Of a stretch of DNA of 64,000 nt, positions 1 to 64,000 are shown one piece after another. The stretch comes from Chytridium lagenaria (lineage: Eukaryota; Chytridiomycota; Chytridiomycetes; Chytridiales; Chytridiaceae): the NCBI GenBank assembly GCA_025449115.1, contig JAHLKC010000141.1, positions 1 to 64,000 of the forward strand, in the 5' to 3' direction. Position 1 is the stretch's first letter. Every line of letters starts with the position of its first letter. The notes under the pieces were generated by a model, which worked only from the letters and a program-made list of their open reading frames with translations, had not been told where the DNA came from and did no database searches. A program made the translations under genes and the position numbers.

Positions 1-850
1 TACGTTGGTATGCGTTGCCGTGATGTCATGCCTTCTTGCCATTTCCGATACCAAGAGCAATGCCATTCACACCACATTTGTACATATGATACATAAACGT
101 ACACCCTACAGCTCCTATTAATATTGCTGCAATATCGGGCTTCCCCAAGTCCCTGCAGCACTTGATGGAATCACACGTAGAGGCCAACACGTGAATTTAC
201 CAAAAATGAGCGTCGCACCAAATTATAAATCGGTCACCAAAGGTATGTCACCGCATACGTTGGTATGCGTTGCCATGATGTCATGCCTTCTTGCCATTTC
301 CGATACCAAGAGCAATGCCATTCACACCACATTTGTACATATGATACATAAACGTATACCCTACAGCTCCTATTAATATCGCTGCAATATCGGCTTCCCC
401 AAGTCCCTGCAGCACTTGATGGAATCACACGTAGAGGCCAACACGTGAATTTACCAAAAATGAGCGTCGCACCAAAATATAAATCGGTCACCAAAGGTAT
501 GTCACCGCATACGTTGGTATGCGTTGCCATGATGTCATGCCTTCTTGCCATTTCCGATACCAAGAGCAATGCCATTCACACCACATTTGTACATATGATA
601 CATAAACGTATACCCTACAGCTCCTATTAATATCGCTGCAATATCGGGCTTCCCCAAGTCCCTGCAGCACTTGATGGAATCACACCGTAGAGGCCAACAC
701 ATGAATTTACCAAAAATGAGCGTCGCACCAAAATATAAATCGTCACCAAAGGTATGTCACCGCATACGTTGGTATGCGTTGCCGTGATGGCATGCCTTCT
801 TGACATTTCCGATACCAAGAGCATGATACATAAACGTATACCCTACAGCT
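1..850. repeat. 254-bp tandem repeat array, about 3.3 units, cut by window edge
   Basis: The same block recurs with a 254-bp offset (for example the segment at 191-376 again at 445-630 and partly from about 699). Units contain TACGTTGGTATGCGTTGCC-type sequence. The array starts just past the stop codon of the KDZ transposase gene and runs off the left edge. I read it as subterminal sequence of KDZ copy A; that placement is inference because the left terminus is not in view. Short open frames within the units are repeat artefacts. Confidence 0.9.
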
Positions 851-883
851 CCTAGGGTTTTTATTACAAAAAATTCTAAAGTA

Positions 884-3800
884 TCAACGTCGGGATGTGA
901 ATTTCTTTAAAAACGCCTCGCTCCCTTTCTTCTCCAACTCTTTCCACACCATCCTATTTGCCATACAAATATACGTAAAAATTGTCATTATTGCATGCCC
1001 TTCAGTCATGTACGAGACCATCTGTCGTAGAACTCCCATGTTATGGTTGGCTGACTCTGTGTAGCTGGTATTAAGGTCTCCAACCCGCTCGTGCTGTCTG
1101 TAGTGTTTGGCGTGGGATGCAGCAGAGCAACCTTTGTGGGCATTGGAGTGAAAGTCGTCAATAATAAAGCGGCAATTCTTGAAGAACTCGTATTCCCGTA
1201 GCGTACAATAGTCAGCTGCATGGCAGTTGTTATCGCCAACGCATATTGATGGGCATATTTCAAATCTACATTAATTAGATCGTAATATTCGTTGCCTCCC
1301 ACCTTGTAAAGAGAGTTGAGAAAACATCATTAATACTTTCAGATTTGGGAAAGAAATGGAAACCAATATAAAAACGATGACGACATAGAAAGACCATAGC
1401 TCCAGCCGTCATTGATTTCGCTTTCCTTTGCCTGTCATAATACTTTGGGCAAATATCATATTCCTTGGTCCTTTTTTCTGTAACTGAAGGTAGGTTGTCT
1501 GCAGGACCTAAGTTCAAGTATCTTGGACGTCGCCGTATCTCAGGTAAAAAGTAGAATGATCCTGTCTAATAAGAATTAGTTATGACAAGAAACGAATTTG
1601 CCGTAAAAAGTTATGAAGGGCGGCATATCATGGTATGCGTTGGTTTGCGTATACATACGCTTACATTCCTACGTATACTTTGTAGGTTATACATTCAGAA
1701 GTGTAGGTCGCCGCATATTTATTTTGTACATTACCTTTTGCCAATTCTTGTTTACGAGATCTCCATGTTCCGTTGTCAAAACTTCTGCTACAGGGTGACG
1801 GCTATGCTGGTTTTCAACCGAATCCCTCCTTTCCCGTAACCATCGTGCAACGTGGATGAATTGTTTGGGTAAAGAAGTATTGTTGCCCACAACTATAACT
1901 TGAAACAGAATGTTACCAATTGAGGGTACATTCTGGCGAAGATTGTCAACGAGTTTCAGCTTTCGTGGTGTGCTCAGGTCATGCCAGTTTTCGAGCTCGA
2001 GGAGGTAGTGGTATCCCGTGGGCAATATGATCGTAACAACCGACTGTTCACAAAATATCTTTTATCGTGTTAAGACGAAGGAAAACATAAAAACATAATA
2101 ACACAAACCACTTTAAGAAGTGTTCGAAGTGCTTCGCATTCAGCTGCAGTCCAAGTATGTTCCATCAAGATAAATTCCATGAATTTGGGTGCATAATCCC
2201 AATATTCCTCCAAGGATTTTCCCAGCTTTCGTCCAGCATCTTTTATGTCCCTTGTTACGCCTTTGTTAACATTTTTCAATAGTTTGCAAAAATCGCGCCC
2301 TTCCAGTCTGACATCTCGTTTTGGTACAAACTATTTGTATTAGAGCGATAGTTTATTGGAAATCCTCACCTGCTTTGACACCAAGTACTTCACTGAGTCG
2401 TTAGGCGTGCTATGCAAATCGATAAAGGTCGGAGGCATCAGGTTGTTGGTTTTCTTATCTTCTTGATAGCCAATGCTGATACCATCGCAAGCAACCAGAT
2501 CGTAGCCATGCTTTTTACAGAAAGGACATTGAATATCCATACCCTTTGTTAAATCCTGCAGCTTACGATAGGAAAACCAAGCCTTAAAAAAATTAGAGAA
2601 TCCTGACAAAATAGCTAAAACTCGAACGGACAAGCAAACGTTGTACCAACGTATGCAGCAACATTATATGGTACCCCATTACATACGGTTGCATGCCAAT
2701 GTATACCGCGGTATACGTTTACATGTGGCCGTATGCACCGGCATGTGTAGTTTGTTAATGGGATGTGCCTCAAACGTTAATGGGAGGATTACGGAGTTGA
2801 AAGAAAATTTTGAAATAAACTTACAGCAGATATGACCTTACTGGATGGTGGATTATAAAGACACCGTCCGCGCCCAAATTCATTATAATTTGACTTTAAG
2901 TGGTTGCTGTAGGCATGAAAGGAGAAAGTTGTTGTTGTGATAAGCTCGGTTATCTTGTCCAAACAAAAGTGTGTTATTAGATAGAAGTTGTTCTTGTTAT
3001 AGATGCCCTTTGCACTTAAGTCTGGACCAATAAACCTGTTATATCTTCGTGGGCAGCGAGTGCATTTGGCTGTTTCAATAAAACAGCGAACGGCGCCGTA
3101 TTCAGTGTACAGTCGACACCATCGAAATTTCCTCTCCGAATCGCAATCTTGTATCTTCATCCCACAAACGCATTGAGAGTCTTCTTCAAGATAAAAAATG
3201 GAACCAGGGTTTTGAATCGCTTCTTCCCCAGCTCGAAATACTCTCGATGCCCAAAAATCAGCTTCACCTTCTAAAAGTGACGAATGCGGTGGCGGTATCG
3301 GCTGCCAGGAGACGGAACCATCCTTATCATCCTCCTCGGAAGCTATAATTCGGCGGCTAAAGTCTAACGTACTTGGATCTTCTTTTCGTAATATATTGAT
3401 ATGACGACAAGGATTCGTATCGACCTTCCCTCCTTTGCATCGAACGCCTTTGCAATCGAAAGCGACCTTGTTGTTATTGTTGATAAATAAACGAAGGATA
3501 ATCCACGGCGGGCCGGTGCTGATGTCTTTATCAAAGATCGCAAAAAACTTGAATTTTTTATCGAAATGAAGACCAATAAATGGATCAGCATCTAGAATTT
3601 GACAAGAATTAGCTATTATGTAATCGCATATATACAATGGTACAAAATGGTATTAGTAGACATACGGCTCTATTCGCCTTTATGTTTACGTTTACCATTA
3701 CATACGTATATAAGTTTTTATATATATTTTGAAAATAAATCAACATACCCATAGGATATTTTATGTCCTTATAAACAAAAGGGATGACATCCTTATGAAT

Positions 3801-4510
3801 GCAGTGTGAGAGTCTCCGTGTGCAGCTGCATTCAATACGCTCCAACTCTAATCCTTGATTGTAGATTTTTACACAAACAAATTTGGTTTTCTTGACATTA
3901 GTTGACATATTTTGTGACGTGATTACCTGATGTACTTTTGGGATAGAGCTATAATCTTGAAAAATATAAACATCGTTTGGGCGAGGTGCTGATAATGTCT
4001 CTTGGTTAAGAATACTTTCTTTGTATTCAATTAAAACTTTTCGACGGTATTCTGGAGTGCTTGGTGTTCTGTTAGTAGAATGAAGATTGATATATAAACT
4101 TACTCCTTTGAGCCATAACCAATCCGTTCTTCTCCAGATATATCTATATCAGCTGGTATGTCACCAACAAGATTCTCATTCGATTGAACCCTAACATCGC
4201 TGTACGGATCCATCATGTTAAAATCCATGTCTTCTTCTAAAACACCAGCATCACGGCTGTGGTTCGAATGCCCAGACATATGCGCAACGTTCTCTGTGGT
4301 GGCAGCGGAGTTAGAGTCCGATAATTTCCACGATAGCTCCTTTTCTATGTATGCATCTGTAAAGCCGTGATGAGGAAAACTCTTATTAAGAACCACACCT
4401 ATATTCCCTCTTGTGTACACTTGGCCCTTCAATGCTAACCTCTTCTGCATATATTTCTCCCACTTGAATAAAGGCCTATCTCTCAATGCCTTCAAGTTTG
4501 AGGGATACAT
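884..4510 (-). CDS. KDZ-superfamily transposase (copy A), multi-exon
   Basis: Catalytic protein expected to cut and paste the giant element. Proposed exons on the minus strand: 4510-4104, 4068-3749, 3591-2842, 2614-2370, 2330-2109, 2043-1735, 1561-1303, 1265-884; most junctions keep phase, the 1735/1561 one does not. Two Cys/His clusters of the SWIM-like CxC type are visible: CSCTRRLSHCIH in exon 2 and CKGVRCKGGKVDTNPCRH in exon 3. Exon 3 also has a CVCG...CTRCPRRYNRF cluster, and exon 4 has CPFCKKHGYDLVACDGISIG. The KDZ catalytic block follows: CPKYYDRQRKAKSMTAGAMV, then GDNNCHAADY, REYEFFKNCRF, DDFHSNAHKGC and TESANHN. Together these match KDZ transposases. Palindrome-rich sequence sits in its introns. 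The first exon start (ATG 4510) is a choice; no stop or frameshift is obvious apart from the one junction. Confidence 0.82.
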
Positions 4511-5008
4511 GACAGTCGAGAATTCAACGTGGATTTATGACAAATTAACTCCTTGCGATGGATTACTGTCAAAGTTTTCATCAGTCTCCGAAATTTTTTG
4601 ACAAAATTCCAAGCACCGCACACTAGTGTATACTTAAGTACTATCACCAAAAAAATTTCCAATGAAGCCTAAACAAGACATACGTATATATACGTTTACC
4701 AACGTATACCATTTATACGTACGTACATTAACGCATGCCATGACATACCTACCGATAATATTTAAGACTAATAGTATTGAACTTAGGGCAAATATCTAGA
4801 TGCCTCCATTTGATTTTTTTGGCCAAATGTGATTTTAAACACCAACAGTAACAATAATTTTTCCTAAACCATTTTTAACCTCCAGCCCAATGAACAAGTA
4901 TAAAGCGTATGCAAACGTTAACGTACGTATATGTTGACATTAAACGTACCTTACTCGGACCATTACATACCTACGTTTGTATACATATGTTACGCAGTAT
5001 CCAGATAC

Positions 5009-7600
5009 ATCACTAGTAAGGAACGCAATGGTGATAGTTTCAGGTTGCTGGCGCGCTTCGTTGTTGCAATATGCCCTTTTGAATGCGGTTTCGCTATAAA
5101 CTTAACTGAAAAGTTGATTTCAAAGTGATGGCGTCCGCTCCAGACAAAAATACACATTCCAAAAGGATCCACAATTCGACAGCTTTTGAATAGTATATAG
5201 TACGCGCGTCTGGCGCGTCGGCAAGTGGTGTTTGTCAACAGCATCATGCATTTACTACGTTACGCGTTAAATTACATGTGGTGAAGAAGCCAGGTGGACA
5301 ACAAATGAAAACAAGATTGGTGAATATGTTTACTAAGGTAATCACTAGTAAGGAACACAATGGTGATAGTTTCAGGTTGCTGGCGCGCTTCGTTGTTGCA
5401 ATATGCCCTTTTGAATGCGGTTTCGCTATAAACTTAACTGAAAAGTTGATTTCAAAGTGGTGGCGTCCACTCCAGACAAAAATACACATTCCAAAAGGAT
5501 CCACAATTCGACAGCTTTTGAATAGTATCTAGTACGCGCGTCTGGCGCGTCGGCAAGTGGTGGTTGTCAACAGCATCATGCGTTTACTACGTTACGCGTT
5601 AAATTACATGTGGTGAAGAAGCCAGGTGGACAACAAATGAAAACAAGATTGGTGAATATGTTTACTAAGGTAATCATAGTAAGGAACACAATGGTGATAG
5701 TTTCAGGTTGCTGGCGCGCTTCGTTGTTGGCAATATGCCCTTTTGAAAGCGGTTTTGCTATAAACTTAACTGAAAAGTTGATTTCAAAGTGGTGGCGTCC
5801 ACTCCAGACAAAAATACACATTCCAAAAGGATCCACAATTCGACAGCTTTTGAATAGTATATAGTACGCGCGTCTGGCGCGTCGGCAAGTGGTGGTTGTC
5901 AACAGCATCATGCATTTACTACGTTACGCGTTAAATTACATGTGGTGAAGAAGCCAGGTGGACAACAAATGAAAACAAGATTGGTGAATATGTTTACTAA
6001 GGTAATCACTAGTAAGGAACACAATGGTGATAGTTTCAGGTTGCTGGCGCGCTTCGTTGTTGCAATATGCCCTTTTGAATGCGGTTTCGCTATAAACTTA
6101 ACTGAAAAGTTGATTTCAAAGTGGTGGCGTCCACTCCAGACAAAAATACACATTCCAAAAGGATCCACAATTCGACAGCTTTTGAATAGTATATAGTACG
6201 CGCGTCTGGCGCGTCGGCAAGTGGTGGTTGTCAACAGCATCATGCATTTACTACGTTACGCGTTAAATTACATGTGGTGAAGAAGCCAGGTGGACAACAA
6301 ATGAAAACAAGATTGGTGAATATGTTTACTAAGGTAATCACTAGTAAGGAACACAATGGTGATAGTTTCAGGTTGCTGGCGCGCTTCGTTGTTGCAATAT
6401 GCCCTTTTGAATGCGGTTTCGCTATAAACTTAACTGAAAAGTTGATTTCAAAGTGGTGGCGTCCACTCCAGACAAAAAATACACATTCCAAAAGGATCCA
6501 CAATTCGACAGCTTTTGAATAGTATATAGTACGCGCGTCTGGCGCGTCGGCAAGTGGTGGTTGTCAACAGCATCATGCATTTACTACGTTACGCGTTAAA
6601 TTACATGTGGTGAAGAAGCCAGGTGGACAACAAATGAAAACAAGATTGGTGAATATGTTTACTAAGGTAATCACTAGTAAGGAACACAATGGTGATAGTT
6701 TCAGGTTGCTGGCGCGCTTCGTTGTTGCAATATGCCCTTTTGAATGCGGTTTCGCTATAAACTTAACTGAAAAGTTGATTTCAAAGTGGTGGCGTCCACT
6801 CCAGACAAAAATACACATTCCAAAAGGATCCACAATTCGACAGCTTTTGAATAGTATATAGTACGCGCGTCTGGCGCGTCGGCAAGTGGTGGTTGTCAAC
6901 AGCATCATGCATTTACTACGTTACGCGTTAAATTACATGTGGTGAAGAAGCCAGGTGGACAACAAATGAAAACAAGATTGGTGAATATGTTTACTAAGGT
7001 AATCACTAGTAAGGAACACAATGGTGATAGTTTCAGGTTGCTGGCGCGCTTCGTTGTTGCAATATGCCCTTTTGAATGCGGTTTCGCTATAAACTTAACT
7101 GAAAAGTTGATTTCAAAGTGGTGGCGTCCACTCCAGACAAAAATACACATTCCAAAAGGATCCACAATTCGACAGCTTTTGAATAGTATATAGTACGCGC
7201 GTCTGGCGCGTCGGCAAGTGGTGGTTGTCAACAGCATCATGCATTTACTACGTTACGCGTTAAATTACATGTGGTGAAGAAGCCAGGTGGACAACAAATG
7301 AAAACAAGATTGGTGAATATGTTTACTAAGGTAATCACTAGTAAGGAACACAATGGTGATAGTTTCAGGTTGCTGGCGCGCTTCGTTGTTGCAATATGCC
7401 CTTTTGAATGCGGTTTCGCTATAAATTAACTGAAAAGTTGATTTCAAAGTGGTGGCGTCCACTCCAGACAAAAATACACATTCCAAAAGGATCCACAATT
7501 CGACAGCTTTTGAATAGTATATAGTACGCGCGTCTGGCCGTCGGTACGCCGGTTGGGCAAGTGGACGCGTTAAATTACATGTGGAGAAGAAGCCAATAAA
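5009..7600. repeat. 332-bp tandem array, about 7.6 units
   Basis: Units recur at a 332-bp spacing (one at 333), nearly identical through the middle and more diverged at both ends, ending in a deleted partial unit near 7545-7600. Each unit holds a GC-rich tract near TACGCGCGTCTGGCGCGTCG and the sequence TTACTACGTTACGCGTTAAA. Overlapping open frames on both strands (84 and 111 codons) repeat in each unit; I treat them as by-products. The array lies between the transposase start and the 3' end of cargo gene 2. Copy B has only about one diverged unit at the matching place (about 34.13-34.35 kb), so the expansion is specific to copy A. Confidence 0.95.
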
Positions 7601-7822
7601 TTTAAGTGAAAAGTAATGTACACACCTATAATGTAAACAAAATCAGGTTTTCATTAAGATTCTAATCCCGACAGACTTTATCAGCAATATGTATTATACA
7701 TACAAAGCATACACTGCAAATACAAGAGCTTTATAGAAAAAAGGACATCACTATAAAATACAAGCACCAGCTATAGATACAATACCACTACAGCAAATAG
7801 AAAAAAGGAAGGAAAGGTGCAG

Positions 7823-10800
7823 CTAATCGGAACCTGAAATGCCAAGCTTGTTCGCATAGATTTTTGTGACCGATCGTGTCGTTGGATGAAGTGACAACCA
7901 CAGATTCGACAGTCCCTAAAAGATATATATTAGAGCTAATTTACAATAAAGGTAACTTACAGCAAAGATATCTTCCTTGTGATCAGCTTTTGTGAACTTG
8001 AGGTTAACGGCCCTAGCGTATGACAGAAGTTCGTCTTTTGTCGAGGATTTCGTGACAACTAAAGCAAATGTAAGTACGAAGTTATTCAAATTCCATACAT
8101 TCTGGATATACCGCTAAGGTTTTAACCTACTTGCCAGTGCTTTTTGAAGAAAGCTTTGGCTGTTTTGGTTCTACTGCAGAAAAAAATATTAATAATGATC
8201 ATGATTGTACATATCCATCATACCTTCACGCTCCTCCCGATGTTTCCGCTTTCCACTAACCACGGGTGCCTCTTCAGTAAGGGCGGTTTCTTCCGATCAA
8301 TGAGTTTCTTCGGATGCTTGCGGGGACTCTCCTCGGTTTCGGCATGTGGTTCCTCGGCGGATTCTATTGACAATTGCGAAAAAAAAAAAATTGAAAAATT
8401 TATAGATTCGTGAAGGTATACCACAAACATATCTTACCTTCACCCTCGGCTTCAGCCATTCTTCTTGTCGTTACGTGTCTGGTAGAAGAGGAGGGACCAG
8501 CTGACAAATAAGCGTAAGCGTTACAAGTAAGGAAAAGAAAGGTGTTTCATAATATAATGAAGGTTTACCTTGTTGTGGTTCAACCTCTCGTTCTTTCAAA
8601 AAATCGTTAACACTTACAACCTTAATATTATATTAAATGTTCATACCTCTTTTTCTTGCCTTCGACGCGATAGACGCGATAGACACGTTCTTGGCTGCAA
8701 TAAAAAAGGGTTTAGAAAAAAATTACCCTAAGTATACGGCCTTAAGCGGGTATAGACAAAGGTATACGTCTAATTATAACAGTATACCATTGCATACGGC
8801 CGCAAGCCGTAACAAGTGTTAAATGTTAAAGTAGATGATAAAAGAAAATACAATAGAACTTTAAACCTACGCAACGTAACAGGATGTTTTGGCGCCTTTG
8901 GAGACTTGGGCGATTGGGTTGTTGGCGACTTAGCTGCATTCAATTAGCGTAAGCAAAAGAATTGTAAATAAAACATAATAATTTACTTGGTTTTGCGGCG
9001 GGAACAGCCTCCTCTTCCTCCTCGTCTTATATAGAAAAAAAATAATTATTAAAATCAGCATACTGTCGTAGACGGCAGCATATGCAAAATGCGGTTATAA
9101 ACCAAGGTATACGGCTATTTATAGCAGTATACCATCGCATACGGCCGCAAGCCGTAACAAGTGTTAAATGTTAAAAGTAGATGATAAAAGAAAATACAAT
9201 AGAACTTTAAACCTACGCAACGTAACAGGATGTTTTGGCGCCTTTGGAGACTTGGGCGATTGGGTTGTTGGCGACTTAGCTGCATTCAATTAGCGTAAGC
9301 AAAAGAATTGTAAATAATAAATATTGTAAATTAAAAATAATTAAACTTACTCGGTTTTGCGGCCTCTTCCTCCTCCGGTGCTTTAAATAAACATTTTTGT
9401 AAATTCGAAAATGCCGACATAATGCTGAAACTTACCGGGCTTTTTAGTCTTAGACGAGGTAGACGTAGTACCCTTTTCTAAAATTAATGTTAGTCCAACG
9501 TTCAAATACCACATCTATACACAGTTTTTTAAAAAACTTTGAATATATATTCCATAGACTTACCCTTTCCCTTTGATGACGGCGAGGTTATCGAACCTTT
9601 TCCTAACAAAAACCTTGTGAGTGTACTTGGCGATGTATGGTTAACAGCAGCAGTACGTTTTGGAATACCGTGGTATGCCGTGGTATATCTATGTACGGTT
9701 AAACTCACCTTTTCCAGCGGTCGGCAACGGCTCCTCCGTTATCTCCATCTCTTCTTCGACATGAGCCTTCTTACTTTTCGCCACGTCGATGCTCAATTTA
9801 GGCGGAACCTTCGCTGCTAAATATCACACACAGAAGAAATTAGAAATCAACTCCGCATGACATAACGACGCTCAAAATACCTTTAACCGACCGTTCCTGT
9901 TTTGGCTTGACGACCTCTATCTCGTGCTCTATTCTTGTAAGTCCGATAGGATAGTTTACATACCTTTGACGTAGGATACCACGGTCGGTTCATACGGGTC
10001 ATATCACCTATGTTAAAACCGTTGACATATGTTACCAAAGTACTGGTTTGAAACCGGGTTAGGGCGTATACGGCCGTTCCGGCCGTATACACCCTGAATT
10101 GAACCAGCATCAATATGTAAACAAAATCACGGCCATGTACGGCCTTATACGGCCTTACCCAGCTGGTGGTTGTACATGGCCGGACCATGTATGGCCTTAT
10201 CCAGCTGGGTTGGCGCAATATTTGGCGCCACATTTAGCCAACGACATACGTTTACCCTTCAACCACTTTGGATTAAATCATGTGGTATGCACCAGATCTT
10301 GCCAGGTATGGCTGTCTGTCCCCACCGCCCACACAAAGCACAGAATATCCTGACGTGTACGGCCAATTTGTCGCTTGTAAACCATCAATTAAATGGCCGT
10401 GTACGGCCCATTGGTCAGGAAATATGATTATTTGGTACCCCCCCTTTGGCGCCGCAACGGACAGTTAACGTCCAATCAGGCCGTAACCGCACGGGTACGT
10501 CCAAATCAGCCCTAACCGCACGGGTACGTCCAATCAAGGCCGTAACCGCACGGGTACGTCCAATCAAGGCCGTAACCGCACGGGTACGTCCAAATAAGGC
10601 CGTGACCGCACGGGTACGTCCAAATAAGGCCGTAACCGCACGAGTACGTCCAAAGATGGCCAATTATACAAACTGTTTGAATCATTTGCTATCGCAATTG
10701 CTAACTTCTGAAGAATATTTCATAAAATATTAATTGATTAAGGTAGAAGTACTAACATTAACCTTTCACAATGCGTCAGTCCCAAACAGTCGTCTCTGCA

Positions 10801-12742
10801 AAGTTTCAGTAAAAGATTTAGTGCTAACGTAGCGGAAAAAGCGCATGGCACGCGATGCAAGAGCGTTAAAAGCTGCAACAGTACCTAAAGGCATCCACTC
10901 ATTGACGCTTTCAAATGATATAACACACATATGCGAATATGTCTGCCGCATTTGGCTTCTTCATCTGAAAGCTTTTGACACCCATGCTTAAAAACTACAC
11001 CAGTCCGTTAAGCCTAAACTTTGATTTTAAGTCAAGCGTGGACAACTACTTGGTTTAAAAAAAACAGCTCTGGGGACTTCATCGGTGATGGTTTCACACC
11101 TCCATCACGTCGCTAGAGTGTTTTATTGAGTTTTGAAGTCAAATTTTGTGTTTACCAAGTTGGGAACAACAATTGCAAGACGGCACGAGAGTTAGAAGCT
11201 ACCACAGGTACGTGGGAGATTCCACAAATTAAAAGCTTTCAAATTTAACACACATTATCAAACACGTCCGTCTTGATTTTTTACATTGATTTAAAGTCAC
11301 CGCTTGACTCAGTCTGGGGCCTTCTAGGCATGTTCGACCAGTTACGTGTGTATACAGACTGTACTGTGGTTGACGGTACTGTGGTTGTTGGGCTCCAAAC
11401 TGTCCGTTTATAGCGTACAAATAGCTACGTTACATATATATGTTATGCTATTGTCAAAGCACATTTAAGAGTCTCCTCATATTTGCATTCAGTATGACCT
11501 GGCCGTCAATTGGTACCAGCTTTTACGAACCGGTTACGTCTGGCCCCGTACCCATCCGTATTTTGGTTCCAGTACTTACAGACCCTTTAGGGCTGGGCTG
11601 GCTACGGCGGGCCCGCCCGAGACCCTAACCCTGACCTGGCCGTATTATGGTACCGGTTCTTACAGACCGGATACGGACGGCCCGCCCAACCCGGCCGTAT
11701 TTTGGTACCGTTTTTACAGACCAGATACGGACGGCCCGCCCGACCCGGCCGTATTTTGGTACCCGTTCTTACAGACCGGATACGGACGGCCGCCGACCCG
11801 GCCGTATTTTGGTACCGTTCTTCCAGACGTATACGGCCGGGTCCAGTGGACCCGGCCGTGTTGGTCTCAAACCGGTACTTTGGTAACATACGTCAACTGT
11901 TTTGACCCCAGTAGCTATCCCGTTCATACCGTGACGTCGATTCCTCGACGTCACTTTCCTCTTCCTCAGCAGGCTTGCCGGTGAATCTAACCTTTTCGTA
12001 AGGGGCAGGCTGTTTACGTGGCAGGGCTCTTGCTTGCGTGGCTCATCAGGCTAATAACGATTATCATTTAAATGATTCAAATTCAAATACCACAGCAACG
12101 ACCTCCGATTCTTTGTCGGCCCATTCGATGATAACATGGTTATCTTCGTCGATGAGATAACCAGCAACTCGAGGCTTTCCGGGGACCAGGTGTCCTGGAA
12201 GGCGCTGATGTATGCATTTTTTGCCTAGTAGCGTCAATACATGAACTCGAGTGTATCCTACCTTTGCAATCTTTAAACGTAAACTTTCGGCAACGCGGGA
12301 TCAAACCCTAACTTTGGGAGGGATCGATCAATGCTGCAATCTGATCTCCGTGAGTAGCACATCCATGGCTTTCTTCTCCGCCTCATCAGGCGATATAATC
12401 GCGTTGTGACTCCTAATATACTTTTACCATAATAAGAATTTAACATCATAGCTAACTTACTTTCGGGTGCTGTGACCGTTTGCAAATGATAGTGGCCCTT
12501 CGCACCGCGTTTTTCTGTTGCTGTACTTCGTTGAGGTTGCTGAATGGTGGGTGGGAACCGCCAAGTATTGAGGCCAGACCTGGTATACGGATGCCGAGGA
12601 ATCCAGTCTCATCATCATGGTAATATAGGACCACGCATTGCATGCCCATTGGCGCTAGTACTGCGCAAGTGGTCCTCCAAATGCTTGCTGTTGTGATGGA
12701 CTCCACCTCTTCGTCACAACATGGGCAATACATTTTTTGCAA
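7823..12742 (-). CDS. KDZ cargo gene 2: zinc-ribbon, basic micro-exon tail and SAP-like C-terminus
   Basis: Reads right to left. Exon 1 (from 12742) begins with CPCCDEEVES, a paired-cysteine zinc-ribbon-like start. Next comes a helical stretch (AEKKAMDVLLTE) and a segment LPGHLVPGKPRVAGYLIDED ending IIEWADKESEVVAVVFEFE. At least ten exons of about 30-110 bases follow between 9.85 and 7.82 kb, rich in Lys, Pro, Ser/Thr-Pro and Glu (for example KSPTTQSPKSPKAPKHP), resembling linker-histone tails. The final exons give STKDELLSYARAVNLKFTKA, a SAP-like helix pair, then the end at 7823. I infer a chromatin or DNA-binding helper. The first part has indels between copies, and in copy A a 1.9-kb TIR element (9996-11921) sits inside one exon. 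No known family recognised for the whole protein. Confidence 0.55.
8690..9390. repeat. Tandem duplication of about 345 bp including micro-exons
   Basis: The block around 8760-9000 is repeated at about 9105-9345, for example CATACGGCCGCAAGCCGTAA at 8793 and again 345 bases later. Each copy includes the exon encoding the KSPTTQSPKSPK motif and the start of a neighbouring exon. Copy B has one unit, so this is a local duplication in copy A that lengthens the basic tail of cargo protein 2. Confidence 0.8.
10472..10655. repeat. 30-bp tandem repeat, about six units
   Basis: The unit is of the form CCAATCAAGGCCGTAACCGC followed by ACGGGTACGT, repeated about six times with small changes. It lies inside the TIR element at 9996-11921. 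It gives a repetitive open frame on each strand with an ARVRP(I/N)KAVT pattern, which I regard as a by-product. Confidence 0.92.
11560..11850. repeat. 54-55-bp tandem repeat, about 4.5 units
   Basis: GGTACCG...CTTACAGACC recurs at about 11649, 11704, 11758 and 11812, with a weaker copy near 11563. It lies next to the right terminal inverted repeat of the 1.9-kb element and is GC-rich, with GGCCGTATTTTGGTACC in each unit. Confidence 0.9.
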
Positions 12743-13165
12743 CGATTTTCTTTAGTGTTACTGTAGCAGTCATACGGATATTTGCTGTTGGACTTCAAAT
12801 AAATCCGTTGAGCACAGCATCTATCAGCGTATAAATTGATACCATTACATACCGTTAAATATTATGGCATACCATTGCATACTTTTAATGTAACATAATT
12901 CGCATGTTTGCTGTGAGTTATCCCCTAACCAGCCAACCCACTGAACTCTACGTAAACCACAGCATACAAGCGTATACCATGATTTTCTACTTTTTTTAAA
13001 CAGATACGGTTTATTTTGGTAATATTCACCATGCAGCTAAACAATATAAGGCCAACAAGCCGAACGTTTATAAATGCTATGCAAAGACATAGAGGTATTT
13101 AACAATAAACAGTTGTATTAACATGCTTGACGCATTGACAACAAATTTTTTTGGACTCAAAGAAT
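12743..13165. promoter_or_regulatory. Divergent intergenic region between the two cargo genes
   Basis: About 420 bases separate the starts of the divergently read cargo genes. It holds several ATACCATTACATACC-type half-palindromes and an AT-rich core. The same spacer is present in copy B (about 30046-30450). A shared promoter is inferred from the layout only. Confidence 0.45.
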
Positions 13166-14969
13166 ATGGATAAGAACGGTGAAGTTTCAACGGCAACAAC
13201 TGCAGAACAATATGATGATGGTGAATACAGAATACACTGATAATAAGCCTTTGAACGTTATTAACTTTGATCTTTATACACCACAATCATAGATTATGAT
13301 GGCTCGGAAGCCTGAGGAGCCAACTTACATGACGATGATGATGAGCCAACTCAGATTGAGGAGATGATGGAGGTTGATGCGTTGAATGAAGACTCGAATC
13401 GTAGTCAAAGACTCTCACGAAGATATGTTCGAATGGTTGATAGAAGTACGCCGACGGGAGACACTTCCAATGAAACAGTGAGTTCAATGCTGGTATATTG
13501 TTGACAACTTGAACTTATAGGAACGTGAACAATCAGCAAACTACCAACATACAAATCAAAGCCGTAACAGATCCATTCAGACTCTCTTCCGGGCTTCTCC
13601 TCCTCCTCTCTTCCTGTCCCTCTTCCTCTTCCCATTGAAGGTGCATACAAAATTAGAAGTGGCCAAGTTATACAGGATGGTACATTAACTTGAATATGGC
13701 AAACAATAGCTCACCCTTTTTGTTTAAGTAAGTGTGAAGCAGTCCAACAACCGAAGAAACGCATTTCCCAATGTGAACTGCCCTGCACAAACTAGATCAA
13801 TGACGAATTCCTTTTTTCGACGGCATTGGGAGCATCTCGTTCAAACGGTAAGTGCAGTTTAACATTTCATAAACATTCTTACCCCTGTATCTAGGCTGAT
13901 ACATGAGTCGAAAAATCAACGCTGGAATTCTCTTATTAGCTACTTACCGGGGGCTATGGCAGCCAAGGCTTATACTCACCAGGATTTCAGCAGCATGTTC
14001 AGGTGAGAAACGGCTGCAAATTTATTGCGTTATACACATCTACAACGGAAACTGTGGTATGCCATAGTCTATCAACGCATACAGCAGTTGTACGTGGTAT
14101 ACGCGACATACTGTGGTAACCACAGTATGCCGCAATATACAGCATTTTACTGCAGCAGTATGTTTAACCGCGCGGCACAATGCTGTATATTAACGCATAC
14201 CGTAAGTTCTTATCTGTTTAATTTTTTATAATGTGATGGTTGTTAACGTTTAATAGGCTTTGGATTAGCGAGCTGAAAAGATTAAATGACTGCTACATTG
14301 TTGGCGTCGGAGGTTCAAACTACAGACCGCAGCTGCACAGAATGACAGTCTTCAATTAATGATGCACGAAAACAATGCGATACAGAGGACCATGATATCC
14401 AACTTCACGTTTTTACACAAACGCAGGACGAAATGAAAGACAGCTTCGAAGCATCGCTTCTTTCATTTAAAAACATATTGGACGAATTCGACAAGAAGCT
14501 CACTGATATTGCCGAAAAGCTGGATTCGTCATTCGAAAGTGGCAGCGGTACGTCTTAATTTGAATATTGTTTTATTACATTTGATTCGGTTCGGGTTAGT
14601 CTGGAAAAAATTAATCTAACCATAATAAATTAAAAAGGGATACGTCCAAGGGTCAGGATTGCCCCGTTGAACACCAAACTATTCCTGATAACAGCCGTAC
14701 TTCATCACGTGTGTCAAGCCATTACCTCGCTTTTCGGAAGACTCATTGCCGCCTCGCCGATCGAACGCATTAGAAAATCAGCAAGCTTTTCTCCCGAAAA
14801 ACAAAGAAGGACTCGAAGTACTTCTAGAGTTACTCAAGCCTTTGTCATCTAGAGGAACTGACCGATCAAGATCTCGAACTGATTACAGCTCTCAGAGCGC
14901 GGGAGTTCACCTATGAAAATTAGTAGGTACAACTCCAGATCATCTCGGAGAAGCGACAGATATCGATAA
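13166..14969 (+). CDS. KDZ cargo gene 1: coiled-coil and Ser/Arg-rich protein (copy A)
   Basis: A multi-exon gene read toward the element terminus. Recognisable exons: an acidic N-terminus (DDDDEPTQIEEMMEVDALNE) with SQRLSRRYVRMVDRS and a GTGAGT donor near 13478; ERE...NQSRNRSIQ; FFRRHWEHLVQT with a GTAAGT donor; a segment that copy B reads as MSQKINAGILLLATY; a coiled coil (MKDSFEASLLSFKNILDEFD, then KKLTDIAEKLD); and a Ser/Arg-rich tail (RKSASFSPEKQRRTR to SRRSDRYR) ending in TAA at 14967-14969. Small indels differ between copies, so the exact protein is uncertain. No family recognised. HWEHLV is faintly Myb/SANT-like, but I would not call it. The start is uncertain. Confidence 0.5.
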
Positions 14970-15029
14970 TTATGTAAACTCAATCATATGAATAAATGCC
15001 GTAAAAATTTTTGTAAAATAGTTAAGATG

Positions 15030-15225
15030 TAATGTTAATGTACACAGCATTAGCACTTATATATAAGCAATGGCGCAAGAAAGCGTATGTCTACGCACGT
15101 AAAATCAGCGATTGCGTACGTGAGCGTACGCTTACGTACGCTCGCGTACGTACGCTTTCGACTGTAAGCGCAAACGTTTGTATGCTACGCATACGTCGCA
15201 CGTACGTCTGCGAAAATGTATATAT
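15030..15225. repeat. TACG/CGTACG-rich terminal region of KDZ copy A
   Basis: Dense short palindromes built from CGTACG and TACGCA fill 15080-15210. The region ends with TCTGCGAAAATGTATATAT at 15207-15225. The reverse complement of the same end begins copy B at 27481, which defines this as a transposon terminus. Such repeats are typical binding sites for a transposase at element ends; that role is inferred. Confidence 0.75.
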
Positions 15226-15525
15226 GAACGATATAATTAAATTATCTCACTTCCTCGATACTCCTTATGTGGCGCTCATAACTAGTACTGCTACTAATAA
15301 CATTTACTAAAAGAATAACTATACACTACTTAGATTTTTAAAGAAGAAGGAAATATATACCATGTTCTCCCTTTTTTATATCGAGCCCTTATGTGGCATA
15401 GAAAAAAACGTAAATTGAGTGAATATTGCCTATTGATATCAGATGAATACCTGATTGTCCATTTACATTGTTGGTATATCAGTGATATCTGCTATATATT
15501 CTACAAGGACTGACGCTATGGTCGC
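15226..15525. other. Spacer between KDZ terminus and LINE ORF1
   Basis: AT-rich sequence with a repeated CCTTATGTGGC (15262 and 15389). It may be the LINE 5' leader. No gene is supported here. Confidence 0.4.
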
Positions 15526-17139
15526 TTGCAGCACACGGTTAAAGTTGACCATCATACACCTAAGTGTTCAAAGGTCCCTACCACCTGGTCCTCAACCGGA
15601 AGAGCTGGCACCCACAATATCCGCGGTGTCCAGTACCACGTCTTCCTCTGTTCCAATTGCAACGAAAAAACCAGCCTTCAAATTATCCTAGACCACAACT
15701 CATCTCAACCTCACGTCGTCGACCTCAGCAAACAGATAAACGACGCCCAACTTAACCTCCCCATCCTCAATCCCGAAGACCGCATCACCGCCGCAACTAC
15801 GCCCACCAGAATCACCCCCCCGGCAACCACCCCCAACTCCTTCCTCACCCCACAACCTAAAATCAATCCATCCAACACAGCATCCCATAAACCCCTCCAT
15901 CCCTTTTTCAAAGGATCACTTGACAAACCTCTCCCCAACCCATCATCAACACCTCCCACCCCATCCCCACCTCAAAACCAACACGGCAACCCCCCACCCA
16001 CCACGACATACCTTGACACCGACGGCACTACCATGGATACCGCCTTCGTCACTTTCAATCAAACCATACTTGCCCTCACCAAAAGAGTTGATGAGCTCCA
16101 ACAAACTAACGAACAACTCATCCGCAAGTGCGAAGAACAGGACCGCGAACTCGCCAAACTTCGCGAAACGGCCTCCCACCCTGCCACTGACCCCCCCCTC
16201 GAGAAGAACCCTGAGACCCCCATCTTCCCCGATTCCTGGAAGGAATCCATTACCGCCCTCATACAATCCATCTTGAAAGACGCCCTTCCTAGTATCACTA
16301 CAACCCCGTTGAACAAGGGCAAAGGACCTGCTATCGACCATCACTCCCCAACTAACACAACTAACAACACGCCCGCTACTAACAACAAATCACAGTTATT
16401 CAAAAAGACCCCTCCCGACGACAGAGACCCTGCTGAGCTCACCTACGCAGACGCGGTACGTAGCGTCTACCACGGAACAGCCAATGACACCGTCGCTGCT
16501 CGAATCCTCGCCAATCGTCAACTCCGTACCAACCAGCAACCCCAACAACCCCAACCACACTTCGCAGAACACCTCCAGAACATATACTTCGAGGCCAACA
16601 TTCCCCGCCACCTTAAACCCGTCCGCGTACAACTTATCCGCTCGGCCCTACGTAAATTCGGCATCACCAATGGCGTAATCGACATGAGCTTCGTGGGGAA
16701 TTCCGTCGTCCACCTCCTTATCGACGAAACGCAACGTGACCACATTGAAGAACAACTCTCAAAACAAATGCTTCTCCTCCGCAACTTTGACCCCCTCGAA
16801 CTACCCCCCCATATTGCTGAAGCGCACAAAGATGACCATGACACCACTGCACTCCTCAAAAACGATGCTCGGGATTTCTGCGTTAAACGCCTCGCCGTTC
16901 TCCTTAAAAGATCTGGACCTTCTAAACGCATTGGCGTACTCCAAGAATTCCCGTCCTCGATCCAGACCGCTGCTCTCGAAATGGCTGGCCTTACTCTCGC
17001 CACGTACCCCCGCCGTCGCCTCAGTATTGGATCCTTCATCCCACGCCCCTCCATCCCACCCCCTCCAACATCGCGCAGAAACCTCCGACCCCAAACCTCC
17101 TCCTCCTCCTCGAGCACAAGGATGAATACCGATGTTTAA
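15526..17139 (+). CDS. LINE ORF1 protein (nucleic-acid chaperone-like)
   Basis: An open frame of 537 codons. Residues 1-70 include a Cys pair (CSNCNEK). A long Pro/Thr/Ser-rich low-complexity region follows, then a coiled coil around residues 170-215 (VDELQQTNEQLIRKCEEQD). A folded C-terminal part (EANIPRHLKPVRVQLIR onward) ends in a Pro/Ser-rich tail. ORF1 proteins of this layout form trimers that coat the element RNA. The stop overlaps the ORF2 start in ATGTTTAA at 17132-17139, suggesting re-initiation for ORF2. ORF1 is intact; the true start could be a later Met. Confidence 0.8.
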   Translation: MQHTVKVDHHTPKCSKVPTTWSSTGRAGTHNIRGVQYHVFLCSNCNEKTSLQIILDHNSSQPHVVDLSKQINDAQLNLPILNPEDRITAATTPTRITPPATTPNSFLTPQPKINPSNTASHKPLHPFFKGSLDKPLPNPSSTPPTPSPPQNQHGNPPPTTTYLDTDGTTMDTAFVTFNQTILALTKRVDELQQTNEQLIRKCEEQDRELAKLRETASHPATDPPLEKNPETPIFPDSWKESITALIQSILKDALPSITTTPLNKGKGPAIDHHSPTNTTNNTPATNNKSQLFKKTPPDDRDPAELTYADAVRSVYHGTANDTVAARILANRQLRTNQQPQQPQPHFAEHLQNIYFEANIPRHLKPVRVQLIRSALRKFGITNGVIDMSFVGNSVVHLLIDETQRDHIEEQLSKQMLLLRNFDPLELPPHIAEAHKDDHDTTALLKNDARDFCVKRLAVLLKRSGPSKRIGVLQEFPSSIQTAALEMAGLTLATYPRRRLSIGSFIPRPSIPPPPTSRRNLRPQTSSSSSSTRMNTDV

Positions 17140-20100
17140 TCACGACCCTGAAGAACCACTCCTCCGCATTGGATTCCAGAACATTAGAGGCCTTTCGGGG
17201 CGCGCTGATGATCTGTCGGACACCTGCAAACAACTAAAAATTGATATACTAACCACTGTAGAAACCTGGCTCCTCCCAACACAAACCCCACCGCTATCCA
17301 ACGTCATCGCCAACTCAACACACACTCCTCCACCCAACTTCCATCATGGTCGCCTCGCCCAGAAGGGCGTCCTTACCGTCAACTCATCTCCACGACCACT
17401 CGCAACCCAAGTTCTTGCCTCACCTGACGGCGGCCAATGGACCGCCGTCAAAGTCGGCAACCTCATCCTCATCACTGCCTACCTCCCTCCACTCATCACA
17501 ACCCCTCACATCATTCCCTCCTCCTCACCTCCTTCACCCAATTCCGTGACACCATCCTGGCCCACACCCCGACGCTCCCTGCATCATAATAGGAGACTTT
17601 AACACCCGCATGGGACTATACACCAACGATCATCAAATGTGCCCCATCAACACCGACGTCAATGGATGATGGACTGGTTTGACGACCCGGATTGGAACTG
17701 GATAGCTCCACAACAGGACGCTGGACTACCTTTCCCAGAATGGGAAAAGTATTACGGATTATGTATTCGCAAACGCCGCTGCCCTCACCCTACTCCCTGT
17801 CCTTACTATACATGAACATCTAACGCATGGCAGCGACCACTGTTTTATTTCTCTCTCATTTCCCAACCAGGTAACGTCCATAAGCCGCCGTTCCAACGCA
17901 TCAACATTAAGAAACTTCGACAAATCCCAGAAGACTTCAACACCGCCCTCACCCAACTCCTCCTCCCCATCATACCCCAACTAACCGATACCTTAAACAC
18001 CATCCACATCCAACGCCAACAGCAGACCCTCCTCCCCATCGCCACCCGCCAAACCGTTGTAGACCACGCCAACACCCTCATCACCGACGCCATCACGGAA
18101 GCTGCCGTAGCCACAGGAGGCATCTTCAAGTACTCAGGAACCTACGCCCCCAAAGCCTTCCAAACAGATTTTCTCTCTGACCTACGCCAAAAAGCCCTCG
18201 AAGCCCACCTCGCCTGGCTCCATGCATCACCCGCCGACCGCCAATATTGTTGGCTCCGCTGTACCTCCGCCAACCGCTTATACCGTACCGCGGCGCGCAG
18301 ACGAGGCCTCAAACACTTCCGACTTCGCGTAGACGACCTCGCACGAGACCACACCACCGCCATCAAAGTCATCTCCTGCAAGAAGGCCAGAACAGAAAGA
18401 ACCTCCTGCGCCCTTGACCCCAACAAGCTAGAAGACTACACCAACTATTTCTCGACTACCTTTGGCGCACCACCATCAGGCACGGAACCTCCCGACAACG
18501 AATACCTCCACCTCACCGATCCACAACGTCCCCGCCCCCCAGCCGCTCTCCCCCCCTGGATATCTCCCGACATCACTAAAACCGCACTCACCCACTCCCC
18601 ATCCGGAAAAGCTGCCGGAGACGACGGCGTCTACGGTGAAATGCTATCCATTGCCGCCACCACCCTCACCCCAGCCATTACCTTCCTCTTTCAAATCATC
18701 GCCTCCTATCTATGCATTCCCTCCCCATGGCAACACGCAAACGTCGCTCTTATCTATAAGGGCAAGGGCCCGAATACTAATGCTGCCAATTATCGCCCCA
18801 TCTCCCTCATGTCCATGCTCAGGAAGACCTTCGAAGCCATCATCCGACCTCCCCTCGACAAACGTATCGTCCCCACTCTTGATAAAGCCCAAGGGGTTTC
18901 CGCGCCGGCCGATCTAGTCTCGAACAAGTCATGGTCTTGAACGAAGCCATCGCCACAAAACCAGATCTTACCTGCGTCTACCTCGACATTAAGGCCGCAT
19001 ATGACACTGTGGACCGCCGTATACTTTGGTCCCGTTTTTCTTTACTCCTTGGAACTGTTTTAGAAAAAGATGAAACTGACTCTACTCTTGTACCCCTCCT
19101 CAGAGCCCTTTTTGACTTCAATCTAGCCTTTCTCCTGGTCCTCGGGCACAAGTCGTTACCAATACCGGTGTTGAGGGTCTTATTCAAGGTACTCTAGCTG
19201 CGCCGGTTCTTTTTAATTTTTTTATCAACCCCCTCCCATCCCGACTCCGCAATCTCCCCATAAATATCTTCCCCTTCACACCCACATCCGTACTATTAAA
19301 TAACTCCCGTTTAAACGCCCTCCTCTTTGCTGATGATATTGTTCTCTTCCACGTATTACTCCCCATCCTCCAAATCCTTCTTAATGAATGTTATGAATGG
19401 GCACAGTCGGTGGGAATCTGCTTTAACGCGACGAAGACCATCTCAGTCGCGACGAGACTTATAGCACCTCCCCTTCGTCTTGGACCGGACCCCATCACAC
19501 AGAAGGAACTAGCACGTTATCTAGGGATGATGATGGGAGGGCGCGGGGCCGACGTAGTCGCCTCGCTCCTCCCACGCATTGGGGCAGCTCGACGAATGGT
19601 AGGATGGCTGGGAGCTATTGGGATGAACAGTATGGGATGGCGCCCTCAGATGTCAATCCGGATTTATAAGACTCTTATCAGACCCATGATGGAATATGGC
19701 CTGCCCTTACGCCTCTGCCAAAACAACACACCGACCAACTGCAACGCGTACAAAACGCTGCTCTCAGATGTCTCTTTGGTGTCTCCTCTAAAACCAGCAT
19801 CCCCGCCCTACATCTCCTCTCCAACCTTCCCACCATGGCCTCCCGTAACCACACCCTCAATGCCTCCTTCTATTTTCGATTACACCAATCCAACGATATC
19901 ACCCATCTGGCCGTGACCTCCTATCGCGGCCGCACCATCCTCCCCGACCTACATCAATCCTTCATCTCTCAATCCAGCCGAAAAAAACCCACTCTGGCCC
20001 CTCCTTACACCCTCACTCACCCCATTCAACCAAAACCCGCTTATTGTGCCGCAACGAGTGTTTGTGGTAGGCAGGCCCCCTAAACTCACCGCCGCCCTTC

Positions 20101-20698
20101 CCCCCCTTCTTCTCGACACCTTTCACCAAACCGACCTTACTACCCTCCAACAACAATCCACCAGTCGCACCGGACGCCTCCTTCCCATCCTCAAACGCGG
20201 CAAGCCACACCCCATTATCTCCTCCTCTACATTCCTCCCCCGACACCACCAACGACCCCTCATCCAATGGCTTCTAGGAGCAGTCGCCCAGCACCAGCCA
20301 TGCTCCCGATGTGGCCCCAACGTTGAAGTATCCCGCTCACACGCCATCATATGCGCCAACATCTCCAACCTCCTTGCTCCTCTCTTCCCAAACATCCAGC
20401 CCCTCCCATCCCCAGGTCCACTATCCTCGACACCGCCATCTCCTCCCTCAAATACACCGCCCACAATATTCCCAAAATCCGCCTGGTTGTTGAAGCCATC
20501 GAACGAATCCGCACCACTCTCCTCGACCTCACCCGCACCCGTGACATCCTTTACAATTCAGTGGCCGAAGAGACAGCGGAATGGCTGGCTGAAGCCTCTG
20601 CTCCGGGAATCCTCGCCAACGCCCAACGACTCCTATCAGTAGCAGCAATTAACCAACACTGGGAGCAAATACCGGAATACGCAGACCCACCGAACTAA
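17132..20698 (+). pseudogene. LINE ORF2: endonuclease-reverse transcriptase, frameshifted
   Basis: Pieces of one polyprotein in alternating frames. The endonuclease begins IGFQNIRGLSGRADDL (about 17168) and carries IIIGDFNTRMG near 17585 and THGSDHCFISLSF near 17830. The reverse transcriptase has SGKAAGDDGVYGEML (18600), ALIYKGKGPNTNAANYRPIS (18750), FRAGRSSLEQV (18900, after a frameshift), VYLDIKAAYDTVDRRIL (18980) and the catalytic FADDIVLF (19325). Downstream PCSRCG...SHAIICAN near 20300 forms a CCHC-like finger. At least four frame changes between 17.6 and 20.3 kb break it. Some may be sequencing errors, but their number suggests a dead copy. Confidence 0.88.
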
Positions 20699-21144
20699 CC
20701 CCATAACATTCAACCCCACTCCCCACACTCCCTTAGTATTTGTATTCTTTTTAGTCGTAGCTATTAGTAACTTGACAGGACCCCAACACACCGGATGGAC
20801 GACCCAACCCCACAGGACAAGCATTCCTCCATCTTCTTATCATTCTCCACCAATTTTCTCCTTCTTTCATATATGTACACGGATTGTCGCCCGGCTAGAT
20901 ATGGTTCAATCCTGAGGCTGAGGGTTAACAGGGCTTGCTTCCGTTTCTTACTTACTTACCGTTACCTACTTTTATCTTTCATCTACCCTATTTTCTACCT
21001 TGTGTTTCCTTTTACCATTATGTTTTGGATTATTTCACCCCTTGTCTGTTTTCCAAAAATCTATATCCCCTCTACCCCCGTCATGTATACTTTGTTTGGA
21101 GTTAAGACTAACCTCCGGGGGCTTAACAGAATATATTGAAATTA
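20699..21144 (+). other. LINE 3' untranslated region
   Basis: T-rich, gene-free sequence following the last ORF2 stop. It ends in an AT-rich duplicated ATATATTGAAATTATA. It is assigned to the LINE by position. Confidence 0.45.
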
Positions 21145-21545
21145 TATATTGAAATTATACAAGTTATAGTGTGAAGCCGTATACCGTGGTATACCGTTTT
21201 TATGATTCATTGACAAATCGGTTAGGATTATAAAATTGACAATTATATAGGCTAAAGTATGAGGCCGTACGCAGTGGTATTTCCTAACCATAAATTATTT
21301 CATGAAAAGTAGTCATCTTTCCGGAATTGACAATTCTATAGTTCAAAGTTTAAAGCTGTATACGGTGGTATACCGTTTTATGAATTCGTTGACAATTTGC
21401 ATTTGATAACGATTTGACAAAATTTAGGTACTAAGTTTCAAGCCGTATACGGTGGCCTGGGGCTAAAAAAATCCATTGACAATTTGTATTAAAGCTATAA
21501 TTTTCACAACAGCATGGTATACACAGGTATACCGCGGTCAAAACA
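21145..21545. repeat. Degenerate tandem repeat of about 88 bp with GTATACCGTGGTATAC-like cores
   Basis: Cores recur at about 21176, 21263, 21352 and 21440, each of the form GCCGTATACGGTGGTATACC and separated by 87-89 bases, with TTGACAAT repeated between them. The cores resemble palindromes scattered through the KDZ elements, although this array lies outside copies A and B. Confidence 0.7.
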
Positions 21546-21799
21546 ACCTACTCGAAACATCATTTTACAACGAAAAACACTACCGTCATACCATGGTACA
21601 CGTTTGTATGCGAACGTATATGATCTGAAATTCGACGAAATTTTATTACTAGTCGTCGGTTTTGTACTATAGGATATAACTCTTTCTAGCATCATTTCAT
21701 TGGTTCCCAGGAGGTTCGACCCCTCCTGGCGCGGGTGGCACGATTTCATCCTCGCCGTGCCCTGAGTCGGGTGACTCAGGGCGTGGTTGAGGTGTTTTC

Positions 21800-22525
21800 T
21801 CCACTACTGAACCGTAGTGTATAGGCACAAACAAAACGAACAAGAAAAGAGGAAACACAGCACAACGGTAAACCTATCGGAGACGCGTACACTCACGCGT
21901 TAAACTCTCCACTACAAAGATAAACAAATCAGAGAGCCTTGACGGGAACAAAGGGAATAAAGGCCAGAAAGAAATGTCCAATCACAAATAGGTAGAGTTA
22001 TAATTAAGCCGGCATAAAGAATATGAACCAATCAAGGAAGGTAGATCAAAGTGGGAAATTCAAAACGAGTCCAGAATGTAAATTAGAAGTCCACTAGGCG
22101 CGTTCGCGCTCAACTCTAACGAAGGGTAAATTCCAGAGCACCCTAGTGTTGCGCCCGACGCCGCGGACTAATGGTGCGAGTGATCCTGACGCGTCCTTGT
22201 GAGTCAAGTGAGCGAAACCCAACATTCTCCCCCTTTCGTGAACTTTACTCACGACTTCTCAGGCTCCCCCATCTCTGAAGCATTATCATCAACGACTACC
22301 ATCCCCACGCGTTCACGACACCTCTCCAGGTTCCTACGCGCCAGCCCCTTCGTGAGCATGTCTGCAGGTTGTTCCTTGGTTCCAATGTGCTCACCTGAAG
22401 CAAACGCTTGGCAACGCGATCTCTAACCGCGTGAAATCGATCACACCAAAGCGTTGGTGGATCGTCAAAAGAGTATCCTATCTCCTCCAGAAGCCGCTTC
22501 AACCAGATGAGCTCCGACAATCAGT
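21800..22525 (-). mobile_element. Ty1/copia 3' fragment: RNase H end, polypurine tract and LTR
   Basis: On the minus strand, SELIWLKRLLEEIGYSF...LWCD (from about 22520) is the end of a copia RNase H domain. Then, after a gap and frame changes, come remnants of the usual HFVRDRV...EQPADMLTKGL region. A polypurine tract (AAAGGGGGAGAA) directly precedes an LTR starting TGTTGGGTTTCGC at 22224. That LTR matches, in reverse, the solo LTR at 29117-29621 for most of its length; its distal end near 21.8 kb is unclear. The element is truncated at about 22525. Confidence 0.8.
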
Positions 22526-22529
22526 CACT

Positions 22530-22950
22530 CGAGACTTTATCAAAAATCCATCTCACGGATTACACGTAACTTTTGTGGCATAATTTGCCGGCCAATGGGT
22601 CTTTTTCCACTTGCCCACCACTTATCAATGTTGGGTACAATCCCGGTGAGGCAGTATCATTGTAAACTGCATTGCCGAGAGCTATAACTTCTACAAGAAT
22701 CATAGCTACAATATTCTCCCTTTCGTGAGGATGAACTAAAAAAAAAATATTGTAATTTGTCGATAGAGTGAATGCCATACCAGATCCCTTTCGTGAACAA
22801 AATGTCTGCATAGTTTTGCCAAAAAGTTGGAAGTTTTCATTTTCACGCAAAAAAAAAAGGGGGGGTTGGATGTTATCCGTTGCAAGATCGAGTCGTCAAT
22901 AGTGATGCTGCCAACAGCGGTAATGCAGAAAAAAGGTATCACCCCTGCCA
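22530..22950 (-). mobile_element. Second, highly decayed copia 3' end (tentative)
   Basis: The minus strand reads a run resembling the copia terminal ADIFTKG region (GCAGACATTTTGTTCACGAA near 22800). A sequence similar to the polypurine tract of the neighbouring copia fragment follows (CACGAAAGGGAGAATATTGT near 22720). It is strongly degraded. It could also be an unrelated short frame (96 codons, 22560-22850). Confidence 0.35.
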
Positions 22951-24670
22951 GTTACGCCAATCAGTGCATATTCAAGGTTTTCTTTAGATATCGCTCTAGC
23001 TCCTTGCATCTCTTCCTCACTGTCAGACAATGAGTACGATGGCAATTCAGACTCCATGGTCAAGAAATATTGATAAATTTGTCCGTTTATCTGACATAGT
23101 GCTTTCATGTTCTTTCCCCCTTACTCCTATGTATGTATCAAGAGAAAACGTGCAAACAAAAGAACATGCACAAAAGCAAGAAGAACAAACATGCTCAGAC
23201 CACCCAACAACCCAAAAAGCTGTAAGCACCAACTCTTCAAACTTCAAAAATGTGCCGTTCTACAAGCTTCCAGTAAAGATGAAATAATTGACAAGAATGT
23301 TTTTTCTGTTCCCGTAGTAATGTTTTTTGTGATTTCAGAACAACAGCAGAGTCAAATCAAATAAGAACTTCTGCTGTAAACAGCTTCACCATGGAAACAC
23401 ATCAAGGGTTGAAACACATCAAGGTATGGAGGACTTCAGAGAGAGAAGGGTCCAAATAGCCATGAGCATACCCCTAAATCACAGCTCCTTCTCTCCCAAT
23501 GGAATAGTTAACAAAAAAGAAGTTTGTACAAAAAAGCCACCTGTGACAGTAGAGTCGAATATGAAGGCTCTGTAATTACACTTCTTGTAAGTAGAACTTG
23601 CACCCGCTTTACACCTGGCTCTTGCCTCACTTTTGCCTACCCTGTGGAATTGGTCCCGAGAAAAATGGGTCAGATTGGTTTTAAACAAAGAAACATCTAC
23701 GGAACTGTTCGAAAACAGTCAGGGGCTACAAAGCTGGAAACTCTCTGGCACTACACCGGATGGCACCCTGCCGCAGTCATTCGAAAAGACCGTTGCACGG
23801 CACCATAGATTGATACAGGTGTGGGTGAGCTTAACAGAAAAAGTTCTGAACAGTCAGGGGCTACAAAGCCGGAAACTCTCTGGCATTAAAATGTCGGAAC
23901 TCCCGGATTACACCGGATGGCACCCTGCCGCAGTTTTTGTAAAAGACCATCCCACGGCACCCACTGGTCGCAGGAAGGAATATGCTGCAAGCAACAAAAG
24001 AAAGAGAGAGAGGGATGGAAAATACACAAACCTCCAGTCCTAGGTCAATCCTTGGTCAGTCCTAGGTCAGTCCTAGGAAATCACCATTCTGGCGCTTGGG
24101 GAGTGGGTGCACGGGGCGACAGCAGTTCCCTGCTGGATTTGTTTTTGAACGAGGACGGTTCAAATTTGAAAAGGGAAAAAATTATTACTGCAGTGACAGC
24201 TGTTGCGATTCTGTGGTAGCCGCTGTGGATGCCGTGAATACAGTGAAAGAGGTAAGCGGGTGGTATTGCGGCGACCGAACTACCTGAACCAAGAAAGAGA
24301 TGACGAAATCGCAATTACAACATTGGGGTGGCGTTCATTTTGGAGCACGGAGATGCTCCACATGAACAAAAGGGAATGATGAAAATGCACGTCAATAAAA
24401 ATGGGTCTATTTTAATTTCACAGTCATGCCTTGCACGAACTAGGAGTCCAGGACCAAGTCAACATTCCCTAGCAGTATTGGCCGCGCCCCTGTGTCTTTT
24501 CCCGACCAGCTTTCACTGTCACACCTCAAGACCGCATATCATGATCACCCCGCCCTTTGCGTCGCGTCGGTCTCGCACTCTTGTCAATCTTGTTTGTCTT
24601 TTATCACTATACTAGCATTCAAGAAAGTTCTTATTTTGCTAAACACACCCAATTTTTCACTATGAATAAC
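22950..24670. other. No supported gene; short direct repeats
   Basis: Two similar segments (23718-23805 and 23851-23961) share GTCAGGGGCTACAAAGC and CACCGGATGGCACCCTGCCG. A triple TCAGTCCTAGG repeat lies at about 24040-24080. Open frames here are short and without recognisable domains. Probably decayed transposon sequence. Confidence 0.5.
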
Positions 24671-24679
24671 GCGATCATC

Positions 24680-26262
24680 TTCCGCAGCAGGAAAACCCGC
24701 CATCTGGCTCAGGTGAAAGAAGGCAATACAAGGCGGCGAAGAATACAGCTCATGCCCAGTGGAAGTCGACGCTACTGGACGAGACGACTCGAGCCGAGGA
24801 GAAGCTGCGCTTAGTCCTTGCCGATCCAACGCCCCACTCCGCCGAGCTACATCAACGAAAGGATCCCACCTACCAGAAACAACAGGATCCCTACTTCCAA
24901 GCTCGTAGGCACTGACTGCAAGTTACGCTCGGTAACGAACCATTTAAGTCAATGACAATTAATTTGAATATCAGTTTGCTGGAATTTTTGCCAACCCTCG
25001 GGACCAACTCACTCTTACGAAACATGAGCAACGCCTTCTTGATCAATGCCTTGTTAATCCAGAGAAGATGTCGACGAGATTTGGAATATTGGAGGTCTTG
25101 CTAAGACTAAGGATGTAATCAATGAGCTCATAAGATTGCCTTTGCTAAAGCCGGAGTTATTTTCTTTCGGTGGTGAGTTGATGATTTTTTTGTTTACATT
25201 GTGAGCACTATTCTAATTATGTTTTTATTATAAATAGAGTCTTGAAACAAAGCACCACTGGAATTCTTCTTTTTGGACCTCCTGGAACAGGAAAGCTATG
25301 CTGGTACGTGCAGTCGCGGCAGAGTCAGGTAATATTTTGCTTTTTTTTATGTATATTTTGTTGGGGCATTCTTAACACTATAATTACATCATAAACTCTA
25401 TGCTAATCTATTTTTGTAGGTGCGAACTTTTTAAAACGTTCAGATGTCAAGTGTCCAAAGCATGTGGGTTGGAGAAAACGAGAAAATGTCAAAGCTTTGT
25501 TCAGTCTTGCACGAAAACTCCACTTTGTGTCATTTTTTGTTGACAAGATTGATGCATTGCTGAAGGTTGACAACGGTTAAACCCATCTTGTGTAAACAAA
25601 TACCATTAATGAATGGATGTTAGAGGTGCATTTGCGCTTAGCCTTATTCACCTGGATTTACTTAAAATGATGCTACTTTTTTACCTAGTTTCTTGAGTTT
25701 ATTAGCATTTTTCATTTTTAGTGGGATGGTATCCAGTCAGAGAACGGAAAAGGAGCCATTGTCGTTGGTGCCACCAACCGTCCTTTTGATCTTGATGAGG
25801 CTGTCCTTCGACGTCTTCCCCGCCGCATGGTGGATCTCCCTGGCATAGAAGAACGAAAAGAGACACTTGAAATTCTCTTACGTGAAGAGAACGTCCTATA
25901 CACCGCTACAGACGGACATTCTACATCTTCCCGCGAAAAGACCCTCATTGGACTCGCCGAAGCCACGAAGAGTTACAGTGATTCTGACCTTAAGAACCTC
26001 TGCATCGCTGCGGCTTTAAGAGCCATACGATCCCAATATGGGTCCATGTTTTCAGCAACGCCTGCAGCGATACCGAGCACACCACCACAATCGTGAGTGA
26101 TTTTTAATGATTTCTTTGCTGCTATTGAGAGTGGAGAAGTTGTACCGTTGTTGAATGAGAAGAATGAGCTCATGAAACAGCTTGTGGAATGGGATAAAAT
26201 GTATGGGACGGCTTCTGGGGGTTCTAATAAGGGTACAGATGGGTGGGGGTTTGCACTTTGAT
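24680..26262 (+). pseudogene. AAA+ ATPase of the Msp1/spastin-like meiotic clade, decayed
   Basis: Pieces in several frames, with introns, line up with one AAA+ protein. An N-terminal segment (RRQYKAAKNTAHAQWKSTLL) comes first. The linker INELIRLPLLKPELFSF leads to LKQSTTGILLFGPPGTGK, where two bases are missing after the Walker A lysine. FVDKIDALLK replaces the usual Walker B DEID. GAIVVGATNRPFDLDEAVLR (sensor 1), LRRLPRRMVDLPGIEERKET (the usual Leu after Met is absent) and a C-terminus ending GSNKGTDGWGFAL follow. Such ATPases extract proteins from membranes or sever filaments. Multiple frameshifts, missing inter-motif sequence and the altered Walker B make a functional product unlikely. 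The last 60 or so codons before 26096 remain clean. Confidence 0.82.
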
Positions 26263-26441
26263 GCGCACTGTTTTTTTTTGCTTTTTTTTTGTTCCTTGCA
26301 CGCACTCTGGATATAATCACAGCGCAGACCAATGCATTTCTATTAAAAAGGAGGCCACTTCTTCATCAGATATATTTTACACACAATCATGCCCGTTTGT
26401 ACAATTTTGTTGAGCTTAACGATTGCCTTTCACGTGTACTT

Positions 26442-27352
26442 TTATTTAAAAAAGTCATCTTCCCAATTGATGGAGCCCATTCTTTTTTGAGAACGTCCTG
26501 CATCATCTTTTTTCGCCAAACTTTTGGGTGATGCCGCATTTTTTGCCTTTAAATCATCTCCGGAGTTTGGAACAAGTGATACTTCAGCCATCAATGCATC
26601 AAGCTCTTGCGTGATTTGGTCGTCGTTATAGGCTTCAACCTGTGCCTCATCTTGTAATGGCGACTGATCTTCAATAACGACGGCTTCCAGCTTAGCGGCG
26701 TTCCCGTGAGTTCCTTCACCATCAACCGTATTATGGGGTAAAGTGAGGGACGTAGGGTTCTCTACTTCTGCAAGGAGCTCATCAAGATCTTTTGCGAGAA
26801 GCGACTCCACCGTCCCGCCCACTGGGATGTCTGTGTTCCCCACAAAAACTTGATCGTCTGAGTGTTTGGTAAAACCTTTGAAGGACGTGTTCTCAATGAC
26901 ATTTTCCTCAGTAAGTTGGTTTGAGTGTGAAGGATTGCCCTCTTCTGGGTGCCTAGAATCTGTTGACACGATATTGGGATCTTCTGCGATAATTGATTTG
27001 CTGTGTCGCACTTCAACGAGACCTTCTCTTAATGCGATAACCTCATCAATATTTCCTTCCTCTAATGGCGGTGCAGCTTCATCATTTTCATGGAATTCTC
27101 TCGCAGCTGCAACATCCTCTTCATTCATATCTCCCATCATGTCCTCAACTGATGTTGGCAATTCGCTCAAATGGTTATAGTCATCGTCATAATGTGCTGA
27201 AGCTTCTTCCGCATGTTCTTCCGCTGCGGGGATGGCGTCTGAAACAATTGAGACCAGACTAGCTTTTTTGACACTCTCGCGTGCTGTTTTGTGTTATCAA
27301 AAAATGACTCCATGTCTTCAGCGGCGGTGACGTCTTCCTGCAAAGATATATC
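26442..27352 (-). CDS. Acidic protein of unknown function, 5' end lost or cut off
   Basis: About 290 codons are visible. The main exon (27170-26442) is acidic and low-complexity (for example SLLAKDLDELLAEVENPTSL) and ends INWEDDFFK. The frame extends upstream of 27170 through HYDDDYNHLSELPTSVED. With one added base in an A6 run (27266-27271) it joins EDVTAAEDMESFFDNTKQHA, whose start follows an acceptor at about 27345. The upstream exon is not visible; the terminus of KDZ copy B lies 130 bases away, so insertion may have cut the gene. No family recognised. Nothing in the sequence identifies its location or partners. Confidence 0.5.
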
Positions 27353-27587
27353 ATTTTTGTGTTGGAAGCTTCATGTAGATCATAAAGCCAGTAAAAGACT
27401 TTGGAAGCTAGTGATGGGTAATAGATTGGCTGATGATATTACTTTTTATCTTCATCCGGTTTTGTGGGGACTATTCCTAAATATATACATTTTCGCAGAC
27501 GTAGGTACGTATGCGTACGGTTACGTACGTCTGCGTTTACAATCGTTGATTTATGGCGTAGACGTACGCTCTTTTGCGCCATTGCTT

Positions 27588-30045
27588 ATATATAAGTGAT
27601 GATGTTGTTTACATTAAAATACATCTTAACTATTTTACAAAGATTTTTACGGCATTTATTCATATGATTGAGCTTACATAAGTATCGATATCTATCGCTT
27701 CTCCGAGATGATCTGGAGTTGTACCTACTAATTTTCATAGGTGAACTCCCGCGCTCTGAAGAGCTGTAATCAGTTTGAGATCTTGATCGGTCAGTTTCTC
27801 TAGATGACAAAGGCCTTGAGTAACTTTGGAAGCGCCGAGTCCTTCTTTGTTTTTCAGGAGAAAAGCTTGCTGATTTTCTAATGTGTTCGGATCGACAAGG
27901 CAGCAATGAGTCCTCCGAAAAGCAAGGTAATGGCCTTGACACAAGTGTTGAAGTCCGGCTGTTATCAGGAATAGTTTGTTGTTCAACGGGGGCAATCCTG
28001 ACTATTGCATGTATCCCTTTTAATTAATTATGGTTAGGTAATTTTTTTCCGACTCGAACCGAATCAAATGTAATAAAACAATACTCAAATTTAAGACGCA
28101 CCCACTTTCGAATGACAATCCAGCTTTTTGGCAATATTAGTGAGCTTCTTGTCAAACTCGTTCAATATGTTTTTAAATGAAAGAAGCGATGCTTTGAAGC
28201 TGTCTTTCATTTCGTCCTGCGCTTTGTGTAAAAACGCGAAGTTGAATATCATGGTTCTCTATATTGCATTATTTTCGTACATCATTAATTGAAGACTGTC
28301 ATTCTGTGCGGCTGCAGTCTGTAGGTTTGAACCTCCGATGCCAACAATGTTGCAGTCATTTAATCTTTTCAGTTCGCTAATCCCAAAGCCTGTTTAAACG
28401 TTAACAACCATCACCATTATAAAAAAATAAAACAGATAAGTATACCACGGTATGCGTTAATATACTGCATTGTGCCGCGCGGTTAAACATACTGCTGCAG
28501 TAAAGTGCTGTATATTGCGGTATACTGTGGGTTACCACAGCATGTCAGGGGTATATCACATACAACTGCTGTACACTTGACATACTATGGCATACCACAG
28601 TTTCCGTTGGTAGATGTGTATAACGCAATAAATTTGCAGCCGTTTCTCACCTGGAACATGCTGCTGAAATCCTGGTGACGTGTAAGCCTTGGCTGCCCCG
28701 GGTAAGTAGCTAATAAGAGAATTCCAGCGTTGATTTTTTGACTCATGTTATCAGCCTAGATACAGGGGCAAAATGTTTATGAACTGTTAAACTGCACTTA
28801 CCGTTTGAACGAGATGCTCCCAATGCCGTCGAAAAAAGGAATTTGTCATTGATCTAGTTTGTGCAGGACAGTTCACATTGGGAAATGTGTTTCTTCGGTT
28901 GTTGGACTGCTTCACACTTACTTAAACAAAAAGGGTGAGCTATTGTTTGCCATATTCAAGTTAATGTACCATCCTGTATAACTTGGCCACTTCTAATTTT
29001 GTATGCACCTTCAATAGGAAGAGGAAGAGGAAGAGGAAGAGGAAGAGAAGGAGGAGGAGGAGGAGAAGCCGCCGGAAAAGAGTCTCAGGGGATCTGTTAC
29101 AGCTTTATGTGAATGTTGTTGGATTTCGCTCAATTGACTCACGAGGACGCGTCAGGATCACTCGCACCATTAGTCCGCGGCGTTGGGCGCAACACTAGAG
29201 TGCTCTAGAATTTACGCGTCGTTAGAGTTGAGCGCGAACGCGCCCACTTGACTTCTAATTTACATTCTGGACTCATTTGAATTTCCCACTTTGATTTACC
29301 TTCCTTGATTGGTTTATTTTCTTTATGCCAGTTTTATTATAACTCTACCTGTTTGTGATTGGACATTCCCTTCTAGCCTTTATTCCCTTTGTTCCCGTCA
29401 AGGCTCTCTGATTTGCTTATCTTTGTAATGGAGAGTTTAACGCGTGAGTGTACGCGTCTCCGATAGGTTTACCTTTGTGTTGTCTTTTCTCTTACTTGTT
29501 CGTTTCGTTTGAGTATTTAAAGACTCGTGTGTTGAGTCGAAATAAATTTAAGAACGTTGTTCAAGCAAAAGTGCGTTTAACTTTGTTTTAATTGAGTTCC
29601 GTGAACAACAAGTATTCAACAAATTTTGGTAGTTTGCTGATTGTTCACGTTGTCCTTATAAGTTCAGAGTTGTCAACAATCTTCAAGCATTGAACTCACT
29701 GTTTTCATTTGAAGTGTCTCCTCGTGCGGCGGTACTTCTATCAACCATTCGAACATATCTTTGCTAGAGTCTTTGACTACGATTCGAGTCTTCATTCAAC
29801 GCATCAACCTCCATCATCTCCCTCATTCTGAGTTGGCTCATCATCATTGTCACTGTAAGCTGGATCCTCAGGGATTCCCTGAGCCATCATAATCTATAGA
29901 TTGTGTGTATAGAGATCAAAGTTAATAACGTTCAAAGGCTAATTATTCAATGTATTCACCATCCTCAAATGTGTTCTACAGTTGTTGCCGTTGAACTTCA
30001 CCCATTCTTCTCCATATTCTTTGAGTCCAAAAAATTTTTATTGTC
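27588..30045 (-). pseudogene. KDZ cargo gene 1, copy B, interrupted by a solo LTR
   Basis: Homologous exon by exon to 13166-14969. It keeps the Ser/Arg-rich tail in a longer frame (SRPLPCFSEDSLLPCRSEH to SRRSDRYRYL), the coiled-coil exon with one in-frame stop near 28260, and ADNMSQKINAGILLLATY. The acidic N-terminal exon ends early in a stop after EPTQNEGDDGG. A copia LTR lies in the exon that in A reads NQSRNRSIQ. Shared intron borders between A and B support a real gene in the ancestral element. Confidence 0.6.
29117..29621 (+). mobile_element. Ty1/copia solo LTR (505 bp) inside KDZ copy B
   Basis: Starts TGTTGGATTTCGC and ends GTATTCAACA, the TG...CA ends typical of copia LTRs. Flanks AATGT (left) and AATTT (right) are a 5-bp target duplication with one change. 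The matching place in copy A (about 13545-13550, reverse complement GTATGTTGGTAG) has no insert. It is homologous to the LTR at about 21800-22224. Confidence 0.88.
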
Positions 30046-30452
30046 AAAGCGTCAGGCATGTAAATGTAATGTTTATTGTTAAATACCATTATGTCTTTGC
30101 ATTGCATTTATAAACGTTTGGCTTGTTGGCTTAATATAGTTTAGCTGCATGGTGTAAATGTACCAAAACAAACCGTATCTGTTGAAATTAAAGTAGAAAA
30201 TCATGGTATACACTTGTATGCTGTGGTTTACCTATATTTCAGTGGATTGGCCAGTTAGGGGAATAACTCACAGCAAGCAAGCAAATAATGTTACATTAAA
30301 AGTATGCAACGGTATGCCATAATATTCAATGGTATGTAATGGTATGCAATTTATACGCTGACAGATGCTTGTAGTCAACGGATGTATTTGAAGTCCAACA
30401 GCAAATATCCGTATGACTGCTACAGTAACACTAAAGAAAATCGTTGCAAAAA

Positions 30453-33400
30453 ATGTACTGCCCATGTTGTGACGAAGAGGTTGAGTCCGTCACAACATCA
30501 AGGCATTTGGGAGGACCACTTGCACAGTGCTAGCGCCAATGGGCATGCAATTTGTGGTCCTATCATTACCATGATAATGAGACTGGATTCCTCGGTTCCG
30601 TATACCAGAGTCTGTCCTCAATACTTAGCGGTTCCTACGCCACCATTCAGCAACCTCAACAAAGTGCAGCAACAGAAAAACGCGGTGTGAAGGCCACTAT
30701 CATTTGCAAACGGTCGCAGCAACCCGAAAGTAAGTAGCTATGATGTCAATTTTTATTATGGTAAAAGTATATTAGGAGTCACAACGCGATTATATCGCCT
30801 GACTGAGGCGGAGAAGAAAGCCATGGATGTGCTACTCACGGAGAAAGTCAGGATTGCAGCATTGATGGACTCCCTCCCAAAGTTAGGGTTTGATCCCGCC
30901 GTTGCCGAAAGTTTACGTTTAAAGATTGCAAAGGTAGGATACACTCGAGTTCATGTATTGACGCTACTAGGCAAAAAATGCATACATCAGCGCCTTCCAG
31001 GACACCTGGTCCCCGGAAAGCCCTCGAGTTGCTGGTTATCTCATCGACGAAGATAACCATGTTATCATCGAATGGGCCGACAAAGAATCGGAGGTCGTTG
31101 CTGTGGTATTTGAATTTGAATTTTAATGATTATTAGCCTGATGAGCCACGCAAGCAAGAGCCCCTGCCACGTAAAAAGCCTGCCCTTACGAAAAGGTTAG
31201 ATTCATTGGCAAGCCTGTTGAGGAAGAGGAAGTGACGTCGAGGAAGAGGTATGAACCGACCGTGGTATCCTACGTCAAAGGTATGTAAAGTATCTTATCG
31301 GACTTACAAGAATAGAGCACGAGATAGAGGTCGTCAAGCCAAAACAGGAACGGTCGGTTAAAGGTATTTTGAGTCGTTATGTCATGCGGAGTTGATTTCT
31401 AATTTCTTCTGTGTGTGATATTTAGCAGCGAAGGTTCCGCCTAAATTGAGCATCGACGTGGCGAAAAGTAAGAAGGCTCATGTCGAAGAAGAGATGGAGA
31501 TAACGGAGGAGCCGTTGCCGACCGCTGGAAAAGGTGACCGTACATAGTATACCACGGTATACCAAAACGTACTGCTGCTGTTAACCTACATCGCCAAGTA
31601 CGCTCACAAGGTTTTTGTTAGGAAAAGGTTCGATAACCTCGCCGTCATCAAAGGGAAAGGGTAAGTCTATGGATTATATATTCAAAGTTTTTTAAAAAAC
31701 TGTGTATAGATGTGGTATTTGAACGTTGGACTAACATTAATTTTAGAAAAGGGTACTACGTCTACCTCGCCTAAGACTAAAAAGCCCGGTAAGTTTCAGC
31801 ATTATGTCGGCATTTTCGAATTTACAAAAATGTTTATTTAAAGCACCGGAGGAGGAAGAGGCCGCAAAACCGAGTAAGTTTAATTATTTTTAATTTACAA
31901 TTTTTTATTTACAATTCTTTTGCTTACGCTAATTGAATGCAGCTAAGTCGCCAACAACCCAATCGCCCAAGTCTCCAAAGCCGCCAAAACATCCTGTTAC
32001 GTTGCGTAGGTTTAAAGTTCTATTGTATTTTCTTTTATCATCACTTTAACATTTAAACACTTGTTACGGCTTGCGGCCGTATGCAATGGTATACTGTTAT
32101 AAATAGACGTATACTTTTGTCTATACCCGCTTAGGGCCATATTTAGGGTAATTTTTTTTAAAGCCTTTTTTATTGTAGCCAAGAACATGTCTATTGCGTC
32201 GAAAGCAAGAAAAAGAGGTATCAACATTTATATATTAAGGTTGTAAGTGACAATTTTTTGAAAGAACGAGAGGTTGAACCACAACAAGGTAAACCTTCAT
32301 TATACTATGAAACACCTTTCTTTTCGTATACTTGTAATGCTTACGCTTCTTTGTCAGCTGTTCCCTCCTCTTCTACCAGACACGTAACAACAAGAAGAAT
32401 GGCTGAAGCCGAGGGTGAAGGTAAGATATGTTGGTGGTATACCTTCACAAATCTCTAAATTTTTCAATTTTTTTTTTCGCAATTGTCAATAGAATCCGCT
32501 GAGGAAACATATGCGAAAACCGGGGAGAGTCCCGCAAATCATCCAAAGAAACTTGTTGATTGGAAGAAACCGTCCTTACTGAAGAGGCACCCGTGGTTGG
32601 TGGAAAGCGGAAACATAAGGAGGACACAATGTGAAGTCTCTCTATTGCCCCCTCTGCTAAGCCCCGGCATACAGAGGTAGAGAACCACATAACAGGTGAC
32701 GAGACTAGAGTCAAGGAGGTACTCCTAGATCAAGAGTCAACCCTATTCTGCCTTTAGTGACAGCGGGGATTTAAGTTGCTGTGGTTCTGCTCTAAAACTA
32801 ATCTAAATGAAAGAAAGGAAGGAAAAAGGAAGGACAAAGGTACTCAGGCGGAGATCCAACGCGCCAGAATGGAATGGTCATCAAGGAGGGAGTCCATCCC
32901 GCTCCTAGTAGTGTACAAGGCCTCGTAATTGCCGCAATAAGCCGTTGTAACATGTTCTCATCTGATTACTTCTACCTAAGGCCCTACTCATGCTGCACTC
33001 CCACTCACAGGCAACTTGATAGCCAGTCGTCGCATCAAGAAAAGAACAGAGGTGGTTATATTACCCAAACCTTTGAAGGAATCATGCCACAGAGGCGTCT
33101 ATCCAGGGCTCAAGCCTTCTTAGACTCAAGTGTCTTGGTTCAAGGTGTAGTCTCCCCTAGCGGCGTAATCCCCAAGCGCCCGCAGGTACAACTAAATAAC
33201 ACAATATTGAATAACTGAAGAATGAAGAAAGCATGGCCCAAGGGCAGCCATGCCTGGATGTATGTATGTGATCAATCCAGGACTACAGAGGTGCACGTAA
33301 ATCTATTCAACTTTCTACAAAAAAATAAACAATATATAAAGGGGAATCAAATAACAACAACAGGCATCTCGACCAACGTGGTAGCATGTCATAAGTTGGC

Positions 33401-33970
33401 ATACCACGTCAACCGCCCTTCCTTCTATAAAAACCTCTTTTGTATCTATGGGGAAAAACTATGAAAACCCCCGAGAGGGAAAAGAATGGAACAGGAACAA
33501 GAAGATAAGGATAATGGCACAATGTCTATATAAGCAACGCATTCATGCCTCTTGGTGAGGTTATTCAATAATCTCAAAAGAATCATGAACATCATTTATA
33601 TTTTTCTGCAGTTGATCCATAACAGCCAAAGCCTCCTTCAAAAAGCACAGGCAAGAAGGTTTAAACCTTAGCGGTATATCCAGAATGTATGCTATGTGAA
33701 TAACTTCTTGCTTACATTTACTTTAGCTGTCACAAAATCAGGAGATATTCTGACATACGCTAGGGCTGTTAACCTCAAGTTAACAAAGACTGATAACAAG
33801 GAAAAAATATTTGCTTTAAGTTACCTTTATGTAAATTAATTCTAGTATATATCTTCTTCTAGAAACTGTCTCAACTCTGGCTGTCACTTCATCCAACAAC
33901 ACGAGCGGTCACAAAAATCTATGCAAACAAGCTTGGAATTTCAGGTTCCGATTTTCCTCCTTCCTTTTTT
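30453..33970 (+). pseudogene. KDZ cargo gene 2, copy B, interrupted by an insertion
   Basis: Same exon order as 12742-7823. The CPCCDEEVES start (30453) soon meets a stop, whereas the helix segment LTEAEKKAMDVLL...MDSLPKLGFDPAVAESLRL is intact here and broken in A. An extra C near 31020 shifts the frame before the AGYLIDED segment that A keeps. Micro-exons follow with conserved borders (AKVPPKLSIDVAKSKKAHVE; EKGTTSTSPKTKKP; KSPTTQSPKSPKPPKHP). An insert at about 32645-33575 precedes the SAP-like end. The two copies complement each other, allowing comparison of the ancestral reading frames. Confidence 0.6.
32645..33575 (+). mobile_element. About 0.93-kb LTR-like insertion inside cargo gene 2 of copy B
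   Basis: Copy A is continuous across this place (about 8190-8240) while B carries about 930 extra bases starting TGTGAAGTCTC. Its 3' part (CTATAAAAACCTC, GGGGAAAAACTATGAAAA, GAGGGAAAAGAA) resembles the end of the insert at 38340-39269, so both may belong to one LTR family. A clean target duplication could not be found and the right edge is approximate. No coding sequence was recognised. Confidence 0.55.
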
Positions 33971-35050
33971 TATTTGCTGTAATTGTATTGTATTTATAGC
34001 TGGTGCTTGTATTTTAAAGTAATGTCCTTTGTTCTATAGAGCTCTTGTATTTGCAGTGCATGCTTCAGTTTGTATAATGCATATTGCTGAATAAAGTTGG
34101 TGGGCATTTGAATATTGATGAAAACCTAATTTTGTTTACATTATAGGTGTTTACATTACTTTTCACTTAAATGTATTGTCAACATTTCAGTTAAATTTAT
34201 AGCAAAATTGCATTCAAAAAGGTATATTGCAACAACAAAGTGGGCTAGCAACTTGAATCCATCACCATTGTGTTTCACACTAGTGATTTATTTAGAGAAA
34301 ATAATCTACTACAAATTTTGGTCTTAACTAGCGATAAATACCAGTAGTGGGTTAGAAAAACTTTATTGACAACAATTGCTACTAACGGGACTAGATATAG
34401 TTACTTGACTTAAAGATGAATCCAAACACTGTATTTTGAATTGGTTGCGTCTATCTACGACTTTGAGCAAAATTTAGTGTTTGGGCATGTCATATATGCG
34501 TGTCTGTAGACATATGAATACATACGTAGGTATGTTATAGTCCGCGTAAAGGTACGTTTAATGTCAGCGTATAAGTATGTTAACGTTTGCATACGCTTTA
34601 TACTTGTTCTTTGGGCTTAAGGTCTAAAAATGCTTTGTGGAAATTTTTTTAAGTGTTGGTGCTTTAATCTGCATTTGTCTCCAGAAATCAAATAGAGGCA
34701 TCTAGATATTTGCCCTAAGTTTAATATTATTGCTCCAAAATCTTATCAGTAGGTATGTTGTATATAAAGATATATACACGCTGGTAAACGTATATATACG
34801 TATGTCTTGTTAATGGCTTTATTGGAAATTTTTCTTTATGTCATTACCGTATTTTCTATGGAACAAGCAACACCATCCACTGATAATTAATTATCGTGTT
34901 GCTTGCCCCAATGAACTTGGTTTTATTCTTATTAAACAAAAAAAAAAAAAAAAAAATGGTACAAGTTGTCATCCCACCTTCTAAGGCTAGATTTTGAATT
35001 TTAATAAAGGACGCCGCTTCTTCGATTTTTTTCCGCTAAGTTAAGTCAAC

Positions 35051-36497
35051 ATGTCCGAATCAACATCGGACACGACGACGTCTCGATTGCACATCACCAT
35101 CGAAAAGAAAAAGACCATAGTTGAAAGGATGTGGTTGGCCCAGAGCTCGGGTCAATCCATTCGATCCTTTGCCAAGGACATTGGAAATATTGCCCCTTCC
35201 CAGCTTGTTCAATGGGAGCGTGACTATGAGAAGGTTTGCAATTTGGTGCAAGAGAGCATCAAACCTAAATTCACTTTGAACACTGGTCCTAAGCGTAAAG
35301 GCACATCAGATGGAATAAAAACGTTTGTCATAGGTAGGTTAAGTAGATCACTTCTATTTCATATATTGACGGCAATCCTACAGATTTTGTTGAGGGAAGA
35401 ATATATAATGAGGAACATTGCAGCGTCAAGCAGATTGCATTAGCTGTGCAAAGAACGTACCCCGAATTCTTTGTGACTCCAACCCATAAACATCACCGTG
35501 TTCTCGGCGGTAACGAGGTCTTGTCCACCATAGCTGATCCAGAAAATCAAGATCATCAAGGTGGTCATGTGGAAACTGGACAGAATAAGCGCATATCAAG
35601 TTGGGTGCGGCGGACTTTGATTGAAAGCAAATACACGTGCAACAGGCGAGTAACCCATGTTGCTCAATCAAAATCTATAACTGAGCTGGAGATTGAAGAC
35701 TTTCGTCAATTCGTTCCAGGATCATATTGGAGTTCAATATTCCACACAGCTGCATTGGAAATATGGATCAAACAAATGTTCCATTTGATCTTAATTACAG
35801 CACTACGATTGCCAAGACCGGATCAAAAAACATACCACTTCGTGCCCAAAAAAAAAAAGGAGGTTGGAAACATTATTCTTTTTGCATTATTCTTTCACTT
35901 ATTATCTTTCTGTTATCATCTTTCCGTTAAAACTTCAAAGCTATAGTGGGAGGAAGGGCCACTTCAAGCCTTACCGTCATTGGTGATGGGGTTAAGCTGA
36001 AGCCAATGGTTGTCTTTCATGGAACTCGTCATACACCTGGGGCAGCGGATTGAGGTCTAAAGGTTGCGCAAGACTGCATTAAGCTGGAAAGCCAGTATGA
36101 CGATATCCTATTTACAGTGCAAATTAATGGATGGGTGGACGAGATTGGAATGCTGGATTGGGTGGATTGGGTCTGGAAACCGTTTGCTTTGTCTAAGCAA
36201 GGAGTTTGCCTTTTGATGTTGGATTGTGTTAAAGTTCATCAGATGGCTTCAGTTGGCCAGGCCATCGCATCTTGCAACACAATTCTTGTGTTTCTACCGG
36301 AGCATAGCACGAGTGCTCTTCAAGTTTGTGACGTTGGCATTAATAAGCCATTCAAGGATGGCTTAGAGTTTGCTATAGAAGGAACTCTGGTCGAAAAGAT
36401 TGGACAGGATGAGATTGCTGGTTGCATTCAAAAAGCTTGGGCTGGAATCACTCCCCACATGATTGTTAACACGTATAGGCACATATTTTTTCATTAA
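35051..36497 (+). pseudogene. Pogo/DDE_1 transposase, frameshifted
   Basis: Exon 1 (35051-35333) encodes a helix-turn-helix region (SIRSFAKDIGNIAPSQLVQW). A GTAGGT...CTACAG intron joins in phase to exon 2 at 35384 (DFVEGRIYNEEHCSVKQIAL). The DDE_1 domain then shows IGNMDQTNVPFDL (first catalytic Asp), VVFHGTRH, LLMLDCVKVHQ (second Asp) and FLPEHSTSALQVCDVGINKP (third acidic residue, D in D/N-V/I). The frame changes near 35720 and between about 35860 and 35960, and an in-frame stop lies near 36050. The frameshifts and in-frame stop would need correcting to give a working enzyme. The CENP-B-like DNA-binding part appears short. Confidence 0.85.
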
Positions 36498-36533
36498 ATA
36501 AACAGTTTATTAACTAGATAACATCAATATTGT

Positions 36534-37024
36534 TCACTCAAATTCAGGAACATTATCAAGCATAAGAACCAAACCCGCACCACCATTTCTAAAGGAGAAC
36601 CGACGCATATTCGAGTTTTCCAACTCCGCTTTGAGCTCGACAACTTGCCCGAACTTGTTGTGAAGGGCTTCAGCTTGATACAAAAAGGCTCTTGGAAGGA
36701 AGCCAACAGTGCATGTCTCATGGCCTGCATCGAATAGCAAAACCTTCATAGCAGGTTCAAACTCCCCCTTTTCATTTTGAATGAGTCCCTGCTTGAAGCG
36801 AACCAAATCGCCAATGCTCAGAAAGGTTCCGCATGGCTTCTTTGGGTCGTCATGCACTATACAGCTCCTTCCATTGCTTGCCATATGAAGCCCAACGATC
36901 AAAATCCGCGATGAGTCGTCATTGAGGTGGTGAGGATGGGGGGCTTGAGGTCCGGGGTTGAAAACGATGGGGGCTCTTGAGTCAATCCAAGCATGGTTAG
37001 GCAGTTTTCCTTCACTTGTAATTT
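36534..37024 (-). CDS. Antisense passenger gene in the pogo element, HIRAN-like fold (tentative)
   Basis: An exon of about 163 codons on the strand opposite the transposase, convergent with it and only about 35 bases from its end. It opens after a TTTATAG acceptor at 37025-37031 and reads ITSEGKLPNHAWIDSRAP, ILIVGLHMASNGRSCIVHDD, GTFLSIGDLVRFKQGL, AMKVLLFDAGHETCTVGFLP and ends VLMLDNVPEFE. The order of beta-strand-like segments and TVGFLPRAFLYQ recalls the GYLPRELA end of HIRAN domains, which bind DNA ends. The family call is inference from pattern. The first exon near the right TIR was not identified. It might instead be a host fragment captured by the element. Confidence 0.45.
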
Positions 37025-37341
37025 CTATAAATAAATTCCTAATAAATGTTGGTTCGAAATTATGGTGATTGTCAGGCTTGTGCTACAGAATGTATTAAAA
37101 ACAGTCAAAAAAAATTTATTTGCTCTTCTATTAGAGAACAACTGCTGCTATTTAAAATATTTGTTGCTTGCTCTATTTTGTAAAAAAGTTTGCTTGTTCC
37201 ATAGAAACTACGGTACTTAAGTATACACTAGTGTGCGGTGTTGGAATGTTGTCAAAAATTTTCGGAAACTGGTGAAATTTTTGACAGTATCTAACGCAAG
37301 GAGTTAATTTGTCATAAATCCACGTTGGATTCTCAACTGTT

Positions 37342-39766
37342 ATGTATCCCTCAAACTTGAAGGCATTGAGATATTGGCCTTTATTCAAGTGGGAGAAATA
37401 TATGCAGAAGAGGTTAGCATTGAAGGGCCAAGTGTACACAAGAGGGAATATAGGTGTGGTTCTTCATAAGAGCTTTCCTCATCACGGCTTTACAGATGCA
37501 TACATAGAAAAGGAGCTATTGTGGAACATATCAGACTCTAACTCCGCCGCCACCACAGAGAACGTTGCACATATGTCTGGGCATTTGAACCATAGCCGTG
37601 ATGCTGGTGTTTACTAAGAAAACTGGATGTTAACATGATGGATCAGTGCAGCAATGTTAGGGTTCAGTCTAATGAAAAACTTGTTGGTGACATACTAGCT
37701 GATATAGGTATATCTGGAGAAGAACGGATTGGTTCTGGCTCAAAGGAGAAAGGTTATATATCAGTCTTCATTATTCTAACAGAACACCAAGCACTCCAGA
37801 ATACTGTTGAAAAATTTAAATTGAATACAAAGAAAGTATTCTTAACCAAGAGACATTAGCAGCACCTTGCCCAAACAATGTTTATATTTTTCAAGATTAT
37901 AGCTCTATCCAAAAGTACATCAGGTATTCACGTCACAAAATATGTCAACTAACGTTTTACAAGAAAACCAAACTTGTTTGTGTAAAAATCTACAATCAAG
38001 GATTAAATTTGGAGCGTATTGAACGCAGCTGCACACGGAGACTCTCACACTGCATTCATAAATACGTCATCCCTTATGTGTATAAGGACATTAACTGTAC
38101 AATGGGTATGTTAAATTTCAAAATTTAAAATGACTCATATAAGTATTAATGGTAAATGTAGGCATATAGTATAACGGTATGTCTACTAATACCATTGTAT
38201 ACCATTGTATATATGCAATTACAAATCAGAGCTAATTCTTGTAAATCTAGATTCTGATTCATTCATTTGCTTTATATCAATAAAACATTCAAGTTTTTTG
38301 CGTTTTTTGATAAAGACATCAACACCGGCTGTGATCTTCTCTTGACCCATCCCTCCCTACCTAGCTTCGACTAGGGGGTAGGGGAGAAGAGTAAAGGAGT
38401 TGCTCCAGCAGAGCAAGTCCACAGAGCACCTAGAGGACGGATGTACTCCGCCGTCTAAGTGATGTTAGTTGTTGTTTTGGCTGTGTGTGGTAGTTTTCGC
38501 GAGTTCTATTAAATAAAAGGGAGATGGGAACGGTTTAGTATCTTCATTATCGACTTACCTTGCTTCTACACCAATATCAGCACCAGATCGTCTCCTGGCG
38601 ATCGGGGATGGCTGAAAGCCTCCTTGCCTTCCTGCTATGGCACCTTTTGGAACGTGAAGATCTCGTTGCCTCACGAGCTGGCACAGGGTAACCTCACTCA
38701 TCACCTGCCTGCAGCGTTGATCACCGGCTCGGGGATCATCAGAGGTGGAATGTAGCCAACCAAGCCTAAGCTAAAGGACACTGACAATGAGGAGGACCCT
38801 TGGGCTCCCATCTCAGCCTTCTGCTTCAAACAGCTGGATTGCGGCTTCACCAGGTGGCAGGGGGTAGAGGGGTGGGCTGCCATCCAAGAAGGAGTGAAGG
38901 GAGATCACGGCGAGGCCACGCGCGTGAGATAGAGGATGGGGAATCAACTCAATATCAACCACTTAATTCAACAAGGTACAAATTAAATCAAGAAATCTCT
39001 CATATTAAAGTAATACATAAAATACAAATAAATAATAGACACAACATATGCACACACATATAATCGGCACATATGCGCGTCACCTCCTTCAATAAAAACC
39101 CTATAAACGTGGGGAAAAAGTGTATATAAAAAACCCAAAGGGAAAAGAAGGGAGGATTCAATATGACGCGTAAATATACGCGTCGATGTGGGATATAACG
39201 GAACTCAACGGACTTAGACGGAATGTCCTTATGAGCCATAGGCCATGTGAATAATGTAATTCTTCAACACGGCCCGCCGTGGATTGTCCTTCGTTATTAT
39301 CAACAAAAACAACAAGGTCACTTTCATTGCAAAGGCCGTTCAATGCAAAGGAGGGAAGGTTGATACAGATCCTTGTTGTCATATCAATATATTACAAAGC
39401 GAAGATCCAAGTACCTTAGATTTTAGCTTGCCTGGATTAAAGCTTTCAGGGAAATTGATAATGATGGTTCTGTCTCTTGGCAGCCGATACCGCCACCCGC
39501 ATTCTTCACTTGTAGAAGATGAAAAGCTGATTTTTGGGCATCGAGAGTATTTTGAGCTGGGGAAGAAGCAATTCAAAACCCTGGTTCTATTTTTTACATT
39601 GAAGGAGACTCTCAATGGTTTGTGGGATGAAGATACAAGATTGCGATTCAGAGAGGAAATTTCGATTGTTGACTTGTACACTGAATACGGCGCCGTTGCT
39701 GTTTTATTGAAACAGCCAAATGCACTCGCTGCCCATGAAGATATAACAGGTTTATTGGTCCAGAAT
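37342..39766 (+). pseudogene. KDZ transposase copy B, catalytic half missing
   Basis: Homologous to exons 1-3 of the copy A transposase: MYPSNLKALRYWPLF at 37342, an exon 2 region with the CSCT-like cluster read as CSCTRRLSHCIH with a frameshift (about 38026), and VQCKGGKVDTDPCCHINIL at 39325. It is broken by early stops (for example after SRDAGVY), by the 930-bp insert at 38340-39269 and by truncation at about 39766. None of the GDN or DDFH catalytic blocks are present. Confidence 0.8.
38340..39269 (+). mobile_element. 930-bp solo LTR-like insertion with CGGC target duplication
   Basis: Copy A is continuous here (about 3510-3516, ACCGGCCCGCC in reverse). In copy B the insert runs from TGTGATCTTCTC to TTCTTCAACA and is flanked by CGGC at 38336-38339 and 39270-39273. 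TG...CA ends with a 4-bp duplication fit a Ty3/gypsy-type solo LTR. No coding sequence recognised. Confidence 0.75.
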
Positions 39767-41164
39767 TATGTTTATGACGCTGTTATGTTTTCCTTTGCCT
39801 TAACACTATACAAGATATTTTGTGAACAGTTTGCCATGCAGGCCAGATCCAAAGCCAAAACACATGAACGCTATTTAATGACTCGCACCTGTGGCGTACT
39901 TAGAATGCACTTATGTAGTCTTGAGGACGTTGTTGGCGCCTATTGTTCTTCTATAATTCATATGCCACCAAACCCCCAGATTTCTCATGCGCGGGTGTAG
40001 TTGTGCGTGGCCCCTTTGCTCATTCATTATTCTTACTAATCTGCAATAGGCGTCTTCTTGATTTCCAGCAGGGTGCATATGTCAAAAATGGTGCAATGTT
40101 GTCCCATTGGATGTGAGTATACGACTGTACGCTAGTGTCGATTTTCCAATTGAATTGCAACGATTTCTCCTCGTTGCATCTCCCTCCAATGACATCATTG
40201 GATATACTACAAAGAATATCCCAAAAAATTAGGCCCTCGTTCAACAATAAACTTAAGCTGGGAATTTCATCGGCTCTACGATGTTACAAGAAGATGGAAA
40301 ATTCCTTGACTTGGTCCCCAATACTCAAGAGGAATGCTTTTTTGCAAGTTAATCTTCTTTATGAACTGACCAACCCTGTCAACGCGCCTTCACAGGCCTC
40401 TCTTTGTTCCGAAAACGGAACATGCTTCATGTTGCATACACTGCTGTAAGTGTTTCATCTAACAGTTATTCGGTTTTCAAGACGTTGCGTGGTTGGATAT
40501 TGTTTTTCCTTTTCTCTTAACAACTACTTTTATTGCTTCAACCCGGCCTCATACTCACCTTCTCTGCTGTTCCTCCATTGGACTTAACAGATGCCTACTA
40601 CCATGCGGTTTTCATTATATTTATGTTTCATTTGCACTATTCTACTCGTATTGACATTGACTGAGGTACGGATTTATCCTGCAGCCTCCCACATGACCGC
40701 AGAAATTTGACTGTCCTCCTGCCTGAATATCATTACTCAGTAAATTACGTTCCCAATTCTGTAACATATATCACTCGACATCGCCATTTCATTTGAGCCT
40801 TTGCCTCCGTCCCCTCATCTGTTTTCATTCTGTATCAGATTAAAGACGCATGCACGCAAAAAGCATAAGCGTATTGCACTAACCCCAAGAGATCCCGGCG
40901 AAGCCCCCACCTGTTTAAAACCAGTGTGTATAATGGCCCGCATCCGTCTCTCCACCCTTAAACTTATCATTTTTGGTGATTGCAAAATTTACTTTAATTT
41001 TATTTTTAATGAAAAGAGAGTCCAAGTTTAGACCACCTCGCAACTCGACACAACCTTAGCTCAACCTCACACCTGCAAACCCTCGCAACACCAACACCAA
41101 GACCACCCCACACACACCCCACACATCCACATACCTCACACCTCCGTCGACACATCTGCCAACC
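39767..41164. other. Junction of truncated KDZ copy B to host DNA; no supported gene
   Basis: After the break at 39766 an open frame continues by chance to 40000. A 104-codon frame at 40135-40449 has no recognised domain. The last 130 bases before 41165 are CA-rich and pyrimidine-rich, plausible as the promoter or leader of the kinase gene. Confidence 0.5.
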
Positions 41165-43412
41165 ATGGACTCCACCAACTCCCAATGGAACGTGGAGACT
41201 ACTAATACCAAAGCTCAACTTCGCATTAAAGTGGTTGAAGCAAGGAACCTTCTCGTAAAGTCTCCAGCATCAAGGCCCTACTGTGTTGTGGAATTTGAAA
41301 AGAACGAGTTCGTTACAAAGGAGGCTCCTGCTATATCTGAAGGGAGTTTACCGCCTTCGAGTCTCTATAAGGAGAATGGTGATATTTACATGGATACCAG
41401 TGCAGATGGCGTGGAGAAGACGGCTGCTGCTGGGTTTTGTCCAATATGGAAGCATGAGGCAACCTTGTGAGTTTACAGTCGTTAAGCTTTAGGGTCAACT
41501 GCGATAGCAGTGGATCTGTCAGCTCCGCAGGAGCAATTAGCTTTAACGAACGAACAGCATGACCTGCCAATCGGGTCCGTGTTATGAACCGTTTAACGCC
41601 CTTTGCGTAGCAGAGAGAATACCACTATGGGTGGATCTTCGCCGGCAATTCTCATCGCGCGCTTTCAATACGTCCTTTACTGTCGATTCATGATGCCACT
41701 CCAAATATGCATACCCTCCCCATCATACCACCATACCCCTTACCTTCGCTTCAGTTCTTACTGCATGATTTTCGCTCCTTAACACCTACGCTCACCATCT
41801 ACCTTTTTCTATAGTGATGTTGCAAGACCGGATGGGGAAGTCACCATCACGATTTGGGACCGTGCAGGCGCGGTACCGGGAGAGGGCGAAAGCTTTTTGG
41901 GAATGATGAAGATCAGACCTCCCCGCATCAATGGCAAGATGCATGACAACTGGTTCAGGTATATCTTCTCATTGTTATTATAATTCTCCTTACCTATTTT
42001 TCCGCAAAAGACTCCTTCCCCGTCAATGGAAGGAGAAGGTTCAAGGAGATATCAGGATTCAATTGATGTATCAAGCTGTAGAGGTATGTCCTGACTCATA
42101 CTTCTTTTGATCACTGATTACTCTATTTTAGTCAAGACCTATCAGTGCAAACGACTTTGAATTACTCAAAGTTGTCGGAAAAGGCAGCTTTGGCAAAGTC
42201 CTACAAGTCCGCAAACGCGACACTGGCCGTATCTACGCCATGAAAGTCCTTGTTAAAAAAGACATCGTCGAACGTCAAGAAATTGCCCATACCCTCTCTG
42301 AACGTAACGTCTTGATCCAAGCAACCTCCCCATTCCTTGTTGGTCTCAAATTTTCCTTCCAAACCCCTGAAAAACTCTACCTCGTTCTCGATTACATGAA
42401 TGGCGGCGAACTCTTTTACCATCTTCAAAAGGAAACCGCGTTCAGCGAGGAACGCGCGAAATTCTATACCTGTGAATTGATTTGTGCGTTGCAGCATCTA
42501 CACAAGTATAATATTGTGTACAGAGATTTGAAGCCAGAGGTGCCATCCCCTCAAGCCTTGTTCCTTCTTCTAATTTTTTTTAGAACATCCTTTTAGACAG
42601 TAACGGCCATATCTCTCTCACCGATTTCGGATTATGCAAAGAGAATCTTTCATTCGACGAAACCACCAATACCTTCTGCGGGACCGCCGAATACCTCGCA
42701 CCAGAAGTACTTACGGGTCAAGGCTACGGTAAAGCCGTCGATTGGTGGTCTCTCGGCATTCTCTTCTACGGTAATCTATTCACCTCTCCCCCCACTTTAA
42801 CCATTTTTCAGAAATGACAACTGGCCTGCCCCCCTTCTACTCTGAAAATGTCAACTTGATGTACAAAAAAGATCCTTCACAATGAACTCCTCTTCCCCCC
42901 GGGTTTTCCGAAAAGGCGCAAGACCTCTTCGAGGGTACGTTTAAATCCCTGCCCTCCACTAAGTTTTTTTTAGCTTCTCGAACGTGATCCTAAACGCCGG
43001 TTCGGTGCATCTCCCGAAGATGCTGAAGAAATCAAACGCCACCGTTACTTTTCTGACGTGGATTGGGAGAAACTCTTAAAAAAACAAGTTAAACCTCCTT
43101 ACAAACCTAAAGTCGTATGTTATCAGTCCCCCTTTTAAAACACTATATTTACATGTTCAAAGGAATCTGAAATGGATACCTCGAATTTCGATCCTGTATT
43201 TACGGATAACATGATTCCAGTGGATAGTCTACCCAATAACTCTGCACCGCTGTCAGAAACGATTCAACAAAACTTTAAAGGGTTCACTTATACGTACGTT
43301 ATTCCCTTTTTTTTTGTATTCGAATTTTAATGTTTTTAGCGATGAGACGGCACATCTTGCGGAAAGTATGCAGAGTTATCGATCAAATCGGAGTAGCCAA
43401 ATGATGAATTGA
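41165..43412 (+). CDS. gad8: AGC-family protein kinase with C2 domain, Gad8/Ypk1 type
   Basis: Serine/threonine kinase that acts downstream of TORC2 in fungi. Exons: 41165-41466, 41815-41958, 42011-42083, 42132-42539, 42584-42771, 42813 to about 42936, 42974-43114, 43163-43293, 43340-43412. Exons 1-3 encode a C2 domain ([25 protein letters not shown]). The kinase domain has [13 protein letters not shown] (ATP lysine), YRDLKPE/N, DFGLCK and [10 protein letters not shown], with the activation-loop Thr inside NTFCGT. The tail has the turn motif PLSETIQQ and hydrophobic motif FKGFTYT, as in Gad8/Ypk. Sch9 is a less likely identity. An extra A in the A6 run near 42866 shifts the frame, and the exon 6/7 joint loses phase. 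Given the conservation around them I think these are assembly errors. The 348-bp first intron is unusually long. Confidence 0.9.
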
Positions 43413-44285
43413 ACGGACAGCGAGAACAGCTTGTCACTTTGATTTGTGTTTTTTGGTCCAAACCCCCTGGTGTTTTTGCCAAGTTCTTTTCTTCTTTATT
43501 TTACCTTTTGTTTTTCATTTACTTGATTCCCTCTTTAACCTTTTCTTTGTTGTTGTCCTTTTCTGGGTCCAAAGCTATGTCCTTTTTTTTGCGTTTTTTT
43601 TTCGCGTCCGTCTCTTCCTATTTATACACCCTCCACCCTCCCGTCACCCCCTCAATATTATCCCCAAGATAACGCATGATTCACGTTAAAGTGGCGCTTC
43701 AAATTTGTATCGATTTAAGTCCAGGCGCCAACAAAATACGATACATAGAATGAACATTTTGTGACATGAGGAAACGTTTAGTTCCAAAGGATGTGGGAGA
43801 AAAAAACGGCATTTGAACAAAAGACAAGTATAAATATTAAAACCTATGGAGAAAGCGGACACGCGAGACGGCGATTTTCGAGAGAACACACAGTGATGCT
43901 TAACCACTGAGGATAAATCGTTGTTTCACATCAATGCATAGAGAATGCGAAGGGATTTTAATAATGAGAAAGTTCCAGCAATGTGGGGGCGAGGGGTAAG
44001 GGGCAAATTCCATCATCAAGGCACATACAGAGATAAAATTGAGGAGGGGATAATCATAAAAAAAACATAAAGATGCACATGAAGAAGAGATAAGGGAGAA
44101 AAGTTTTCCTAATATATTAGAGTGAGGGTAAGAATTTGTAGGAAGAAAGGAGAAGGGGTAAGGGAGGAGAAGTGGGGAGGGGATAAGGGGAAAGCAAAAT
44201 TCCCACTTAAAAAAAAAGGGGGGGTGCATGAAAAAGATCCAAAACGAAACTTAAGAAAGATAGAAATAAGATAAATATCTTTCGT
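43413..44285. other. Convergent 3' intergenic region, nothing coding seen
   Basis: Between the kinase (plus) and importin alpha (minus) ends. T/C-rich on the left and A/G-rich on the right, as expected for two convergent 3' ends. No RNA gene or repeat seen. Confidence 0.6.
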
Positions 44286-46523
44286 CTACTGGAAGTTGAA
44301 CGTTTGCTGCCCCCCAACGCTCCATCCATCGGGAACGTAAACGTCCCGGTATTCGCATTCATCCCAGCGCCAACATTCTCATCTTCCTCATCCCCAAAGT
44401 AAGTACTGATAATCCCATAACTCTTTTTATAAATCTCTGAATTCTCATGACTCTGCAAATTGTAGATCCGATCAACTCCATTCGCCTCTTCGATAAACCT
44501 CGCAAAATAGTTCTCCCCTCCATGGACAGGCCGATCCATTTCACCAATCTTGAGGATATTCTCAAGACCGTCAAGCGCGACTTGGATGATCTTGGAGTCG
44601 TTAACTTCAAGAATGTCACAGAGTGGTTTAATGCAGCCTTGTGTGACAAGGTAGCGGATTTGGTCGGGCTTATGAATGCCTGCGGAGGTGGCGTTGGATA
44701 TGGCCCAGCAGGCTTCTTTCTTGGTCTTGAAGTCGCCTTGAGCGAGGACGTTGATCAACGGAGGGATAAGGTTGGCGTGAATAACGGCCTAGGCATAAAA
44801 CTTAGTTAGAAAAAGCTAGGGACCAAAATCGTAATAAACATTGAGGTGAATATACTGGAATACCATACATCAATCTGCGAAGTATTTCCGGCAGTAATGT
44901 TAGAAATAGTCCAGCAAGCCTCCTTCCTAATAGCTTCCTTCGGGCTGACAAGAAGAGTGTTCAAGGCATTCAGACATCCAGCACTAATCATGATCTGAGT
45001 TTGAATATCGTCTCCCGTAACAATATTCCCAACAGATCGAAGGGCCGGAGTCTGAACACTATGAGATGGGTGTCTGTTTTATTCCAAAAAAGGGTAGGGA
45101 AAGAATGATGTTTAAAAGAAATTATTTAAGGCATCGCCAACAGTTTCGTTACGTAAGACAATACTTACGCAAGCAGGTCGATGAGACGACGGGCCACACC
45201 AGCATCGATCACAGCCTGAATCTTCTCGTTTGCACCATCCGAGAGGTAGGAGATGGCCCAGCAAGCATCGGTAAGAACTTCCTCATCCATAGTATAAATG
45301 AGCTTGGACAGCACGGAGAGGGCAGGGAAGATCTAAAAAGGCGCATGAGATGCCGCATTCAAAATAAAAACACATAACAAAAAACGAGAGAGAGCATACA
45401 GTTTGCCAGTCAGGTTGAGGGTTCTTTCCACGACAAAAGTTGGACAAAGTCCACGTTGCGTTGCGAATCATAGAAATCTTATTCTGATTCTCGTTGAGAA
45501 TGTTCAACAGAGGCTGAAGAGCACCCGCCGCGAGGACAATGTCACGGCATCGAGCACTATCGCCCGCAATATTTCCAAGAGCCCAAACAGCCTGCTCGCG
45601 AACATCAGCAGTGGGAGAAGACAGGAGTCTGACAAAGACCGGGATGGCCCCATGATCAATAACAACCCTAGTCTGGTCTGATGATCCAGACGCAATGTTG
45701 GTGAGCGCCCAAGCTGCTTCAAACTAGCGTAATATTCAGAAAAGGTATATAGTAAAAAGTCACCTGAAGAGATGGGTTATCTGAAAGCAGGAACTGAACA
45801 AAGTAAGGAATCACGCCGACAGAAATGACCTCTTGAATTGGAGGGTTCTTTTCCTTTGATAAGAGCTTGCGAAACTTCATGGTGGCGTCGTACTGGAGAT
45901 CACTGTTGTCTGACATGATACCCTGCATCATCAATGGGATTTGTTGCTGCAAATAAAACAAGAGTAATGGTTTATAATTAATATATACGAGAAAACTGAT
46001 TCGATATAAATCGGCTACGGCGACAAATTAAAGTCAATAACTTCGCAAATAAATTATGGTACTGGTAAACACGGTCCACTTCGTGGAAGTGATCTCAGTA
46101 GTTCTTGCATTCAAGGCGCCTATAATGATTGCTCATAATCATATACGCCAGTGGCCCGGCCTTCGGCTCTTGAAAAAAAATACTAAAACTCACCTGCAAA
46201 GCGAGGACCGGATTAACCAACTCATCATCTGAATCACCCAAGCTGGACAAAGAATAATCAACCACAGCCAAGTTCCTTCTTTTAGAGATATTATCCTCCC
46301 TCTTTTGCTTTCGAATCTCCACAGCCATTTCCTCTCTCCTCCTCCTCATTTCTTCCGGCTTCATGTCACCACGGTTTTTAAAACTTGCGACTCTGCTGTC
46401 GGAGAAGCCTGCTGCTGCTGCTGCTGCAGGATTCGCGTTGAGAGCAGCTGCATTGACACTCTGAATGTTGCTGCCGAAAGAGAAGGTTGAGTAGGATGGC
46501 TTTTCACCGGTTCCGCTCATCAT
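44286..46523 (-). CDS. SRP1: Importin subunit alpha (karyopherin alpha)
   Basis: Adaptor that carries proteins with classical nuclear localisation signals to importin beta for nuclear import. Exons (minus): 46523-46194, 45946-45764, 45723-45400, 45332-45169, 45073-44869, 44788-44286; all junctions keep phase. The N-terminus has the importin-beta-binding domain ([19 protein letters not shown] with SKRRNL). Armadillo repeats follow, with the diagnostic W...N pairs ([80 protein letters not shown]). The C-terminus [17 protein letters not shown] should end GGQQTFNFQ, but G6 near 44311 is one base short and shifts the frame. The rest is intact, so an assembly error is likely. ATG at 46523 or 46520 are both possible starts. 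Confidence 0.95.
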
Positions 46524-46878
46524 GAGGATTGATGACTAGAAGATAAAGCTTGATGTGTATGACGGCGATGGAATGTGGTGTAGGGAGACGGTGTGTGTAT
46601 CCGCGAAGGGTAGAAGGGTGGTTGTGTGTGGAGAACTTGAGTTGGTCGTTGGCAGGTTGTCCCAACTTTTTTGGAAATCCGCACACGAGTCCGAATTGAC
46701 GAAATCAAAATTTTTTTTGTTGTTGTGGTTACTGCTCAAGTGTTGTTAAAAATAGGAAAAGAAAAAAAGAAAGCAAGTTTGAAGCCACGGCGATAAAAAT
46801 AGACGCGTTACGTGAGGCAATAAATGATAAGCGAGGGCTAAGATATATCTATTGGGGTAGTGTGGGGCGCTGGATGAA

Positions 46879-49126
46879 TCATGTAGGGAAAGTATTAAGC
46901 TGTCTGAAGCCTTCTGTTTGAGACTCATACTGAATCTGGACTCCAGCATCACTCCCGCCAGAATCGCCCGTCTGATACCCATGCCCGAGATGGCACGACT
47001 TGACGATACTCAATATTGCACGCGTCTGCACAGGCAGCAGTGTACCAGTAACGCGCAAGCTAATAAACTCACTCAAGGCATTATTGCTATTCTTTTTGTC
47101 AAACTGATGATAAGCGCGTGGATCTCGTTCGATTTTCTTGTAAGCTACCTCCATCGTGACCTTTGCTTTACGTGTTGCCGAATGCATAAAAGGGCTTGGA
47201 GAATGTAAGGTTGGTCGGTTCATGACACGATGGTCCGCTCTTGGATCCACCCTATCCAAAAGAAATCGGTAGAGTCTGTCAATGCTGTCCTTGGCGTGAA
47301 TTTGTAAAAGGGCGTCCGGATGTACACCCCTTTACGAGATAGAGAATAAAGAGAATAAAGATTAATTGAACAACTCAATGAAAGAACTTCTATACCTTGT
47401 TTCCGCTGAGGGACCACGAGTTACCGTGTCATCATCAACCACCTCCTCCATTCTTGGCGCCTCCAAAAGCAGGCGTAACGATTGAGGTACAATCTCCTTA
47501 AATTTGACACCTGTGATTTACATAAATAACATATATTTAAGTCAGAACAAACCTGTTGTCTCCAAAGCTTTCCTAAGACCTGGCGAAGCCTTCGATACAT
47601 AAACACATTTCTCCATGCTCACATCCACAACATCTTCCGACTTTCGTGAGAAAAACAATGCAAAGTCCGCGGTAGTGTAGTAAAAATATCGTACCCGATT
47701 GTGATTGTAGAGGGTAAATAGAGATTTGAATGCGGTTTTCCTAAAAACAAACACTCAATATCAATTGTAGAAATAATACTGCTTTCTTACCATTCCGCTT
47801 CTTGTTCGGATAAAAACAATAATTCACTCTGCTCATAAGGCTTTAAAGAAGATGGATTTATTTCGCGATTGGACCCAAGAATTTTACTGATCAACGCAGA
47901 GTGAGCTGGAGAAGGCTAACAATTAAATTTAGATTTCCTTTTTTAAATTAATCACCCACTCGACTCGTAGGATATATCCAATTTATAATAGACTCTTGTA
48001 AAACACTCTTACTTGTATTTGATAAGGCTGCCTACCAAAACTTTAGAGCCATACATTAAAACTGTCTTTACATCAATATCATAGCACGAAAGCACAGAAT
48101 CCCAGCCTTCCTTTTCGCAAGTCTTTAACGCCGCCTCTAATTCTGCCGATGCAGAGTTGACGGGCAATGATGCCACAATCCGTGTAACAATTCTCCCACC
48201 AACACGACTTCCCTTTAAATTCGTAAATAAAAAATCAAAAAGTTGAAAAAATACCATAATATCAAAGTCGATCTTTTTTTGTCGCATCTACAATACTTAA
48301 AAAGAGTGTGCTAATGCTTGAATTACCTTTTTCTTTGACTGCGGCGTCGTAATAAAAACAGGATCCAGATCTACGTTCATCTCCTTCATCGCCGCATCTT
48401 TCTTCGCATCCGTCTTCCCAATCTTTTCCACACGCGTAACATTCTCTTTGTTCACGTTTTCCGCATGTTTCCGTTTTGGGCTCATCCGCAAGCAATGATC
48501 AAAATAGCTCAATGCTTCACGTGTTTCCAAATCAATAGAATTTCGCCGCTGGGGGAGGAGGAAGCCGTGGATATCTTGGAATTCGAGACTGTTACGGGAG
48601 AGTTCAGAATCGGTGTCGCTTATGTCGTGGTGGTCATGAGTTTCAGCTGCAAAAGTTTCATTACTTTGTGAGTCCGTCTATGAAAAATATCAGCATCAAA
48701 CATCGAGGGGGCAGTTGTACCTCTAATGACTCTAACACACTCATAGGGTTTCTGAACCGATAACTGTCCGTAAAGGTCTTGAACGTTGATGGTCGATATA
48801 CTTTACTCGCACGATCCTCCTCCACAAGGACCTCTGATGAAAGTGATCTCTCTAATTTTGATGGAGCCAGCTCGAGGTTACTCGCCGTCCTTCTAAACGC
48901 TGCCGGCTTCTCAGACTTTGCCCCCCTCACTCCAAGCATCCGTCGTTTATTCCCCTCTGTTATCACATCGTCCTGACTTCGAGTCCTCTGCAACTCCTAG
49001 ACACCACCGTATAAATAAAACCGTACACGTTTGAATAAATGGTACCCTTAACTGCCGTATCTTTCCTCTCCCAAGTCCATCATGCTCCGTAGCCGCTCTC
49101 TTCAAGTTGGGGCGAGGCCCAAACAT
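46879..49126 (-). CDS. DONSON: DONSON homologue (replication fork factor)
   Basis: In animals DONSON helps load GINS to form the CMG helicase and stabilises forks in the nucleus. About nine exons. Exon 1 (to 49046) starts MFGPRPNLKRAATEHDG. Exon 2 (48996-48721) has ELQRTRSQDDV. A basic linker with SPKRKHAENVNKENV follows. The conserved region includes GSRVGGRIVTRIVASLP, LQESIINWIYPTSR, AEWKTAFKSLFTLYNHNRVR with YFYYTTADFALFFSR, VSKASPGLRKALETTG and a C-terminal SLRVTGTLLPVQTRAILSIV. The order and spacing match the tryptophan-Ser-Leu-Tyr, YFY...FALFF and LREA blocks of DONSON. It is an uncommon gene in well-known fungi. A TTG nine bases upstream (49135) is in frame, but ATG 49126 is preferred. 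Stop at 46879-46881. Confidence 0.83.
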
Positions 49127-49177
49127 GTCCGACAATTTTGGACGTGAGAAATTCTACAGTGTTTTTGGTGTCCAGTG
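49127..49177. promoter_or_regulatory. Very short divergent spacer between DONSON and the coiled-coil gene
   Basis: Only about 50 bases separate the two inferred start codons, which are read in opposite directions. Unless upstream noncoding exons exist (TTGGTGTCCAG at 49165-49175 could be an acceptor), transcripts must start inside or overlap each other. Confidence 0.4.
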
Positions 49178-51283
49178 ATGGAAGAGTACGAGGATGTCGA
49201 CAAGGAGAACCGAACAAACCCCATGAAGGAACAGTTGCTGATGTGGAAGAGGGAACAGGCTCAAAAGACTATCAGCATTAATCATCCATCGGTGAGATAC
49301 CTTTTTCTGATACGGTTACTGACGCATGCGTTTGCAGAAACAACCGTTTGGGTTGCAGAGCAAGGTGAGGAAGGTGGGAGTTGGTAGCGGGAGTGGCTGA
49401 CCTCAAAAAGGATGTACGAAAGCCGGGTATGCAGCTGTTTGATAAGAAGGCGGGGCCATCGACGGTTTGCCATCCCACAACACCCTTTACTGACTGGATG
49501 TAAAGGATGATTCATCAAAACGCAAACCGACATTTAAAAAGACAAGGTCCTCCCAAAGCACAGACGGTATCTCCAAAACAGTCGTAAGTTTATTTATATA
49601 TCAATGTATCTTATGTTTGCAGAAAATACGGTCACCCCTTGAAATCTTGGATAACCAACGCAACGTTGATCAAGCGATCCGAAAAGCCATCAAAACACCA
49701 GCAGTAACCGACCTTCACCGTCTCTCGGAAGAAACATCCCAAGAGCTCATCTCTGAACGCACTAAACGCGAAGACCTTGCAAAGGAAAACGCCCAACACG
49801 TTCAAACCATCACTCAACTTCAAGAAAAGCTCACCCAACTCACCCAACTCCATCAAAAGGATTTAGAAGATGAGAAAGAGAAGATGAAGACCCTTCGTCA
49901 AGAAATGGCAACAACGGTTATAAATGCTGAACGACATCGAACCAATGCATTGGCGTATCAAAATCTTGTTGAGAGAAAGGATGGAATGTTAAGGGAGGCT
50001 GGTGAAGAGGTGGAGAGATTAAAGAAGATTGTGAATCCGAGTGCGTTTATTTTTGGAACAGTTGTGAAGGGGTGCAATGGAGGTGAGGAGAACGTGGATG
50101 AGGAGATGGTGAATTTGAGGTTGCAGCTTGATAGTGAACGGAAGAGAGGGGTAGAGATGGAGGGACAGGTAGATAGATTGAAAAGAGAATTAGAGGCGGC
50201 GAGGAAGGAGATGGGTGAGGTTGAGGGTTTGAAAGGGAAGGTAGAGGAGGAACGGAAGAGGGCGGATGAGTTGGACATTGAGTTAAAAAAGGTCGTTTCC
50301 TTGTTGGAGGCCAAGACTTTAAGACTTGAACTTGTTGAAGCCGAACTTTCTGCCAAAGAAACCGCGATCGAAGAACGCAAGCAGCAATCTGAACTTATTG
50401 AACAGATCGACGTACTAAAGGAGGAACTGGCGGATACCGTTGTGCAAAAGGGGAGGCTGGCGAAGAGTCTCGAGGAGGAGAGACGCGGGAGTGTGGAAAT
50501 GAAGAGTATGTTAGAGGAAAAGGTGAAGAAGGTTGAGGAACTTGAGGTTGAGTTGAAGATGATGAATGAGTTGATATTTGGAGGAGGAAGGTCGAGGTTG
50601 GCGTGAAAAGGAAGAGGGTAATGGTTGATGATGTGTCTTATGAACCTCACTTGGATGTATCTGGTAAATGTGCAGCTATTATAGTAAAGCTAATCTTTGT
50701 GTAGGTGCTCACGACGAGAACAACGAAATCACCAACTTCGTAGCTGACGCGATGAAAGCGTCCGAGACTTCTGATATTGAAGCCTAAAGCTCGAACTTGA
50801 AGAAAAGAAAACCGAACTTCGGGATTGTTATGCCGTGATCGATCATTATCAACAGGAAGGGCGGGACAGCGAGGATCTTGAGGTTAAGCTTTTCGCGAAA
50901 GAGAAGGAAGTTGAGGAAAAAAGGCTGAGATTAAAACGCTTCGGAACGCGTTGAAGGACACTTTGGATGAAAACGAGAAGGTATAGTTTGCTTTAATGCG
51001 ATGATTTATTTATTTTTAGCTTCATAAGATAAGGAAGTGAGGAAGCGGAGGAGAAGGTATGGTGACGACGTAAGTAGCATTGCTGAAGGAGATTTTTTTT
51101 TAGGGTTCTCGAGATGTTGTTCTGCAAGATAATGAAGCTCTTCCACGTGAGGTTTTGCAAAAGGAGACCTTGAGGAGTGAGGAGGACTTGTTGGAGGAGA
51201 TGGAGGTGTCTTCAGAGATTTTTCCCATTGGTACGGAAGATGATTCGTCTGAAGGTGTCTTGCAGTGGGCGGCAGTCTGCTGA
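49178..51283 (+). CDS. Long coiled-coil protein, function unknown
   Basis: The first exon reads MEEYEDVDKENRTNPMKEQL. The second region (NKPFGLQSKVRKVGVGSG; KDDSSKRKPTFKKTRSS) changes frame by one base near 49500. The large exon (49617-50606) is almost entirely heptad repeat (for example LQEKLTQLTQLHQKDLEDE; EEVERLKKIVNPS; VKKVEELEVELKMMNEL). Further exons (50705 to about 51283) continue with NEITNFVADAMKASET and more coiled coil, again with frame changes. More than 600 residues of coiled coil suggest a cytoskeletal, spindle or centrosome scaffold, but no family-specific motif was recognised. It may be one gene with a stop at 50604-50606 reflecting a missed intron, or two genes. Confidence 0.55.
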
Positions 51284-51393
51284 GGGAGATGATGTGTGTT
51301 GAAATTTTTTACATCGTCTTGTTTTATTATAAGTTAAGAATAACTGCACAAACCATATATTATATTGTATATTTACAAAAAATGACATAAAGT

Positions 51394-53301
51394 TTAAGTT
51401 TCGCGTTTAACTGATTCTTCACTACTTGATGCGTCAGCTTCCACTAGATTCACTTCTTCCGCCTCATCCATTTGCAAAACACCTGCTTCTGGAGATGGAC
51501 TTGTTGTAACGGGTTGATTGGGGGGTGAGGTCCTCCAAGAAAACGCGTTGGCCTTCCACGTTAGCAAAGAATTCAGGGACGATGATTTTGTGGAGCTTTC
51601 CACAACGTAATTGAAGAAGCGTTCCATGTCGGCGTTTCCCCGCGATATGCCGAGTTGAATTTGGGCGAGACCAACACTTGTAGAGGCTGGGGGCCCATTG
51701 GCCGGGACATGGGTTCTTCTTTCTTCGGTTCAGGTTTCTTTCCATCTACCATGCGCAATGAAAAATAAGTCCAACAAAAACAAAACAAACGAATACATAC
51801 CATCTCCTGAGACAGCTGAAATTTGTCTTTTCACTAATGACGGACCATTGTGAATGACACTCGGCGTTTTCGGTTTGGTGCGTCATTCGCAATAGTGCGG
51901 ACGAGAGAGAAATGCTTGTCAAAGAACTTGACAGCGAGATCGAATTCTCCAGTTTTGTTGTAAAGAATACCCAGTTGATTGCTGGCTTGAGCGATGGCTG
52001 GACGTTGGGATGGGATTTCTTCAGTCATAATGATAAATTGTTGGAGATGATCGATGGCGCGCTGAGGTTGCCCGGAGCTGAAAGATTGTGAGAAGTGCGG
52101 GGAAGAGAAGGTAGCTTACGCTTCATAGCAGGAGGCGAGGGCAGCTTGCGCGGGACCTTCTTTTTGACGGTCACCTTCGTCTTGACATCTTTTGAGGTAT
52201 TCTTCAAGGAACTGTGTTTTTTTTTTGTGGTTAATCAATTAAAAGATGCGCTAAAAGATCTAGATTATATATCAAAGTCTACCTGTATGGCTTTGTCGAT
52301 TTCGCCAATTTGCCGGTATGTTTTACCAAGCCTAAATTTCAGGTCAAAGGCAAGAGCCTCATCAAAAGCGCTTTCTTGGACGATAGAAAGACATTGGATG
52401 TAGTGAGCTATGGCGCCGTTGCAATTATCTGCAGCTTCCAACTTTGTATATTTAGATAATTGGTAAAGGTGTCGAGGATTTTTACCTGTTCAGCGATCTT
52501 GACTCTGACGTTGACAATATTACGGGACGATCGAGTATCGGCGTTGGTGTTTCCGGAATCTCTTGCAAGTTTCCTGCTGATCTCGTAGTATTCAAGTGCT
52601 TCTGACGGTCGCCCTTAAAAAAATCCATAAGACAGCGATTACACAAAAAAGCCTTACCATATTGCTCCAGAGCTGCACCCAAATTTTGAGACGCATCCAC
52701 CTCGGTATCTTTATTGCTTATAATAGACTTTGACGAATCCAATGCCTCCTTGTAATACTTTATCGCCATATCCGAGTTCCCCAATCCATGAAAAAACACC
52801 GCAATATTCTTTTTCGACTCGTAAATTGCTCTTGCATCTGTTGTGCGTTGACTGATCTCTGCAGAAACTAGAAGCTTTTTAAGCTTATGCAGGTGGTCGG
52901 AGGAGAGATCTTCTTCGCCAGATGTTTTGACGACCATATTGAAAAATCGCAATAGGAACGGACGTGGCCGTCGGCGAGAAGGTCTAGGCATATAGCCTGG
53001 TCTACGGGGACTCTTGTTCTAAAACCAGTGGAAATTGGGGAGGGGTAAGAGGTGTCAAGAAACTCTTCCGAAAGACTGCAACTTACGCCGCATCAGAGTT
53101 CCTGTGCTGATGGTGGTGATGTTGATTATGGTGATGATGCCCTCCCCCTCCTCCATTACTCCTCTTCTCCGTATTAGGCCATGGATTGTTCTGTCCCGCC
53201 TTCTGCACTCCGCCTCCCTTTGGTGGTTCTGTTGGTGCAAACCGTGTCAGTTTCGATGACTGCTGCAAACTCGGGAATGTTGTGGCCATCTTTGAATTGT
53301 C
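51394..53301 (-). CDS. TTC29: TTC29 homologue (tetratricopeptide axonemal protein)
   Basis: TTC29 belongs to motile cilia and is linked to inner-arm dynein and intraflagellar transport. Exon 1 (to about 53087) encodes MATTFPSLQQSSKLTRFAP and a Gly/His-rich stretch. A GTAAGT donor joins to RVPVDQAICLDLLADGHVRS then FFNMVVK, matching the NICVDML..G..KSF..LF block of TTC29. TPR units follow: IYESKKNIAVFFHGLGNSDM with IKYYKEALDSSKSI, LGAALEQYG, LKFRLGKTYRQIGEIDKAIQ, and ASNQLGILYNKTGEFDLAVK. Near the end comes VGLAQIQLGISRGNADMERF, then SSSLNSLLTWKANAF, equal to the LTSLNYLLSWK block. A T5 run near 52945 and a site near 51690 each break the frame by one base. Conserved residues continue after both, so I expect assembly error. 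Confidence 0.83.
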
Positions 53302-53352
53302 ACTTTGATACTCTCCCCTTTCAGAGAGAAGGATTTCGAAAAAAGATTTCAA

Positions 53353-53693
53353 TCAAGACTAGGAGAAGGGCAAAGCAGTCATCCCAATCCTCACACAACG
53401 ACCAGCGAGCCAGCCAAAACGATAGCGAGCGCACATCCGTATCCACACCAGGCATCCACATCAGCACCACATCTACTCTACGCCATCAGCAACATTACGG
53501 ATTGAGAAGAGTAGAGCAGAGCAGAGCAGTAGAGCAGAGACGACTTGAAAATTACGGTTTTGCCTTTTACTCAGAAAGCAGAAACTTCGGCGGCTGTTTT
53601 TTTAGTTTTGACGCATTGCGCTTGATTGCTTAGGGCGTCCTTCTCTCGGTGCTCCATTGGTATTCGTCGTTGTCAGCGTAGATAGAAACAATC
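53353..53693. other. Divergent intergenic region between TTC29 and RBM39 genes
   Basis: Gene-poor stretch of about 340 bases holding a short AGAGCAGAGCAG repeat at 53505-53540. It likely contains both promoters. No factor sites can be assigned by eye. Confidence 0.5.
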
Positions 53694-55953
53694 ATGGATA
53701 TCAACATTGAAGAGCTTTTGGAGGCTCCATTCAGGAAGGAGGTGTGTTAGTTTCTGCAGTTGCAATGCATGCAGTGTCGTCGCCGGATTGTCTTTATTTA
53801 AAGTATTAATAGGATACGAAGAGGAGAGGTTCCGATGTAATGACCCCTGTCTCAACCGATAATGGTTACAGAGTGGAAAAGGAGAGGAAGAGGAGGTAAG
53901 CTTTCTTTGTTTTGAATATTTACGTTATTGAGCAACAACTTACATGTTTATCAGCCGAGATGTTTTGGACGATTCTCGCACGGGTGAGGACCGTCGTCGA
54001 GAAGATGACCGGAAAAGTAAACGTCGTCGAAGTCGCTCACGTTCCAGACGTCATAGATCTCGATCTCGCTCACGCTCTCGGTCCCGGTCTGGTTCCAGGG
54101 AGCGATCCCGCAAGAAGGAAAAACGTAGAAAGGGGTCTCGGGATGTTTCTAGGGAAAAGCGTCGATCTAAAGATCGGTCCAGGGATGTCTCAAGAGACAG
54201 GCGAAGGTCCGAAAAGGATGATAGAGGGCGTAGACGGTCTCGAGAACGTCGTGGAAGTGGTAGAGACTCAAGGTAAGGAGCTTGGCTTAGTAGGAGCTAA
54301 CAATTTAGTTTCGAGGGCTCACCTGCAAGGGATATGAACCAATACGAAAGAGACAAGAGAACTGTATTTATTATGCAACTGGCTGCTAGAGTTCGTCGTA
54401 GGGATATAGCCAAGTTTTTCGAGGAGGCCGGCAAGGTGCGAGATGTCCGACTTATCACGGATCGTCACTCGAAGCGCTCTAAAGGGTGTGTTTTAGAACA
54501 TCTTTACGTAGAATAGCGATGCTAACATATTATTAGTGTGGGCTATGTTGAGTTTTATGACGAATCTTCCGTTGAAAACGCTGTCAATTTGTCTGGTCAA
54601 AAGCTTCTAGGTATTCCCATCATCGTTCAGATGACAGAAGCCGAGAAAAACAGGCTGGCTGCCGAAGCAGATGCAGCTGCTACATTACTGTAAGTTCATT
54701 GTTACTGTCAATGCCAAACAAATTAAACTGTAAGCTATGCTAACTACTTTTTCCAAGTCGCCAACAGAACGGATCTAATGCTTTTAATCGTCTTTACGTC
54801 GGATCTCTTGACTTTAGTCTGACAGAAGAGGATATTAAAAGTGTTTTCGAGGTTCACGGTCCCGTTGAATTTGTCAACTTGCACAAGGATCCTGAGACTG
54901 GAAGATCATTGGGCTTTGCTTTTGTGCAGTAAGTTTATTTGCTACGTCGCGAATTCTGATGGTTTTGCCAGATTTCGTTTTCCAGATCATGCGAAACAGG
55001 CGCTTGATAAAATGCATGGGTACGATCTTCGAGGACGCACAGTAAGACTAATCTAAAATTACGTTGTACTCATAGCTTCTAGATTAAAGTTGGTCTTTCT
55101 ACAGATAAAGGCACCACTTACAAAACAAGTGGCGGTGGCGGTGGCCCACAGGCTTTTGATGATGATGAAAAGGGTGGTATAATGTTAAGTTCTCAAGCTC
55201 GAGTTGAGCTCATGACAAAACTTGCACGTAGTGACGATGCCCTTCTTGGATCTTTGTAAGTTTATGTTGTATTTCATTTTCTAATGATTGTTTATAGAAA
55301 ACATGCACCAGCAGCGCCAGTAGCACCGCCGCCTGTGGTTCAGACACCTGCCACGCGATGTATTTTATTAAAAAACATGTTTGATCCTGAAGAGTAAGGA
55401 TTTATATGGCGGTCGATTATTGACTTTTATAGGGAGACTGAACCTAATTGGGATAGGGATATTGAGGATGACGTGAGGCAGAATGTTCCTCGAAATATGG
55501 CAGAGTTGTTCATATCGCTCTTGATAAACATAGTCAGGTAAGAATTTTTTTTTTTCCTTTTAATTCGAAGGATGGTATGGGCGTGTGGATTAAGATTTTC
55601 TCTTGTGTTGTAGGGACATATTTACTTGAAATTTGACTCGATTCCATTTGCCCAACTTGCTGTGAACGGATTGAACAACCGTTTCTTTGCCGGGAAGCAG
55701 GTGAGATGTTCTTCATTTGAAAGCTAATTACTGACTGGACCACTTTCAGATATCGGCCACGTTTCTTCCAGATTCAGTTTACAACAACAATTCCCATCTG
55801 CGTCACATTTCTGAATGTTTTTCTTTTTATTTTCATTTTTATCTCCTTTTTATAACTTTCTTCGAAGAAGAATGCTCATGCTGTGCTTTTTTCTTATCGT
55901 GTCTTTCGGCAGATACTTTATGTCCTCACCCACGGCTATTTATCAGGGATTGA
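53694..55953 (+). CDS. RBM39: RBM39/Rsd1-type splicing factor (SR-like with three RRMs)
   Basis: Nuclear pre-mRNA splicing factor of the U2AF-homology family. Exons: 53694-53741, 53813-53895, 53955-54272, 54309-54485, 54537-54689, 54758-54928, 54972-55041, 55083-55255, 55298-55393, 55433-55537, 55614-55700, 55750-55953. The order is [16 protein letters not shown], an RS domain ([17 protein letters not shown]), RRM1 ([20 protein letters not shown]), RRM2 ([27 protein letters not shown]), a linker ([18 protein letters not shown]) and a C-terminal UHM ([23 protein letters not shown]). One base is missing near 55476 (CAGAATG); with it the frame reads [17 protein letters not shown]. The extreme C-terminus after [12 protein letters not shown] is unusual and may contain another error. 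Confidence 0.92.
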
Positions 55954-57213
55954 TTTGGAGAATTTTGTTTCTTGAATATTATTGCCTTGATGTCAAATGA
56001 ATAAAAAGAAATGTCTCGATAGGTTGTTTTTGTGCTTGTTTTTGTGGTGAGATCGTTGCTTTCTGAAATGCAAGCCATTTAGTTTATTAGTTTTAAAGCT
56101 TTTGGGAATCCGCCGTTACGTACTTGCAAGGAAACAATTCAAGATCAGATATATTAATTGATGAAAAAGATCAAATAGTAGATACACACTTGATTTTTTA
56201 AAAAAATTGAGGGATAATATAGGCGGTTGGAAATAGCTCCAAGTCGGTGCTAATGATCGGAAAATGACTCGCTAGCTTAACTAAAGCTTTCACAAATCTT
56301 ACTGCAACCTATCCATGCATTCATCGTCACTATCAATAATCCCTTTACCCTGATCATCCCTGTACAATCATAATTCTTTGGATCCATCATCTTGCAATTG
56401 CATCCGTTCTCACTGCAGTAAATCTGCTCCTTCTTTCTTTCATACTGATCATCAAGGTGTTTTACTCAAATCCTATTGCCAAACATGGGCCATGAGTACT
56501 GTATTTTTTGGTAAAGTCGGCGAAAGCCACGATTCTATAGGGTCGGAGCTTGAAATATCACCACAATTTAAGTATAAGGATAGGAAGATGTTGACAATTC
56601 AATGAAAAGCCCGAATGAACGGTATATAGCTTCACGAACCCCGTAGCGGACGGTATAAAACCAACGCTATAAAAAAGAGGTGAAACGGAATGGAGTTGGG
56701 TTACGACTCTGCTATTTTCAGTCAATCAGTTAATAAATCTTTAATTTATATTTCCAGCTTTAGAGTGTTTATTGATGTCATATCGTAATGCCTGCGAAGA
56801 GCCAGCCTTCTGCGCATACTAACTTTTTTGGTTATTTTACATGCTTTTATTGCCCTGAGTTTCCAAGCAGCTATCGCGACCGGACGGGAAAGAAACTTGC
56901 GCTGCCAACGTCGATGAGTTAATTATAGTATACTGATCAGGTGATGGTTCTCGAGGCGGCATTGTCCTTATACAACATGCTGTTTGCACTGACTCCATCG
57001 GCTTCCTGCAAGGTAACCACCTTGCTATGACAAATAGGTTTTCGCTGCATAAATGTCAACGCTGCGGTAAAAAAATACTATTGTGACCTTATACAGATTG
57101 TCAAAGTTGCATTGCTGAACCACTTCACCGAACCGACAGTACCTTGCGGCATCGGTCGGCGAATGCCTTTCCCATTTCGGTTTCGCTGATCTCACTGGTG
57201 AACCTGTATAACG
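55954..57213. other. No supported gene
   Basis: AT-rich sequence. A 75-codon frame at 56378-56605 has no recognisable domain and no convincing coding character. No repeat array or RNA gene seen. Confidence 0.5.
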
Positions 57214-57594
57214 ATGACCTCAAACGTACTTCATGATGACGACGACGATGTCATTATGGTCTCAGACAACCGCGAAACCATCACCGACGTTGAAAACGAC
57301 ATTAGAGCCCTCGAGTCCGTACTTTTTCTAATTTATGTCTAAACATATTCTGTAGGCAGAGTTCGCCAAACAGTGTGCTGATGGTGTTGAGATCAATCAG
57401 ACTTTAGAAAATCATCAGTTTACGTTATCTGAGCTAAAAAGGAGTATGAAAGGGCTGAGAGGAATAGGCAGGAGTTTGAACAATTAAATATGAAGTTTAT
57501 GGAGTTGGAGAAGAAAGCCTGGCCTCTTTCGGGAATGACAGTGGAACAACGGGATAAAATTATGAGGAAATTAAAGGAGAAAACGGGGGATTGA
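57214..57594 (+). CDS. Small acidic coiled-coil protein, unknown
   Basis: Exon 1 (57214-57318) encodes MTSNVLHDDDDDVIMVSDN and ends phase 0. A short intron (GTACTT...TGTAG) leads to exon 2 from 57356 (AEFAKQCADGVEINQTLENH), continuing as a coiled coil (YERAERNRQEFEQLNMKFME) to KIMRKLKEKTGD and a stop at 57592-57594. One A is missing near 57437 (ELK then EYERAE). No family recognised. It may be the first part of a larger gene extending toward 58190, since exon-like pieces follow on the same strand. Confidence 0.5.
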
Positions 57595-57699
57595 AGAGAG
57601 CATTGAAAGTTGGAGGCTGACAAATTACGTAGCGTCATACCTTTCTAGCTTTCTTATCAGTTCAAAACTTTCCCCTGCGTATCCTGCATTTTTATGCTA

Positions 57700-58192
57700 A
57701 AACTTTTTGCTCTCAATAGAGTTCCGCCGAGCTTTACCTTCGATATGGATCTACCACCCAACCCCAGTACACGTTGTTCTCAAAAGGATCCCTATCATTC
57801 TTTTCACTGTCATACAGATGAAGGGATTAAAACTCGTTTTGGTAGGCTGCTTTTTTAAGTGTTCGCTTTTCCCCAACCAAACACGAGTAGAATTTTGCGG
57901 AGCCGATAGGAAGAAGATAGTTGACATGGTTTGGGACAAGAGCTGTAATATTCAACGTACGGGGCGGAAGATTTGGTTGAGCGAAGGAAATGCGGCGACT
58001 GCAAAGATGTTTTTGGTGAGTACCTTTACAAGAGTTCAGCTTCAGTTAATGATAAGTTTGTTTTTTTCCTACCGATGACGCCATAATTAATCTAAAATAC
58101 ATATGTGTGTGTCGTCAGCTGGATACAGATGAGCATGCTTTACTCATGTACAGGAGTGCTATGGCCGTGAGAATTGAGTGGGAAAAGCAGTG
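57700..58192 (+). other. Possible exons of an unrecognised gene
   Basis: Frames with protein-like composition include FTFDMDLPPNPSTRCSQKDP with YHSFHCHTDEGIKTRFG (57725-57850). RVEFCGADRKKIVDMVWDKS (57890-57950) continues to SEGNAATAKMFL. A GTGAGT...GTCAG intron leads to LDTDEHALLMYRSAMAVRIE, with a stop at about 58190. Intron borders and the final frame suggest a gene. The middle is out of frame and no family is recognised. Confidence 0.35.
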
Positions 58193-60540
58193 AGACTTGT
58201 TGTGAATTCGTAAATATTCGCCGTGTTTTCATGTCGCTTTTTTCGCTGTTTTTGATTTGTGGTTCATGCTGTTCGTTTTGTGAATGAAGAGAAAAAAGAT
58301 TTGATGAGGTCTCCATCCACCTTGTCTTTTGGTCACGCACAGAATTTATGTTAGAAAAGGACAACGAAGAAGTGATTTTCTGCTCAATAGATGAAACCTC
58401 TTTTTCATCAATGAAACGAGGTGATTTAACATTGCTGAAAGTGATGGGGATTGTGCGTAGCAGCATATCAAGGAAGGAAAGCCATGCTCCAGCAGAATTA
58501 CGACCTTTGAGGCGTCGATGAAATTAGGGAAAAACTTCACTTTATCAATGTGTAACGGATAACCCACACGCCATTAATAAAACAACCATATACAAATGTT
58601 TAGGGGCGTTAGAAGGGGTGGTGAAGAAGAGAAGAGATAAATATAGGTAAATACAATGAGTCCCAAAAGAAGGACGGTAAATAGGGGAAACCCGCGGCAG
58701 CTATATATAACGCCACGGGAAAGACTTGGCACCATCTAAGTTCATTTCTTCTTCAAGCACACGTGCCATACCACTAGCCTTCAGATTAGTATCAGGTAGT
58801 CTGACCAGAAGGTACCTCTGTCGGGGTTTAACAGCAGACCGCGTATGTTCTGAGATGTTGGGTGACCGGCTGCTGCAAGGCCCTTTTCACACACCTCACT
58901 TTGGCTTACAGTCAGTTATTCAGATGGAATATCAATGCAGCGTCCTGTCGTCATCAAGGTTTGTATATTGTCCTTCACTGGGAACCTTAAGGGTACGCCC
59001 CAAACACGTTTGTAGGAGCACTTACACGTCCTAGCTAAGTATATCTTGATTCCCTTTCTGGTTTCGTGATTGTATCCACCCTTATCCGCTTTACATTAAT
59101 TCCTTTATCGCTGATCATTATTGAGTTCCACTTTCTTCATACTCTGGACATTATTTATCTCTGTCATGCTTACTTACCTTTAGTTTTATGTGCTGACAGA
59201 TGTTTCTCATAGTACCAGATCCTTTTGAAAGTCCTACCAAATCTTCGGATACGTGGTAGAAATTCTGTCTTCAAGATCATCTCTCGGTCAAGTGTTCTTG
59301 GAGAACAAAAACGTGGTTTGTTGTTGACTTGGAAGTAGGAATAGCACGAGGATCGTTTCTTTATTTTTGTAAATGTCTCTTTTGTATTATGGCGGAAGAA
59401 GAATCACTGTGTACTTTAGTTTAATGCAGTATTTACCTAACCATTTTGAAACTTTGCTGTAAAACCTAGTACAAGACTCCCGTCCACTGAACAGTAGAAT
59501 GACTGAATGGGAGCTGAGTTGGATCGAATTGACGCCAATAGTGGTGCTCTCGCTTTAACATGAATTTCTGGGTTTTCCACGGGCATGATACGTGATATGT
59601 GTGTGAAGCGTGTCTATGACAGAGTTCACAAGCCAAACTTCTTTTACGGTGTACATAATGCACGTTGGAGATGGTACAAGGATAGGATCAGTGGATATTT
59701 TTGGCCACAGGAGTGAAAAAAGACTACAACCTCAACTATTGCTTTGCAATAGCTAGTGCATGAACCACGAGCACCATCAAATAATTCCAACGCCTTTGTC
59801 CGAATTTTTCAAACGCCGTCTCTACGCTAATCGCCATTGAGGATCATTAAAATTAGAGACAGATCTCAGGTTGGATAAGTTGCCTCGTCAGCCAAACATT
59901 TCTTCCATCCTCACTTTAGAAGACTAAAGCCACTCTCCTCAGAAGCTAACTCAAAAGTGGTTTAAGCAACCATTGTATTGTTGGCTGATGATAACACTTG
60001 TTCTGCGTTATTCAAATATATAAACCATAAATAGATTCCCTAGACAGCGTTGATGTCTGTGCTCGATTGTATAATGAAAATGCTGGTTCCTGGCTTTATC
60101 ATGAGGTCAAAAAAGAGAGAGTCGTCAGCTACCCCGTCATCAGATTTGATAGGTTGCGGTGCCCTTTTGAAGTGACAATCTCTTTTGGTGGAAAATTCTC
60201 TTTAAAATATATTATGGTCAGTGTCCCTTGCGGTCATCAAGCTGAGAGAGGAGGGTTGGGGCCATCAAAACGTCGGGAGTGTCGAGAGGGGTGTCGGTGG
60301 AAAGCAGATGGATGCTACGGAAGATGACGAATGGGTAGAGCACGATATGGAGACCGGATGGGATGGGATGGGATGGTATGGATGGGATGGGAAGGTCCAC
60401 TTGAACTAGTTTTGAACTGTGAGCTGATGTACGGAATGGACGAGAGCTTTCCCGCCGCCAATAGAAAGCGCAAAAGAGTTGAATGTATGCGGAATCGGTT
60501 TGAAGAACGAAGGAATCCGGAGCTAAGGGGCCATTGATGG
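58193..60540. other. No convincing gene; simple repeat near the right end
   Basis: Scattered short frames (for example 58140-58466 minus, 59466-59663 minus, 60067-60327 plus) lack recognisable domains or repeats. A GGGATGGGATGG-type simple repeat lies at about 60356-60400. The upstream part of this block may include the promoter of the eS28 gene. Confidence 0.45.
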
Positions 60541-60581
60541 CGTCATGTTAGAACTAAAGGAGGCGTCATACAAACGATGGA

Positions 60582-60966
60582 CTTCGACGTTATGGAAGGT
60601 TTCTAACCTTTCGTCAACAGGAATCTGCCAAGAGAGATATTCCCAAGCTCGCGCGTGTCGTTAAGGTTCTCGGAAGGACCGGATCCCGGTGAGTTTTCCC
60701 TCTCGCAATTCCGTCATGAAGACAATGGGCAGCATTCTAAGCCTTTTGTCTCTTAAACAGTGGTGGTGTCACCCAGGTCCGTGTCGAGTTCATGGACGAC
60801 CCTACCCGTACCATCATCCGTAACGTCAAGGGCCCCGTTCGTGAGAACGACATCCTTACCCTTCTTGAGTCCGAGCGGTACGTTTCCACATAATTTATTC
60901 CCAACATCACCTTTGGTCCTTGCTGACAATTATGCTCTATCTAGTGAGGCCCGCCGTCTCAGGTAA
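60582..60966 (+). CDS. RPS28: Ribosomal protein eS28 (RPS28)
   Basis: Component of the head of the small ribosomal subunit near the mRNA exit. Clear exons: 60621-60688 ([20 protein letters not shown]), 60761-60877 ([20 protein letters not shown] with [18 protein letters not shown]) and 60945-60966 (REARRLR, stop TAA). All three junctions keep phase, and the ending matches eS28 exactly. The first coding exon is the weak point. A start near 60582 would need a very short intron before 60621 (TTTCTAACCTTTCGTCAACAG is a good branch and acceptor), and the longer upstream frame from 60547 is also in phase. Length, about 65-70 residues, fits the family. Confidence 0.93.
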
Positions 60967-61699
60967 TCGCTCGATTCAATCGCCCTTGTCCACCTACAAC
61001 TTCCTCCCTTATCGCGGAGCTCACTTTATCGTTCGGGAAAGCAGAGTCTTGTCGTCAGAGCAAGCTTCCATCCTTCTTCTGGACTGTTTGACAGCGGACA
61101 TGATTGTATATTATTACTGCTCGCAAATACATGGAAGGAGAAAGCTCTGAATATCTGGTGTCAGTTTGTGTTGAATTTAACATGGTTTTGGATGAAGTAA
61201 AAGACTATGCATAGTCAATTGATTTCGAATCGTACGGAAAGTAGGGAGGATGTATGACACTCGTGCTTTAAAAATGACACTCGTGCTTTAAAATGCAGAG
61301 TTCCGACCCGCAAGCTTTACGTCGTATTTTTTAAAGCTTTCTGAAGGAGTGGAACATGAGTTCCAGCGAAATAGACTGCAGTAAAGTCAGTCAAGAATAT
61401 TTTCGTTTTGCTTTGAAGCAGGTCCTAATTACGCGTTCATAAGCATTTCGCATCTTAATTGAAAAGCAGGCCTGCAAAATTCATCATACGTTCATGTTTT
61501 ATTTGCAGATCACAAAACAAAACACACTTGCAATCACTGTGAATGAAACTCCCCTCTGAAACTCGCGAATGACCCACGCAAGAGAAAAAGTGGAATCATC
61601 ACTTCCACACCCAACAAAAACTTCAAATCCCGACCTCGCGAACAATAAAAAAAAAAACGAAAAGAAAAATTCCCGGTAACCTTTAAAATCCTTCATCCA
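60967..61699. other. Convergent 3' region between eS28 and the 4E-T-like gene
   Basis: AT-rich. Contains a short direct repeat ATGACACTCGTGCTTTAAAA at about 61255-61294. No gene supported. Confidence 0.5.
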
Positions 61700-64000
61700 T
61701 CAATAAAAGTTATTCGGCTTTCCCACATTCGGCATGCCATATCCCATCGGGGGTCCACCAGGCTGATTCGGGTTCATCATCTGTTGAGGGAAAAAGGGTT
61801 GCATCCCAGGTGGTCCTTGGGGGAAAGAAGGCTTTTTGAATAAAACCAATCGTTAGCGTTTTTTATCCGTAAACCCCATTATGCACGGTAGTCAACAAAA
61901 GGGGGATAATTTACCTGTCCCATCGGGCTATCCATCATAGGAGGCCGGCCCATCATACCAGGTCCGGGAGGTCCCCCAAACATCATACCTACAAAAGATG
62001 AAACCAAGAACATTTAATAAAGCGTTTCAATTTGTAAACAAAATTAATATCTCACCTGGCTCCACCCACCTCCCTTCTTTGCATTAATACTACTCTGCAA
62101 CAACGCTGCGACAGGGTCCTCACTCCCCCCGAAATTCGCATTTACCGCATTCCGATAGAGCGATCCACCTGGCGGTTGAGGCATCCCCGGAGGTCCTCCC
62201 ATCATAGGCCCAATAAGATGGGGCGGGAGGTTTTGAAGGTGTGGAGGGAACATGAAACCGGGTCTTGGTGCTTCGTTTAGAAGATGCGGTGGGAACCATA
62301 GCGGGACCACCCATTCCCATTGGGCCAGGGCCCATTGGGGGAAAGGGCATATTTGGATGCATGGGGTTCATGCGTTGGTGATTCTGAGGTGGAAGACCGC
62401 CTTGCATATCCATACTCTACATTAATTAATCCGATTAGAGAATGTCAACTAGCACATCTCTACAGAAAAGGAGAAAATTAACTCACGTTACCCATTGTCG
62501 ACCTTTGGAGCATCGCCATGACTCGGCTCATCTCTGCATTACCACCCATAGGGGGTCCCCCTCCCATCATCCCACCAGGCGGCATCATCCCCTGCAAATC
62601 TCTCTCCCCTCTCATTCCAAAATTCGGCGGCATTCCCCTACCAAGCCCTCCATTCATCGGCGGTCCATTCTTCCCCATATGTACATCCTCCTCCAGATAC
62701 ATCCTTCCTCCACTCATACCCTGCAGCTGCGGCGGCAGACCCATAGGATTAATATTTCCAGCCCCTGAAGGAGGTGACTGACGCGTCTGTCCGCCAGTCG
62801 TAGGTGACGTGTTGCTCACAGGTTGCCCACCACGTTGCATCCTCAAAAATTCCTCCTCAGTCATCACGCGCGTCCCAGGTGGCGCGGCGACAAGCGGAGT
62901 AACATTTGAGATAGGTGCAGCCCCTCCGCCCGATAAAGACTGAAGAATCTGAGTCTGAATAATCTCCTTCTCTGTAAGCCTTCTCCCTCCACCACCACCC
63001 ATGCTGTTTGTTGCACCACTACCAAACTCCTTCGAGACCCCATTCGACGCCTGCTGCCCCTTGCTCATAAACTGCGACATAATCTCATCTTCCAGAAGCA
63101 TACGGCGGCTCTGCGGTTCAAAATCTCCTTGGCCTGCAAGATGCGGGGGCGGCGGCCTCGGTGCCATACCTGGTCGATCCGGAACCTCAGCAGGTCCACC
63201 TGGGGGTATAACCCCAATTTTTCGCAAGAATATCCATCGACATTTGATGCTTCTCATCCCCGGGTGGCCCTGTAGGGCTAACGGTATCATTCTTTGTACT
63301 ATCACGCCAGAGCTGCATCCGAGCTTGTGGGTCAAGATTGTTATCATTGCCCATTGTTGCTGGTGAAATTGATGTTGAGGGTATAACTTCCGGTGGTGTG
63401 CCTGAAGAATTAGAAGGGAAAGGGGGTGGCGTAGGAGGGTTTGTGGACTCAAAAAACTTGTTAAATCGGGAAACGGCGCGTGGATCTCCGGGTCTACGCG
63501 ACGTAGCGGAGGACGCGGCATCACCAGACCCGTCCGTCGGGCTACCCAACGCATCAGCCTTGCTAGATTCGTTATCTTGTCGGAATAAATTTCCGGAAGG
63601 CCCAAACATCATATCAACAGTGGAGTTTGCAGAAGTTGCGGAAATGGGTCCGGGTCTGGTCTCATCAGGCGGCAAAATATTTTCGGGCTTCTTAAACGTG
63701 GGTGGAAGGGCTGGAGGAAGACCTGCTCTTTCTCTTTCCAGTCTCTCCCTTTCCTTCATTTGAAGTTTAAACCTCTGAATCTCATCAAGCCCGTCTGGTC
63801 CAACTCCTGGGATTCTACCAGAAAGCGGAGCTCCTGAGGGTGATTGATCGGCAGGTTTCGATATATCCTCAGAGCTTAATGTGACAGGTTTGGAGGCGGC
63901 CTTGCCAGACTCGCTGAACCATTCCGGTTGGTTATCATGGCCGTATTCCCTTGGTCGTCGAAGTGCGCTGTTGTTGTTCGTTGAGGAACCACCAGTTCCG
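61700..64000 (-). CDS. eIF4E-transporter (4E-T)-like low-complexity protein, 5' end outside window
   Basis: Large Pro/Gly/Met-rich, mostly disordered protein. From the right edge it reads HDNQPEWFSESGKAA, GRIPGVGPDGLDEIQRFKLQ, PRAVSRFNKFFES, DILAK then GVIPPGGPAEVPDRPG, RRMLLEDEIMSQFMSKGQQ, LTEKEIIQTQILQSL and VMTEEEFLRMQRGGQ. Pro/Met/Gly-rich exons follow, ending MGYGMPNVGKPNNFY with a stop at 61700-61702. PEWFS and SRFxxFF resemble conserved 4E-T positions; 4E-T represses translation and sends mRNA to decay in P-bodies. The eIF4E-binding motif would lie beyond the window. One extra A near 63225 breaks the frame. Alternative: another GYF or P-body scaffold. Confidence 0.6.

Follow-up and report, generated by a model that had tools for sequence, protein, structure and literature searches.

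The first 40 kb of a Chytridium lagenaria contig hold a transposase gene and two further multi-exon genes, followed by a related stretch in inverse orientation. What mobile unit do these genes belong to, and are the two companions of the transposase passengers or working parts of it? The stretch analysed, hereafter the window, comprises bases 1–64000 of contig C141 in a genome assembly of 41.9 Mb and 356 contigs. A sequence-only reading of it had proposed a large element of KDZ type that carries two additional multi-exon genes, both conserved, in an apparently zoosporic fungus, and this description held: both genes are also kept in a diverged second family (family B), and the genome encodes chitin synthases of fungal type (8 matches) and IFT57, a protein of flagellar transport (all 4 matches above the cut-off), a combination that fits a zoosporic fungus. 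Our analysis indicates that the left-hand copy (copy 1) very probably belongs to a family, here called A, of autonomous-type KDZ-superfamily DNA transposons of about 14 kb, which would carry helper genes of their own and move by the mechanism proposed below.

The transposase gene of copy 1 occupies 884–4510 on the minus strand. Our splice model joins eight exons (4510–4104, 4068–3749, 3591–2825, 2582–2370, 2330–2109, 2043–1735, 1565–1303 and 1265–884) through introns that are all GT..AG into an open reading frame of 960 aa; a placement of the transposase at 12743–15225 was rejected. The gene had been called KDZ-type from its CxC clusters and GDN/DDFH blocks. The cysteine part of that assignment is confirmed by Pfam, which reports CxC4 (PF18717), a cysteine cluster associated with KDZ transposases, at residues 375–503 (E = 7.9e-23, above the cut-off). 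The KDZ domain itself is a weak match below the cut-off: PF18758 scores 23.2 bits against the C-terminal 214 aa of copy 1 (E = 6.5e-5; cut-off 26.6), is matched by five of six C-terminal sequences of the family (best E = 1.9e-5) and is not reported by Pfam for the full-length 960-aa protein. A profile search of the protein database with the C-terminal region retrieved 21 proteins, 8 from C. lagenaria and the rest from Mycena (two proteins), Collybiopsis and metagenomes; precomputed PF18758 annotation is present on seven of the 21, Collybiopsis included. In an alignment of 21 sequences (39% mean identity), the D in GDN/ADN/YDFAC, the IDDFH block and the E in NTS..E are conserved, and these would be the catalytic residues. 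None of 5354 database candidates matched the full-length transposase at E ≤ 0.001, an hhalign comparison of six C-terminal sequences with 10 PF18758-positive fragments from the same genome scored below permuted controls, and the AlphaFold model was poor (pLDDT 59), with no matches when this poor model was searched with Foldseek. Taken together, these results weakly indicate a KDZ domain. A 2013 paper counted Zisupton among the superfamilies without a DDE transposase at that date.

Two tandem arrays flank the transposase gene. On its outer side a 254-bp array (1–854) continues past the start of the contig, which falls within it. On its inner side an array with a unit of 332–333 bp (5009–7538) is followed by the two companion genes, gene 2 (7826–12733, minus strand) and gene 1 (13166–14969, plus strand). 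Both are broken in copy 1: gene 1 has lost its frame, and gene 2 is frameshifted and has a further element nested inside it. More intact versions are found in the copies on contigs C29, C99 and C229. The terminal-repeat motif (CGACGA/TCGTCG) was absent from all four array units checked, and the 332-bp unit of family A and the 333-bp unit of family B have a 61-bp inverted stretch (72%) as their sole common part. Element copies are often located at contig ends (C29, C99, C349, C48, C100, C141 and C229), as if the 254–333-bp arrays broke the assembly.

The earlier reading had placed a terminus at 15225, which proved wrong. Copies on C14, C22, C24, C29 and C99 pass directly from the counterpart of 15558 to that of 21154–21680 and then into GGGTTATATCC..., so 15559–21153 is an insertion and the right end of copy 1 lies at about 21,682. 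The insertion is a nested retroelement on the plus strand with a reverse-transcriptase domain (RVT_1, E = 1.5e-10); it is GC-rich, has a tail of TATTGAAAT repeats and shows, by eye, a target duplication of about 5 bp. Beyond it, copy 1 resumes at 21154–21682, its last segment on the right, which bears the terminal inverted repeat (motif at 21628–21659). The left terminus lies beyond the contig, past the 254-bp array, and its counterpart is visible in the copies on C353 and C22.

Comparison of 50 terminal sequences revealed terminal inverted repeats that are conserved, asymmetric and contain a short palindrome (CGACGAC...TTCGTCG). The gene 1-side terminus starts GGGTTATATCC(C/T)ATAGTACAAAACCGACGAC and the transposase-side terminus starts GGGATAAATACC...AAAACCGACGAC, each followed by the ...TTCGTCG arm. 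The pattern GGG(T/A)TA...AAAACCGACGAC...TTCGTCG occurs 56 times in the genome and is absent from the reversed control. Facing pairs of termini delimit four family B elements, on C229 (~14.0 kb), C39 (~13.2 kb), C155 (~7.4 kb) and C221 (~13.2 kb), and one family A element of 6.6 kb on C22, which lacks the equivalent of window 1188–8455. Exact 8-bp target duplications flank three of these five two-ended elements (C155, C39 and C221); at the C229 element the 8-bp match is shifted by 4 bp, and the C22 element lacks an 8-bp duplication. From the copies combined, we infer a full size of about 14 kb for family A. The sequence flanking a family B terminus at C138:97.6k recurs beside another at C185:48.9k, which makes one of these termini a duplicate or haplotype of its partner. 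A third type of terminus, ACGACGACAAGTAATAAAATTTCGACG, occurs at C100:2855, C170:66975, C35:1451, C73:195340 and C182:54949 and resembles that of a copy on C351 that bears a TET gene.

The right-hand counterpart of copy 1 in the window, copy 2 (27473–39830), is an inverted, truncated relic of family A. It had been described, as 27481–39766, as a second copy of the same unit as 884–15225, inverted and with the same gene order. The inverted homology stands and is colinear (3014–15161 with 27493–39771), but the two are not equal copies of one unit: the transposase homology of copy 2 ends short of the catalytic exons, no terminus of it is recognisable within the window, and it holds three insertions. 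These are a 0.5-kb repeat at 29126–29622 (with relatives at window 21828–22224 and on C22, C45, C349 and C353), an insertion at 34834–37212 with a DDE_1 transposase fragment (36054–36494, plus strand) and a 0.9-kb repeat at 38330–39263 (with relatives on C14 and C24).

A gene order that appears twice in 40 kb, once in each orientation, with some stretches 99–100% identical between the copies, is what an inverted segmental duplication of a single locus could leave. However, copy 1 is 98.9%, 98.8% and 98.0% identical to the copies on C99, C29 and C22, respectively, and 93.3% identical to copy 2 over 5104 aligned bases; copy 2 is in turn 93.7–94.7% identical to all three. Furthermore, the homology between copies 1 and 2 stops inside the element, whereas copy 1 continues to its terminus. 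Because copy 1 is nearer to these copies elsewhere than to copy 2, an inverted duplication does not account for the pair; we rejected this origin on the copy identities and consider it very unlikely. The 99–100% stretches match C99 just as closely and are better explained by gene conversion or a mosaic origin. Across 27473–34100 copy 2 is a mosaic in which most 300-bp blocks show 83–97% identity and several show 98.6–100% to C99, and the latter suggest past exchange between copies. Copies 1 and 2 are thus independent members of family A, copy 1 being nearly whole and copy 2 older and truncated. Past the elements the window contains host-like genes (42132–53018), including a protein kinase (42132–42593, plus strand), Arm repeats (44210–44788, minus strand) and a weak TPR match (52485–53018, minus strand).

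Beyond family A, the trio of transposase and genes 1 and 2 also occurs in three other diverged families (B, C and D), and the transposases of the four families are 38–78% identical exon by exon. The trio is present in family B on C229 (1377–15381), C39, C155 and C221; in family C on C221 (4689–16621), where the element is complete by position at 11.9 kb; and in family D on C114, with its transposase at 7770–11293 on the plus strand. The earlier reading had named, as a check on its unit, further copies that keep this gene order and have clear ends, and such copies exist. The orientation of gene 2 with respect to the transposase differs between families: in C and D it is the opposite of that in A and B.

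Family C also accounts for the insertion within gene 2 in copy 1. Its two kinds of terminus, GGGTCATATCACC... (16 genome matches, control 0) and GGGATAGCTACTGGGG... (25 matches, control 0), form eight short two-ended pairs of 1.4–2.6 kb, which are putative non-autonomous derivatives of the family. By position, these include the 1.9-kb element at 9996–11921, whose related termini both fit those of family C. It interrupts gene 2 between exact 8-bp duplications of GTTCATAC at 9988–9995 and 11922–11929, and the site is uninterrupted in the copies on C29 and C22. Minisatellites lie inside this non-autonomous element.

Are genes 1 and 2, then, captured host genes riding as passenger cargo, as the term used for them in the earlier reading implied? 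There is precedent for this, since KDZ elements with an added TET/JBP gene have been described (PMC12730594). In the genome we counted 37 loci for gene 2, at least 57 for gene 1 and 54 for the transposase C-terminus (among 99 scored of 180 candidates), with loci clustered by eye and neighbours taken within 12 kb. Among the matches listed, gene 1 lies near 31 of the 37 gene 2 loci, the transposase near 18 and both near 14; gene 1 or 2 lies near 21 of the 54 transposase loci and neither near the other 33. In some cases, such as C138, C185 and C221, a neighbour may be part of an adjacent element. The situation that was to count against the unit, companion genes without a transposase, thus occurs formally at 19 of the 37 gene 2 loci among the matches listed. 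However, 11 of these 19 are cut on the transposase side by a contig end no more than 12 kb away; on C22, a true internal deletion has removed the transposase.

Two further results argue against cargo. The same pair accompanies the transposase in four families whose transposases have diverged to the extent given above. In addition, a profile search with gene 2, in which 7996 candidates sharing most words were scored, gave nine matches, all of them C. lagenaria proteins encoded on contigs of the present assembly, and no host-like family appeared among them. In comparisons of family A with family B, the dN/dS ratio of transposase exon 3 is 0.07. Two exons of gene 1 give 0.09 and 0.24–0.25, where unsaturated, and exons 1 and 2 of gene 2 give 0.33 and 0.35, several other A/B pairs being saturated at synonymous sites; gene 2 of the decayed copy on C45 gives 0.80–0.93. 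Genes 1 and 2 therefore look constrained between families A and B, and this constraint, together with the recurrence of the trio, argues that they are genes of the element and not passengers. A passenger origin is unlikely in our estimate, and the best reading of the sequences is that genes 1 and 2 are core or helper genes of the element.

A different separation of the trio would make genes 1 and 2 a satellite transposon module of their own, with the same termini, that came to lie beside or inside KDZ elements by chance. Such a module could account for the several loci, among the matches listed, at which the two genes lack a transposase within 12 kb, and for the flipped orientation of gene 2 in families C and D. 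Set against this, four complete family B elements and one complete family C element hold the whole trio between a single pair of termini, and three of the complete trio elements have exact duplications. We regard a chance association of this kind as very improbable and retain the view that genes 1 and 2 are parts of the KDZ element.

The proteins themselves offer some hints of function. By eye, gene 1 encodes a coiled-coil-like middle and a basic Ser/Arg-rich tail, and gene 2 an N-terminal CPCC...H...H motif, low-complexity micro-exons and a C-terminal stretch, the two ends suggesting a zinc finger and a SAP-like region. Pfam gave no significant match for genes 1 and 2, their pieces or two database proteins of gene 2 (best E = 0.062 and 0.16–0.26), so the labels zinc finger and SAP-like rest on inspection by eye.

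We propose that the complete unit runs from the GGGTTATATCC... terminus through gene 1, which faces that terminus, gene 2, the 332-bp array, the transposase and the 254-bp array to the GGGATAAATACC... terminus. The KDZ transposase would bind the palindrome in the termini and the element would move by cut-and-paste with 8-bp staggered cuts, like other KDZ elements. The basic product of gene 1 and that of gene 2 may be DNA-binding helpers of transposition or expression, and the arrays may serve as spacers or binding platforms.

Family D may add a further gene to this arrangement. Three matches to Tet_JBP (PF12851) are found in the genome, two of them over the cut-off, and none lies inside the A and B elements seen. 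On C114 the domain (15611–15868, plus strand) follows the family D transposase at a distance of 4.3 kb, in the order gene 1-side terminus (1028), trio, Tet_JBP and then a 255-bp array. Its counterpart on C351 (8096–8353), 99.8% identical, is 2.3 kb inward of a transposase-side terminus at 5804. The domain match has an E value of 1.2e-9, and an HKD...SHGN...R pattern, as expected of a TET/JBP enzyme, is visible by eye. In the excerpts of PMC12730594, transposon-borne TET/JBP genes are listed from Pucciniomycetes, Agaricomycetes and Pezizomycetes only (rusts, mushrooms, and morels and truffles); like the TET-bearing fungal DNA transposons described there, the family D copies on C114 and C351 have Tet_JBP beside a KDZ transposase, whereas families A and B are without it.

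How do these elements compare with known systems? Starships are cargo-mobilising giant elements with a tyrosine-recombinase captain at one end, whereas the transposase here is KDZ-type. With Zisupton and Dileera, as excerpted from PMC12730594, our elements share the KDZ transposase domain (here a weak match) and a CxC-type cysteine cluster; with Zisupton and a Dileera element, 8-bp target duplications (here exact in three of five two-ended elements and at the nested element); and with Zisupton, terminal inverted repeats. They differ from both in the weakness of the KDZ profile match, the two extra genes lacking a Pfam match, the tandem arrays that flank the transposase and the chytrid host. 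Cryptococcus KDZ1, KDZ2 and KDZ3 (PMC12810828, in part), which are 9–11 kb long, also have terminal inverted repeats and a KDZ domain with a cysteine cluster; they make 8-bp target duplications (4–8 bp for KDZ2 and KDZ3), and their movement has been shown. Their repeats are 139–241 bp long and their cluster is CxC1, in contrast to asymmetric repeats of about 55 bp and CxC4 here, and the two accessory genes found here are unmentioned in the excerpted text on them. Kyakuja, again from the excerpts of PMC12730594, is a large member of the KDZ superfamily that carries a TET/JBP gene in mushrooms, but its duplications are reportedly 7 bp long, its ends are CA..TG and inverted repeats are absent, unlike the 8-bp duplications, GGG ends and inverted repeats described here. 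We found no report of KDZ elements or of such accessory genes in chytrids in the open literature, most subscription papers lying outside the search. With two helper-like genes of its own beside the transposase, the chytrid element is an unusual version of a known transposon type.

A broader reading, for which we see the case as evenly balanced, is that the chytrid KDZ elements form a multi-protein branch with two obligatory partners found so far only there, and that at least one family, D, with a TET/JBP gene in the gap between transposase and terminus, independently extends transposon-borne DNA demethylation to an early-diverging fungus. If this holds, KDZ elements of this lineage depend on more than one protein of their own for transposition, and such a need would help to explain why KDZ elements reach 10–18 kb. 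According to the excerpts, the Coprinopsis TET enzyme oxidises both 5mC and 6mA (PMC12730594), and early-diverging fungi, including Chytridiomycota, mostly have 6mA rather than 5mC (PMC13297926, a 2026 review). A chytrid TET/JBP enzyme could therefore reveal which of these marks, 5mC or 6mA, such genes evolved against.
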